From: Cladopsammia gracilis
Taxonomy: Eukaryota; Cnidaria; Anthozoa; Scleractinia; Dendrophylliidae
Direction: 5' to 3'
NCBI GenBank assembly: GCA_022457155.1
Contig: JAJGOT010000476.1
Coordinates: 116,001 to 180,000 of the forward strand
Length of the DNA: 64,000 nucleotides
Positions 1 through 64,000 of this stretch are shown here, piece after piece. The position numbers and the translations under genes are program-made. A model generated the notes under the pieces. It was given only the letters and a program-made list of their open reading frames with translations, was not told where the DNA came from and ran no database searches. Positions within the stretch are counted from its first letter, which is position 1. The number at the start of each line of letters is the position of its first letter.

Positions 1-330
1 AGTGCCACTCAAATTTTATTTTTGGTTGTCCGAAAGTGAAATTCACTCGTCCAAAAAATGAATAAATTTTAAAAAACGTAGTGGTAAAACAAATTTACAA
101 TGTACCGTAAAAACTGGTGTATATTTACTATAAGCCACATTTTCCCAAAATTTTTGCTCAAAATTGGGGGTGCGGCTTATTTGCATTCCGGTGATACAAG
201 TTGACCAGACTTTTTGAGCCTTGAAATTAAACATTCTATTTATTTGAGGTGTACAACTTGGAGCAAACATTCTTTAACTTCAGATGATGTAGAAAAGTGA
301 GTCTTGTTTCTCTAACGGGGCTTCCAGAGT
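1..330 (+). repeat. Dispersed repeat, copy 1
   Basis: This stretch matches about 45185-45580 nearly base for base in blocks. It also matches 44330-44580 in reverse orientation. Shared landmarks are AGTGCCACTCAAATTTT, TTTACAATGTACCGTAAAAA, a GGGTGCGGCTTAT segment and GAGCAAACATTCTTTAAC. No long ORF belongs to it. It is probably an unclassified interspersed element cut by the window edge. Confidence 0.7.
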
Positions 331-2231
331 GCTTCTGAGACCAAAAATCAAATTGAAGAAAAAGGATCCGCATGAAACACATATTCTCATAACGCAACAA
401 AATAAAATCTAGCCTCAAATTGTCAAAATACCTGTGTTGAAACAGTGCTCCCTATCTTTGTCAGACATTTTGAAGCTTTTAGCAATGAAGGCGGAACACC
501 GAAGACGAACGAATTCGAAGCCAAAGAAAAGAGTCTCAAACAAGCGCCCATCTTGGTTATCCTTAGTAACCATGCAGGCTAAATAAAAACATGTGCTGAA
601 GAAATTTGCACAGACAGAAAACAGGGTAAGTTTACGAGTAAAAAGAAACAGAAATTTGCGGAAACCAGGTTAGTTTACGAAGTCCAGAGATGCTTGGGAA
701 ACTTAGAACTCAGTGAAAAAGAGACAAATGTCTCCTGGTAAATAATACTCGTCCCGTCGGACAAGTGCTTCTGGAAATTCACTTGTCCGAGATCAAGAAG
801 TAATTGTCTCAGACGTGCGGACGAGTGGAAGTGGATAAGCATGGATCAAATTTAAATGGGTAAGCATGGATCAAATTTAAATGAATGACGAGTGACTGGG
901 TGTGGAAAAGGCTGCAAGTACTTGTAAATGAAAGCATACACCAAGATGGCAGTCACTGATTTCATTTCAAGGCAGTAAGCTCTGAATTAACAACATACGC
1001 ATTATGTCTTGTTTTTGATGCTTTATTCTCAGATTAATAATTACAGATAAAGATTCTTTTGTAAACTTACTTCTCAAGCAAAATTAGCGGTCATTGAACG
1101 AAGCAGTATTTTGCAGGATTTTGAGTGCATCGAGGACAGTAAATGGGCACTTTGAAGGCTATCAACAATTTCAATACTGCTAGATACTGAATGTATACTA
1201 GTATGCAATTTTGTATTCTGCTGTAGTTTGAAACTACTTTGTGTTTCTCTGATGGGAAACAACATTGTTCGGGTCACATTTGCACTTTATTTGCACGCTA
1301 AGGCTGAGGCTCCTAATTTGCATAATTCGTAAATACCATTATTTCAAAGAGTCCTCGTGGTCTTAAAACCAACTGGCCACACCATTTTTTTTTCATGCTA
1401 TTTAAGATTAAGTCTTTGTTGTTCTATAGCTGCAAGGAAATTGCTGTACGACGATCCACTTTGGTTTAGATGAATTTTTGTGAACCCATTTTTCCTGTTT
1501 TATTACAAGCTGTGAAAGTGGGTTGATAGAAGTTAATGTTTAACTACTTGGAACAATGATATGGAAACTGTTATAATTTTATGTTGTAATAATAACTAGA
1601 CTTGTACCTGTCAAACAACAGTAGAATTTAGCTCTGCATCAAATTTTAAGTGTTATGAGAAGTTGCCAAAGTTAGGGTAATTTTGCATTAATTTTTTCAT
1701 ACTAAAAAAATATCAAATTTGGTCCCCCAAGGGACCCCCTGTAAATTGCTGAAGAAAACATTTTGCGACAAAATGAAATGTATTTTTATAGTTACTAGAT
1801 AAAGTGTAATTCACATGCAAGAATTGAAGAAATTCTATTTCATGACCAATTTTGATTATGAGGATCTTAGGGAGACAGTCACTTAATTCTTGTGCTTGCG
1901 ACCTTTCACCTTAGTTAAGCTTATCATTGGCTTTCTGTTCAGAGAGCAATGCTGTTTGGCTCAGCCTATCTATAATTATTAACTTTTTAATGAGCAATAC
2001 CCCAGAATAAGATGCACCCTCAAATAAGCACCACATGTAACTAGAAAGTTGAAAAATGTAATAAGCACCACATGTAATTAGAAAGTTGAAAAATGTAGTA
2101 AGCACCTCATCACTTTTTCTTAGTAAATATGGTAAGTAAGCGTATGCACACACAAATTATAACATTACACAACATTACTGTTTGAAATCAGCAACCAATT
2201 AATATTATTATTTACTGGAGACAAATCTTAC
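331..2231. other. Intronic or flanking DNA without recognised exons
   Basis: The next TUBGCP2 exon would be expected on the minus strand to the left of 2232. I find no stretch here that continues the family sequence between plausible splice sites, so I read it as intron. It is AT-rich. A short direct duplication near 2023-2105 repeats a TAAGCACCACATGTAA unit. Confidence 0.4.
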
Positions 2232-2306
2232 CATCATAAGGAACAACAGATCTTCTACAATAGCCAACTCTTGCATTGGTAGAGGCAATGTTCCAACTGA
2301 CACAGG
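2232..2306 (-). CDS. TUBGCP2: TUBGCP2 coding exon 8, last in window
   Basis: It encodes PVSVGTLPLPMQELAIVEDL followed by LFLMM, the first strand and helix of the Spc97/98 N-terminal domain. The donor is GTAAGA, so the reading frame continues left of this exon. Confidence 0.92.
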
Positions 2307-5300
2307 CTGTAATGCAAACATTTAAATTTTCCAATTATTTTATAAAAAAATATGGGGATATTTTGAAAAATATAATATTTAGTTTTGTAAACCTTAGCTC
2401 TCCTTGACTACCAATAATGCATAATTTTATTTACTATAATCTAGTATTTCTTTTTCCTTCAGTTGATTTAATATACATTATACTCACTACTGTAGATGAA
2501 TTCATAAGACTTGTTCCCGTAACATAATCTCTGCTCAGGTAAGGCCGTTCACTGACCCACGATGGTGTTGGCGGTAAATTCCCTGTCAAAAAATAATTAT
2601 TAAACAGTTAATTTTTTTGCTTTAATGAAAAGAGAAAAAAAAAGATTAAAGAACCACTCATAGAACTCTAGGAATTAAAAGGTAGGAGGCTTCTAAAGAT
2701 ATTCACCTTGAATTCCAAGTTCCATAGCAAGCTGTTTCTCCATACTGTATACTACTGTTACTTACTATTTAGTGTTCACACAATACTTCATTTTATTTAG
2801 TACATAGGAAGTGTGAACAATAATCTAAGTATATTTTAAAGGCATTTTTCATTGTTAATGAGCAGCAAAATATTGCTTAGAAAGCCCCCTCCTTCTTTTT
2901 AGAACTTAGCAGATGATGTTGTTGAGCATATATGTACCTAAACCTGCCTTGTATCAGATGCTTTCAAGAAAATGCACAGTTACCACCAACTACAGTGTAT
3001 TGGTATTGGTAAGAACTCATTTATAACTCAAAAACAACATACAAAAGATGTTCAAATGTATTTTTAAACTTGTTAATATTTTAAACATGTTCTGCTGCAA
3101 ATTGTAAGAACATAGTTAAAATAATATTACATTTATTTGTCTTTCATAATAATTTTATGTTGCGGTTTAAAAAAAGATATGTTTTGTTCCTGCTTTCTGA
3201 AAAATATTAATTTCAAAACAGTTTCATTTTCGTTTGTTTCAGATTTATTATCATAATTGAAGACAAATAAAAATTTGACTGCTTTGAAAATTTTCAAACC
3301 AAAGGAAAAATTAAACCACAAAAATAATATGTACATTGTACTGTCACCATAACTGTATAAAGGGGCAACATATTCTAACAGGGCAAAATTCTGGCCACTT
3401 TAGGAGTGTTTTAAACATGTATCATCAAATGTTACTGTTACATGTAAATAAAAGTACGTCATGTTACTATAATTAATTAGTGTTTGCTTGATTTGTCATT
3501 CTGTTGTACTTGATTTATTAGTTAAAAAGAACTTTTAAAATGCACTCAAACCAAACATAATTACATTGATCAAGTAGCTTTCTGTATTCAATTTTCAACC
3601 AATTGGAAGTAAACCAAAGCTTAACAGAGTGCTGTCAACTTGGCTAAGTAACATGAGCGTTTTTATGTGATTGGTTCATTGTACATTATTACACTGTACT
3701 TGCATCTGTTGTAATTGGGCAGACATAATTCCTTTCCACTAATGTGGTTACAAAACTCATAAAAAAATACTTAGCTCCACCAAGCTGCCAACCTACCAGC
3801 TCTTTTGGCTTGTTTCTCTCTTAATGCTTTCAACACAGCATTAGGGGATGAACCAGACTGGCTGGCACTGCTGGTTACTGTTGCAAGTTTGGTGCGAAGC
3901 TAGGTAAAAAAAATATACGCAAGGAAGTAATTACATGCAGGGCTGTCAATAGTGGGTGGTGTTCAGGGAAAATCTTCGGCTGAGCCTTAATTGGCTGCTT
4001 TTATAGAAAAACACCACCACAAACTAATTTTTCTTTGCTACACTGTACTTTCATTCTTCACTTCCATGCCTATTTGAAAAGTTAGTGACAGTTTGTAGAT
4101 GTACACAAACTTAAGAACCCATTCTAAATAATCAGCTTTAAAGAATATTGCAAGTGGTTCAACAGGATGGTTATCATGAATTTGGTAACAAACACAAAGT
4201 TATTATTAATAATTATTGTGTTTTTCCAACCTTGATCCCACACAGTTGGAATTTCCAATGACCTTCCTTCCAGCAGCTCTCAATATTCAACTCAAAGGAA
4301 TATTCCAGTGTACATACACTGTACTGTGATATTACATACTTTATTTCTACCCTTGGAAAATAAATGCTGGTAGGGACAGACAGGAGGGGGGTGGGGGGGG
4401 GGGGGGGAGGTGTAGTGCTAAGCATGGTTGCTTTCTGGGATTACACTTACTTCATTAACTTCAAGTTGTGTCATGGTTCCTGATGCAGGCACACTATCCA
4501 GTACGGCTTCAGCAGCAGCTACAGCACTTGTCTTAGCCCCACTGGTTATGGCCCCCAAACGTGCCCTGGAACGGTCCTTGGAGTTCTTGTCAAGGAATGA
4601 CAACATCTGTAACAAAGTACTTCCATTACATAACACGTAAAATACATGTATAATTATGTTTACGTACTTGGATAGTTTTTAAACATTAATTTAAAAATAC
4701 CACCACAGGAAGAAGTTAACTAAGACTGTTGTTGTTTTTTTTGTTGTTGTTGTTGTTGTTAATACAATAGTAAAATGTACAAATACACACTTCAAAGTGT
4801 ATTACACTGGTAATTGGAGCAAGATAAGAACTGACAACAACCTCAAATAACATAGTTAAATGTATGTAACTTTTAGTTGAAGCATTGTTGTAGGTTCCAG
4901 TTCTGTTCATATTTTTGTTGTTGTTGTTTATGCATCCAGCGGTTGACGACCTTAACTTAGACCCAGGCCCAAGCAAACGGGTACATATGGGCAGAAGGAT
5001 GCCATGTCTTGCGGCATTCTTTCTATGGTAAATATGTTCAGTTTAGTTATCCATGTTTTATTGGACAGCCGACATCAGCAAACGTGTTTGTAAGTATTTT
5101 TCTAGGCTGTTCTGTATTTTGCCTTTTTTCAATATTTAAGTTTGCCTTTTGTATTTGTTTTCACTTAGAAACTGTGCCTATCGTGCTTGTTTGGTTAGTG
5201 AATCGCATGAGTTTGACACCTAAGAATTGTTCAGTGATTGTTGGCCGTAAAAGGATTATCTAGCGGTCGTCACGGTAATAAAAAACTGAAGAGGAAAAAT

Positions 5301-8300
5301 CTGTGGATTTTGGCAGCTACAATTATTGTAGTGTAGGAATCCCAAGTCACTTCCATTTAAAAGCAAGCTTAGTAAAGGAATGATAATACAGATGTTCCAT
5401 GTATGGGTATGACTATAAATCTTCAACACAGTTTCTCTGTAAAGTGAATAGCAAAACGACAGTGTATTCAGTATAGGCTTGATATCCCAGACATTTTTTA
5501 CAGCTATCATCCCATATAATTTTTTGTTTTTTTGAGATGTCAGACAACTATAATTTTTATATTCTTACTTAAGTTTTTCTGCAAAACTTGACTATAGTAT
5601 TATTATTATTGGTTTCATACTACAATGAGTAATGTCGAGCTTAACAATTTCAATTAAAAATTAAAACCTGTTTATCCTCTGCCAGTCGAGACAGCATGTA
5701 AACCAATGGATCAAGTTCTCTTACACTGAAAGTAAAGTCCAACAGATACCAATCAATATTAAACTCTGGATCACTGCTTCAAATAATAAACAGTAGAGCT
5801 TTACTTAGTATCTAGAGTTTTAGATATGTACTCCAGATTTTCTACACACTCACCACCATTAAAAAAACACATTTCTAGACACCATAAACTGGAAAGAATG
5901 GATAAGAACTGTCAATTTTCACTGCAATCCCAATTTATGTATGACATAGTACAGTAACTCTAAATACAAGGAAATCGTTAACAATGTAGCAAGTGCCATG
6001 CAACACATTTGCACTGGCACAACTTGAATGGACTGGACTCTTCAGTGGACCATCCATCCCTGACAGTACTGTACATACTGGCACAACTTGAATGGACTGG
6101 ACTCTTCAGTGGACCATCCATCCCTGACAGTGCTGTACATACATGTACTGGCACAACTTGAATGGACTGGACTCTTCAGTGGACCATCCATCCCTGACAG
6201 TGCTGTACATACTGGCACAACTTGAATGGACTGGACTCTTCAGTGGACCATCCATCCCTGACAGTGCTGTATATATTGAGGTTAAGCAATAATTAATGTA
6301 ATTATGAGAAACATTCACTCAACTTTTTAGATTTCAGTTCATCATATTTCTTTAAAAAGTCCCTTGGTGTGGTACTTGTTTCAGCAATTTTTCGTTTTGC
6401 TGCATGGGCTGAGACCTGATGGATAAAGGAAATTAACTGTGAATGAATTAATACATGTACTGTTATTCACTATAAAATATTTACATTGTGTTATAGCACA
6501 CACCAATAACATACAATTCATGTATTTTAAATTAAGTTGTTAAATGTAGGATAAGCAGACCCTGCACTCTTCCTGGGTGATATGTTTCCATACCTGCCAA
6601 CTCTCCCGGTTTTCCTGGGAGTCTCCAAGTTTTTTATCAAATCTCCCGGTCTCCTAGTTAGAGCACCAAATCTCCCGGGAAATACCTACCGTGGCCTTTT
6701 TGAAATTTTTTTCATTAATTTTGTTATTTTCGAGATGACAAAAAGGAAAATAAAACAAGAAGTGGATTTAGTGCTCTTATAGTTGTTCTTGATCGAAAAA
6801 CGTAAAACAGAACAATACTGTTGCTGACTCAGCCCCAGCCAAGAAAGATGACTGGGGATGAGTCAAATACTGTTGTCCGTTTTTTTTTTTTTTTTTTTGT
6901 GGTCGGCAACATTTGGAAGGCCTTTGGGTGATTTTTGGGGAATATTTGAGACACTGTCGAAAATGACATTCTTACAAATGCAAAGATTTCTAGACGTCTC
7001 CAGATTTCTGCACATTGGGGGTTGGCAGGTATGTGTTTCTCAGTGCTACATGTAGTTCATAAAGGAAAGACAACAACTTTTATAAAAGACAATTTAAAGA
7101 CAATTCAGTTCTTTTTGCATTTTATTTTCCCTATTTCAATTTTGTTTCATTTTTGCATTTTGAGGAATTCATGAAATGTGTCTAGATTTCGAAACATAGC
7201 TTTTGTCATTTGTCTATCTACTTTTACTAACAATGAACATTGACCTGGGTTGTGACATAAGGTGTTAAATTCTTGGTCAACATCTCAGCATAAACTTCAG
7301 GACCATCTCCCGTGCTGGCCCTGTACAAGACAAAGTCATTCATTTAATTTTATACCCAGATTTTATGGGACAGCAACATTCTAGGCAATGTACCGGTAGT
7401 GATTTTGCACAATATGCTGAGACTAAAATGATGAAATGCAGAAAAAAAAACAAGTTAAAGCCAACATGCACAAGGGAAAATGGAATATTATTATTAGATA
7501 AAAACCTACAGATAACTATCAGCTTTCAATACTCATTGTACATGTATTTATGTTATAATAATATGAAACCCATTCAGTTTGGTTTCTACAATCTGCATAA
7601 AAAAAAGTTAAGACAATTTGCAAAAATTACTTTTTAAACTACATGTAAGTCTTATTTTCTTACTTCTATTCTGTAAATGTATGTTAAAAATGCACCTCCC
7701 TCCCTTATTCAGTGTTGCAACATTGGTTGGCGAAGGCTGGGGTTCAAGGGTGGGGTTCAAGGGTGGGGTTCTATCAAAAGTTGTCCATAATACCAAATAT
7801 GCATCTGAAAATGAAAGTGTCTCTACACTTTTGTCAGAGACAGTCAGTTGCTGGTAACTGGTTTAATAAAATAAACAGCGGACCTTGTGTTACATACTTG
7901 CACTGTTGACTGATCATGTAAATAATTTTTTTGGATGACAGGCATTTCTTTAGGAGAGGGCTGTCAAGAATACATGTAGGACCTCCCCCCCCCCCCCCCC
8001 CCCAAAAAAAAAAAACAATGCACCAGACCCCAATTTCGCTACAATAAAAGCTACAATAACAATGAAGTATAAAAACCGTAACACATGTAAGAAAACAATA
8101 CCTAATACAGAATTGACTGTATATTTAATATTCATATCAAATGGAAAATTACTATTGTTGGTTTTCATGACATCATGAAAATTAAAAAATCTAAAGTTAT
8201 ACATCCTATAAAGCTGTTTCTAACAGTCTTTTGCGAAAAGTTTCAGGTTTTGACGATGTTTTGCTTCCGATTTACAAAGGTTTTAAATGTGTGACGCAAT

Positions 8301-11300
8301 TCGTTGCTATTTCAGATAAGCCGTGAAAATAAACAAAATTGAATCAGCTGAAAGTTATTGTTTGCATTTTAAGTGCTTATAAGCCAAGTTAATGGAGCTT
8401 ATAGCAAATACAATATTTTTTGATTTGAGTTTTGGTGTAATTAAGACTTTGAATTTTTGGCTGCCATGTTTGTGCCCCTAAGTGGGGCACAAAGATGGCT
8501 GCTCCATGCATTTCTTACTAAAAATGTCTAATACTCGTTCACCTATAACTCTTGAACGAAATGTTTTCACGCTTCAAAATTTGGCCAAACTTGTAGTTTT
8601 ATACTCTCTACAATTCTATAAACATTTTGGAATCGAAATCTATTGTTTAATGCTTCTGAATTTAGATATGACATACGTGAAAACCAAGAATACACAGGAT
8701 GCTACAAAGATGGTGATTATAACTACAGTGTACAATAACCCTTTCAAGCAAAATCTTGTATCCTGGGTATTGGGGAGAAACATGGCAGGATTTCAAAGGT
8801 TTAAAGATAATTCTTAGTTGAAGTTTGATTGACTGCTTTCATTTCCGAACCTTTCTTTGTTGGGAAATTTAAGATAGTTTCAAAGTTGTCCAGGATGAAA
8901 TAATAGAAAATATCATAAAATATCATGTTTATTCCCAGTATTAGAGAAATCTATTTGGGTGTAATTGATTCTAAGTTCTAAGCAACAGGATAGCAGAGGG
9001 AAGTGGATGGCAAAACATTCTTGTGTGACCAGCGTGATAGGTTATTAATGACATGTTTTGATGCAATCTCCAAACAACATTGCTGTGCTCTTGTTGTTGA
9101 CTACATGAACAACGAGAAGAAGGCAAAGTTCAGTCCAAAATTTTTGAAACATTATATAAAGTTCTGTCATGCTAACTGGGCGGTACAAAAAGATACCTTA
9201 TGATTCTAGAATCTGTACTATTTGCAATGATAACAGGATTGGCGATGAGCTACATTACATAACTGAATGCAATAACCATGAATTTGTCAACTTGAGAAAG
9301 GACTTTCTTCAAAAGTTATATTGCGTCAATGATGTTTTTCGTGTATTTGATAAGGGGTCTTTATTCCTGTATTTGTTCTCAATGAAGGATGTTTCCGTTA
9401 TTAATATATCTTCAAAATATTTTCATGTTTTGGAATTAGCAAAAGAATTAATAGATGTGTAATTGTTTTTGCAATGACATTATATTTTGTACTTTACTCA
9501 TATTATCTAGTATTTTTTTGCCAATATATCTGTAGGGATATAAGGTATAATAAAGTTGTTTGTTTGTTTTGCTAGTCACACTAGATTTTGATGTCCTCTT
9601 CCACCTTGCTGTCTTGTAAGATAAGTTCACTGATATCATGAAGATAGGTCACATTCAAGGGCGTTTTTTTTTTTTAAAAAAATATGCATGTTTATACCAT
9701 ACATCACCTAAAATTACAGAGGATCATATGTGGGTTGTATAACAAAAACAGATAAGTGATTTCTAACCTTGAATTACAGAGGATCATATGGGGATTGTAA
9801 AACCGAAACAGATGAGTGATTTGTAACCTTTATGTACCAGTCAATTCCAAGACCGCCCATCCCCCCCCCCCCCCCCCCCCGGGCAACCCCCCGGGCATTT
9901 GACTTTTCTTAAAAAAAATTGTCAAATGCCCCACTATGTGGGCAGTTTATACGGTCAAATGCCCCACCGTGCAGGGCTTCACAGAGCGTCAAATGCCCCA
10001 CCGTCCAGGCAAGGAGGGATTAAAGTAACTAGTTACAGTGGATTTCAGCTTACTTTGGCCTCGCCATTTGCCAAGTTAGTTGGCAAATTTGATACTACGT
10101 TGCGAAGTTGTCAATTACATTTGTCAGTTTGCCAACCAAACTTGCGAACTTTGAAACGAAGTTGGCAACTTCGGTGCCAACGAAGCCTGTATGTAAAGTC
10201 TGAAGTTGTTCTTAAACGCTATTTGCGAAGTCAAAACAATTTTTAGCCGATCTGGATGGTTTTCTTTAACATAATAGACTTGCCAAGACAAATCTATAAA
10301 CTGGTGCTGTTCGGATTGTTTTCGAGGTGAGATCACGTACGCTGTAAGATGCATGCCACTATTTCAGTTGTGGTTTTGAATTCGACCAACATATAAATCG
10401 TACATATTATCTTTCATGTTCACTTTAAATATCTAAATCTTTGCTTGTGCTGTCGTCTGTTGTTTATATATCTCTTAGCTAGATTTAGTTGCAGCGAAAA
10501 AAATAGAACGAACATATGTTTCGAAATACTAAATGCCCAATGTGAACAAAGATCTTGCTTAGTCACTTTCGTTTTGTCCGTTGATAAAAAAAAAAAAAAA
10601 AAACGCAACAGACACGTGGAACCGGAAAGAATGGATTACGAAATCTTTTACCTTGCGACCGCTAACCAACGTTTTTGTTGAAGTCAAATGCCCGCCCCAT
10701 CGGGCCTCATTTCACGTCAAATGCCCCACTATGCAGAGCTAACCTCTCGTCAAATGCACGGGGTATGCCCGGGGGGGGGGGGGGGGGGGGATGGGCAGTC
10801 TTGGAATTGACTGGTACATTAATTACAGAGGCTCATAATTATGGGAATTGCATAACAAAACCAGACGAGTGATCACAGAGGATCGCAGGATTACAGAGGC
10901 TCATATGGGGATTTTATAACAAGACGAGTTATTTCTAAATTTAAATTACCACGCTGCAACCTTTGAATTTTACCCATGTTTGTTTCCTATACCAATGATA
11001 ATCATTTTAAGCTTACTTATTACGATGAACAGAAAACACGAAAAAACACGGTACTGTAATGCACAGTAATGCAAGCTTAACTAAAAACATGAAGTAACTG
11101 CAGAATTCCCGGCCACTTTGAAGTTAAAACATTGGAATTGATACTGCCACCTACATTATAGACAGAAGTTGTTTAAGCTTAAGTTTACATATTTAAGAAT
11201 GAACGACAGCTAATGTCAAACTCAAAGCATTTCTTCATCAGATTTTATCCTCGTTCAACTTACCCTAACAAGTTCAAAAGCTCTGAGACGTGATGATGTA

Positions 11301-11316
11301 TCCTGAATTCGCTCAT
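2232..11316 (-). CDS. TUBGCP2: TUBGCP2, gamma-tubulin complex component 2 (5' part, 8 exons)
   Basis: This is the N-terminal part of GCP2, the gamma-tubulin small-complex subunit that helps nucleate microtubules at centrosomes and spindle poles. Coding exons on the minus strand are 11264-11316, 7245-7320, 6324-6415, 5668-5725, 4451-4606, 3797-3899, 2488-2582 and 2232-2306. All have GT-AG junctions, phases agree at every join, and together they give 236 codons. The start MSEFRIHH, the segment AHAAKRKIAETSTTPRDFLK, the LDPLVYMLSRLAEDK block and the VGTLPLPMQELAIVEDLLFL block match metazoan GCP2 in the right order. The last block opens the Spc97/Spc98 N-terminal domain. The rest of the gene lies beyond the left edge. 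It shares an upstream region with MBD4. Identity rests on remembered family sequence and is strong. Confidence 0.93.
2488..2582 (-). CDS. TUBGCP2: TUBGCP2 coding exon 7
   Basis: It encodes GNLPPTPSWVSERPYLSRDY and then VTGTSLMNSSTV. The W-V-x-E-R-P motif is the GCP2 landmark just before the Spc97/98 N-terminal domain. The acceptor is TTGACAG and the donor GTGAGT. Confidence 0.9.
3797..3899 (-). CDS. TUBGCP2: TUBGCP2 coding exon 6
   Basis: It encodes LRTKLATVTSSASQSG and a following helical segment KALREKQAKRA. The donor is GTAGGT in phase 1. It corresponds to the variable linker before the Spc97/98 domain. Confidence 0.82.
4391..4410 (+). repeat. Poly-G tract
   Basis: There is a run of about 15 G with one flanking GGGGGGT block, in the intron upstream of exon 6. 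Similar tracts adjoin TIRs elsewhere in this window, but I see no paired terminus here. Confidence 0.7.
4451..4606 (-). CDS. TUBGCP2: TUBGCP2 coding exon 5
   Basis: It opens MLSFLDKNSKDRSRARL and continues as an Ala/Ser-rich low-complexity linker of 52 codons in total. The acceptor is GTTACAG and the donor GTAAGT. Confidence 0.85.
4735..4930 (+). repeat. (TTG)n microsatellites
   Basis: Two short TTG arrays, near 4739-4759 and 4915-4929, flank ordinary AT-rich intron sequence. Confidence 0.7.
5668..5725 (-). CDS. TUBGCP2: TUBGCP2 coding exon 4
   Basis: This 20-codon exon encodes NVRELDPLVYMLSRLAEDKQ, with acceptor CTTTCAG and donor GTTTTA. Confidence 0.9.
6012..6275 (+). repeat. Tandem repeat, four units of 64-70 bp
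   Basis: Units begin at 6012, 6077, 6147 and 6211. Each carries ACTGGCACAACTTGAATGGA, then a CTCTTCAGTGGACCATCCAT block and CCCTGACAGT. The third unit has a 6-bp ACATGT insertion before it. The array lies in the intron between TUBGCP2 exons 3 and 4. Confidence 0.9.
6324..6415 (-). CDS. TUBGCP2: TUBGCP2 coding exon 3
   Basis: It encodes VSAHAAKRKIAETSTTPRDF and then LKKYDELKSK, a conserved GCP2 block. The donor is GTTGAG, a weak site, but it gives the correct KSKN join to the next exon. Confidence 0.9.
6589..7033. mobile_element. Non-autonomous TIR element with 6-bp TSD
   Basis: The termini are CATACCTGCCAAC at the left and GTTGGCAGGTATG at the right, flanked by the direct duplication TGTTTC (6583-6588 and 7034-7039). 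The 445-bp interior has several CTCCCGG motifs and a long T-run, and no convincing ORF. A 6-bp duplication would fit some hAT-like families, but the superfamily is not settled. Confidence 0.75.
7245..7320 (-). CDS. TUBGCP2: TUBGCP2 coding exon 2
   Basis: It encodes GASTGDGPEVYAEMLTKNL followed by TPYVTTQ, between acceptor TTGTACAG and donor GTCAAT. It enters in phase 2 and leaves in phase 0. Confidence 0.9.
7983..8014 (+). repeat. Poly-C/poly-A tract
   Basis: About 20 C are followed by about 12 A. This may be the remnant of an element end like those at 9.86 and 58.3 kb. It lies in the first TUBGCP2 intron. Confidence 0.7.
8465..8500. repeat. Short inverted repeat inside a repeat-like region
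   Basis: GCCATGTTTGTGCCCC is followed by AAG and an inverted copy. The surrounding 8.2-8.8 kb holds a 111-codon open frame with no recognisable domain, and I regard it as non-coding repeat DNA. Confidence 0.5.
9165..9573 (+). mobile_element. 5'-truncated LINE, 3' end of reverse transcriptase ORF
   Basis: The reading frame encodes TGRYKKIPYDSRICTIC and then a CNDNR...DELHYITECNNHE stretch. This is the Cys/His C-terminal tail typical of CR1/L2/RTE-type non-LTR retrotransposon ORF2. The frame ends at 9460, then an AT-rich 3' UTR ends in a TTGTTTGTTTG tail. Only the last hundred or so codons remain. Confidence 0.72.
9713..10940 (+). repeat. 60-bp tandem repeat split by a transposon
   Basis: Units with ATTACAGAGGATCATATG and a following AACAGATAAGTGATTT-like segment occur at about 9713-9832. 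They resume at about 10820-10940 with GGCTCATA variants. The TIR element at 9833-10818 sits inside the array, so the array is older than the insertion. Confidence 0.7.
9833..10818. mobile_element. TIR element with TTA duplication and terminal C/G tracts
   Basis: The left end is TGTACCAGTCAATTCCAAGA and the right end is its inverted copy, flanked by TTA on both sides (9830-9832 and 10819-10821). Immediately inside each end lies a long C-run (about 9858-9879) or G-run (about 10770-10790). Several GTCAAATGCCCCAC motifs occur in both halves. A TTA duplication fits PIF/Harbinger-type insertion. No transposase ORF is evident. Confidence 0.8.
11264..11316 (-). CDS. TUBGCP2: TUBGCP2 coding exon 1
   Basis: ATG at 11314-11316 begins MSEFRIHHHVSELLNLL. 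The exon ends TTAGG before the donor GTAAGT (phase 2). The start is the canonical GCP2 N-terminus. Confidence 0.92.
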
Positions 11317-11569
11317 TTTTTATTGCTGATAAAAAGAAGCTAACTTTTTAGTAAAAATAAACGGAAAACACAATATCCACATCGCACTTTGCCGCCATTT
11401 TTAATTAATTAATGGCTACCGCTGGTCAAAAAGAAACCTGAGGTATAACCGCGCGGCCCTGGGGATAAATTTTGTACCCAGGGCCATCCGGTCGGGCCAA
11501 TTTGTTTACTATTCTTCCGAGATTCTTCCGTTGATGCCGAACAGTGCAGTTTGAGAACAGTATTCTATA
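11317..11569. promoter_or_regulatory. Probable bidirectional promoter of TUBGCP2 and MBD4
   Basis: Only 253 bp separate the two divergent start codons. On the minus strand there is an AAAATGGCGGC motif (11391-11401), the core of a YY1 site. A CCAAT box lies at 11497-11501 on the plus strand, and a GC-richer hairpin GGCCCTGGGG...CCCAGGGCC lies at about 11455-11484. No TATA box is placed convincingly for either gene. That the region drives both genes is inference from the layout. Confidence 0.6.
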
Positions 11570-12488
11570 ATGTCAGGAACAATCGGAGAAGAAATATCCT
11601 GGGAGTGTGGGATTCCAGGGTGGAAGAAAGTAATTATTCAACGAAAGAGCGGGAAAACAAAAGGAAAATATGATGTCTACATTATCAGTCCAAAGGGCCG
11701 AAAATTTCGCTCTCGCGTTGAACTTCAAAGATACATTTTAACTGTGCAGAATGGTTTATCTATTGAAAAGGTTGATTTCAAAGTCCCAAATGCCTTAGCA
11801 GACCTGCAAAAGCCACATCAAAGTGCCGTGGAAATATCTAGTGGATCAGGATGTTGTGAATCTAAAGGAGTATTAGAAGAATCGAAACGAGAATTCACTC
11901 TGACAGCGAAACAACATGATACGAAGTCTCCTTATTTTGCAAAGAAAAATAAACGTTTAAATCCACAAAGGAGGCAATCTTACTTAGCCAAACGACGGCG
12001 AAAGCAGACTTTATCGTCCAGTTCCCACAAGGACGCAACTAAACCCAATATTACAAGATCTAGGTGGTCAAAGGCAACTGGAGCGAAAACGTGTAAAATG
12101 GCGCGAAAACGAACACCTTGTACCACCAAACATCCGAAGAACTCCACAAAAAGGAAATCTACAGAACAAACAGAATCGCTTGGTACTGTTGTGAATACAA
12201 AGCGCTTCAAGCTCGAATCAGATCAAAGTGATAGCACTTCAGTCTTCACCAGTGATTACTTCAAATCATCTTATCCCCAGTCCAAGCTAGTGCCCACCTG
12301 GATCCCGCCTAAATCTCCTTTTAATCTAATTCAAGAAAGTCTCTTTCACGATCCTTGGAAGTTGCTGATAGCTACAATATTCCTCAATAGAACAACAGGA
12401 GGAAAGGCTATCCCAGTCATGTGGGAATTTTTTAAAAGATTTCCAAATCCCGAAATAACAAGAACGGCAGACTGGAAACAAATTGCTG
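11570..12488 (+). CDS. MBD4: MBD4 exon 1 (MBD, linker, start of glycosylase)
   Basis: The exon ends ATTGCTG before the donor GTACGT, in phase 1. The open frame reads on to a stop at 12614-12616, but that tail does not match the family, so the donor at 12489 is preferred. Confidence 0.92.
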
Positions 12489-14452
12489 GTACGTTGAATG
12501 AAAGGCTTCTCTCATTGCTAATGATCTGTCTGGGAGGTATCCATCGTAAGATTCAACAATCTTATCTACAAATTGCGAGCCTCACAGGGGACAATGATCC
12601 CCACTGCCACTCCTAGCTTGTATACTTGTCACATCCTGAAACGTATTTTACCCCTCTTAACCCAGCTGCTCGAAGCAGCTTTGTTTTCAACTTTGTTCAT
12701 ACTTTTTGAGTAAACACCATCTAGAGGGGGGCGTAAGGGGGGTCCGAAAACCGCGCAGAAAAACGTAAAAAAAAACTCAATACCGCATCCAAAATTTACC
12801 AAATTTATGAAAACCGCAAACCGCTGAGTCTTATAAAACCGCAATACTGCATATCAAAAAGTTTTTTCCGTAAAACCTCACCAAAAATAACACAAAACCG
12901 CATCACCGCAAACCTTTACGCCCCCCTCCATCTATTTTCAATTATAATTCAGCGCACTGATACACTGCCCAAATATGGTAAAAAAGTTATCGATATACGC
13001 TATGTCTACATGACGTATATCCAACGATGGCGGTAAATTTTGCATTTTGACAAGGTAATACAAAAATGATGGACCGGCCTCAATATTTTTCCTTCAAACT
13101 GTGCTTTGTTATCAATGTGTTGAATTAAAAAACTATTATAGCGCTCAAGCTTGCGTGATATCGCCTAATTTTAGCCGACTCGGCCCACGGCCTCGTCGGC
13201 TAAGAATCAGGTGATATCACGCACGCTTTTGCGCTATAATAGTGAAGTATTATGCACTTATCAGCGGCCATCCCGGGGGGGGGGGGGGTGACCCCGGGGA
13301 AGCCCCAGGTATTTGCACAACAACGTTTACAAATCCCCCCTACCCAAAACCAAGATTGTTTAACAAAAAGCTATTAACGCCCCTCCCCTGGGGGCAAAGA
13401 AGTGTTCTCTGCCAAGTCAAAAGGTGCAAAATAATTGAAAATAAGCAAAGAAAGCTATTCCACTTGTTTTCTACACGAGGTTCAGCTTACCTTGTAAGTC
13501 ATGGAATGGGAAAGGAGAGAATATTCATGTTTCCTGGTAATGAAGAACTAGGATTCCTTGAATATATTTTGAAATGCTTTATATAATTGGCCAAAATATA
13601 ATCAGAAACAAGTAAAGTTTGGCAATACATGTATTTTTTTGCATGCAACACGACAATGGAAAGACAATGAAAGCTCTGTTAACCTGCTCCTGTGTTTGTT
13701 TACAACACAGAATTTACAGTTTGAAAAATATAGTCGCTATGTAAGCAAAGGATGGCCAGCTAAAAGGAACAGAATACAAGAGAAATATGAGAAAGTCGCT
13801 TAATTACCGTCTTTTCCGTCGCCATTTTGCCAGAACGTGTTCACCAACATACCCAGTCCTTTCGCAGACGGGAACGGTACTCGTTTCCAGCTCCATCTGC
13901 AAAATGGCGGCGGCGCTACAAATCCCACGGGTCTTTCCCTGGGGATGCTGCTATGAAAATGCAAAAGCAATCCAATCCCCCCATCCCGTGCTTAAAATTA
14001 GCGAGCAAAGTTGACAAATCCCGCGCCATGCCCGCGTATGTCCAGGGGTCACTCCCCGGGATGGCCGCTGATAAGTGCATCAGTCCTGAATTTTGATTGT
14101 AAAAAAAGCCCCCACCTAAATAGCCTATGCTGAAAAGTACATGTAATAATCCCGTGGATATGTCAGATGTACTCACCAGTTAAGCTTATCTGTTTCCTCT
14201 TTAGAGCTTATCCAGACCCTGGGTCTTCATGAGAAAAGAGCCAAAATTATCATCAGATTCTCAGAGGAGTTTTTAACAAAGGACTGGAGTTCCCCAAAGG
14301 AATTGTATGGTATTGGAAAATATGGAGATGATTCCTATCGCATTTTTTGTATTGGGGACTGGAAGAATGTAAAACCTAATGACCACAAGCTTAATTTTTA
14401 TCACAGCTGGCTCTGGGAGCAAGAAAAGCACTTCATCCTCAAACCAACATAA
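11570..14452 (+). CDS. MBD4: MBD4, methyl-CpG-binding thymine/uracil DNA glycosylase
   Basis: This is a complete two-exon gene, 11570-12488 joined to 14205-14452, 388 aa. It excises T or U opposite G after deamination of 5-methylcytosine or cytosine in CpG, in the nucleus. The MBD is at residues about 10-62 ([20 protein letters not shown] and [16 protein letters not shown]). A basic, disordered linker follows, then the HhH-GPD glycosylase domain from about residue 240, starting [13 protein letters not shown]. The hairpin [13 protein letters not shown] and the [15 protein letters not shown] block, whose Asp is the catalytic residue, come from exon 2. The splice join gives [20 protein letters not shown], exactly the family order. 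An AATAAA follows the stop at 14451-14456. It is shorter than vertebrate MBD4 because the linker is short. It implies a genome with CpG methylation. Confidence 0.95.
12720..12929. mobile_element. Small inverted-repeat element in the MBD4 intron
   Basis: The ends GAGGGGGGCGTAAGG and CCTTTACGCCCCCCT are inverted copies, flanked by the apparent direct repeat CCATCTA. The interior repeats AAAACCGCA-like words. It is a non-autonomous element. Confidence 0.65.
13131..13246. repeat. Near-palindromic hairpin (MITE-like)
   Basis: ACTATTATAGCGCTCAAGC at the left is matched by an inverted GCTTTTGCGCTATAATAGT at the right. The core has GCCGAC...GTCGGC. It could fold as a single hairpin in the MBD4 pre-mRNA. 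Confidence 0.7.
13253..14079. mobile_element. TIR element with G-tract in the MBD4 intron
   Basis: TGCACTTATCAGCGGCCATC and its inverted copy bound 827 bp. A run of about 13 G follows the left terminus. The flanks are TTA at the left and TCA at the right, so a 3-bp duplication with one change is possible. Overlapping open frames inside show no domain. Confidence 0.7.
14205..14452 (+). CDS. MBD4: MBD4 exon 2 (catalytic half of glycosylase)
   Basis: The acceptor is TTTCCTCTTTAG. It encodes [18 protein letters not shown] through [14 protein letters not shown] and the TAA stop. All HhH-GPD landmark residues expected in this half are present. Confidence 0.95.
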
Positions 14453-15076
14453 TAAAATCTGATTTTATTAAAACAGTTACTACAAGTCTATGATTTATTC
14501 AAATATATTTTTATACTCTATGTTACAAACTAAGGCTCTTAGCATTATTTTATTTTAAAATCATTTCCTATAAAATATTATTGCTAATTGAAGGGCCCAG
14601 TGGAAAAAGGGGTTAAGTGACGATTTTGTCTTGAAATCCAAATTGCTCCCGGCCAAATAAACTTTTATTTTGACACAGAGACTGGTTATCATATAAGAAA
14701 CTAAGTTCTGTAAACACTTGGACTTATCCTATTACTTTTTTCTAAAAACTGATTAAACCAACTCAAGCAAAGCAATACTGATTTCATTTTGTTGTATGTT
14801 TGAACTGAAAGAAAACAAATCAATCAAGAATCGCCTTTGTTTCTCTTTTGTGCTGGTTGTTTGAGTTTTAAAGGAAAGTATAGTCATGTTATAAGCTAAT
14901 TCTATTTATTGAAATTAAGTGATTAAACACTTGTCACTTGCCTTTGATTCCTCCATCATGAGTGTTTACAGGAAAAAGCAGCTATCTTGCAGTCTACTGA
15001 CCAGCAGACTGAAAAGTGACAAGTGACTTGGAGCAAGTCTAAGCCAGCATGATCTTACCATTTATTTTAAGACGAC
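14453..15076. other. Intergenic DNA downstream of MBD4
   Basis: After the MBD4 poly(A) signal the sequence is AT-rich with no recognisable gene. An imperfect inverted repeat, CACTTGTCACTTG with CAAGTGACTTG, lies at about 14928-15032. Confidence 0.4.
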
Positions 15077-15760
15077 GGTGGGCACAGAAGGCTCAAAAAG
15101 TGGCAGATATTCTGTCATAACAAAATGGCTGAAAATCCAACTTTGAAATGTCATATCTTTGGATCGCATCAACATATTTACGAACTTTTTTCACTTTTGA
15201 AATTATTATGGCATGTACTTTCAGATGCTGTCGTCAGATATCCCATAATACTAATTTAAAATTTTGGCACCATCTTTGTGATGTCATTTTCCCGCCAAAG
15301 TACTTAAATTTGAAAAAAAAAATCACAGGATTTTAGCCAATGATAACTTCTATATTGTTGTAAAATTTCAGCTTCCTAGGTTCAAAACTGTTAAAGTAGT
15401 TTGAAGCGCAAGTTTTCAGTCGATTTGATTCAAAATAAACTTTGACCCCAGCAGATTATGGGTGGGAAATTCAAATTTTGAATGTCATATCTTTATCAGA
15501 TCAACATGTTTGCGAGATTTTTCAGTTTTGAGATGCTTGTAGTGAGTACTTTCAGAACTTGTCATCAGATATCCCATAATACTAAGTTATTTTTTGGTGC
15601 CAACTTTATGACATCATTTTCCCGCCAAAAATTGCAAAAAATTAACGGAAAAAATATTCAATTTGTGAACATGAGTTCCGTGCTGTTGTGAAATTTCACG
15701 TTAACATCAAAACAGAAAAAGTTATTACCCTTGACACTTTTTGAGCCTTCTGTGCTCACC
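15077..15760. mobile_element. TIR-bounded repeat with internal duplication
   Basis: GGTGGGCACAGAAGGCTCAA at the left and an inverted GAGCCTTCTGTGCTCACC at the right bound about 680 bp. The interior holds two diverged direct copies, about 330 bp apart, of a segment with AATGTCATATCTTT and ATCCCATAATACTAA. No target duplication is obvious. It lies between the convergent 3' ends of MBD4 and the large minus-strand gene. Confidence 0.6.
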
Positions 15761-15929
15761 ATGGACCCTGGTTGGTGGTCTGACTTGGTTTTTAACCTGT
15801 GCCCGGATTGTCAGCTGGATGATAGCTAACCATGACATAATCTTTGCTACATTACAAGCCTTCACATATTGAAAATCTCAAAAATAAATTCTTGTTTCAT
15901 GTAAAAAATGCAAACGTCTCTCAGAGTTA

Positions 15930-15935
15930 TTTATT
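15930..15935 (-). terminator. Poly(A) signal of the DED-kinase-caspase gene
   Basis: AATAAA on the minus strand lies 16 bp after the stop codon at 15951-15953. It would give a very short 3' UTR. Confidence 0.6.
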
Positions 15936-15950
15936 TCCAGATTTGTAAGT

Positions 15951-16166
15951 TCAATGCTTAATAAAACTGCAATCCAAGCTGTCATCCAGAACACAAATTG
16001 TTAAATGCCCTGGCGACAAATATGCCATTGATAGGATCACATCAATGGAATTTACAAGAGGAGTTCCCTTTAAATTGCTGAGATTTGGGTTTTCCTCAAA
16101 ACAATCTTTCAAATCTTCTTCAGCATATGATCTGTTGGTGGTATCTACCTCAAAAGTGCTCATGTC
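15951..16166 (-). CDS. Exon 14: C-terminus and stop
   Basis: It encodes DMSTFEVDTTNRSYAEEDLK and ends DDSLDCSFIKH at TGA 15951-15953. The acceptor is TTTGTACAG in phase 0. No domain is recognised. Confidence 0.75.
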   Translation of the reverse strand, partial: DMSTFEVDTTNRSYAEEDLKDCFEENPNLSNLKGTPLVNSIDVILSMAYLSPGHLTICVLDDSLDCSFIKH

Positions 16167-16663
16167 CTGTACAAACAAAGAAATGAGATGACAGTAATGC
16201 AAATAAATATAATAACACCGAGTGTCTAACAAATACCCTCCAGAAGTCATTATGGCATGTGGACCAATGTGTTTGTTGAATGTTAATTTTTGGCTCACTT
16301 ATTCTGGTTTTCCAGGCCCCACACAAGCCAACATTTCAAAATTCCAATTTATCTGAATTTAGAAGACCTGAATGGGAACTACCTGTGTATGATGTTACAA
16401 ATTTCTTAACTTAGTTCAGGGTACTTATCAGCAGATCACTCGTGGAATATCTTCTTGGAAGGCTTAACTGCCTCAGATTAATAGATTTTCTTCAATGAAA
16501 ATATCACCTAAAATTCCTTTATTCACTCATTCATCCTTGGTGCCTTATGGCACAATTGAGTTCTCAGTAAAATGTTTAGTTGTTACACACAACCAAGTTG
16601 TTAGCTGTGCTCCAAGTGCCCAACATGGAGGATAAGGGTGCTGTGTAATCAGGGACCATTCAT

Positions 16664-16694
<31 letters not shown>

Positions 16695-19600
16695 TAGTGG
16701 CTAGTAACAGATTTGAATTCACTAGCCAAAATAAATGTCTACTAGCCAAAGTGGGGGTGGGGATAGGACTGGGTAGGGGGAGACAATAACGTGTCACACT
16801 GGTTAAGATGAAAAAAACTCCAAGACTTGGAAACACAGCTTGATCATATTTTTTAGTTTTCTTCATAAATCTCATACTAACACCTTCGAACCTACTAAAC
16901 ATAATTACGGAAAAACGTCGAAAAGATAAGACTACCCTAACACTTTACAAACGTCCTAACGTACAGGAAAACATTGAGAAGATTAGGCTAACAACTTAGT
17001 TTACGAAAAGACGAATGTAAGAAACAACATTGAGAAGATAAGACTCACAACTTACGAAAACACGAATGTAAGAAACAACATTGAGAAGATAAGACTAACA
17101 ACTTACGAACGTACGAATGTGCAGGAAAACAACGAGAAGATAAGGCTAACAACTTACGAACGCAGAATGTAAGAAACAACATTAAGAAGATAAGACTAAT
17201 AACTTACGAAAATAACACTGTTCGAACGTACGAACTTACGGAGTGAGTGAGAAGGTAAGGTTAACACCTTACGAACCTACGAACGTACGGAAAAACATTG
17301 AGAAGATAAGACTAACTAACACCTTAGGAACGAATAACATACGAATGTACATGCAGGAAAACAGTGAAATGTAAGACTAACGCCTTAACGAAAGTACAGA
17401 GAAACATAATTTTCAGTTCGGTTCCGTTACGTTTCACGATTTTTACTAGCCCAAATGGCTAGTGAAAGCAAAATTCCACTAGCCAAAACTGAATTTTTAC
17501 TAGACTTTGGCTAGTTGGCTACCGTTAAGAGCCAGCATGGCCCTGAGGGCTGTAATGGCACACAAGCTCCCCTCACACATCAAGGCATTGCATGAGCACC
17601 AGGGAATCTATTTGCCTTTTGTTTTGGGAGGGATAAAAAAGACATTTGGCAAAGGACAAAGACAGCAGATCATATAATCAAGAAAATTAAACTCTGTTCT
17701 TATCTGCCACTAAAATATTTGGCGGAAGAATCTGAAGTCAAATAGTGTTTAAGTTTAAAAAATATCCCAGCTTATCCCTAAAAAAATATATGGGAAAACA
17801 GAAAAAACAACATAATGAGCTTTACAAGCTCAAGTTCAAATTGTCAAGATTGGATGCCCCTGATTATAATTAGTGAAAACTACTAAACTGATTTTTTTTT
17901 TATTGGGTCTAAAGGATGATTTGCTGACCTGGTTTCCTGTTAATCCCAGCACACTTAGAAGATTTATGACCAGTTCCCTGTCATTCTGGATCTCAAGTAC
18001 TACTGGGCCATAAACAATACTGATGCAGGGCCTCAGCTGGCATTTGACATCATATCCTTGTCTAATGAAGTCCATGAGGTCAACATATGAATTTTGGACA
18101 ATTTCTTCGTCATCGCAAAGAATCTGAAGGTGCTTTGGCTGAGCGCCACTTGGAAGATTACCTACAAAATAGTAAAAGAAAACACTTATTTTTACATGAT
18201 TTTATGATTTCTCTTTTCAACCTCAATAGGTCCCAACTTTAGTGGTAGACAATCTTTTGTACAATATACCGTAAACACTTGTGTATAAACCACACTCGTA
18301 TATAAACTGCACCCCCAAATTTGAAGCTTGATTTCAGGGGTAAAAAAGGAAGCAATATGACGTTTAATTTCTTTTTTGTACTTTATGGTTTAAGCTTATA
18401 AACAATTTATGAATATAAATTTCCCCGGAGCTTATTTTCCAGTGTGTACATGTTTACAAGTCAGACTGGGGTATATAAGTTGACCCTATACGGCTCTGAA
18501 ATTTATATTTTGTTGATTTACAGTGTATTATATATTAAATTTCAACCAGTAGTAAATGGTCAGGTATACAGCTGTTTCGAGAAAGGTTGTCGGAAAAAAG
18601 CGCAAAAGTGCACGCGACAATCCCGAAAAATAATATGGGATATGATCAATGAGTTTTAATAAGTCAAATAAATACATGAAGCCCGCGATGCCTCGTCCGT
18701 ATAGGGACGATCTTAGATGGCGGGCCATTGAGATAAATGAGTTTTTAGGATATAGAATGGATGACTACCCACAATACCTTTCTGGATTGTCGCGTGCACT
18801 TTTACGCTTTTTTCCGGCAATCTTTCTCGAAACAGCTGTATATAAGACTTAGATAAATCACTGGCTTCATTGTGGAACAACCTTCATTAATTTTACAAAA
18901 CATTCAATAGTAAACAACGTGGTTTGCAGGAACGATGACTGAATGAAAGGAGTAACTCTTCTCCATGTCGGATATCTTCTTATCTTGTTTAAAATAAATC
19001 ATAAAACTATCTTGCGCATGCGCATGAGTTTTGGCTGCTTGGAGCCTCTTGTTTTTAAACAAGTCTTGGAAAATTTTTAGTCTATATTTTGCATTTCATT
19101 TTTAGTACGACAAGTGAAAAAAGTCATTTTTTGAAGGGTCTCAACTACTTTGGGTGCCCATAGTATTTAATATGTACCTTTAAGCTTGTCAAAGAGCTTC
19201 TTCTGGAAGTCCACAAGTGTGAGTGGAAACACATCAACTGTGATTCTTTTACTGCTGCCAGTGGCTGATTTGAACATGATCTCATCGTGCAAGTTTTCTT
19301 CATTGTAGTATGCCAAGATCGTCTCATCTGAATACAAGGATCGAATGCGCGGACTTTGCCTCAACCCTTTAGCTTTTGATGCAGCCAACTTTACATGCTT
19401 GGAAATGAAAACTTCTAAGTTAGCAGCTGAAATGTAACCCACACTTTTTGCTTGGGCCTTGAATGTGTCACAGTAAGAACAACTTGGCTTCTTTTTTGCA
19501 ACGGGGCAAGAATGTGCACCACGCAAACCACGAATGATGTACTCCGTCAAAAAACTGTTGCCATGTTTCTTTGCATAGGATTCCTGTTGACTTAATGAAG

Positions 19601-22600
19601 ATGACCATTGCCGCACTGTGAAGTGTTCTGCTGGAGACTTACAAACCACATTTCCATCTAAAGTATCAAAATCAGTACATTGTTCTGCCTCTGTGAAAAT
19701 AAGATCTTCATGATCACTGGCCTTGCAGTCTCCACTATCATCAAGACTGCTGCAGAGTGATTCCAGTGGAAGTTGTCGAGGTGCTTCTGTTTCTTCTGCT
19801 GGGTGATGAGACTTGTGAACAAGGAAAGCTTCATTTTCAAGATGTTCGGAAGCAATCTTTCCATCTGCATAACAACAATCTAAAATAATCAAGAATTCAC
19901 TGACATTTTCTTTGAGTGAGTGCAGGTGTCCCTTCAACTCAGCTTCTGTAAGGACATCCTTCCCTGATGAACATATCAAATTACCATTTTGATCACTGTG
20001 ACCAGAAAAGTAAAAGTACAAGAAAACATCTTTCTTTCCCTGCACTTCTAGATCTTGCTTTAATTCAAGCAGATTTTGTCTGATCTTTGCCGCTTGTGAC
20101 ACGTCAGAGGACGATGGTTTAATACAATACATGTGATCTCTCCTAAAAAAAAAATAAATGAAACAAACATGAATAGTGTTAGTGGACATTGTTTACTGAA
20201 GTGTATTGATTCTCCTAACACTTAACAGTAGCCTTGAACACAATTTATTTCATAAAAAAATATAGTTCAACAATAGATACCAAAAGAAACCCAATCTGAG
20301 AAACCATTTTTCATTAAAATGACAAAAACCCATCTCAGTAGCATTAACCACACCCCAGTGCAATTGTAAAAGTAATTACAACTTCAGATCTGTTAATGAT
20401 CATCTTTGCTCAATATATTGGTTGGCTGTTTATGAGAAGTCTACAGGCGTGCGTTTCTCAAAACTCCCGAAAGCTATTTTTTAACTGTAGTTTCTAACGA
20501 AAGGCGTTGAAGTTTTTAGCCCACAAATCAGCTAAAGTTGTGTAGTAAACGCAACATTTTATTGCTTAGCTTTCAAAATCAACAAAAACCGAATCTTTAT
20601 TGGTAAACATTCTCACGTAACACAGCTTTTCGGGTCCGAAAAGTTTTCGGGTCTTTTGAGAAACGGGCGCCAGAGCTACAGGTGTTACAGGGATTCTGAC
20701 AGGGTGCGCGGGTGCGGGACCGCACAATTCCTAAAAATCCGCACAATCCCGCACGATACTGAAATATTTGCTTAAAATTTTAATTAAATCAGGTATTTCT
20801 ATTGATTACCAAGATTTCGAGAAACGTTTAGGCTATTTTCAGCCCATTTTCCTTCCAAACAATCGAGAAATCCCTCGCTTTCTTCGAAGAGCTCGAGCGA
20901 TCGATATAAAAACAACAAGGCGTTCTCTTCGCCGTCCTGGAAACTAGTCTAAGTTTTACTTCTGTCTGACTTCCTACCGAATTTTTAGCGTAGCTTTTTA
21001 GCTGTCGTTTTCCAGACATTATGTCGTTTTTCTTAGCAGCCTGTTGATATTTTTTCGAGCGCTATTCGCTTCCTCTTTCAGTTTAATATGTAGGGGACCG
21101 AAGAAGAAACACCGAAGAAATGTACCGTCGCGCCGAAATAAATGCCGGTCACTCTGTCTGAACTATTTTCGCAAAGAACTAATCAAGTTTGCGAATCGAC
21201 AAACAAACTATTAAAGCGCTGGAACTTCGGATTGATAGGAGAAAATTATTAAGTTCTGATCAGAATACTGGATTTGAGTTTTTCAATCAAGTGAAAGACG
21301 TTTTCATTCAGGAAAATGCAAAACAAACATACTATCAAATTACATTTAGCACGCAATTTGCATACATCTCGAGGTTGTGTTTTTGCAGCAAACTAACCTG
21401 CGATCAGGCGCTCTTTTTTTTTCGGAGCGGGAGAGCGCGAGTGCACGAAAGTCGGCGGAAGGGCCCGCTCTCCGCCGACTTTTCCTCCGAAAAAAAAGAA
21501 CGCCTGATCGCAGGTTAGCAGCAAACATTCGAAGAAATTGTGTGGACCTTTTAATGGAAATTATTCACACTACATAAAATGTAGGGGTTTTTCATAAAGG
21601 AACTCGCTCAGGTCGGAAACAAGTAATTTTGAGATGGTATTTCGATTTTACCCGATCGAGTTCATCGTGTCACGCAATGTGATTTTGTTGAGACAAATAA
21701 ACTTTGGTGAAGAAAAACAGCCACAAATTGGCGATTGCTGGGTACATTTTAATCCCCAAAGTAAAACATCTATTTGTATTTTTCATTTATGCAGAATTTC
21801 CTCCCCGTCATATTTTTCTGGCCTGGCTGGAACACTGGTGATTGAATATTTGGTTGATCACAGGATTGGGCAATCCCGCACAATTTCCCGCACAATCGAA
21901 GTTATTTCCCACACAATTTGCCCCAAAACTCCCGCAACCTCGTTCCCAGGGTCCCTGGGAACGAGGTTGAAACTCCCGCACAATTTTAGTTTTTTTCCCG
22001 CACCCTGTCAGAATCACTGGTGTTATAACATTTGTGGCTTTTCTATAATTACTTTTTCATCCAAATATGGTAATTCTGTCAGTTATACGATAAAAAATGC
22101 ACTTTCATTAAAGGAACAAAATAAGGCCAAAATCAGTGGAATCAAAGAAATTTATCTGTTAACCCTTTAATCCCCAAGGGTTTTTGTGTTTTTGAGCGAT
22201 TTCCTGCATACACACGCGCCATAGGCTTTCGTGACTCCATATGTGAAGTTACCGTTGAAAGAGCTGCTGTTCTAAAACACTGAAGGCTCGAGTTTACTGG
22301 AAATGTCATTGTGACATGGTCATTTTGCTTCGTTCGTTCTCAATAAAGGCTTCAATATCATGTTTCTGCGATTTTTGGTAAATTCAAAGCCATTTTTCAT
22401 CTTCAGTAGCTGCCTGATGAGCATCATTAAGCTTGAAGGTAGTTCAGAGTCCACTTTCTCAATGAAACGAGTTAGGCGTTGTACTTCGTTAACGCATTTG
22501 GATAGCTGCTCGTTGAACTGGAAAAATGGCCGCCATGAAACGAAGTAGCCTTGGGACTCGACTCTGGATGAATTTCTCGACCTACCACGGCATATTTTGG

Positions 22601-25600
22601 AAGTTGCGACCACTGAAGAGCACAACAAGCGCGAAATTACGGTGGTAGGTCGGAGTGGCTGTGGAATTAGTATAAATATGAAATGTGTGGGGGAAGGAAT
22701 GAACCCTGTCAAAAATTCTGGCTATATTGAAAATCGAGGCAAGGGGCCTGGATGTATTAGAACGAGAGGCTGTAGCTCGGCCCGGGCAACGAATAAGAGC
22801 AAACAAAATCACTTCTAAGGTAGGACTAGGACTGAATTTTGCTCTGAATGTTGACTTTTGGGTTTGCAACGATGATTTCAATAAAAAAAACTGAAGGCAA
22901 AAACATGATTTTTGCGCTTTTCTATGACGTTAAAAACGGTCATTTTTGTTCTTGTCGAAATTCAAATGCTAATATTTTGCAAAAATCGCTCACTTTTTTG
23001 TGTTTATTGGGTATTTCAATTGAAAAGAACTTTCTAGTCAATGCTCACAACTGATAGTTAAGGCAATGTTCTCACGATTGAGGAAATTGCAATTTTTTTA
23101 AAAGCAGTGGGTCTTGTTGTTTGTTATTGTTGTTTCTTGTATTGCCATTTGGCACTATTGGGGCTTAAAGGGTAGGGTTAGGAGGAATCTCTGTGAGACA
23201 TGAGTTCTAATGCATACCTGACTCCAATGATACGGCTGTCTGTCAGAACGTTTTCAAATTCAAACAGGTCCCTTTCAAAGATTGCTGCATTCGCTGGGAA
23301 GTTGGAATCATTTCCACATATCAGTACTGCATACGTGTTGGATCCTCCTGCAAGTATAAAACACATTATAAAATGCTCAATGAAATGCACGCACTATGAT
23401 TGGTTAAACCGAGTTCATTATAACTCGATAAAGCACGCGCGTGACGTAAGGTTCATTATTAACCGTTTTTATTTTATAAAAGAAATAAAACTTGTTCCTC
23501 ATGCATTGTTGAGTTATATAAGCACTTGGGAATTTTTAAGAACACTCGAAAAGTGCGAGAAGCACTCGCCTTTGGCTCGTGCTTCTCTGCACTTCTCTCA
23601 TGTTCTTAAAAATTCCCGCGTGCTTATATAACTCAATAATGCACTCGGCGCGTTTTTTATGTCTTTAATAATCTTGTTACATACTGCATTGCAAAGAAAT
23701 AACACAATAACTGGTTACGTAATACCATATATATCAATTACATGTTCCAACTTATTATCATTCAAGCTCATTTTAGCCCTCTGCAGTCCATGGGCAATAG
23801 TTAATGCCATAAAGACTTGTGACTTACATAATAGTTAAGAAGGTAATATATAATTATAACTAGCAGTAATCACAGATTATGGAGACGCGTTCGAAGGAAT
23901 TTCCGGCGGAAATGGGTTCATTTTGGGACTTCCGGCTCAAAATATTTAATTCCCCGGCAAGGCGAGAGGGCGTAGATGATGGATAGTATAATTATATGAC
24001 TAGTTTTCTGATAAGGTGCATTCTTGTTATAACTCGCGTGGTTTATAACTCAGATAATTCTAGGTCTTCGGTTAATTTGTATTTGGTCGACATCCTTAGT
24101 TACAGTTGTAGTTTATCTAGTTTTTCTTTAACAAGAAGTGAAATGTCGGTGCAACGCACTCTTCGCTCGTTACCACGGGTCAATTATGCCGCCTTGCATA
24201 GCGGATCGGAGATTACACCAGAAAAGGCTAATTTACACGAAGCAGGGGAATCAGTGATCAATGGCACTTCAGCTGACACGGTTTCTCCGGCTAGTGTAGG
24301 CGCTCTAGAAGATGCTCCACAGGTGGACGCCCTGACGTTGGAGGCGCAGAACCTTCGCAAGGAGATTAATCAGATTAAGTTGGCTCGTCAACACCGAGAA
24401 AAGGAGCAAGAGGTGCTGCAGTTACGGAACGAACTTGCTGAGCTGCAACGCGATCATTGCGAACAGAAGGTGGTTCGACCACACCTTGAGAACAAGAAGC
24501 CTCATGCGTCCTCTCTGACAGTCGACGATTTACGCAAAACGGCTTCCTTGACAAAGAAAGTGGATAGGAAGTTGTCAGCCTTGGGGTTAAAGGATGATGG
24601 CCTGGCTTCCAGCTCTGGAGACGACGACCAGCTTTCTTCGGAGGACGAGGATTCAGAGGCGGTTAGGAAGCAGCGGGGAAATGAAATGAAATGAAATGAG
24701 ATGAAATGAAATGAAATGAGCCCCTGAAAAAAAAAAACAATAGGGGCGGCCATTTGGAAGACCTGATGTAGTATCTTTTGGTGTCTTGGACCATAGTTAA
24801 GGGCCTAAGTATTTAATAGAATGCTTGCCATAAGTCACTAATGAGGAATAATAAAGCCTGTATTTCTTAGGTTATATCTACTGTTGTGCTGCTTAAAAAG
24901 GGGTGTCTCGAAAACTAAGACCCTAAGATCCAAGATCCTTAAGACAAGCTAAGACCTCGAAAACTAAGAGAGACACAGAATTGACTGGTGCAAAAACCTA
25001 CAAAATGTCTTGGTCCACGTGTCGGACACAAATCAAGCTTCTTCGCCCGCGGGTTCTGCTCCTTGTCGACACCCCCGCTGCCGAACCTGTGACCACGTCA
25101 TAAATGACACTACTCTACAGGCTCCAAAAGGCTCCTTAACCATCAGAAAGTCCTTCACCTGTCTATAATCTGGCCTTATATACTGCATCTCCTGTCGTCA
25201 CTACGTGGCCTTAATTCTGACTTTCGTTTCTCATGAAGGTCGCGCGCGCGCATGCAAGAGACAATAATTTAAAACTAAGATGTTGTGGCACATTTCTTAA
25301 CGAACATATCATCCAACTTCCACTGAAGAAGGGCAAAGCCCGAAATGTTTAAATTTTCCCTGTTGTTAATTTATTTGCGTACTGTTGTAAAAACTTCCTT
25401 ACAAACTTAGTTTGGTCCGGGTAAACTGTACTAATACTTTTTTTTTTCTTTTTACAGTCCTTGGAAGCCACGAGGTACTTGGGCCGAGCGCCTGTGGTTC
25501 CTTATGATGGCATTCTTTGGATTGAAACAGGAAAGTTGAGTAGTTTCTCCACTTCTTTGATCACTGTTTCAACAATCACCTGGAAAATATCCAGGAATAG

Positions 25601-28600
25601 AATGACTTAATGATATCTTCTGGACATTCTGTCCACTCTCTATTTGCATTTGCCTTGTCGAACTTCTTATTAACTATAGTCTTCTTTTTGGAGTCTTTCA
25701 TGTTAAGCTCATTGAACTTGCAGGCATATTCCGCTCTCTTCTCCTCAAGCCATTCAAACCACTCTTCAAGATTTAGTTCCAAACAACTGGCTTCATCTGA
25801 AAGTGAAGGACCGGTCTTCCAACAGGCTAGGTGCCAGTCATGAGCTCTCCATAAAGAACGTCTTCAGGGATAATCATTTGGCATTTACGCACTCGTTGGT
25901 TTGTATCAGAAATCTCACTCGTTCGCTGCGCTCACTCGTTCGATTTCTGATACATCACCAACTCGTGCGCAAATGCCGTACGCGCGCACTGTCCATGAAG
26001 TAATCTATATGTCCTCCATAAGGATGGTGTGGTCAAGCCATATCACACAGTAGAGTGCTGAACACAGGGTCTTAGTTTTTGAGGTCTAAGGGTTTTAGTT
26101 TTGAAGACAACTGCTTAAAAAGATCAGTCAAGCACTGTGGGCATAAATTATTTTTACTTTGTATATAAGTATTGCTACTGTATGTCCTGTAATCTGTGGT
26201 TGTACAAGGAAGGCAGCCTTGCGGTGGGGAGCAATTCATTATATGAGCTGTTATGCCAGTAGATAGCTCTGAGAGCCTTTTCCCGGATCCTCTAGCTCTC
26301 TAGTTTGCGAGTGTCAGATCAGATGCTCTGATAAAATGCCAGAAACTAACAATCTCTTCGGTGATGACTGCACAAGACTGGGTTTTGAGAAGAAGAAGAC
26401 ATATAGTACATCTACCAAGGAACCATCTGTACCCAGGGTTATCAACATACTGAACTCACTTGGAACTAAAAATGCTTTGTGTTGTCTCTCTTAGCTTCCA
26501 TAACTATGAATAACAATTTCATATTGTGGCAAATTAAATAAAAATAAATAAATAATTAAAAATAAAAAAAATAATGCTAAATAAGCCTTGAAGAAACTTC
26601 AGGGTTCTATTGCTAGGTGGGGCAAAACATGCTTGCAAGCTACAGTTAATTTGTCATAAAATTTACATACAATAGCAATTTAATTAACATTAATTATTAT
26701 ACATTAGGTTGTAAGATGACTGGTCGAGAAAATTGGTTTCCTGTAGAAAGTGATTATTTACCTATGAGAGGTTCAGCAAGTCCATGACATGGGCACTCCA
26801 GAGGATTACGTCGAGATTGTGCTAAACATGTCACACAAAAGTAGTTACAATCCTGACTGTGATCATCATTGCAGCCAGACGATCTCACTGCCAAGTACTT
26901 TGCTACATAAATAAACAAGTAAATAAATAAATTAATTAAAACTAATAAACTAAATAAATAAACAAATAAACTTCTGAGTTATAATAAATAAACTAAATAA
27001 ATCAACTAAATAAATAAATAAACTAAATAAATAAATAAACTAAATAAATAAATAAATAAACGTCTGGGTTATAATTTTATAATTAATGCAAAACAGTAAC
27101 AGCATCCAGTGTCAGAGCAGTGAATATTATTTATCTGACTGCAACTGATCAAGTAAACTCACCTGGAGGATTCAGCAAACAAGACACGCAACGAGCTCCA
27201 GCTTCTTTGGGTTTTGAAACCTTTGCAACCTTTCTTGTCTCCAGTATTATCTGAGCAAAGCAACAAGGAATAAAAAAAATGAAAGTGTCTATTTTCTTTT
27301 TTTTCATTTTGATATTAAAATTTAGTTTAGACTGTAATGCACTTTGTCATTAGGTGTGAATCCTTATTTTAGCAGCTGTTACTTGAGAATCGCAAATGCA
27401 CTTGAGTCAATTGCTTACTTGAGATATACTTGGTTGGTAGTGTGAAACCAACATAGGGAAACTGGGATTAAAACAACGCGAGTTACCCTTTGAGTCTGCA
27501 CCCAATTGAGTCATGTAAAGTATGTGGTTCTACATTTTGAGTCTGTAGACGAATTCAGGTGGTGCCAGTGACCATTCAATTGAAAGCTCTTCAGCAGTAC
27601 TTTTCAATGGTAATTATTTGTTTTTCCATATTTTACATGAAATTTGGGATTTTTGAGTTTCAGCACTGCTGTCCAGCGAGAAAGGGTTTATGCCATGTTG
27701 AGTGGGAAATTAATTATGCCATTAAAAAATTGATGGACATGCCAGTGATGTGAAACAAATTAAGATTAACATTATCTACATGTACACTGCAGTCACATGT
27801 TCATCTATAGATCGCCTTGCCAATTATATTTAGCATTATGTGGTGTATTTGCAGCCTCATTTTCATGTAGCCTCGCTTTGAGATTCACATGTGCTTTTAC
27901 TGACGACCATCTTGAGTTCTGTTGCTGTGTCAATCAATATTTTTGTCTTCCTGACTTCGCTTACGGCTCTTAATACGGTACGCGTACGGTACGACGGAAT
28001 ACGCTACAGTGGCGACAAGGAAAACTGGATAACGGACAATCATCATCAAAGAGCGGAAAATTAACGCCGACTACAGCTGTTAAACCCGAGTCATGCAGTC
28101 AAACACGAACCGAAGCGAACGCTATAGTGAGCAGACCACCGTTCGATGAATTTCATCCAGAGTCAGAAGACGTCGAGAGCTACCTCGAACGACTACAGGA
28201 ATATTTCATTGCCTACGATATCAAGAACGACTCGGACAATGCTGCAAAACGAAGAGCAATATTGCTAACACCTATCGGAAGTAGTGCTTATCGAGTATTA
28301 AAGGATTTATCTTATCCGGACGCGCCAAACACGAAAACCTTTGACCAGCTAACAATACTATTACGCGACCATTACAAGCCTTCTTGCTTAAAAGTAGCGG
28401 AAAGATACAGGTTTCACAACGCCAGTCAACGACCGGGACAATCCATTACCGATTTTGTCCGAGACCTAAAAAAAACTCGCTGGAACATGCGAATTCACCA
28501 ACGAACAGTTGAACGATAGCTTACGTGATCGCTTCATCTGTGGCCTTCGCTCGGAGCAAATTAAGTGTAAGTTGTTGTCAGCCAACTACACCTTCAAGGA

Positions 28601-31600
28601 AGCAGTGGATGCTGCGATCGCCCAGGATACAGCTCAAAAGGACGCCCGCGACCTTGGCTCGAATTTTCACGGCGAAAGTTCTTCGGGCAATGTAAACAAG
28701 GTCAAACGGAGCCCGTTCTCGCCACGTGGTCGCACGTCAGCACGGGGTCGACGCCATGGCAGCAATGACAAACGAAATCCGCCAACGGGGGCTAAGAAAC
28801 GATGTTTTCGATGCGGCTTAACTAATCATTCTCCGGACAATTGCAACTACCAAAATTCAGAGTGTTTTAACTGTCATCAAAGGGGTCATTTGCAATCCGA
28901 GTGTCGTAACACAAAGCCACCACGCAGGAAAGAGGATGAGAGACAACACGTCCGGCACGCAGATCAGGATTTAGAGGAAGAAGTGTCGGAGGATACCGGA
29001 GATGAATTCTATGGATCAATTTTCAGTTTGGATGGGGTACACCATTCTGATTCTCAGAACGCGGGGGCTCCATTGCCTGCAGTCAAAGTCCCAGTTTGGA
29101 TTGAAGATGTTGAATTTCTTATGAAAGTGGACACTGGAGCTGCGGCATCCATCTTGTGCTATGCAGATTACGAACGGTATTTCAAATACCTTGCTTTGAG
29201 GCCGGTGGAAAGATCATTCCATGCCCACGCGGGCACACCATTGGACATTGCAGGACAAATCTTGGTAGATGTAGAGCATCATGGCCAACGGGGAACACTG
29301 CCACTACTGTTTGTTCGCGCGGACCGATACGCCCCTCCGTTGCTGGGGAGGTCCTGGATGTCAAAGATCCGCCTGGACTGGAAAAGCCTTTTTTCGCCTC
29401 CAATCGGTCAATTCAAGGTCGATCAAGATAACGACATATAGTCCAGTCATTTTGTAATCGGACCCGCTACTAATTGCAACAGAAGCTTTCTCATCATAAA
29501 CCAGTTAGAAATAACCTATTTATGAATATACTAAAAGTCTCTAAAGATCCAAGCATGAGAACACCTCCAAATACGATCAACGTCAAACTCGCTCTCTGCT
29601 GCAACATAGAAACGAGACTATAAATCGAAATTCGCTGTTAAGCGCTTTTTATTGGTATAAATCGAGCCATTTTCCTTCAAAACTAAAAACATACTCTTAA
29701 TACAATGATTCCAGGCCCTAATCTGGAAAAAAGTTCCCATAAAATAGTAACTTAGTAAAATGTTGAGTTATTCAAAAGTTTACATTAGCCGAGACATAAT
29801 TAATAGTAACATTAACAAACCAAACCTATCTTCTCGCTAGAGAGTCATAATTGTATTCTAATATACACATGCTATACAAGTTAGTATTCCGAATCTTCAC
29901 TTTCGTAGTCCAGAGCATTAGGATAATTAGTGCACGCAGACCCTTTGCACTGGCCGCCGGCTGGAGAACACTGCATACCATTCTTGCGACACATGCACCT
30001 CATAGTGTTACAGTCAGACAAACAGTTGCATCGGATTAACTGAAGAAGCGAGTCTGAGGCAGGCGGCAAGTCCGTCGCAACAGGAAATAATTGATCACCA
30101 GTGACTTTCCATCCCCAGTCCTCTAGCAACATTTCTGCATCCTCTCCCTGCCACTACTTCACTTGTAGATAGACGCGCAGACTGTGAAATCGGGCCGCTG
30201 CTGCACTTGGAGGGAGATTCTGTGGCCATATATGAGATGTCTTCGTTGCACGTTTCTTGAAGTATCGCTGATACCTAAGAGCGTCAAGACCAACCCCTGG
30301 TTAACCACCGAAAAGTGACACGAGTGCCCGTCAGATACAGCCGAATGACAGCTGAACACGTTAGCTTGCTCTCTGAAGTATGGTACATTCTCAAATTTCT
30401 TTAGCGTCGGTGCCTTGCCAACTCCATACAGGCGCGAAGTGGTGTCAAATCTGGCTACGGCGTGAAGAAACAGGGGGTTTCCGCAAACTTCCCTACCCAG
30501 CTGATCTTTGACTTTCTTCATATGCCAAACTCGTACACCTCTCGCGTTTGCCTTTGGCGCTGGTCTAAAATGGGATTACAGCGATCTTCGGAAGCATACA
30601 CAGAGGACTAGCAAATCTCGAAGCGAAACTGGCGGCCTGCAATATTAGATTAAAACGTCTTATCGCATTTTCTCTATTAAACCACCAATTTTGGGGATAA
30701 AACTATTGACTTTTAATATTTACTGTTATGAGTGCTCTGTGCAATGGGGGAATGGATATCTGACTCGGAAATCTCATCAGCTAATACAGACGCTACAGTA
30801 CTCTCATTACCTGAAACGACAAAATGAAGAAGAATCTGACGTTATTGTTGTCTGCTTTGGGTGACATGTAAAAGTGTATCGTATTAATTTTACAGAAGTC
30901 AATACCTCTATGCTTAATCTCAGTCTCTCTGTTTGCTGCAACTTCCCCGTTCACATCGCAAATTGTGGTGTTTTCCTCGGAAACAACGATATAAAAAGGT
31001 CAAAGCCAGATATGCTTTATCGACAAAATAAATGGTTATTACCTGGTTGCTGTAGATGCGGTACAGGTACTTCCAAAGCGTCCGAATATAGCACACTCAT
31101 AGCAGCGTCCACAGTGAGGTGCGCATGCACTGCCAGTGCAATAACCTTTCTGGTCATTAGACGCATATATCAGTTCTAAGACTTCTCGTAAACCGAACCC
31201 CGCCATCAGAAGGCCGATACTTCCGAGAAAGCTGATCTTCACGTGAAAAGCACCAAGACGCACGATCACATTGCGCAAAACGCTATTAGCTGGTTCCGTC
31301 TGTATTATATTAAAGGCCTTTAACCACAGGGGCTGATCAAACGTGATGATTGGATTCGTAATTCCGTGTTGCTTAGCATGCTCAGAAACAAAGTTCATGG
31401 CGGACGAGATAGACGTGACATCGCTCGGATTCATATCGATCATAGGAAGAAACATAACAGAAGACTTGCCCTGCGGGGTGCCTTCCTTGGTGAACAGATT
31501 GTATCATGCTACTCCAAGATGGGCGCGCGGTGCCAAACAGTAGAGATACCTTCCACAGGACGCCGAGGTTAGCAGTTGGGTCTTCCGCTCGTACAACAAC

Positions 31601-34600
31601 AAGGGTCTTTGTATTTGATCTCCACGTTCGCCTGTCTGGGCCCACATGGATATAGTTCTACCCTTCCAGTTGTCGAAATTTCTTCTGGAGTAACTTCGCG
31701 TCGCGGGACATCACGATTGTGTTTGGTGCCAGGTGTAAACGACTGCAATCATGCCCATACCGTGGAAGGTGTTATTGACGTCCAATGTCCTAGTGTTGTG
31801 GTCGACGTTGTAGGCCGCGTACTGGACAAACTCGCCATTAAAATAAGGTATATTAGTTCCCTGGCCAAGCGCAGCATTCTGGTTGAACATTTGTACTTCT
31901 TGGTTATGATGAACAAAATCCGTGTTGATGCAAGGTGCCAATAAGGAAACGCAAGGCACACTTGTGGTGCAACTGAACTGCAAGCCCGATCTGTAAAGGT
32001 GCGACAACGACTCGTGGCCGCGCAGCTTAAACAATGGCCTGCCCGACTGACGCTACCTTCAACGAGTTATTTGTTTCTGAGACAAGAACTTCCAGAAATG
32101 CTGAAAGTGTAGCGGGAAGATAGTAGACATGTGATTCGGCATCGATGGCTATCGCGGGGTAGTTGTCACTTGATGTCGCAATTGATTTGACGTCCTTTTT
32201 CTATTAGCTTAGCTGCTGTTTTGATGATGTTCATTTTTGTTCTTCGATATCCACGTCATCCCGATGCTCGTGGAACTCTTCTAAAATTGTAGCAGCAGTG
32301 GTTCAAAAAGTTACCACGCTCGGCTTACCGTTAATAACCGTTATTATGATCTTATCTCCAAAATACTCAAGAAGTTTGGTTTTCATGTGCTGCCGCTATT
32401 TGTATCACTCAAATATTCTTCCGTTATCTCCATTAGATCACTCACTGTTATCTGTTCGACGTCATTTTCTTCAAGAAAATTCGTGAATATCAAAAAAGCA
32501 AAGCGTTTTTCTTCATCCCCGGGACGACATACTTTCCTCTTTTTGACAGCAGGTAGCTCATCCGCTTCATAAACTTTAGGTAATTGTGCAGACGTTTATA
32601 CTGCAGGTCTGGTGGTAAACCGCGTCAGCAGCAGGCAAATCGTGCACACTTAGAAGCCTAGCATTTATCGTTTCAGACCACTCGCCCTTTCTCTCTGAAC
32701 AAATTTTCAATATTGTGTCTCTCTTTTCAATTGTTGCAACCCTGAATGCTTCCCTCAGTCTTTTTCTCTGTTCTCCGAACTCAACTTTGGTGCCACAAAA
32801 GATACAGTCAGTATTGAATGAGAAACGTTGTTCTGCTTTGCGTTTTAGTTATAGTTTCAGACGAAACAACTAGTTTAGCTCGCTTGATGTTGCTGGGAAG
32901 GCAATACTCTCGCTGACAGTTCTGATGCACCTGCTGCCCAGGAACCGTAGTGATGGTATCATTCCGCTCTGTGCTCGCCCGATTTATTCCCTCGCTTCCC
33001 TTTTCTCTTAGAGTTACGACGTCACCCTCACCACGGCAAGATATTTTTTTAAATAACACAGTTTACTGTTTCATCCATGATTCAAAATCTTTTTTTCTGA
33101 AATTATAGGCAAATTGGATAGTGTAAAAGACATTAAGGCAACGATAGATTTGTTTCTGCCCAAAACAAATCTCAAATACGTAATGCAATTTCTATACAGC
33201 TGTTTGATTAAACGTTGTCATTGATCGGTCTCATCCCTACGCGACCAGACCGAAAAGGATTATGGGGAGAAATCAATTCACATTCAATAACTGCACATTA
33301 TCAAAATACGGAACGTCCTTATCGAAGCGACTCTGGTTGTCTTTGCGTAACACGCGAAGACAAACATGAGTTTTGTTCTCCGTTGTAAACGCGATATAGA
33401 ATAATTAATCATGCATTTTAATTCACCCATACTCCCTTTCGGTCTGGTCGCGTAGGGGTAAGACCGATCAGTGACAACGTTTAATCAAACAGCTGTATAC
33501 AGCTTTATGGTACTCGAGAACGTCTAGGTTGATTTCATAAATGTGACTTAAATTGGCTTTCTTGAACTTTTTTAAAAGTATGGTTTTATTCTTGCCGAAC
33601 TTATGTCTTCAGTGAGAATGAATTGCAGACAAATTGTTTTGTGTTCAAAGCGCATTTATTGTTCGCATGATAAAATTTAATTTTAGAAAAGGTTTTAATT
33701 TAGTGATTTCTAAGTTATGAGAAAAAGATAACACACGAAGCGCGAAGCGATGAGTACAATATCTGTTGTTTTCAATGAGATGAAATTCGATCATTTTGGG
33801 ATTCACTACTCAGGTCGCAATGAATTTTTCCTGAATTACCGATAACCTTAGCACATAACCGTACTGTTTCTTTTAGCATAAAAATTTCAACTTTTAACTT
33901 TATTCGCGGAAGACAAAATTCTTTACTAGATGCCTCAGCCAGATAGCTAACAGCGCAGACGCTTTCTGCAAGCTTTGTGTTTTTTGCTGATTAAAGAATT
34001 TTAAGTGAGCAATTATTTGATGTAATCTGTACCCTTTTATGTAAATGGACTTGCCTTAAGGAAGAAAACACGATAAACTCTTTCTCTCTCTGCTAGCGCA
34101 TGCTGCACGTGGTAAAAACTCACGCGATACACCAGACAGTACTTGCAGCTTCGTTTCCATGCTGTATTATATGGGGTTCTAATAAAACTCGTTTTTAGTC
34201 ATCTTCCCCCACTCAGATTTTCAGAGACTTTTGCTATGTTATAGAGGACATGTTCCTGGACCAAAAGGCGTTAAAAAACCTTCTGTTGCAATTAGTAACA
34301 GGTTGACCTATTTTTGGCGATAAAATGCCTGGACTAATACGGATTGAACGCCTTAAGGAACGGTACGCTGACAGAGATTTTCAAGCCTGAACTGGGAACT
34401 GTTAAGAGTGTCACCGCTAAGTTGCACCTGAAAGAAAACGCAACACCAGTACATGTATTTCAGAGGGCACGCCCTGTACCCTACGCGCTGCACTCTGCCG
34501 TGGAGGAGGAACTCAAACGCATGGAAAACGAAGGTGTTCTTGAGCCGGTAGAAGTTAGTGATTGGGCCACACCCATTGTTTGCGCTCCGAAAACCGATGG

Positions 34601-37600
34601 GTCGGTTCGCGTTTGCGGCGATTATAAAGGCACAGTCAATCCCGCAATTCAGACAGAGCAATTTCCCATCCCAACGCTGGAGGAAATTCGGGGACGAGTG
34701 TCAAAGTGGAAGAAGTTCACTAAAATCGATTTGCGGAGTCCGTATCAGCAACTGGCGTTGGATGAGGAGGCACAAAAACTGTGTACGATCACCACCCACA
34801 AGGGTCTCTTCCGATATACACGTTTGCCGTTCGGAATTTCGTCCAGTCCAGCTATTTGGCAGCGTTTCATTGAGCAAGTACTCGCAGGACTTGATGGAAC
34901 ATGTGTGATTATGGATGATCTGTTGGTAGGAGGCACTGATGACGAAGAGCATTTGAAGAATTTAGAAGGGGTCTTCAAACAATTCCTGAAGTATGGCCTG
35001 AGGGTCAAATTCCCGAAGTGCACGTTCATGGCACCGTCGGTGATATACTTTGGACTGCGATTTTCGGAAAAGGGGCTTCAGCCAACCGACGAAAAGGTGA
35101 AAGCCATCAAGGAGGCCCCGACTCCACGTAACGTGACGGAACTACGTTCCTTCCTAGGAATGTTGGCAGCTCAAAGCAATTTCATTCCGAAATTGTCAAC
35201 CCTCGCACACTCCCTGCACGAGCTTCTTGGAAACAAAGCGTGGAACTGGACATCAAACTGTGTACAAGCGTTCAGTGATGTGAAGCACGCGCTAACATCA
35301 GAGACTGTGCTGACGCATTATGACCCAGGCCTTCCTGTTGAATTATCGGTTGATGCCTCACCGTATGGTCTTGGAGCTGTCATTATGCATGTATATCCCA
35401 ATGGCAATCGGCGTCCAATCGCATACGCATCACGAACACTAAACGAACATGAGAAACGCTATGGTCAGATAGATAAGGAAGCTTTAGCAATCATGTTTGG
35501 GTTAAAGCGATTTCACTTGTACCTGTATGGTCGACATTTTACGATTCTGACGGACCACAAGCCACTAGAGCGAATCTTCGGGCCCAAGACAGCCATCCCT
35601 TCTCTGGCAGCCTTGCGGCTACAACGTTGGGCAATCATCCTGTCAGCCTTTAATTACAGTATCAGATTTGTCCCATCAAAACAGAATGCAGTCGCTGACG
35701 CACTATCACGCCTACCCTTGCCGTCAACGTCGAGCGGGGAAGACACAGTTTACAAGATTAAAGAACGACTGCTAGATTCATTACCTATCACGCACAAAGA
35801 GATAAGCCATGCAACACGAGTGGATCCGGTCCTGTCCAAGGTGTTGGAATTTACCAGGCACGGTTGGCCACAGCATGTTGAAGATTTACGCCTGAAACCC
35901 TACTTTGATCGTCGATTCGAGTTGTCAGTTGAGCACGATTGCCTGTTATGGGGATTACGGGTCATCATCCCTACGCGGTACCAGAATGATATGCTGGAGG
36001 AGTTACACACGGGTCACCCAGGCATCGTCCGTATGAAGGAGATGACGCGCAGTTATCTATGGTGGCCAAATGTTGATTTAAAAATTGAACAAACTGTGAG
36101 AAACTGTGGTAGTTGTCAGCAGGTTAGAAAACCACCAGCTGTAGCACCACTAGCACCATGGATGTGGCCAAGCAACCCCTGGCCCCCAATCCATATCGAC
36201 TACGCTGAAGACGAAAACGGTCACTATTTCATTGTTGTAGATGCTCACTCTCGCTGGCCAGAGATTTTCTTTACGCCAGGAACCACGTCAGCAACGGCGA
36301 CAATCTCCATTCTACGGGAACTATTTGCGAAATACGGATTGCCAGTTCACTGTGTCAGTGACAATGGTCCGCAGTTTCGTAGTGAAGAATTCGCACACTT
36401 CTTGAAGATGAATGGTACTAAACACATTCGAGTAGCACCTTACCATGCAGCAAGTAATGGTTTGGCCGAAAGAATGGTTCAGTCTTTCAAGAACCACATG
36501 AAGACCTGCAAGGGCAGTAAACTGTCCATTCAGCAGCGTATTGCCAATTTCTTGCTGACATTCCGGTCAACCAAGCATCCTACAACTGGCAGAACCCCAG
36601 CTAGTTTGTTCCTTAGACACGAGCTACGAACTCGGTTAACGCTTCTTCATCCAAGTACGGGAGAGAAGGTTATGGATTCCCAGGCAAAGCAGAAAGCAAC
36701 ACACGACGTGCATGCCAAGTTCAGAGAGTTCTACCCTGGTGACAGAATCAGAGTAAGAGATCTATGAAAGGAGCGGAGCGGAGTGGACCCAAGTCGTACG
36801 TAGTTGTGCTTAATGATGGTCGAGTTTGGAAACGCCACCTGGATCATGTGAGACGAGACTGTATGGATAGTGCAGTCTCCCAGCAAAACGCAGAAAGTCG
36901 AGAACCACAGGAGATTATCTCAGATCTTCCTCGACACGCCCCTCTCAGTACTGATTTCCCAGCACCACCACAAGTACCAGCAGACGTTCCGGTCATGGAT
37001 TCTGGCGAATCCAAAACCCAGGTTCAATCAGAGAAAAAGAATCTCTAATTGTTGCTGGAAAGTCGTCCTACACATTCATCTGAAGCGGTTTCAATTCCAC
37101 TTCGTCGATCTAGCAGAGTGCCCAAGGCACCGGACAGATTTATTGAGTTAATATGATTTCTTAGACAAAGGACACTTCATTTATTGTTAAGTAAAGAAGT
37201 CTAACATTTGCCAAGATGGGAACTCGGACTGCATGCTTAATTGCTTAGTAACGGATTTCAGTATTTTCAGGATTGCTTGTTCCCCGCAGTCATAGTTTTC
37301 ACGTTTAGGGCATTGTCTTGTAGATTTCAGGGTTAATTTTCTGAACCCGCTGTTCCTCAGTTTTCGCAATCTCAGTTCGCATAAGCTCTAGTATTATCCC
37401 AGAAAGGGGGAGATGTGGTGAATTTGCAGCCTCATTTTTATGTAGCCTCGCTTTGAGATTCCCATGAGCTTTTACTGACGACCATCTTGAGTTCTGTTGT
37501 TGTGTCAATAAATATTCTTGTCTTCCTGACTTCGCTTACGGCTCTTAATACGGTACGGTACGACGCAATACGCTACACATTACAAGCTGGGCAAGCCAGT

Positions 37601-38995
37601 ATGTACATAATTATGTGTGATTAAGATCCATCAAGAGAAGGACCTTTGTTCAAACACAACAATAAAAGTTTCCTTGGCCTTACAAAAATGCTTGGCCTTA
37701 AAGAGGTACGTACATTTATAGGAAACACATTCCCTTAAATATTGAATAAAGTAGCTCAGAATATGTAGTGGTATCTGCATGTCCATTTACCTGTAGCCTC
37801 TTGCAAATATCAGGTAGCTTGGCTCTCTCATTTGGCTGTTTAAGACAGTCTATAGCAATAGAAGCAAATTCTCTGGTGTAATTCCTGTCATCTCCGCTAT
37901 CAGGCCAAACACCCTACATTGAAAAATAAAGAAAATGCTCAATGCACACCACCGACATTAACTTCACTTATCACAGTTAGAAACACATCCTAACAATGCC
38001 AAAGGACAATTAACAACGAATGCATCAACATTAAAATCAAATTACACTAGAAAACGACCCGGTCAACCTGTGCCTTTTTGAAGCATTCTACATTCCAAAA
38101 CACAAACCAAACTCAATTCCCGCAAAGAATGCATCAAACTCAAAGACATTTTTTGTTTTAATCATAACTAATCATTTATTATATATATTTAGCTAATTAT
38201 CTTGTTCATTACTATGGCCTACTTATTCAGGGTTGGAATTTCGCCCTATATTTCGAGATGCCTTGAACTTCCCTTGAACTTGCAGATGTTCAAGACAAGA
38301 TGGAACAGTTTCATTCGAACTACAAAAAAAAAAGGCAAAGCCTGCCGAGGAGGTTGAGTACCAGTTAGAAACAAAAAACAGAAAATATGAAACTGAAAAA
38401 CGTAAAAGAACCTTCAATCCGTATGGATTGCATTGTGGAAGAATACTTTTGGATGGTCCGACTATCACGTCGCCAATGGGGAGGGTAAAATGTTTTGCTC
38501 CATATGTAGACGCTACGATCAGTCGGCAACTCAAACTTTAAACTAGAAACAGTGAAAGTTCATGCAAAGTCTGAAGGCCACAAGCAAAATCAGCTGTAAG
38601 TTTGACGCGAGTACTAAACCCGAAAATACCGCGGCACATAAGATGCTGGTGAAACTGAACAAGAAAACTATCAAACATGTGTTGGATCGGTACTATCATC
38701 AAAGCTTATTTTGTTTATGATTCTAATAGCATGTTTTTGTAAAATAACGAGACGGCGAAGGTTGGTTTTGGAAGCCCAATTATATTACAATGATAAAAGG
38801 ATAGGTAAATTAAAGAGTAGTATAAAGTGCGAAGAGAAAACTTTGATTTTGAGAGTTTTGTGCAGACTCTTTCATTAATAAAATTTGTGCAAAATCTTTT
38901 ATTAATTACTTTAATTAAACACACACTGTGGAAGTCAGCAGCAGAAACAGTCAATGTGGATAGTCAATTTGAAAACTTGCCTTTGTTGCCGAGAT

Positions 38996-39053
<58 letters not shown>

Positions 39054-42000
39054 TTTCAAATCTTGCTAAAATTTCCAAGGTACCGGCAAAACAAGTTTTA
39101 ATGTCACCAAGATTGCCAACATCAGAAAAGCTACATTTGTCTACATCTTTGAGAGATAAAGTTACGTTTCTCAAGCATTTTAAAATGTCTCACTGAAACT
39201 GCCGAGATCAGAAAAGATGTGTTTCAATTATTGCCAATAAGGGTCATAGACATTTTTCACAACCGACCATTCTCAGTGAGGCTGATCTTTCCACCACAAT
39301 TATGATTATGGTGATTATTTTTCCTGGCATGAAATGTTTATGTATACCTGTACAGACTTTCCAACGTCTAAAACCCTGAAATCTTGAGGTCTCCAAAATT
39401 TACTCCCAAAAATCTTGAGATTTGGGTCCCAAATAGTGAGATTTACAAAATGTTTTAAAACAAACTAAGGAATCTCAACGATAACAATACCTAGCAGTGT
39501 TCAAACTGCCATAATTACCGGTAGTACTCTTTTAGCATTAATTAACACAAATTAGACAAACAAGTACTTAATTATGTGGCGCTCATTTGTGTTCATCATC
39601 GTAGACCTTCTTGGGAAAGCTATTCTAAAGGCTTCTTTAATATACATTTTGTGACTAGCAGGAGTCATGTCTGACCTGTCACCTTCATTATACTATTATC
39701 TGATTGAGGTTGTAATTCATTGTGGAAAACCGTGAGATTTCAAGGTTAAAATCGTGAGACCGTGACATGACTCCCGAAATCGACCAAATCATGAGAGTTG
39801 GAAGGTCTGCCTGTAAGTCTCATCATCTTCAGTACTCACCTGAAAAGCATGATCATTTTTGTACACAGCTGCATGTACAGCTGTAGTTCTTCAGTTATTG
39901 ATTGTGTGGCCATAATGGAGAGGTTATTTTGGGGGTTGGGGACAGAATTAATTTGACTGTTGCCATTGTGGAGAGGTGGCCATTGTAGCAGGAGGTTTAA
40001 ATTAGCTTATAAGAGTAAATGTATGGCTACAGTGTGCAGAGGTGGCTTCTAGCAGCGGTTCAACTGTAAGATTATTAATAGATTCACCTTTTTTGCCTTT
40101 CCCATCAGCATTTCTGGGACTGACAAGACTCCTTGTTTCTTTAAATCACGATGCAATAGCACCTTTTTATTTGGAGTTCCTTCAACTGCCTTCCTCTGTA
40201 CAAGAAGTTGCAACAACACTGAAACCAAAATGCACTCATCTCTTAGAAAACTGCATAACAGTCACTGATAGTAGTTCACTCTAAATGTTAGTGATGGGCA
40301 TTAAGTGAGTCCATAGTCTCTGAATCTTGTTGGTGGTTTAATTAGTCTTGTCTGTGTTCTCAGTTCAGGTTGGTGATCGTGGACTTGGTCCTGATTTGTA
40401 GCAGCAGATGTGTGAGTGGATGAATCGCCTTGGCCCTCTTCAAGTGTGCTTGTTTCCTTTGGATGTGGTATTGAGACGAGGGGATCCAGTGTGCTGTTGC
40501 TTGTGTCTGGAGATGGCGGTGTCAGGTGTTCGGGTTGGTCAGAAGATGTGTTTGGCACTGATCCCTGGGGCCTGGTTGTGGTGGTGTACATGGGTTGTAT
40601 CCTGGTCTAGGCAGGGGTGTTAGTGTCTTGTAGGTTGGTGCCAGAGGAGGAGCTGCACACCTGACATGTATCCGATTTCGTCGAATGGTACTGCTTGGCA
40701 TTCCGATGGTGTATGATCTTGGATGTCGGATCTTGGATGTCGTCAGCCATATACCCATAGTCCTGGTTGTTCGGCGGAGGTTTTTCATACACAAATTCGC
40801 CAGTGTTGATAATGTTATGTTTGCGACCTGCTGTCTTGTCATATTGGACTTCACTGGTGTTACATTAATTTTGGTCTTGATCTCTTCTGTTACCGCGACA
40901 TCATTGATTGCTGTTGGTGCGAGGTAGTCAGGTGTTGGGAGTGTTGTTCTTGTCACTATACTCTTTGCTAGTGAACTGTGGTCTGTTGTCTGTGTGGCAG
41001 ATGCATGGATGCTGAACCTGGCAAAGTGGACTTTGGTTTTGCTGGTGACAGTTGTTGCTAAGGTGTCATTAAGTTCATCTACCTCAATCCAATCAGAGAA
41101 GTGGCAGACAGTGACAAGGTAGGCTTGTTGGCGATGCGTAACTTGGCTTACAATCTGCCACGGTAGCGTTGGAATTGGGAGGGACCTCATGGGTTCTTTC
41201 GTTGCCTTTGAGCAGTACTGTGTGCAGGTACCACAGCTGTTGCACATGTTGAAAAGAACTTCTCTTGCCATGCGTATGTTTGATTCGGGACCAAAATGAT
41301 TGGTGTGGATTTTCTGCAGCATCTCTGCCTGCATGGAGTGCTCGATCATCACTCAGGCACCTTTGTAGATGAGGTCGTTTTGAATTGTTAGTTTGTCTCT
41401 AGTCTCGGTAGTTCCAATAGGCCTGAAGTGGTTGTGGATACCTGTTTTTTTACAGTTATTGCTAACAAAATCCTCTAAATCTAGCTTTCTAATAGCCTTT
41501 TAAAAAGCATCAATTGATGGTGCGTTCCGTATATTAGAGTCTAACTTTGACCAAAGTAGAGGTCCTAAGTATCTTAACGAGTGTTTGCCATAACTAGTTG
41601 TGTTGAATCTCAGAGTTATAAACTCTTTCACTCTTAGATTAAAGCTGCTATTATTAAATACAAATAAATCCTTTATGTACTGAGGGCAAAGTTCATTTTT
41701 CACTCTATACATCGTAATACTAATATCCTACAATCTTCTATTCTGTAGTGTCAGTAGATTAGCCCATACTAACATACTGGCTAACTGAGGTTATCCGATT
41801 TGGTGAGTTGGATGAGTTGGCAGAAGGTGTTGCTGAGGTTGGGGCAGTAAGGTGAGAGGTGGCCTTTCCCACAAATCGCTGTACCCCTGCTTTCTTCCGG
41901 GGTGGGGCTATTACCATGATTGCTGATACCTTCTGTGGGTCTGTTTGCCTTCCTTGGTCTGTTATGATGTTGCCTATGAACTTGACCTCCTTAAGTTTGA

Positions 42001-45000
42001 ACTGAAATTTGCTTTGGTTTGGTTTTATGTCCTCCTTTGAACAACGTTCCATAAGGGCAACAAAACACCGGTCATGGTCTTTCTCCGCTTCCTGGTAGGT
42101 TCTTCCTTCACTGAAGACAAGTATTTCATCCGCGATGCACAGTGTACCATCAAGGCCCTCTAGAGCGGACATCAATCTCGTCTAAAATTCCTCGGGAGCA
42201 CTTGATATGCCAAATGGGAGGCATAGCCAGTGGTACCTGCTGTAGGATGTGTGCATTGTGGTCACGAGTGATGATTCTTCATCAAGGGGTATGTGTAAAA
42301 TCTTCTCTGACATCAACTATTGAAAAATATATGGCATGGCAGAGTTTGTGGAATTGTTCGGTCAGCATGGGCATTTGGTAGATTGGTCTGAGGATTGCCT
42401 TGTTTACTGTTTGGCTGGGGTCGGTGCAAATTCTTGTTTTCTTTGGTGTCTCTCTTACAACTTCATTGGAGCACCACAAACAAAGTGGGTTCTTCTACTT
42501 TTATAATGATGCCATGCAGCATATCTATCCAGGGCTTCCTTTTCCTTGTTTTCCTTGGTTTGAGAGGCTAGGCATCGCCAAAGGGATGGAGTAGGTAAGG
42601 CGATTTCGTTAGCTTCATGTTTGGCATGAGGGTGGGGAGAGCATCATAAGACAGGGTATTGCAGGTGGTGACTGTGTCTATCTGGAATGTCATTGGGGTA
42701 AATTTGGTTCCAGTGACGGACATTGGCAGGGTGACAAAGTACTGTTTCCTTGCTGGGTGTAATAATAATAAAATAATATTTTAAGAGGAGGCCTCCAATC
42801 CAATGGTGGTTTTCAGGAGAGTCCTCTAAATGACGGTCAAAAATACATAAAAAAAAAACTAAACATGGCTAAAAACTAAGACTAACTTAGGTTTAAAACT
42901 GGAACTAAATTAAAAATACTAAGTACAGTTCAATATGGTTTAATAAAAACTGTTTCAGTTTGTGTTAAAAAATCGTTTTTGGCATCAGTCTCTTGAGTTC
43001 ACTCGGCAGGAAGGCCCAATCGTTAATTGCTTTATAATATGTGTGAGTGAATACTGTGTACTTGCTGTGTTTCTAGGGAGTAACATTATTCTTCTTGGTG
43101 ATCCTGTGGAGTGTCAAGGAGGTGAACGTTTTGGTCACGTTGGGTTTTAGATTGGAATCGGCCACTGGGGGCCCTATTACCTCGATCCCTGCCTTGAGCT
43201 TGCCATGGGGTAGTTTTCTAATTGTAAGTCAGTTGTGATTGTTGGAGAGGGCGTGGCACTAGACAGACTCTTGAGAAGTGGTCGTTGATTCCACACTTTG
43301 TGCATGTTTTGCCATTTGCAGGGCACACTTTCCAAGGGTGAGGCCCACGTCGGTCTCCACACCAAAAGAAGGTCCCAGGTTCCCTTTTTTAATTTCATTT
43401 GCTTGTGACTCATCCAGTTGGCCTGTTCCTCTATTCCTTTGGTAGCATCTGTGATGATTTTGTTGGCCTTTTGGGCCGACTCAAGAGTGTTGGCTTCGCC
43501 CACTGCGTCTTGCATGTTCTTAGGAATGCCACCTGGTTTTAATGCATTTTTAGCAGTTCCGCTCTCGATGTTGCATCATGCAGACCAAAAACAAATTTGT
43601 TGCGGCACATTTCGTCGGACAGTGCATCGTACAAGCAAAGGCTGCCAGCCTGTCTGACTTTCACTTCCCATTCTTGAATGGACTCGTGTGGGCTTTGCTG
43701 AGTGTTCCAGAATGTGAATCTCTCCACCAAGAGCAAGCTACCAATCGATCCGGTGTAATGAAGTCATAGTTTATCCATCCAGAGCCATGGTTTGTTCCGA
43801 TCATTGGCTGGTATCTGGGGTTCGATGGTGTAACGGACCACTTGCAAGGCTTCGTCCGGCATGGCGGATCGTAGTGCTGATATTTCCAGCAAGGGTTTCT
43901 TGTGATATGCTGTCTTCTCCGTCTCAGGATTTTTGGTCAAGTCTCAGTAGTCTGCTTGAATGCAGTAGTTGTGAAATTGGAGTTCGAAGTTCTTAAAGTT
44001 TTCCAACCTGTTTCCGCCGAGTTTCAATTCTGGACGTTTCAGGTTCGCCATGTTTGTTGAGTTCATTGCAAGTGTATTGCTCGATGAAGGTTTTGTTTCC
44101 AGTTTCTCCAGTTGATCGATTTGTCGATTCCTTAGACGATTTGACAGGTTAATCCCACTCACAGAACTACACAGTAAATACACGGCCTTTATTCTACGAG
44201 GTAGCAAACACAACTACACAGTCGGGGAGCCTGGATGTAGATTCCTCCGAGGAGGTCTGAGTACAAGTGACGGGCTAACACTTGCTAGTTAAGTGTTCAA
44301 TGCAGAACCTTATTGTTCACTTTATTTTGGGTCTCAGAGGAGCTCTGGCATCTCTATAACAGAAACTCACTTTTCTAAAGTTAAAGAATTTTTGCTCCAT
44401 GTTAAACACCTGAAAATAAAATCATAATTTCAAGGCTCAAAAGTCTAGTCTACTCATATCACTGGAAAGTACAATAACCCATTGCAGATGTTCCTGCAGA
44501 TAAGCCGCACCCCAGATTCCGAGCAAAGATTTTGGGCAAAAAAATGTGGCTTATATGCCGGTTTTTCAGTAGTTCTTGGGCCATGTTTAACCATGTGCTA
44601 AAGATACGTGTCAACATATGGGAAGTTGAAAAAGTAAATGTAGGTGTTTCCATGTGGAAGGTGTCACATCTTGACAGAGTGTAACTTACAAGAGGCATCC
44701 CCCAAAGGGTGGTGAAGTTATGGCTGGACTGTGTAGTACACAAATTTGTATGGCAATCTACATGTATTGGGCCACCTGCTGTGCAGTCACTGACATTAAT
44801 TTTAGAGAGATATATTTAAGTGTGGTAGAACATACCTACTCCAAAGGAAAAAATATCATTGATAGGTCTCCAGTGACTTTCAAGATCCATGTATGCATCT
44901 AAGTACCCCTCTGTTCCACGGGTCTGACTAATGGAGGCAAATGAGTACCCCAAGGGTAACTCCTGTGCCATTCCTGGGTCTCCCAGACGAGCATTGAAAT

Positions 45001-48000
45001 CTTCATCTAGGAAAATGTTTCCTGGCTTTACATCCATGTGTACAATCTCCTGTCTACAATAAACAATACGAACATGACTAGAGGTTACAAATTGTAAGTG
45101 AAATGCTGCGAGTAGTTACTGAGCAGTACTACATGTACATCATAATGTATGCAGGGCAAAAACTTTTTTTCTTTCCACTTGTCCATTAGACAAGTGCCAC
45201 TCAAATTTTGGTTGTCTGAAAGTGAAATTCACTCATCCAAAACAATGAATAAATTAAAAACATGTAGCGGTAAAACAAATTTACAATGTACCGTAAAAAC
45301 TGGCGTATAAGCCACATTTGCCCAACATTTTTGCTCAAAATTGGGGTTGCGGCTTATCCATGGGAATATCGGCAATAGATTATACTTTCCGGTGATATAA
45401 GTTATAAATAAATAAATAAATAAATAACAAATATTTAAACAGGGTATACGTAGCCACTTCAGTTATACAACTGCTATCAACCTTCAAATTGAACATTCTA
45501 TAGCTATTTATTTGAGATACTGTACAAACATGGAGCAAACATTCTTTAACTTTTGATGGTACAGAAAAGTGAAGCGCATGAGTGCAGGCTACCAGTGTAG
45601 CCTCTTGTTACTTATGCGCGTAGCGGCATGAGTTATAAAATGGCCTCGGTTTTTCTTCTTCTTTTTTTTTTTTTGTGTCACGATTTTGCATGCAAATTAA
45701 TGCACGCATATTTTACATTGTGCTCTTCCAGTTCATAGCTTTGCCATTTACACTTCCTGTTTAGTGACTTCCGGCTACTTTCACTTCCGGTAAAACAGCG
45801 TTACTGAAGCGTCACGACAGCGTCTCCTACAACCCTACTTACACAACTAATGTTCACGTTAGGTATATAAAAGACGTAGAAGAATCACTGACTTCATTGT
45901 GGTACAGCCTTCATTTACAAAACATTCAATAGTAAACAACGTGGTTTGCAGGAACGATGACTGAATGAAAGGAGAAACTCTTCTCCATGTCGGACATCTT
46001 CTTATCATGTTTATACATATATATATATATACACTGTATCATAAAACTTTCTTACGCATGCGCATGAGTACAGGCTGCTTGCAGCCTCTTGTTTTATTAT
46101 TATTTTTTTTTGATGTCACATTTGTGCATGCAAATTTATGCACGCATATATTATTACTGACCGGGTCGTCAGGTTACATACAAATTCTACAAAAATGGCT
46201 GCCGCGCTCGGCGTGTGCTTGGTTTTCAAAACCATAGTTTTGTCTTATCAGAGTAATAACACACATTAAAATATTCAAAATGGAAAGAGAAGGCTTTAAA
46301 GAATACTCAGAAGCAGCTGTTGTGAAAAAAAAGGAGAGCTTAAGCGACGAAATCTTGCTTTGTGGAACTTCATACATTTTTCTCAATGCGGGGCTGTTTC
46401 TTTCGAAGAAGCGAAGTTTCAAAGAATCATCAAGCAGCCGAATGAAGCCGAGGTACTTTACCGTAAAATAAGTTAGATTTTACGATGGGAATTTATGTTG
46501 ATATCAATTTGTGATTGACTTTTTGTTTGTGTTCTTAGTTTTGGAGTAATGTTTATAAAACCGGCGTACTCAAATTCAGTCATAATAATACTATAATTAT
46601 GTAAACAAAACAAGACCTAAATTCATAGTTCTAACTTCACACGCGTCGCCTCGCTAAAATTAAAAAATATCCGGGTCGTTTACTGATTTCATTGCTTTTA
46701 AAAGTAGTCTTTTCAAATGCAACGGAAAGAAGTCATGGTTTGGGAAATAAATGATGAGTGTGTATTTCATCGGGAATCAATCAATAAATTAAATATTCAA
46801 AGAGAGTACAGTTGTGCAATCTTATATTACAGACGGTCGCGTACTGTTTTTGAGAATTGCTAAAATTGAAAAATAGCCCTGTCGTTTACTGATTTCATTG
46901 CTTTTAAAAGTAGTCTTTTCAAATGTAACAGAAAGAAGTCACTGTTTGGGAAATATTAGACGAGTGTGGATTTGACCAGGAATCAATAAATCAAATATTC
47001 ACTGTGAGTACAGAAAACCTGTCTTGACGTGTTCTTGTGTGTGTCACGCAAAATTCGTTGAGGGGGAAGGGGTGCGTGACCCATTTAAAATAAACTGTAA
47101 AACTTTCTCATGCAAGCGCATGAGTACAGGCTACCAGTGTAGCATCTTGTTCTTTAAACTTCACTTTGAGTGAAGCTTACATGGATTGTCTATTAACTAT
47201 CAATGTCATCTGGGTCTATGGTTAGTCTAAGGTTCTCGCCCCAGTGCTTCTCAAAATCAGGGCGTTGGGTGATGGACTTATAGGGGAATCTTTGCTGACG
47301 TCATTGTTTACATTTTGCTTCATTAGCATATGAATCTGCATAGAGAAGGCGTCATGCTAAATGCGAATTCACTTCAAAAGTTGAAAGAACTTGTTAAACT
47401 AAGTAATCTGTACAATTTTCAGCTTTTTTCATGCAATATTTAAGGAAATATCTCTGCTATCAAAAACTGCAAAATTGTTCAGTGGCAAAAGCGCTAATGA
47501 GCCAAACATTCTTTGGAAAATTTTGAGCTTTTAATACAGCATTCCGTGTATCTAGTATATCGGGCTCAAATTTTCAGAGAAAGCTAATTGCGCTATGCTC
47601 TTTCAATATTCAGAGTTGACTTTTTCGTAGGTAGGTTAAAAAACGAGGCGCATATGCTAATGAGGCAAAAAAGGTAAACAAAGATTCCCCTATTACTTAA
47701 TACACTCAATACCAATTATAGAAACCTTGAAAACAAATCAGGCCTAATTTAAATGTACCACCTGCCAGTAAGGAAACAGGTATCAAATATTACCTTTAAG
47801 CATTAAGCAATGTTAACTTTTGCGCAGAGTCTTTTAATTAATATTATAGTTTTGTGTAGAATCTTATTAGTTTTTAATTATAATCAATATTGCAATACCA
47901 ACACACAAACCTGACATTTCTTTCATTTTTAACTTCTTTGTGTAAATACTGCAGGGCCCTAGCAGTATGAAGAGCTATCCTTACTCGGTTTTCCCAAGGT

Positions 48001-51000
48001 AACTTTTGCTGTCCTTTTGAATCCTTGTGTAATGCCTTACTTAAGTCACTGTGCATTTTAGGATACATAAGACAGCAGGGTTTTCTATATAGAGAAATCA
48101 GAACCATATTGAGGCTGCATCAATCATAGCATACTTTATTATAAATTAGGGGTGTTAATTTTACTAGGGCAGGCATAATAAAATTATTTGAACAAAACAT
48201 TCAAAAGCTGCATGGCACTTGTGATACAATAAATAATGAAAAAAATAATTTTAAAAAGTGCCAAAGATTTGAAAATATCCCAGACGTTCCGGGCTTCGTT
48301 ATGGTTTTAAATGACATATTCCACTGAAGAAGGGCTAAGCCTGAAACATCTGGGATATTTTCAAATCTTTGCACTTATTAAAATTTACTTTTTCCTTATT
48401 CATTGTAAATTTTACTGTAGGTCTCACAGAGTAGGCCCTGTTATTAAGGTAAAGATGAGTGAGAAGGCATTCAAACAACAACAGCTATGAAGTGAAATGA
48501 CAACGAAAGACAAGAAGATTTCGTGAAATTGCAATTTTGGGATACAGTAGTGCACAAAACTCCAACAACGACACATGCAAAATAACAAGGTTTGAAATTC
48601 AGACTAGGAACATGCAACCCCTCTCCTAACAGGGTATCAGAGTGAAAAGATCCCCCAAACAGGGCCTCAGAGGGGAGAGCCCCCCTCCTGTCTCCCCCCT
48701 TTGTAACTGATGTTTTTACCCTGTTTATATAAAGTTATGTATGCATGTAAACTATATGTAACAGGGCCTCAGAGGGGAGATACCTTCTAACAGGGCCTCA
48801 GAGGGGAGAGACCCCCCCTAACATGGCCTCAGTCGTCACAATCCGTCAGCATATTTCACCCCCTCTCAGACCATCGTGTCTTGATTTTTTCTAAGTCTCT
48901 CACGAACTGACTTTTCTTTGAGACGGGTCGACTATTGCCATGACAGGTTGTCACGATCCGTATTTCACCCCCTCTCAGACCATGTCGTGTATTTTTCCTT
49001 AGTCTCTCACCCATTTTATGAGAGATACTGTTCTTGGCAAACTGCAGGATTCAGAATAGGCAGCACAATTGTGCAGTGTATCACTCGCAACATGTTTTAA
49101 CTTTATTTTATTTTATGAAATATAAAGCTTTATATGGGAACTTCAACAGTCGTTTTAAAAAGGGACTAATTTTGAGTTCAAACAAACTAAAATTGTTTTG
49201 CTTCACTAACCTGGTGTACCTTGTGTGGTATTTGATGTTAGTTTTGTCTTCTGACCATTATTTCCGGTTTTATTCAAAATTGAACTTCAACGTGTTAACA
49301 AGTGGCAAGGCAAGAATTAATTCAGGATTCATAAAAATTAATGAAATTAAAAAAAAAACATGTCACGAGTGACACACTACGCGATTGGGCTGCCTTTGGA
49401 TTCATCTGGACACAGCACAAAACAATCTGAGTAACAGCAGAAGGAAATGGCAGGAAATCAAGGTCATGTATTATTTTAAGTAACAATCCGTGTAAGAAGT
49501 AGGCAACCCAAATCCACGGAATGCAGAAAGGTGTGAATTGTGCTATTGTTGAAACCGTCCACCTCATTGGCTAAAACATGAAAATCGACCATAACTTCAT
49601 CAGGCAGTGCATTTTATTTATCTCTAGTTTACTAATTGATTCCGTTTTAGTGGAAACTATATATTGTGATTTTTAATGCAACAAAAATTCTATGTGGGGA
49701 ACATGGAAAATTAGAAGTCTTTCTTGGCCATTGTTTTGGAGTCTCACGATTGGATGAAATCTTGTAACACAAAAGAAACATTGCTTTAAAATACAGTTTC
49801 AGTAAATTTTATTTCAAAACCATGTTGTCCATAGGTTGACGTATTCTCAGTACGAAAATCTAAACATTCTTATGTGGGGAAAGCGAAATGCATCGGAACA
49901 ATAGAGAATTGCCTACTTCTTACACGGATTGTTACTTAATATTCCAGGTCAGTTTACCACTTTATTTGTGGAGGTGTGCATGATAAAGGGTGGGGACCTA
50001 TTTACAGTTTTATGCCCAGGAAGGAAGAGTAGAAGGAGCTAAAATAAAATTAAATAGACAGAAATAATAACTCACCCCTTCTCTTCACTGAATGCATACA
50101 GGGGCATCAGGTGGGGATGTTTTATGTAACCAACTCGTTTCTCCTGCAAAACATATTATTTTGTATATAATGATCAAAATTTGGGCATGATATATTTCTG
50201 AAAGGAATGCCACATCAAAGCATGCATCCTGAGTGAAAGCACAAACAGTAAAACTGTGTTGCATTGTTAGTAAGGGCCTGGTTGCATTAGGGAAATTTTG
50301 ATCAAATTTGTGTTTGTTTAAGAAAAAATCTGTCATCACATCAAGTTTCCTAATGCGACCGGTGTTTCGCAAATTTGAAAAAAAAATGGAAATTCTGACT
50401 AAACTTCAAAGACACCGTAGTGTATGGGTGCGGCAGGCCGATTTGACCCAGATATAGAGGATAATCAGAGAAAAGTTGTGTAATACAGCTGGATATTTTA
50501 TGGGTCAGTTTTTAACCCGTAAATATATGCGCATGCGTAATGAACGGGTTATCGGTAACGGCGACAGATATGCAAATGAGTCACTCGCTCACTCCTTCCA
50601 TCAGCTGTAAACTTTGTGACGTAAAAATGCTTTGTTACGAATGCATTTTGTAACAAGAACAGCGTGAATCCAGCGATAACAATAACTAAATTGGTGTAAA
50701 TGAATATAAACAACAATAAGCTTAAAGATGTTTCGCATTTGGAGTCTTAATGGATCTAAAAGGAATTTTCAACTGAGACACGCGTTTTGATGGTTATCTA
50801 ACTTCAAGTAATAAAATTTATCCCATTTGAAGTCAGTGGTCACGGTGGTCGAGTGGTATAAAGCGCGGACTTTCAGCCGAAAGGCCCAGGTTCGAATCTC
50901 ACTCGGGCCGTTCTATTTTTTTTTTTTTTTCTTCTTCGGACGGAACATTATGAAAGTGATGTATTGCATTTTTATTTTTTGCGTTTGTCAAAAATCCTTA

Positions 51001-54000
51001 CCTTTTATTTAAAAATATATATATATTGAACCGTGACAGAGTGAAAACATAAGCTTACCGCAATATTACGTTACGCTAGCATTTCAAATTCACGGGTTCG
51101 CTCTAAGGAGCCTTTGATTATTTTTTCTGAGGTTTTACGTGAGAAAAAAAGAAACACCGATGAATAAAAATGACTAGCTGTATTACACAACTTTTCACTA
51201 TCAATTAGTCCATGTTTTTGCAATTGTTTTCTGTACTGCGTACTTAGAAGAGTGTAATATCATATCATATTTGCCGATATCAACAACAACAACAATGATT
51301 TATTTTTCAAATAATAAAATGGAGACCGTGCAAAAAATCAAGAATACGACACGGCTTCACGAAAAAATCAAGACTCCAAGACGTAGAGAACCGCGCAAAA
51401 CTAAGAGTGTGAGTCCCATGAAAGTCAACACTGAATTCTTTTGCAAGACCCGAGACACCCCATTCACCACCTATTCACTGTTGTTTAAGAAGTGAACATT
51501 CAGATTTATACAGGGCTTCTGATAGGGTGCGATAAAAAAATGAAAATTATGCGATTTTTTTCAAGGCAAATTATGCGATAAGAAAGGAATATTATGCAGA
51601 AAATTATGCAAATTATGCAATTTTTTCTGGAGCATTTTTATGTATGTTTTATTTATTTTATTTATTTAAATACATAAAATAAATAAAACATATATAAAAA
51701 TGCTCCAGGAGGTTTCAGGGAAGAAAACCACTTTTATGCCGTTCAAACAACAATTACAACATAAAGGAATATTTATATTAATTTAGCATTTTGCAATTCA
51801 AAACAGTCCAGTCTAGATGCTTTTCCACCACACACTTCCATAGATCGTCTATCACAACGTTGCAGGATGAACCAGGGCTCGAAATTAAAAAAACAATCAA
51901 TCAAAATTTGCGAGTAATTCCTAAAAAGTTAGTCGCAAGTTCGAAAATTTTAGTTGCCAAAAAAATCTAACTACTACTGAGTATAACTCTAGTTATTTGC
52001 GGGTTGCTACTATATTTTGTTATATTATTTGAAAACTAAATCGTTGTTGTTGTTGGACTGTCGGAACCGGAAATGAGAAACGAGAAATTTCTGAGAAAGT
52101 CTGAAAAAGTGTGCCCATGATACACTTCTTGGAAACTGCATTAATGGAGCAGGAAATCAACGATTAAGTCACACAACATTTAACGTGAATTTCGCAGGAT
52201 TTTTCGGACAAAATTACAACTACCAGTTACAAGTGAGACACAAGACTGTTGAATATAATTCCTTTATTAGCTAGGCCGTAAAACAGTCACAAAATTGTGA
52301 CTAATAGACAAATGTTAGTTGCAAAAGCAAAATCTTAAGTCGCCAATGCGCCCGATACAGGCGCAATTTCAAGCCAAACAGAACAGACAACCATCATCCA
52401 CGTGAAAAGTACCTTTTGGGTATTTTCTTGCCCTCTCTTTTTCAGTTATATTTACTGGAAGGTGCGAGCTTTTCTTTTCTGTAGAAGACAACTGGCATTT
52501 TAACAACAAACTTATCCATGAAGACCTAATTTTGCATTCGACAAAAGCAGCTACGTGATTTTGCTGTCTTGAAGCTGGACTTTTCCCGGTTTGTTTTCCG
52601 TCGATACTTAGCTATTCTGATTTGTCATTACTCACAGAAAAAGATTGTTTTTGTCATTCCAATAGCCAATGGCTTTAGAATTAAATTTAGTACCAGGCCT
52701 CAACTGCGCAAACACGCAAATAACGCCTTGGAGATCGATCTTTGACGAGATCGAAGGTTGAAACGTTTCTTAAGTTTTTGAAAGGTAAAATCGCCTTGAA
52801 ATAACGTGTATCTTCAGATTTTTTTTAGCTAAAGCAAAAATTTATCGTCTGTTTTGTTCAAATTGTGCAATTTTTCATAAATTATGCGATTTTTTCAAAA
52901 TTATGTAATCGGATGTGATTTGAGGCCAATTATGTGAAATCACACCATCGCGTAATATCAGAAGCCCTGTTTATATTAAGCAGATAAATCTTTATGCATT
53001 TCAACTTGAATCGCTAATTTAAAGACACAGATCGCTAAGTGAAAGGACATCGTAACCTGTACTGTCGTTTATTAGATGTTTGTTAACAAATAAAGACAAA
53101 TATTATGCTAATTGTGAGTAATTTATTTAACTGGTGCAGGGATCTCAATTTTTTACCCATGTATAAGTCGAGGGCGATTTTTTGGACTGAGTTTTAGGTC
53201 ATGAAAGGTCGACTTATAGAGCGTATGCACATGACGTCACGGCGGCCATATTGGTGTACCAAAACAATAGAACGGCGGCCATGTTGGTGTACCAAAACAA
53301 TCCTGTGGGATTTGAACGCTTTTCTTATGTTAACACTTTCTTTTGTTCCAATAAATTTGCATAGCTGCTTGCCACGTGAGTGCATACGCTCTATACACGG
53401 GTAAATACGGTATAATGCTTCTTCCCTGCAGCTTACCCTTTTTAATTGTGCTGCACTGTAAGCTTGTCCAAGATGGGCACCGTACTCTTCTTTGACAACA
53501 ACATCCTGGCCATGAAACTTGCAATTCCCTGCAATGAAGGGATTGCTATTATGTAGTAATTAAAATGTAAGGTTAGAAGAAAAAAATGTCCCATTAGCAA
53601 ATTAATCAGTATATGCAAAGACACTGAGAATTATAATATTATAATAATTATAATCAAGCCACCCTCTCAAATAAGTCCTTCTTTGGATAGTCTGATTTTG
53701 TAATAAACCCCTCTCTAAAAAAACCTTTTATAGTTATGGTTTCTTTTTACTTTTTAGGCCTAAAATTCATGTTTGTAGAACTTATTTTTTTAACAAATTA
53801 AATATTTTTGGTAGTATTAAAAATAGACTCTATAATTAAAAAAAAAATGGACATTCCCCTCCTACCTTCATATACAACTCCAAAGCCTCCTTTTCCCAGT
53901 TCTCTTGCACCATGTTGAAAAAAACTTTTTATACAGTCATAGCTCATCTCAACTGGGCATTTCTGGTGAAAACATTGGGAAGATGTTTCGCTGAAATCAG

Positions 54001-56960
54001 TTGACATGCACCTTTCAACTGGAACTTTCTCCTGTAGTTCAACAAATGTTGGAAGTTGACTAGCACTTGTGGCTGAAGCTGTGCTGGTGCTTATCATTGG
54101 TCTCCCTGATGGAATGTTTTGACTGCCTTTATCTGGTTGATCTCTGCTTTCCACAACTTCATTTGGAACTTTTGTATCTTGATCATTAGTAGATGAATAT
54201 TCCCAATTAGAGAATTCAGACAGTTTTGCTGCACTTTCAAGCAAGTTTACCTGCTCAATTTTATTATTGAGGTGTTCCACTTCTTCTGTAACCTGTTGAC
54301 CAAATGGGATGCTGTCATTCCTGGTATAATGAGGTGGAAGTGAATGATTCCCTGTAGGATCGTATGGAATTGAATAATTCCCTGTAAAATCTTGTGGAAT
54401 TGGATGATTCCCTGTAGGATCGTGTGGAATTGGATAATTCCCTGTTATATCTTGTGGAATTGGAAGATTCCCTGTAGAATCTTGTGGAATTGGATCATTC
54501 CCTGTAGTATCTTGTGGAATTGGATCATTCCCTGTAAAATCCTGTGGAATTGGATAATTCCCTGTAGGATTGTGTGGAATTGGATAATTCCCTGTAGGAC
54601 TGTGTGGAATTGGATGATTTCCTGTAGAATCTTGTAGAATTGGATAATTCCCTATAGAATCTTGTGGAATTGGATGATTCCCTGTAGGATCAGGTGAAGG
54701 GGCAATAAACCCATCATCATCAACATGATTATTGACATTTAATTCCTGTATTCCAGCATCCCTGACTTCACCTGCAAAATTTTGAAGAATAAAAAAATCA
54801 ATACTCAAAACCTAATTAAAGTACCTCTGTGATCAAATTTTTGATTTTCATTTTTTTTACTTTTTCGTGTACAATTAGACTTTCTTACTCATCTTGCCAA
54901 ATTTCAATCCATTATGAACATCCCTGAATTTACAACCGCCATTAATCAACCTTGTTCCAAGGCTTGGTTACGAATGGGAGAAAGTGACATCAAAGACTCA
55001 AACATACCTCACGGGTTGAAATTATAATAACAATAAGTATTGAAAATCACGCGAAAAGCAACAAAAACTTTGGACTTGTTCTCCGTGCAATTTTCTATGC
55101 TGTTTGTTATTATAATTTCAACCCGTGAGGTATGTTTGAGTCTTTGATGTCACTTTCTCCCATTCGCAACCAAGCCTTGGAACAAGTTTGATTAATGGCG
55201 GCCGTAAATTCTCGGAAATAAATGTTTAAATAAAATAACTTCTGATGTTCATAATGGATTGAAATTTGGCAAGACGAGTAAGAATAAAATAAAATAAAAT
55301 AAAATACCTAGACTTGTTGAACAGGAAATAGAAATTCTTCTTAGATTTAGAATTAAGCCAGTGGCACTGGCTAGGTGATTAAAGTGTGTCCCAGTACTGT
55401 GATGACATATAAAATCACCGATATATGGCATTCAAGATATTGGCGATAAAATTTGCCATCATTCACCTGGTGTGCCCATTGCAGCAATTTATATGCTTAT
55501 CGAGGTGAATTGACAAAAAATTTGACCAACCAGATTGTGAGATTTTATATAAAAGCAAAAAAAGCCCTGGAAACAAACGAGGAGCAGGAATACCTAAAAA
55601 TCACGGAAATCACCAAGTGTTTCCGAAGCAGGTAGCAACAAAATTTGCTCAAGCGACTTTTGCTGTCAATTAAAATTGCCACATTTGGTGTATAAAATTG
55701 CCTGGTGTGTTTCTCATTTTAGGTAACCACATTTTCTGGCAATCTCAATGTAAAGGTTTAATTAAGAGACCTTTATTATATTCATAAATAAATGGTGACT
55801 GATTTATTATTCTTGTTTATTTGTTAATATTATTAGCCCCCCTTCACCTTGTAAGGATTAACCCATGTACACTTTAATATTATGGAGTTCTTTCAGCTAT
55901 CAAACAACTCTGCAGAACCAACAATAAAACTGGCTATCAATCCTTCTTAACACAATTTTTCAATTGTAAAAAACAAGAAGACATTGCATACAAAAAATTG
56001 CGGAAATAAAAGGACAAATTCAAATAGATTGAAAAGAAATATATTGAAAATATGCAATGTTACGTATTACAATTTCAGTGTATAAGTTAAATAAGTTAGG
56101 CCTCCTAGTATAGTTTTTACTGTTTTTAAGAGTACAAGTCATTAAAATTAATAGAATTTTTCAATTCAAGCTTTACACAACTTGTGACAAATAAATTTAA
56201 AAAAGAATAGAATACATTGAAATAAACCTGGGCCCTGAAACAACAATGATTCACATTTTTTGAGCTTTATATCATCTTCATTCATTCATTTATTATTTTC
56301 TCCAAACCTTTGCAGATGATAATACATAAGCTTAAATAAAGTCACATCATAAACAAATAGGAAGGAGAGGAGAGGCGCACATCCAGATAAACTGACATTG
56401 TGCCCCTCAAGTTACATCAGTATAAACAAAACACTTGTAATTTTTTAGTATTTTTTTATATATCATCTTTTTATCAGCGGTTGGCTTTTCCTCCTCGGTT
56501 TAATTCTTTAATACCAGGCCATTATTTGCATCTCATTGACTAAGAATGGTCCTGTTGTTTTCATCTGCCTCCACAAGGGATATGATCGAGTATGATCAAA
56601 TATAAGCTTAGTGGCCAGGTATATATATAACTTAATTTTTTGGGCTGCAACAGGCGATCAGTATTGCCATAATAACCTACCTTGTCTTAAATTCTGAAAT
56701 TCCTCGACCTTAGCTTTTAAATCCCTTCTGCCGATCGTTTCAAAGAGTTGTGTTAAAAACTTCAGCTGCTCTTCTACGCCTTCGATAACTTCAGTAATGG
56801 ACACAAAAAGTTGCTTCGCATTGTTGATTTTTTCTAACTTGGATCTAGTCAAATGGTCACCACAAAGATATTTTAAACTTTCAAGTTCATCAGTGATTAA
56901 GTCTTCGGAAATGGAGTGAAGAAGAAGACGAAGTTTGGAAATTTCTCCAGCCTTCTGCAT
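15951..56960 (-). CDS. DED / repeat / kinase / RING-like / caspase-like fusion protein
   Basis: I join 14 minus-strand exons: 56681-56960, 53866-54771, 53437-53528, 50076-50143, 47911-48084, 44836-45053, 39840-39868, 37791-37913, 27163-27250, 26762-26902, 23218-23347, 19178-20142, 17929-18161 and 15951-16166. All junctions are GT-AG and phases agree throughout, giving about 1220 aa. The order is death-effector domain (residues 1-85), thirteen 10-residue repeats (121-250), IRAK/RIPK-like kinase (380-635), Cys/His cluster (651-699), caspase-fold protease (712-1000) and an unassigned C-terminus. DEDs mediate homotypic assembly in cell-death and NF-kB signalling, and C14 proteases cleave after Asp or basic residues. 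A cytosolic sensor, adaptor or executioner role is inference. Joints between modules fall inside exons or at phase-matched introns, which argues against separate genes. The 29-nt exon is the weakest part. I know no named orthologue. Confidence 0.8.
16665..17540. repeat. Inverted-repeat element holding a degenerate tandem array
   Basis: ACTAGCC/GGCTAGT words are inverted at the two ends (about 16685-16750 and 17445-17525). Between them (about 16900-17400) a decayed array repeats TTACGAACGTACGAATG, GGAAAAC and GAGAAGATAAG-like words roughly every 55-60 bp. It lies in the intron between exons 13 and 14. Confidence 0.6.
17929..18161 (-). CDS. Exon 13: C-terminal extension
   Basis: It encodes 78 residues including QPKHLQILCDDEEIVQNSYV and ISIVYGPVVLEIQNDRELVI. 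I do not recognise a domain. The acceptor is TTTTGTAG and the donor GTCAGC, phase 1 in and 0 out. Confidence 0.75.
18565..18844. mobile_element. MITE with TATACAGCTGTTTC termini
   Basis: The left end TATACAGCTGTTTCGAGAAA and the inverted right end TTTCTCGAAACAGCTGTATA match over about 60 bp with few changes. The 280-bp element shares its outermost 13 bases with the MITE at 33193-33499. Confidence 0.8.
18848..19055 (+). repeat. Dispersed repeat, also at 45885-46095
   Basis: The two copies share long near-identical blocks such as TTCAATAGTAAACAACGTGG, CAGGAACGATGACTGAATGA and CGCATGCGCATGAGT. The 45.9-kb copy has an added TA microsatellite. The function is unknown. Confidence 0.8.
19178..20142 (-). 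CDS. Exon 12: caspase-like catalytic p20 and p10 regions
   Basis: The catalytic His is in LYFYFSGHSDQNG (His798). The catalytic Cys is the second one of FLIILDCCYADG (Cys840), giving a DxC motif as in meta- and paracaspases rather than the QACxG of classical caspases. An acidic linker with many Asp (about 884-912) follows, then a p10-like block with GNSFLTEYIIRGLRG (944-958) and SVGYISAANLEVFISKHV. 322 codons. The acceptor is a long T-run plus TTTTAG. Confidence 0.88.
20688..22019. mobile_element. CAGGG-type TIR element with 6-bp TSD
   Basis: The left end is CAGGGATTCTGACAGGGTGC and the right end inverts as CAGTGATTCTGACAGGGTGC. The direct duplication is GTGTTA (20682-20687 and 22020-22025). 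Subterminal CCGCACAATCCCGCAC motifs occur at both ends. A short minus-strand frame inside (20828-21019) is uninformative. It shares its terminus pattern with 51511-52969 and is hAT-like at best. Confidence 0.78.
21394..21517. mobile_element. 124-bp MITE with 9-bp TSD, nested
   Basis: TAACCTGCGATCAGGCGCTC and its inverted copy bound a nearly complete hairpin, flanked by GCAGCAAAC on both sides (21385-21393 and 21518-21526). A 9-bp duplication is typical of Mutator-like elements. It sits inside the 20688-22019 element. Confidence 0.85.
22026..23217. other. Intron sequence, nothing recognised
   Basis: This is part of the intron between exons 11 and 12. Short frames on both strands at 22320-22881 have no recognisable domain, and no repeat boundary could be placed. 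Confidence 0.35.
23218..23347 (-). CDS. Exon 11: caspase-fold beta-1 and helix 1
   Basis: It encodes NTYAVLICGNDSNFPANAAI and ERDLFEFENVLTDSRIIGV. This is the first strand and helix of the C14 fold (pattern yAvlIG...n...D...l...L). The acceptor is ACTTGCAG and the donor GTATGC, phase 1 in and 2 out. Confidence 0.82.
23495..23645. repeat. Imperfect palindrome
   Basis: TGTTGAGTTATATAAGCACT through AATTTTTAAGAACA is matched by its inverted copy ending CTTATATAACTCAATAATGCA. The centre repeats AAGCACTCGCC and TCGTGCTTCTC. Confidence 0.7.
24143..24694 (+). CDS. Coiled-coil ORF, probable retroelement gag-like fragment
   Basis: A frame of about 184 codons starts MSVQRTLRSLPRVNYAALHS. It has a predicted coiled coil around EAQNLRKEINQIKLARQHRE, then DDLRKTASLTKKVDRKLSAL and an acidic Ser/Asp-rich tail. 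Similar N-terminal proteins accompany cnidarian retroelements as far as I recall, but I cannot name the family. The frame ends in a GAAAT microsatellite (about 24679-24720), so the element is probably truncated there. It lies antisense inside the intron between exons 10 and 11. Confidence 0.5.
   Translation: MSVQRTLRSLPRVNYAALHSGSEITPEKANLHEAGESVINGTSADTVSPASVGALEDAPQVDALTLEAQNLRKEINQIKLARQHREKEQEVLQLRNELAELQRDHCEQKVVRPHLENKKPHASSLTVDDLRKTASLTKKVDRKLSALGLKDDGLASSSGDDDQLSSEDEDSEAVRKQRGNEMK
25005..25400 (+). mobile_element. Penelope-like element, 3' fragment
   Basis: The frame encodes SAPCRHPRCRTCDHVIN, a run to KSFTC, a stop, then SGLIYCISCRHY. This is the C-x-x-P-R-C-x-x-C linker and GIY-YIG approach of Penelope-like retroelements, here with an in-frame stop. 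A GAAGAAGGGCAAAGCCCGAAATG hairpin-like 3' motif follows near 25325. Confidence 0.6.
25576..25790 (-). CDS. Unassigned charged ORF in the intron
   Basis: This minus-strand frame reads LNLEEWFEWLEEKRAEYACK then FNELNMKDSKKKTIVNKKFD. The composition looks protein-like, and an acceptor-like CTTTCAG precedes it. No donor gives a phase that fits between exons 10 and 11. It is probably a transposon relic. Confidence 0.3.
25876..25985. repeat. Palindrome
   Basis: GCATTTACGCACTCGTTGGT with TGTATCAGAAATC is inverted as GATTTCTGATACATCACCAA and GCAAATGC. The centre is TTCGCTGCGCTCACTCG. Confidence 0.7.
26762..26902 (-). CDS. Exon 10: RING-like Cys/His cluster
   Basis: It encodes AKYLAVRSSGCNDDHSQDCN, then YFCVTCLAQSRRNPLECPCH. 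Together with exon 9 this gives ligands C651, C654, C670, H674, C678, C682, C685, C696, C698 and H699. The spacing resembles a RING or treble-clef zinc finger. E3 ligase activity is not established. It enters and leaves in phase 1. Confidence 0.8.
26905..27062 (+). repeat. (AAAT)n / AAATAAACT low-complexity tract
   Basis: An A-rich tetranucleotide-like array fills most of the 260-bp intron between exons 9 and 10. Confidence 0.85.
27163..27250 (-). CDS. Exon 9: kinase end and first zinc-ligand pair
   Basis: It encodes IILETRKVAKVSKPKEAGAR and CVSCLLNPP. The same exon closes the last kinase helix and opens the Cys/His module, so the two are one protein. The acceptor is TTTGCTCAG and the donor GTGAGT. 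Confidence 0.8.
27839..28008 (+). repeat. 5' LTR
   Basis: It starts TGTGGTGTATTTGCAGCCTC and ends ACGCTACA. It differs from the 3' LTR by several substitutions and a small indel in the GGTACGCGTACGGTACGAC part, so the insertion is not very recent. Confidence 0.92.
28010..28024 (+). other. Putative primer binding site
   Basis: TGGCGACAAGGAAAA follows the 5' LTR by one base. TGG pairs with a tRNA 3' CCA. The tRNA species is not assigned. Confidence 0.55.
28127..28519 (+). pseudogene. Gypsy gag, N-terminal part, frameshifted
   Basis: The frame shows the retrotransposon gag capsid pattern (YLERLQEYFIAYDI, then FDQLTILLRDHYKP and RFHNASQRPGQSITDFVRDL). No in-frame ATG is seen near its start. The frame is lost at a run of eight A (28468-28475) and ends at 28519. 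The rest of gag continues in the overlapping frame that opens at 28509. Confidence 0.8.
28509..29441 (+). pseudogene. Gypsy gag C-terminus, nucleocapsid and protease
   Basis: It contains two CCHC zinc knuckles (CFRCGLTNHSPDNC and CFNCHQRGHLQSEC). An aspartic protease follows with the active-site motif VDTGAAASI, and the LLGRSWM flap-end motif near the C-terminus. The frame stops at 29439-29441, just before the foreign insertion. Confidence 0.85.
29881..33059 (-). pseudogene. Broken Cys-rich transposon-associated protein, family unnamed
   Basis: In minus-strand order the fragments are: CIFCGTKVEFGEQRKR (about 32.8 kb), ARLLSVHDLPAADAVYHQTC (about 32.65 kb), FLEENDVEQITVSDLMEI (about 32.45 kb), YNVDHNTRTLDVNNTFHGMG (31.75 kb), PIITFDQPLWLKAFNIIQTE (31.3 kb), FLHAVARFDTTSRLYGVG (30.45 kb) and a C-terminal CNCLSDCNTMRCMCRKNGMQC (30.0 kb). 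The last resembles a CXC (tesmin/TSO1-like) Cys-rich fold. Several frameshifts and stops separate them. I recall related uncharacterised proteins repeated in other invertebrate genomes, but no name or activity. Confidence 0.6.
33193..33499. mobile_element. MITE with TATACAGCTGTTTG termini
   Basis: Inverted repeats of about 65 bp start TATACAGCTGTTTGATTAAA, continue AACGTTGTCA and run into CCTACGCGACCAGACCGAAA. They bound about 307 bp. It is nested in the DNA element, which is nested in the Gypsy element. Confidence 0.85.
34344..36767 (+). pseudogene. Gypsy pol: reverse transcriptase, RNase H, integrase
   Basis: The 807-codon frame has no stop. RT spans about residues 40-230, with LPFGISSSPAIWQRF and VIMDD (190-192) in place of the common YxDD. 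RNase H spans about 330-450 (SVDASPYGLGAVI, then a TDHKPL motif). Integrase has an HHCC zinc site (HTGHPG...CGSCQQ, about 554-592) and DDE residues at about 618, 671 (VSDNGPQF) and 707 (GLAERM). The frame ends at IRVRDL, where a short deletion separates it from the last part. It is marked pseudogene because the protease-RT join is destroyed by the insertion. Confidence 0.9.
36768..37048 (+). pseudogene. Gypsy pol C-terminal tail
   Basis: The frame includes SGPKSYVVVLNDGRVWKRHL and DHVRR, the usual end of Gypsy polyproteins. It is shifted from the main pol frame. Compared with related elements, about 20-25 residues seem to be missing at the junction near 36765. Confidence 0.7.
37401..37413 (+). 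other. Polypurine tract
   Basis: AGAAAGGGGGAGA lies immediately before the 3' LTR and is the expected plus-strand primer. Confidence 0.8.
37414..37577 (+). repeat. 3' LTR
   Basis: TGTGGTGAATTTGCAGCCTC to ACGCTACA. It contains AATAAATATTC, a possible poly(A) signal. CATTA follows it. Confidence 0.92.
37791..37913 (-). CDS. Exon 8: kinase C-lobe
   Basis: It encodes GVWPDSGDDRNYTREF and ASIAIDCLKQPNERAKLPDI, then CKRLQ. This is the helix H-I region with the invariant Arg of the N-E-R-A motif. The donor is GTAAAT, phase 0. Confidence 0.82.
38400..38590 (+). pseudogene. hAT-like transposase relic (TTF-type zinc finger)
   Basis: One frame reads LWKNTFGWSDYHVANGEGKM then FCSICRRYDQSATQTLN. This resembles the W-x-Y...GKMFCxxC start of TTF-type zinc-finger/hAT transposase-derived proteins. 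Stops follow directly. It lies in the intron between exons 7 and 8. Confidence 0.45.
39000..39050 (+). repeat. (GA)n microsatellite
   Basis: About 25 GA units, perfect. Confidence 0.95.
39840..39868 (-). CDS. Exon 7: putative 29-nt micro-exon
   Basis: The donor CAG-GTGAGT is strong. The acceptor is ambiguous: TGCAG gives 29 nt and CTACAG gives 41 nt, and both keep the frame. It encodes AVYKNDHAFQ and restores phase 1 to phase 0 between exons 6 and 8. No good polypyrimidine tract precedes it. It leaves the helix F-G region much shorter than in normal kinases. Confidence 0.5.
41455..41758 (-). mobile_element. LINE 3' fragment inserted in the decayed Gypsy
   Basis: The minus-strand frame MYRVKNELCPQYIKDLFVFN and then SLRYLGPLLWSKLDSNIRNA is the C-terminal tail of a non-LTR reverse transcriptase (pattern y.LR...t..gk.s..y.gp.lW..L). 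It interrupts the Gypsy between RT and integrase remnants. Confidence 0.7.
42760..43145 (-). mobile_element. Second LINE 3' fragment
   Basis: In one minus-strand frame, YSLTHIIKAINDWAFLPSEL and KRLMPKTIF match the LINE ORF2 end (a W..LP..i pattern). An AT-rich 3' UTR ends in TTATTATTA at 42760-42775. Confidence 0.6.
44330..44580 (-). repeat. Dispersed repeat, copy 2 (inverted)
   Basis: The reverse complement matches the window-start repeat: CATGGAGCAAAAATTCTTTA, an AGAAAAGTGAGTTTC block, and a GGGTGCGGCTTATC-like part. It contains a GT-AG pair that mimics an exon (44371-44409), but the frame has a stop. Confidence 0.65.
44836..45053 (-). CDS. Exon 6: kinase catalytic loop and activation segment
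   Basis: The catalytic loop reads HMDVKPGN (HRD became HMD; Asp514, Lys516 and Asn519 are kept). The metal-binding motif reads GDPG instead of DFG. The GTEGYLDAYM block replaces the usual GTxGYxxPE. It ends INDIFSFGV in helix F at donor GTATGT, phase 1. Confidence 0.87.
45185..45580 (+). repeat. Dispersed repeat, copy 3
   Basis: This is the closest match to 1-330, with an additional (AAAT)n stretch at about 45405-45430. It lies in the intron between exons 5 and 6. Confidence 0.75.
45885..46095 (+). repeat. Dispersed repeat, second copy of the 18.85-kb unit
   Basis: It shares the CATTCAATAGTAAACAACGT and GGAGAAACTCTTCTCCATGT-type blocks with 18848-19055. A short TA array is inserted at about 46013-46030. 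A related CATGAGTACAGGCT piece recurs near 47110. Confidence 0.8.
46671..47010 (+). repeat. Two diverged direct copies of about 140 bp
   Basis: TCGTTTACTGATTTCATTGC followed by TTTTAAAAGTAGTCTTTTCA occurs at about 46675 and again at about 46872, with similar downstream sequence. Confidence 0.8.
47281..47692. mobile_element. TIR element with TTA duplication
   Basis: TAGGGGAATCTTTG at the left and its inverted copy CAAAGATTCCCCTA at the right, flanked by TTA (47278-47280 and 47693-47695). Subterminal TTAGCATATG/CATATGCTAA are also inverted. 412 bp without an ORF, Harbinger-like by duplication size. Confidence 0.8.
47911..48084 (-). CDS. Exon 5: kinase hinge and helix E
   Basis: It encodes KPCCLMYPKMHSDLSKALH and WENRVRIALHTARALQYLHK, the typical IRAK/RLK hinge-to-helix-E pattern. 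It enters and leaves in phase 2, with donor GTTTGT. Confidence 0.85.
48255..48385. repeat. Inverted-repeat hairpin
   Basis: AAAGATTTGAAAATATCCCA is inverted as TGGGATATTTTCAAATCTTT. The interior has CCACTGAAGAAGGGCTAAGC, similar to Penelope-like 3' ends such as the one near 25325. Confidence 0.75.
48600..48850 (+). repeat. GGGCCTCAGAGGGGAGA-type direct repeats
   Basis: Four to five units of CAGGGCCTCAGAGGGGAGA or close variants occur between 48660 and 48835, irregularly spaced. CACCCCCTCTCAGACCAT occurs twice just downstream (about 48859 and 48966). Confidence 0.65.
49480..49935. mobile_element. TIR element with TTAA duplication
   Basis: GTAACAATCCGTGTAAGAAG and the inverted CTTCTTACACGGATTGTTAC bound 456 bp, flanked by TTAA on each side (49476-49479 and 49936-49939). 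TTAA duplication is used by piggyBac- and Kolobok-like elements. Confidence 0.8.
50076..50143 (-). CDS. Exon 4: kinase helix C
   Basis: It encodes EKRVGYIKHPHLMPLYAFSE in 68 nt. The first Glu (about residue 427) sits where the helix-C Glu that pairs with the Lys is expected. The donor GTGAGT is strong. Confidence 0.8.
50470..51196. mobile_element. TIR element carrying a tRNA-like sequence
   Basis: GAAAAGTTGTGTAATACAGC plus T, a 21-bp perfect inverted repeat, bounds 727 bp. The target duplication is unclear. The tRNA-like segment lies in the middle on the plus strand. Confidence 0.7.
50838..50910 (+). tRNA. tRNA-like pseudogene (Leu/Ser-like)
   Basis: Box A TGGTCGAGTGG and box B GGTTCGAATCT are near consensus, spaced as in a tRNA, and followed by a T-run that could end RNA polymerase III transcription. 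Acceptor and T stems pair poorly (5' GGTCACG against 3' CTCGGGCC), so it is a pseudogene or SINE head rather than a working tRNA. Confidence 0.5.
51511..52969. mobile_element. CAGGG-type TIR element with 6-bp TSD, second member
   Basis: The left end is CAGGGCTTCTGATAGGGTGC. The right end inverts as CAGGGCTTCTGATATTACGC. TTTATA flanks both sides (51505-51510 and 52970-52975). AATTATGCGAT-like words repeat near both ends. It lies in the intron between exons 3 and 4. Confidence 0.8.
53215..53395. mobile_element. Short TIR element (MITE)
   Basis: TATAGAGCGTATGCA is inverted as TGCATACGCTCTATA, 181 bp apart. An internal GGTGTACCAAAACAAT is directly repeated twice. Confidence 0.75.
53437..53528 (-). 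CDS. Exon 3: kinase beta-3 strand with catalytic Lys
   Basis: It encodes GNCKFHGQDVVVKEEYG, with the VVVK Lys at about residue 408, and ends SAAQLKR. The acceptor is TTCATTGCAG and the donor GTAAGC, phase 1 in and 0 out. Confidence 0.82.
53866..54771 (-). CDS. Exon 2: decapeptide repeats and kinase glycine loop
   Basis: This 302-codon exon runs from acceptor TTTTGCAG to donor GTAGGA. It begins with an acidic stretch, then thirteen tandem decapeptides, then a Ser/Thr/Gln-rich linker. It ends in the nucleotide-binding loop GKGGFGVVYE (residues 386-395), preceded by FFQHGARELG. This one exon physically links the repeats to the kinase. Confidence 0.88.
54302..54691 (-). repeat. Thirteen tandem 30-bp units coding a decapeptide
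   Basis: The consensus unit is DPTGNHPIPQ. TGN and IP are nearly invariant, and the last three units at the downstream end are the most diverged. Proline-rich, Asn-rich decapeptides like these are probably extended and flexible, acting as a spacer between DED and kinase. The copy number is likely to vary between individuals. Confidence 0.9.
54882..55288. repeat. Large inverted repeat in intron 1
   Basis: The left arm TTTCTTACTCATCTTGCCAA through CCGCCATTAATCAACC and CAAGGCTTGGTTACGAATGG is matched by the inverted right arm over roughly 150 bp with few differences. The innermost parts, GAAATTATAATAACAA and its inverse, leave a loop of under 60 bases. In the pre-mRNA it would form a long hairpin. 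An (AAAAT)n tract follows at 55289-55310. Confidence 0.85.
55311..56680. other. Rest of intron 1, no gene recognised
   Basis: AT-rich sequence with short frames only. A 60-codon plus-strand frame at 55453-55635 has no domain. Confidence 0.4.
56681..56960 (-). CDS. Exon 1: death-effector domain
   Basis: The first ATG at 56958-56960 starts MQKAGEISKLRLLLHSISED; the frame is open a little further upstream without another ATG. A helical core LITDELESLKYLC follows, and near the end FETIGRRDLKAKVEEF carries the DED RxDL motif. About 93 codons, leaving in phase 1 at donor GTAGGT. Confidence 0.85.
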
Positions 56961-56975
56961 TTTGCATGTGGGCAA

Positions 56976-58020
56976 GCAAGTAGTTCATCAAGTAGCCCAT
57001 GAGCTGATTGTCCACGTGATTGTCGCCGAAGCAATTATTTTCCCGGCCTGGGGCTGGATGTCATGTCTAGAGAAAATTGTTGCAAATTTTAGCCTTTTAG
57101 TGAGTTATCATTTGGTTTTGGTTTGGTCTAATCTGTAAACAGTCTTGAGGCTCCTTTGTAGGAGTACATCGAACTCGCATAGCTCTAGGATTTCTTTCAA
57201 TTCCTACACCACCCCCCTCCCCGCCCCCTCCCCGGCCACCTCCGCCAACAAAGAAGGGTGGTCATGCACAGGTAACCCATTCATTTTTGTAGGAAAAGGA
57301 GCTGAGGAGAGCACACACGTACAATGGACAAATATTTAACAACAACGGCAAGGTAATTTTCAAGTTAGATAAAAGTTGACTTGCCCACAAGTCGACTTAT
57401 GAGAGTGCCTTACCGGACTGTACGTTGACATGCATGACTCTAAAGGGGGGACAAACTTAAGAGTTCTAAAGTGTCATTTCTCATGTAGCTGAACTTCCAT
57501 GGTTGTGATTTTTGGTCATGTGATATATATATAGTTACGTTTTTAATGAACAAATGAAAAAAATGATTACAACCATATTTTTAGTGTACTTCCTTGAATA
57601 CGAACGACTCTCTGACTGAAGAATACTGTTTAGTGTTAAGGTTCACCCCCTAAATCAAGGCTTAATTGAAGGGATCACTGCATGTTCATGTAACGTACTC
57701 AACAATTTTTGTTGTGTTATTGCCTGATGCCATTAATTTATTATTAGTGATGCCAAAAAAGTGTTATACAAAAATGGTGGATTATAATGATTACGTAAAA
57801 GGCATAAAATTTAACATTTGAATGTCATTTATTGACAGCAGAAAGCACAAGTTGGTGTCCAATGTTGGTGACGTCACTGGAGGATCGCCAAAAGATAGCA
57901 AAATAACAAAACAACAGGTACATGGTGTTTAAGTACAAATGCTCATCATTTGGTATTGTCACAACCTGAACCATGCAAGTATCAGCATGCAAAAAGCGAC
58001 TTCTTACATACATTTGAAAA
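56976..58020. other. Upstream region between the fusion gene and a LINE
   Basis: The fusion gene's promoter must lie near the left end of this stretch, but I see no TATA box at a convincing distance. A pyrimidine-rich block at about 57203-57245 is the only compositional feature. No coding sequence is recognised. Confidence 0.4.
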
Positions 58021-59032
58021 ATAACCTCAGCTGCTCTCAGGGTATCTTAAAAATGAACTTATTAATTACCAAATTAATCTATTAAATACAAATAAGAAAC
58101 TAAACTTTTATTCCATATTTAAGAAAGATACCCTAAAAACAGAATTCTTAGACAACATTAAGAACCTTTTACATAAAAAGTGTATAAACAAATTTCGACT
58201 AGGAAACCATAAATTACGTATAGAAACTGGCAGAAATACCGTCCCAAAGTCCCCAGAAAATCTTAGAATCTATTCTTTCTGCCATTTAGGGGTGGACCAT
58301 TAGAAATCCTGGGGGGGGGGGGGGGGGGGGTAAAAATTGTTCAGTGTATGAATTTTTTTTTCGGCCTGAGTTTCCTGCAGGATTTTTTTTGGGGGGGTGC
58401 AAGCTCTGTAGGATTTTTTTTCTCAGATCTTCTTTATAAAGGCATGCAAGCTCCAAGTTTATTTATTCTCGGCAAAATCCATTTTTGGTGTAATAAAGAG
58501 TGACAAGCCTATGCAACTCCTTTGCGAGTGTTTTAGCCATTTTATATAGTTAAGCTCGCAAAATGATGCTTCCTTGTATTTATAGCAGGTACTATAGAGA
58601 TTTCCAGGTGACTGAATTAAAAGCCTTGTAACCGTCGCAAAATGATACAGACTTAAAATAGTCTCAATGTCATTTGTGTTTTTAAGCTGTCTGCTAGTTT
58701 TGACCTCTGTGCCGGGGCATCTGTTTAATAGCAATATGGCAGTCTGTGTCGGCTTTTATCTGATATGTGCCATCGTGGCATTCGTTAGAATAGCTCTGCA
58801 GTAGAACCTTTTGACATTGCATGTAGGCTTTGAGCAATTAGCTTCGATTTGGAGGTCGTTTTGGAATTATGCTGTATTCTCGGCGGCCTTCTTCAACTCG
58901 GCAACTTTCTTCGATTCTGGAGCTCTGTTCAATCGGCGGCTTTCTTCAGTTTTGTTTGCCTCTTGCTGTGCTCATGTAGCTATTTTCTAGTGGAAGTTTA
59001 CAAACAATGTAAGGTTCTTCAGGGCCGTAGCC

Positions 59033-59426
59033 CGGGGGGGGGGGTACTCCCTATAATGGGCTATACGGGGATGCTCCGCCCGAAAGGGGTACCTTTTTGA
59101 AGCTGGAGGTATATGAAAGGGTTGGGATTTCATGAGTTGAAGTATGTGAAAGGGTAGGGATTTCACAAAGAATAGGAAAGGGTACCGAAAACAAGCCGTT
59201 GAGGCGTAAAAAAGGTAGGGAAAACTGCCATTTAAGTATTATAAAAAGGGCCTTTCAAAATATATCAAACAGATGCACGTAAAGGCTCTCAAAGGGGTAC
59301 CATTTTCATTGAAAGGTATATGAAAGGGGTACCTTTTCTATCAAAAACGGTGTATGAAAGGGTAAGGGTTTGTACCTCGGGGCGGAGCATCCCTGTACAA
59401 AACTTTGTTGAGTAGCCCCCCCCGGG
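59033..59426. mobile_element. Nested G-rich TIR repeat with 8-10-bp TSD
   Basis: A G-run then ATACGGGGATGCTCCGCCC at the left is inverted as GGGGCGGAGCATCCCTGTAC and a C-run at the right. GGCCGTAGCC is found on both sides (59023-59032 and 59427-59436). Repeated GTATGAAAGGGTA-type words fill the interior. Confidence 0.7.
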
Positions 59427-60059
59427 GGCCGTAGCCAGTATGAGGCAAACCGGGGCTGACTTGCCTCAGTCATGATCCCATTATGTTTTGTTTGAATGTA
59501 CCGGTAGTCATCATGAAGACCCTAAATAGCTAGGCGGGGAATTTAACCATGGATATTGCCTTATTCTTTATTTTTTTCTGGCTACGGCCCTGTAATCTTC
59601 ACTCTCTCTGAATCTCTCGGGTAGTCGGATCTAAATAAGTTTGAAATTATCGACCGTCAATGGTTTCTTGCAATTTTTTTTTCGCTGGGCCCAGCAGTGC
59701 TTTCATTGCAAACCTAGGTCATATTTTCATGGACTGGTGATATATGTTGGTCCAAATTTTCAGAGATAATTGCAGCTTTTTATTAAGCTATGCAAATTAT
59801 GTTTCGCAGAGAGTATAAATCAAGTGCATTTCTTTGTAGGTGAGAATTGTTTTTCTGGAGCTCTCATCTGTTTATCTCCATTGTCATTTGTGCAGTGTTC
59901 TTCTCGCTATGTTGCAATGAGTTTCACACTTGCGTTCAAAACTGTAGAAAAGCAGGTTACATTAAGATATTGATACATGTACCAGATAGACCTTTGAGAC
60001 AGGTAATTTTTTACAGCATTTGACTCAACCTGAAGTTGCTTTTTGATGAATTTTACTAC

Positions 60060-60215
60060 CAGAGAGCATGTCATACTCTCATATGTTTTATGTGATAGAT
60101 ACAATATGAGCGGGAGATCTGTATGGGTATTTACAATGGCGAGCCGAAGGCGAGCCATTGTAAATCCCATACAGATCGGACGCGAATATTGTATCTGACT
60201 TGTGAAATAAATGTC
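60060..60215. repeat. Palindrome
   Basis: GATACAATATGAGCGGGAGA and TCTGTATGGG.TTTACAATGG are inverted around a CGAGCCGAAGGCGAGCC centre. Confidence 0.7.
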
Positions 60216-60333
60216 ATAGAAAGTGTGAAGAATGTTGTTTACATTCAATTTGATTAGCTGTTATATGAATGAAGTTAATCCGACGAAACGCAAAGGGATT
60301 AGAATGACATTTATTTCATTTTAGAAGAGCGAA

Positions 60334-60660
60334 ATGGCGTCCACACGCTTTCGTCCTCCGAAAAGTTTATCGGAAGAAAGTTCTCTGCTCAAGGATGTGA
60401 CTCCCCAAAACACTAAAACAGCACGAAGTGGGTCGTTAAAATATTTGAACAGTGGCAGCAGGCAAGGGCTAACAAAAAAACCCGAAAATGAAACTGTAGC
60501 CTTGGAGGCGAGAAACTAGAGGGTGGAAAACGTTCAAGAATTAAGCTGCAAGCTGGAGGTTATGACGGCGGAAACAGTAAACTTCTGGCTTAGTAAATTT
60601 ATTGGCGAAGTAACAAACGCTCTATTTACTGGCCTGTGGCATAAATCGTTATTTAGTTAT
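60334..60660 (+). pseudogene. Tyrosine-recombinase (Crypton/DUF3504-like) N-terminal relic
   Basis: MASTRFRPPKSLSEESSLLK and NTKTARSGSLK are followed, after a frame change, by KIFEQWQQARANKK. Further on comes LEVMTAETVNFWLSKFIGEV. This order (R-F, N-T-K-x-A, then a W-L-x-K-F-x-x-E-V block) recalls the N-terminus of DUF3504/Crypton-type recombinase proteins. It is broken and lacks the catalytic domain. Confidence 0.42.
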
Positions 60661-60734
60661 TTAGTGAAAAGTAAATAAATGGAAGGCGGCTCTTGTTGGT
60701 TGCTTTCCAAACAAGCTAGTGGCTGAGTTACATA

Positions 60735-60845
60735 TACATAATTAGTATTCTGTATCAGTTACAGAATATTAATTAGCTTCATTAGTATTCTGTATCTAGA
60801 TACAGAATACTAATGAAGCTAATTAATATTCTGTATTAATTCATC
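60735..60845. repeat. Near-perfect palindrome
   Basis: TAATTAGCTTCATTAGTATT and CTGTATC are mirrored around TATCTAGATA at about 60797. ATTAGTATTCTGTATC also recurs at the outer left. Confidence 0.85.
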
Positions 60846-61286
60846 AACCCCAACATTTCCCTGCTACCTATTCAAACCCTCCCCGTGCTTTCAGATAGTT
60901 TATATATGTATTGGGATTTACAAAGGTATACATGTGACTTGAATACTGTTGTTGGATTGGTCATCACCTTCATGAATTATTAATGAATTTTACAAATATA
61001 TATATATATATAAAACCGAAAATGTGAGGGTCAAGAGTCCAACTCCAATGTAGCTTTGCTGGTTTATTCGCTCGACATTTCGACCATAACGGTCTTCATC
61101 AGGAGCATCTGAGGTATATACTAACTGTTACAACATTCGAAATTTAAAAAGCTTAACGGAAAGAACACACGTGGTTTTATTTACGATTATTTCAAGTGTC
61201 CATGATCGCTTTAGTGATCCTCCAGCAAGCATTTTACGTTGGTTAAGGATTTGCATTGTTTGCGAGACCCCTCACAAGTTCTACGG

Positions 61287-61370
<84 letters not shown>
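61287..61370 (+). repeat. (TA)n microsatellite
   Basis: An uninterrupted TA run of about 80 bases. Tyr-Ile open frames across it are artefacts. Confidence 0.95.
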
Positions 61371-61909
61371 CAGTTAGCTTGTAGGATTTTATTTTTTTAT
61401 GGTCAACTGCTTGTAGGAATTTTTTTTTGAGACAATTTTCCTTTGCAGGAATTTTTTTTGGTAATTGTCACCCCCTCCCAAGATTTCTAATGGTCTGCCC
61501 CTTAGATGACGTTGAAAATGAATCTCACTTTCTTTTCTCCTGCACCTTTTATGAAAAAAATACGCAAGAAAATTTGTCACAAAATAAATAAAAAATACAA
61601 TCACTTCAATAGTCAAGATAACACTTCTAAAATATTGTTTCTTTTCAACAGTGTTGATCCCTTTGTTTGTCGATCAATTCAACTGCTGCTTTTGTTTTTG
61701 AATGCATGACTTGTAGAATGAGCCGACATGTAATGTTACAGTTTTTCTTATTTTATTGTTATTTCATGTATACAAATGGGAATACTGAAATAAAACTGTT
61801 GTTGTAGTTAGTGCTTTATCAAATTCTTTACAGTAGGATCAGACGATGACACAAATTTGACTACCTAACACGTGTTTTGATCCCTTTATAAATACCTTGT
61901 AGCTTACAG

Positions 61910-62080
61910 ATGCAGCTTCCAATACATCATACAGGTTGTATGAAAAGCACGGGGATTTGTTTTCATGCCCTGACAATGAATCACTTGCTCACTGCATAAG
62001 TGCAGATGTCAGAATGGGTAAAGGAATAGCTGTGCTGTTTAAGAGCAAATTTGGAGGTGTTGGTGAGATCAAATCTCAAG
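61910..62080 (+). CDS. OARD1: OARD1-like internal exon with macro-domain core
   Basis: The acceptor is TAGCTTACAG. The exon carries [18 protein letters not shown] onward. The Lys of the VLFKSKF segment corresponds to the lysine implicated in human TARG1 catalysis, by recall. Confidence 0.85.
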
Positions 62081-62621
62081 GTACTATAATAACAAGTATA
62101 TTTTATTGTTTAATAATATTGTTTTTGTTGTCATTTGTTTCACTGTTTGCTGAATGACCCCATTGTTTATGTTTGTCGATGTTGGGGTACGTATGTTGTA
62201 GTGATAAAAAAATATTAAATAAATAAATAATAAATAAATAAATAAATACATGTAGATAAATAGGTAAATAGATAAAATGTATACTGTCTGACAAATGTAT
62301 ACTATCTCCTCAATAAACAAAATCTGGTATCTCAGTGTGAAGTAACTAGTATATAATTAATGACATGAGATGTTTGTTCATCACAAGACAGCATGTTGTG
62401 AGATTTCCCCAACAGTTGTTGGACACTATTCATTTACACAGCAGGATTGTGAAGAGACAATAATAATTTTGTAGAGTACACCTGTATGTACATGTGGTGT
62501 CTTATAATGCATGGCAACTGCACAACTGAGTGAGTGCAAAATTTCCACCTTTTTAATTTTAGGGCAGAAACCAGGAGGCATGGCAATTCTAAGAAGAGGA
62601 AACAGACATGTGTACTATTTG
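61910..62621 (+). CDS. OARD1: OARD1/TARG1-like macro-domain ADP-ribosyl hydrolase (partial)
   Basis: Two internal exons, 61910-62080 and 62563-62621, encode [49 protein letters not shown] and then [23 protein letters not shown]...SLAHCIS.D.RMG.GIA.LFK..FGGV is the N-terminal half of the OARD1 (TARG1/C6orf130) macro domain, which removes ADP-ribose from glutamate and hydrolyses O-acetyl-ADP-ribose. The join is phase 1 with donor GTACTA and acceptor TTTTTAATTTTAG. The 5' exon, which must supply the start codon, is not recognised. The exon holding the catalytic Asp half lies past the window or was not found. It is divergent from the fusion gene. Confidence 0.87.
62211..62260 (+). repeat. (AAAT)n tract
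   Basis: AAATAAAT tetranucleotide array in the OARD1 intron. Confidence 0.9.
62563..62621 (+). CDS. OARD1: OARD1-like next exon
   Basis: It encodes [20 protein letters not shown] exactly to a codon boundary before donor GTGAGC. Confidence 0.83.
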
Positions 62622-62789
62622 GTGAGCCAACTTATAAATATCCATTATAATACCCTCAGAAAGTAATAGCAGAATTTGGCAATCCATAACATAATTTGAC
62701 TTCATAGTTTCAATCACTACGAACTGTTAAATTATTTTACATTATGTTAAATATAGTACTACCTTTAATATAATTTTATTGTATAAATA

Positions 62790-63730
62790 CAGTCGAACCT
62801 GTATATAACGGCCCTGTATTAAGCGGCCACCCTCTATTAAGCGGCCAGTTTTCAAAGTCCCGATTTTTCGCTCATTCAAACGCTGTATTTGTTACCTGTA
62901 TTAGGCGGCCACCTCTATTAAGGTTACAGTGGACCTTCCGGGGGTGTCTCCAGTATAACAGCTCTAGCGTCTTAAGATTACGCTTAATATACCTAAACCC
63001 AGATATCAAATTAAAGCTTATAGAGCTGGCTATCTAAATATAGAAACCATTTCGTAATAAAATGAATTGTCGAATTTTTTACGACGTCTAAATTCGAACG
63101 TCCGAATTAGCTTTAAAACGCTATAACTCAAAGCGATTATTGTATTTTGCTAATTTGATTTGTTCTTGAGTTTGCGGACACGAAGCGCTAAAAAAACGTG
63201 TCGGCGATTTCCTATATTCAAATGAAGTGAAAAGTTACAGAATATTTTCGAAAAAGGGAGAAAAAAATTGGAATGATCGCACGGAAATGGCTCTTGACGA
63301 AAAAGTTTTCGGAAATAAGAAATTCGCCGACACGTTTTTGTTGATTATATGTTAGCCTAGCTTCTGTCCAAATTTGAGGAAAATCGAACAAATTCCCTTT
63401 GAGTTGTAGCTCTTTAAAGTGTCCCCAACAAGCGAAAAATTAACTTTGAGAAAACAGCGCTTAAAAAAACATATCGCCTCATAAACAAACTCCGCCCACA
63501 AAAGTTGTACCGTCATGTCTCCGTCAATTTTCACTATTTTTCGATAATTTTTTTTTTGGATGAAAGTTCATTCTGTAAACTTTATTTTGACGCCAAAAAA
63601 AAAAATTTCAATAAATTTTCGATCTGAAGGTACACTGTAACCTTAAGCGGCCGCGGCCACCCTGTAGCAGTCCTATGTTTGTCTTTCTTTGCAATTTTTA
63701 CCTGTATTAAGCGGCCACCCTTTGAACGGA
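62790..63730 (+). repeat. TTAAGCGGCCACC repeat family, interrupted
   Basis: CTGTATTAAGCGGCCACCCT and close variants occur at about 62812, 62834, 62898, 63645 and 63703. The unit is cut in two by the TTAA element at 62922-63642. Confidence 0.8.
62922..63642. mobile_element. 721-bp TIR element with TTAA duplication
   Basis: GGTTACAGTGGACCTTC at the left and GAAGGTACACTGTAACC at the right, flanked by TTAA (62918-62921 and 63643-63646). The minus-strand 60-codon frame inside is not convincing. It is a piggyBac- or Kolobok-type non-autonomous element inserted in the GCGGCC repeat. Confidence 0.82.
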
Positions 63731-64000
63731 AACTAAGCCACATGTCATTTTATGCGGTATTTTATTGTGTTTAAAATGCGATCCATCGTACAAAGCTACT
63801 GTAAGCTGATAATCGGCCGTTTAGTATCGTTAACGCTTTGCAGATGTCCGCAATGTGCTGAAATACAGACAAAATCACGAACACAAAAAATGTTCGTTTT
63901 GAAAATGCTTCACTCTTTAGCTAGAAATTCTTCTTTAATTAGTTTGTTCTTCAGCCATGTGATGGAGAATGAATCGCCTTCAAACGTATACTCGCAAGGG
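63731..64000. other. Right-edge intron DNA, nothing recognised
   Basis: No sequence matching the remaining half of the OARD1 macro domain is seen before the window ends. Confidence 0.4.

Follow-up and report, generated by a model that had tools for sequence, protein, structure and literature searches.

Gene model and conservation of the predicted chain

We analysed a window of 64,000 nucleotides from the stony coral Cladopsammia gracilis (contig JAJGOT010000476.1, positions 116,001 to 180,000), and all coordinates below count from its first letter. Open reading frames and splice borders on the minus strand join into a chain of 14 exons running from an ATG at 56960 to the final stop base at 15951. 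All internal borders carry an AG acceptor or a GT donor, and the phases agree throughout, as in a preliminary description of the window made from the letters alone, whose estimate of about 1220 codons lies close to the 1254 codons of the re-derived chain. Two forms of 1245 or 1254 residues arise from a splice choice at exons 5 and 6. The longer form is preferred because the homologous Stylophora sequence EVKNERCVRQEIVHMD favours exon 5 at 48084-47911 with exon 6 at 45053-44836 over the shorter 47934/45049 pair. The exons and neighbouring features are as follows.

Exon 1, 56681..56960, minus strand: start codon and death effector domain (DED, residues 11-89), with the RxDL-type motif RRDL at 78
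Exon 2, 53866..54771, minus strand: low-complexity linker, decapeptide repeats, HQKCPVEMSY, kinase glycine loop
Tandem array within exon 2, 54334..54691, minus strand: 30-base unit, 11.9 copies, xxPTGNxPIP-like decapeptides
Exon 3, 53437..53528, minus strand: kinase, VVVK lysine K408
Exon 4, 50076..50143, minus strand: kinase, helix C glutamate E427; exon start EKRVGYIKHPHLMPLYAF
Exon 5, 47911..48084, minus strand: kinase, longer form (Stylophora support)
Exon 6, 44836..45053, minus strand: kinase catalytic loop HMDVKPGN (D514, N519) and DPG (D532)
Exon 7, 40088..40218, minus strand: kinase C-lobe
Exon 8, 37791..37913, minus strand: end of the kinase profile match
Exon 9, 27163..27250, minus strand: post-kinase link, then CVSC at 685 as the first Cys pair of the Cys/His cluster
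Exon 10, 26762..26902, minus strand: remainder of the Cys/His cluster (C-x7-C-x3-C-x2-C-x10-C-x2-H)
Exon 11, 23218..23347, minus strand: presumed first strand and helix of the C14 fold (TYAVLICG)
Exon 12, 19178..20142, minus strand: C14 protease core with His832 (FSGHSD) and Cys874 (LDCC); variable acidic linker with D946-G947; p10-like SSSLSQQES...SFLT...GLRGA; beginning of the C-terminal region
Exon 13, 17929..18161, minus strand: C-terminal region, no family match
Exon 14, 15951..16166, minus strand: C-terminal region and stop codon
Between exons 6 and 7, 41762-42181, minus strand (that of the gene): reverse-transcriptase fragment below the family cut-off
Within intron 8, 34338-36764, plus strand: 809-residue retroelement frame with reverse transcriptase, RNase H and integrase domains
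Downstream of the gene, 11555-12613, plus strand: 353-residue open frame with a methyl-CpG binding domain

Mapping of Pfam models on the 1245-residue form places a DED at residues 11-89 with 61.6 bits, well beyond its cut-off of 35.9, a Pkinase domain at 383-651 (90.3 bits, cut-off 31.7) and a Peptidase_C14 domain at 791-985, the last by a modest margin (23.8 bits, cut-off 21.4). The profile searches suggested in the preliminary description thus give matches above cut-off for these three models, while its fourth, RING, finds none in the Cys/His piece. For the last 208 residues, the C-terminal region, no Pfam model matches at E <= 10. Statements on fold are based on sequence profiles.

A homologue search of the full chain covered 5.8 billion proteins, with 7997 candidates scored and 31 proteins listed. 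Among the latter, only one covers most of the chain, the remaining 30 reaching at most 22%. This protein, an uncharacterised product of Stylophora pistillata (LOC111337538 isoform X3, 1324 aa, our P0001), matches 76% of the query at 57% identity. Its Pfam matches to DED, kinase and C14 all exceed the cut-offs and follow one another as in the window. Each of exons 1-14 aligns to it, with identities of 46, 28, 52, 82, 78, 79, 50, 59, 57, 72, 65, 60, 60 and 44%, respectively; the lowest value belongs to the linker exon 2, and the other exons lie between 44 and 82%. The two proteins share a DED, a kinase, a Cys/His cluster, a C14 domain and a C-terminal region in that order, and differ in the linker repeats and in a DAG motif where the window has DPG. 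Since a separately annotated protein of another species shares it, the domain order goes beyond chance, although the Stylophora protein is itself a predicted isoform and might in principle be a chimera made by gene prediction. The name LOC111337538 is not mentioned in the literature searched, and a homologue search with residues 720-1324 of this protein returned only the protein itself (6111 candidates).

The genome around the window (877.8 Mb in 1469 contigs) gives a concordant picture. With the Stylophora protein as query (35 of 701 candidates scored), ten collinear matches fall on the contig of the window, and only kinase stretches are found elsewhere, 25 of them at 27-36% identity. A distant relative of the protease (P0060) has exon 12 of the window as its sole match. 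For the Stylophora DED the best match is exon 1 at 73.6 bits, the next of 28 scoring 39.1 bits. The alignment and the genome matches agree, and the order of DED, kinase and protease is therefore common to the two species. The joining of these modules and the Cys/His cluster in one chain, as first described, and the recurrence of the same order in another cnidarian protein, suggested there as a check, are both borne out. In the whole genome, the DED family has 89 matches and Peptidase_C14 has 64, several on common contigs; on two of these (C1131 and C1175) DED and C14 matches lie a few kb apart, as in DED-caspases.

DED, linker, kinase and Cys/His cluster

The RxDL motif of DEDs reads RRDL in the window and RFDL in Stylophora. 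The decapeptide spacer of the preliminary description is the tandem array of exon 2, which also holds the glycine loop, so that repeats and kinase start are tied within one exon as proposed. In Stylophora the array is replaced by other sequence, which indicates that the linker changes fast; HQKCPVEMSY, also in exon 2, is identical there save for one residue. Caspase-8/10 and the coral DED-caspases likewise carry DED and C14 protease on one chain, and we know of no kinase in them. They also differ from the chain described here in having two DEDs, according to the accessible text of PMC4715348.

In the kinase, the catalytic residues K408, E427, D514, N519 and D532 are kept. The HRD motif reads HMD, which we take to make this a non-RD kinase, a type with frequent links to immunity, and DFG is replaced by DPG in the window and by DAG in Stylophora. 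Owing to these two replacements, it is not certain that the kinase is active. Comparison of the Stylophora kinase with solved structures ranks plant receptor kinases at the top, with up to 99 bits (BAK1), against 69 bits for IRAK4 and 53 bits for RIPK4, the only RIPK among the best 60 of 1441 matches. Judged by these scores, the kinase appears RLK/Pelle/IRAK-like rather than RIPK-like, so that from the original "IRAK/RIPK-like" label the IRAK half stands and the RIPK half is dropped.

IRAK4/Pelle and the plant receptor-like kinases are thus the closest solved structures among these matches, and IRAKs too join a death-fold domain to a kinase of the RLK/Pelle type. The chain in the window differs in having a DED instead of a death domain, the HMD and DPG motifs, and a fused protease. 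Kinase and death-fold modules are also fused in a second cnidarian case, Anemone Novel Gene 3, which combines a kinase, a death domain and a TIR domain and, in the available part of the source, has TIR and Roc/COR where the window's chain has its protease (PMC5094078).

The Cys/His cluster has eight positions common to the window and Stylophora, with the spacing C-x2-C-x15-C-x3/7-C-x3-C-x2-C-x10-C-x2-H, of which positions 4 and 8 depart from a classical RING. The 92-residue piece matches no Pfam family at E <= 10, RING included, and a classical RING was considered and rejected. From the RING-like zinc-type cluster described previously, the cluster itself remains and the likeness to RING reduces to ligand spacing. 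Similarly, exon 9 does contain the first Cys pair, and its proposed share in the kinase end is backed weakly: in the 1245-residue form, the Pfam kinase match stops at residue 651, short of the exon 8-9 border by four residues, and the last kinase helix may run across that border.

Bacterial likeness of the protease

Using a two-sequence profile of the protease and C-terminus, we collected 29 further frames of 284-420 residues and 35-81% identity (7999 candidates scored), which look like exon 12 in relatives. Together with the window they form a set of 30 sequences, in all of which His832 (GHSD), Cys873 and Cys874 (LDCC) are identical; the Peptidase_C14 model matches 29 of them at E <= 0.01. 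The invariant His/Cys dyad and the profile score above cut-off place the window's protease in the Peptidase C14 superfamily. Judged against the DxC motif of paracaspases, Cys874 is likely the nucleophile. In the otherwise variable linker, D946 and G947 are each kept in 28/30 sequences, and we propose Asp946-Gly947 as a candidate processing site.

The active-site motifs SGHSD and LDCC are not the SHG and QACRG of canonical caspases. We compared the protease with bacterial C14 proteins, with a model of EACC1-associated caspases, and with eight canonical caspases and a paracaspase-like fragment of the same genome. A pattern scan of prokaryote genomes reduced 67 pattern stretches to ten loci in Myxococcota, Deltaproteobacteria, Bdellovibrionales and Proteobacteria. 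These were chosen by patterns of the p20 half, so the p10 test and the unpicked frames are the independent parts of the comparison. The p10-half profile gives each of the ten bacterial proteins 7.2-16.1 bits, and no score among the eight canonical caspases exceeds 1.5 bits; the weakest bacterial score is barely above the best of 950 shuffles (6.9 bits). In reverse, the bacterial profile gives 23.4-46.7 bits on 31/31 exon-12 sequences and at most 2.9 bits on the canonical caspases listed, seven of the eight.

A broader sample consists of 24 C14 matches from four of those bacterial genomes, four of them being previously picked proteins. With the full exon-12 profile, 18 score above the best of 990 shuffles (14/20 without the four earlier picks); the p20 part alone retrieves 15/24 and the p10 part 14/24 (10/20 without the same four). 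None of the eight canonical caspases exceeds the shuffles with the full, p20 or p10 profile, and the paracaspase-like fragment scores -0.8 bits with the exon-12 profile. In profile-profile comparison, the exon-12 set joins the bacterial set at 98.5% probability (E 2.6e-15) and the canonical caspases at 0.15%. These low values do not disprove kinship with caspases, because the bacterial set itself joins the canonical caspases at 3.2% only, the method being blunt at such depth. A 14-sequence exon-12 set likewise has no match to a four-sequence caspase set (0.2%) or to the paracaspase-like fragment (0.6%). Against the PDB, the exon-12 profile has no match at E <= 10 and a longer profile (A2) has one chance match at E 0.44. 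The 32 pattern stretches taken from viral contigs include no coding sequence for a relative.

The NCBIfam model of EACC1-associated caspases (NF047832) weakly matches 21 of the 30 exon-12 sequences at E <= 0.01 and none of four canonical caspases at E <= 1. The scores shown, 15.4-34.2 bits, are far from its cut-off of 140, and exon 12 of the window, taken alone, is outside the 21, its longer piece reaching 22.7 bits. Over the genome, the model scores 27.7-39.5 bits at three sites outside the window, of which two are paracaspase-like, and at E <= 0.001 the window itself is absent. The model is thus not specific to this gene. Two paracaspase-like C14 frames with the motifs YFAGHGF and LLDICRK (L016, L017) lie on one contig of the same genome (C1072).

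The best profile match found for the protease is thus with C14 proteins of Myxococcota and related bacteria, which carry SGH[SAG]D and SS..ES..SFFTH..SGLRGAAD-like motifs; they differ in reading D[SA]C, in those read, where the corals have DCC, and the coral linker is long and variable. By sequence, the protease resembles bacterial C14 proteases, a likeness that concerns this domain alone and in place of which the preliminary description had drawn an analogy to caspase-8. A caspase-8-like protease was discarded on the active-site motifs and on the failure of all eight canonical caspases to rise above shuffles. That the domain was acquired from bacteria is possible.

The same domain could also be a strongly diverged animal caspase or paracaspase-like protease, its bacterial likeness reflecting an ancestral state or convergence. 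Its gene is an animal one that also encodes a DED, as that of caspase-8 does; the patterns used to select the first ten bacterial loci favour likeness; the failed profile comparison has little force against kinship when the bacterial set does scarcely better with canonical caspases; on the eukaryotic side, the profiles compared were those of canonical caspases and a paracaspase-like fragment; and the EACC1 model prefers other places in the genome. Even so, we consider such an origin unlikely, given the separation of bacterial from canonical proteins by the p10 half, the counts of C14 matches above shuffles with the paracaspase-like fragment also failing, and the gap between the two profile-comparison probabilities. 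A different question is whether the protein works as an enzyme at all, or as a scaffold that acts by binding, with kinase, protease or both inactive. The altered DFG and HRD motifs and the weak C14 score speak for a scaffold, whereas the retained Lys, Glu, Asp, Asn and Asp of the kinase and a protease His and Cys that are unchanged in all 30 exon-12 sequences, down to 36% identity to that of the window, speak for catalysis, and we regard such a scaffold as doubtful, if somewhat less so than an animal origin of the protease.

Lastly, the chain might be two adjacent genes, DED-kinase (exons 1-8) and zinc-C14 (exons 9-14), misjoined both in the preliminary description and in the Stylophora gene prediction. 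Intron 8 spans 10.5 kb and holds the retroelement frame on the plus strand, and the kinase profile match stops just short of the exon 8-9 border. Against this, the phases match over that border, the Stylophora protein continues through the junction, and the window's chain has no Met between residues 618 and 788, so that a separate protease gene would lose the presumed first protease strand unless a further exon gave a start. The last argument is limited to the window, because Stylophora has a Met at 791, inside the Cys/His cluster and ahead of its protease. On balance, two misjoined genes appear very improbable.

Proposed mechanism and significance for corals

Our preferred reading, to which we assign a probability of about 55%, is that DED, repeat linker, RLK/Pelle/IRAK-type kinase, Cys/His cluster, bacterial-like C14 protease and C-terminal region form one intact 14-exon gene, whose product works as a kinase-protease clustered by its DED. 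An upstream DED protein would nucleate DED contacts and cluster the chains, whose non-RD kinases could then autophosphorylate in trans. The C14 domains brought close in this way would undergo self-processing within the acidic linker of variable sequence, with Asp946-Gly947 as a possible site, and the active protease would cut targets in a death or immune response. Such a fused chain would fix the stoichiometry of kinase to protease, a ratio that other animals achieve by bringing individual proteins together. Vertebrate DED adaptors, death-fold kinases and caspases exist as individual proteins that assemble when needed. The fusion may have a role in cell death or immunity, as the preliminary description suggested.

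On a more tentative note, held at clearly less than even odds, a stony-coral lineage may have taken up a bacterial-type, myxobacterial-like C14 protease and joined it covalently to DED and IRAK-type kinase modules. The resulting single-chain, DED-gated machine would contain its own processing site and serve death or immunity alongside the canonical caspases. In the accessible portion of their paper, Kaur and co-workers describe bacterial systems that combine adaptor domains with kinases and caspase-like proteases, as well as DED fusions expanded in cnidarians (PMC8195603). By analogy, the systems described there make the mechanism plausible, without being evidence for the protein of the window.

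The DED, kinase and C14 parts are all of known kinds, and their combination is not named in titles or abstract starts among the matches listed, a search that mostly did not cover subscription literature, so that an earlier report may exist. The word "kinase" is absent from the accessible main text of two coral caspase papers.

Taken together, the predicted architecture and its conservation suggest that corals may carry on a single polypeptide the parts that in other animals come together as individual proteins. Conserved and equipped with a bacterial-like protease, such a chain would let one ask in nature whether a covalent link can stand in for assembly. The fusion could add a second protease route to the stress and death responses of corals, relevant to bleaching and disease, and could illustrate concretely the idea that the death pathways of animals borrowed from bacterial conflict systems.
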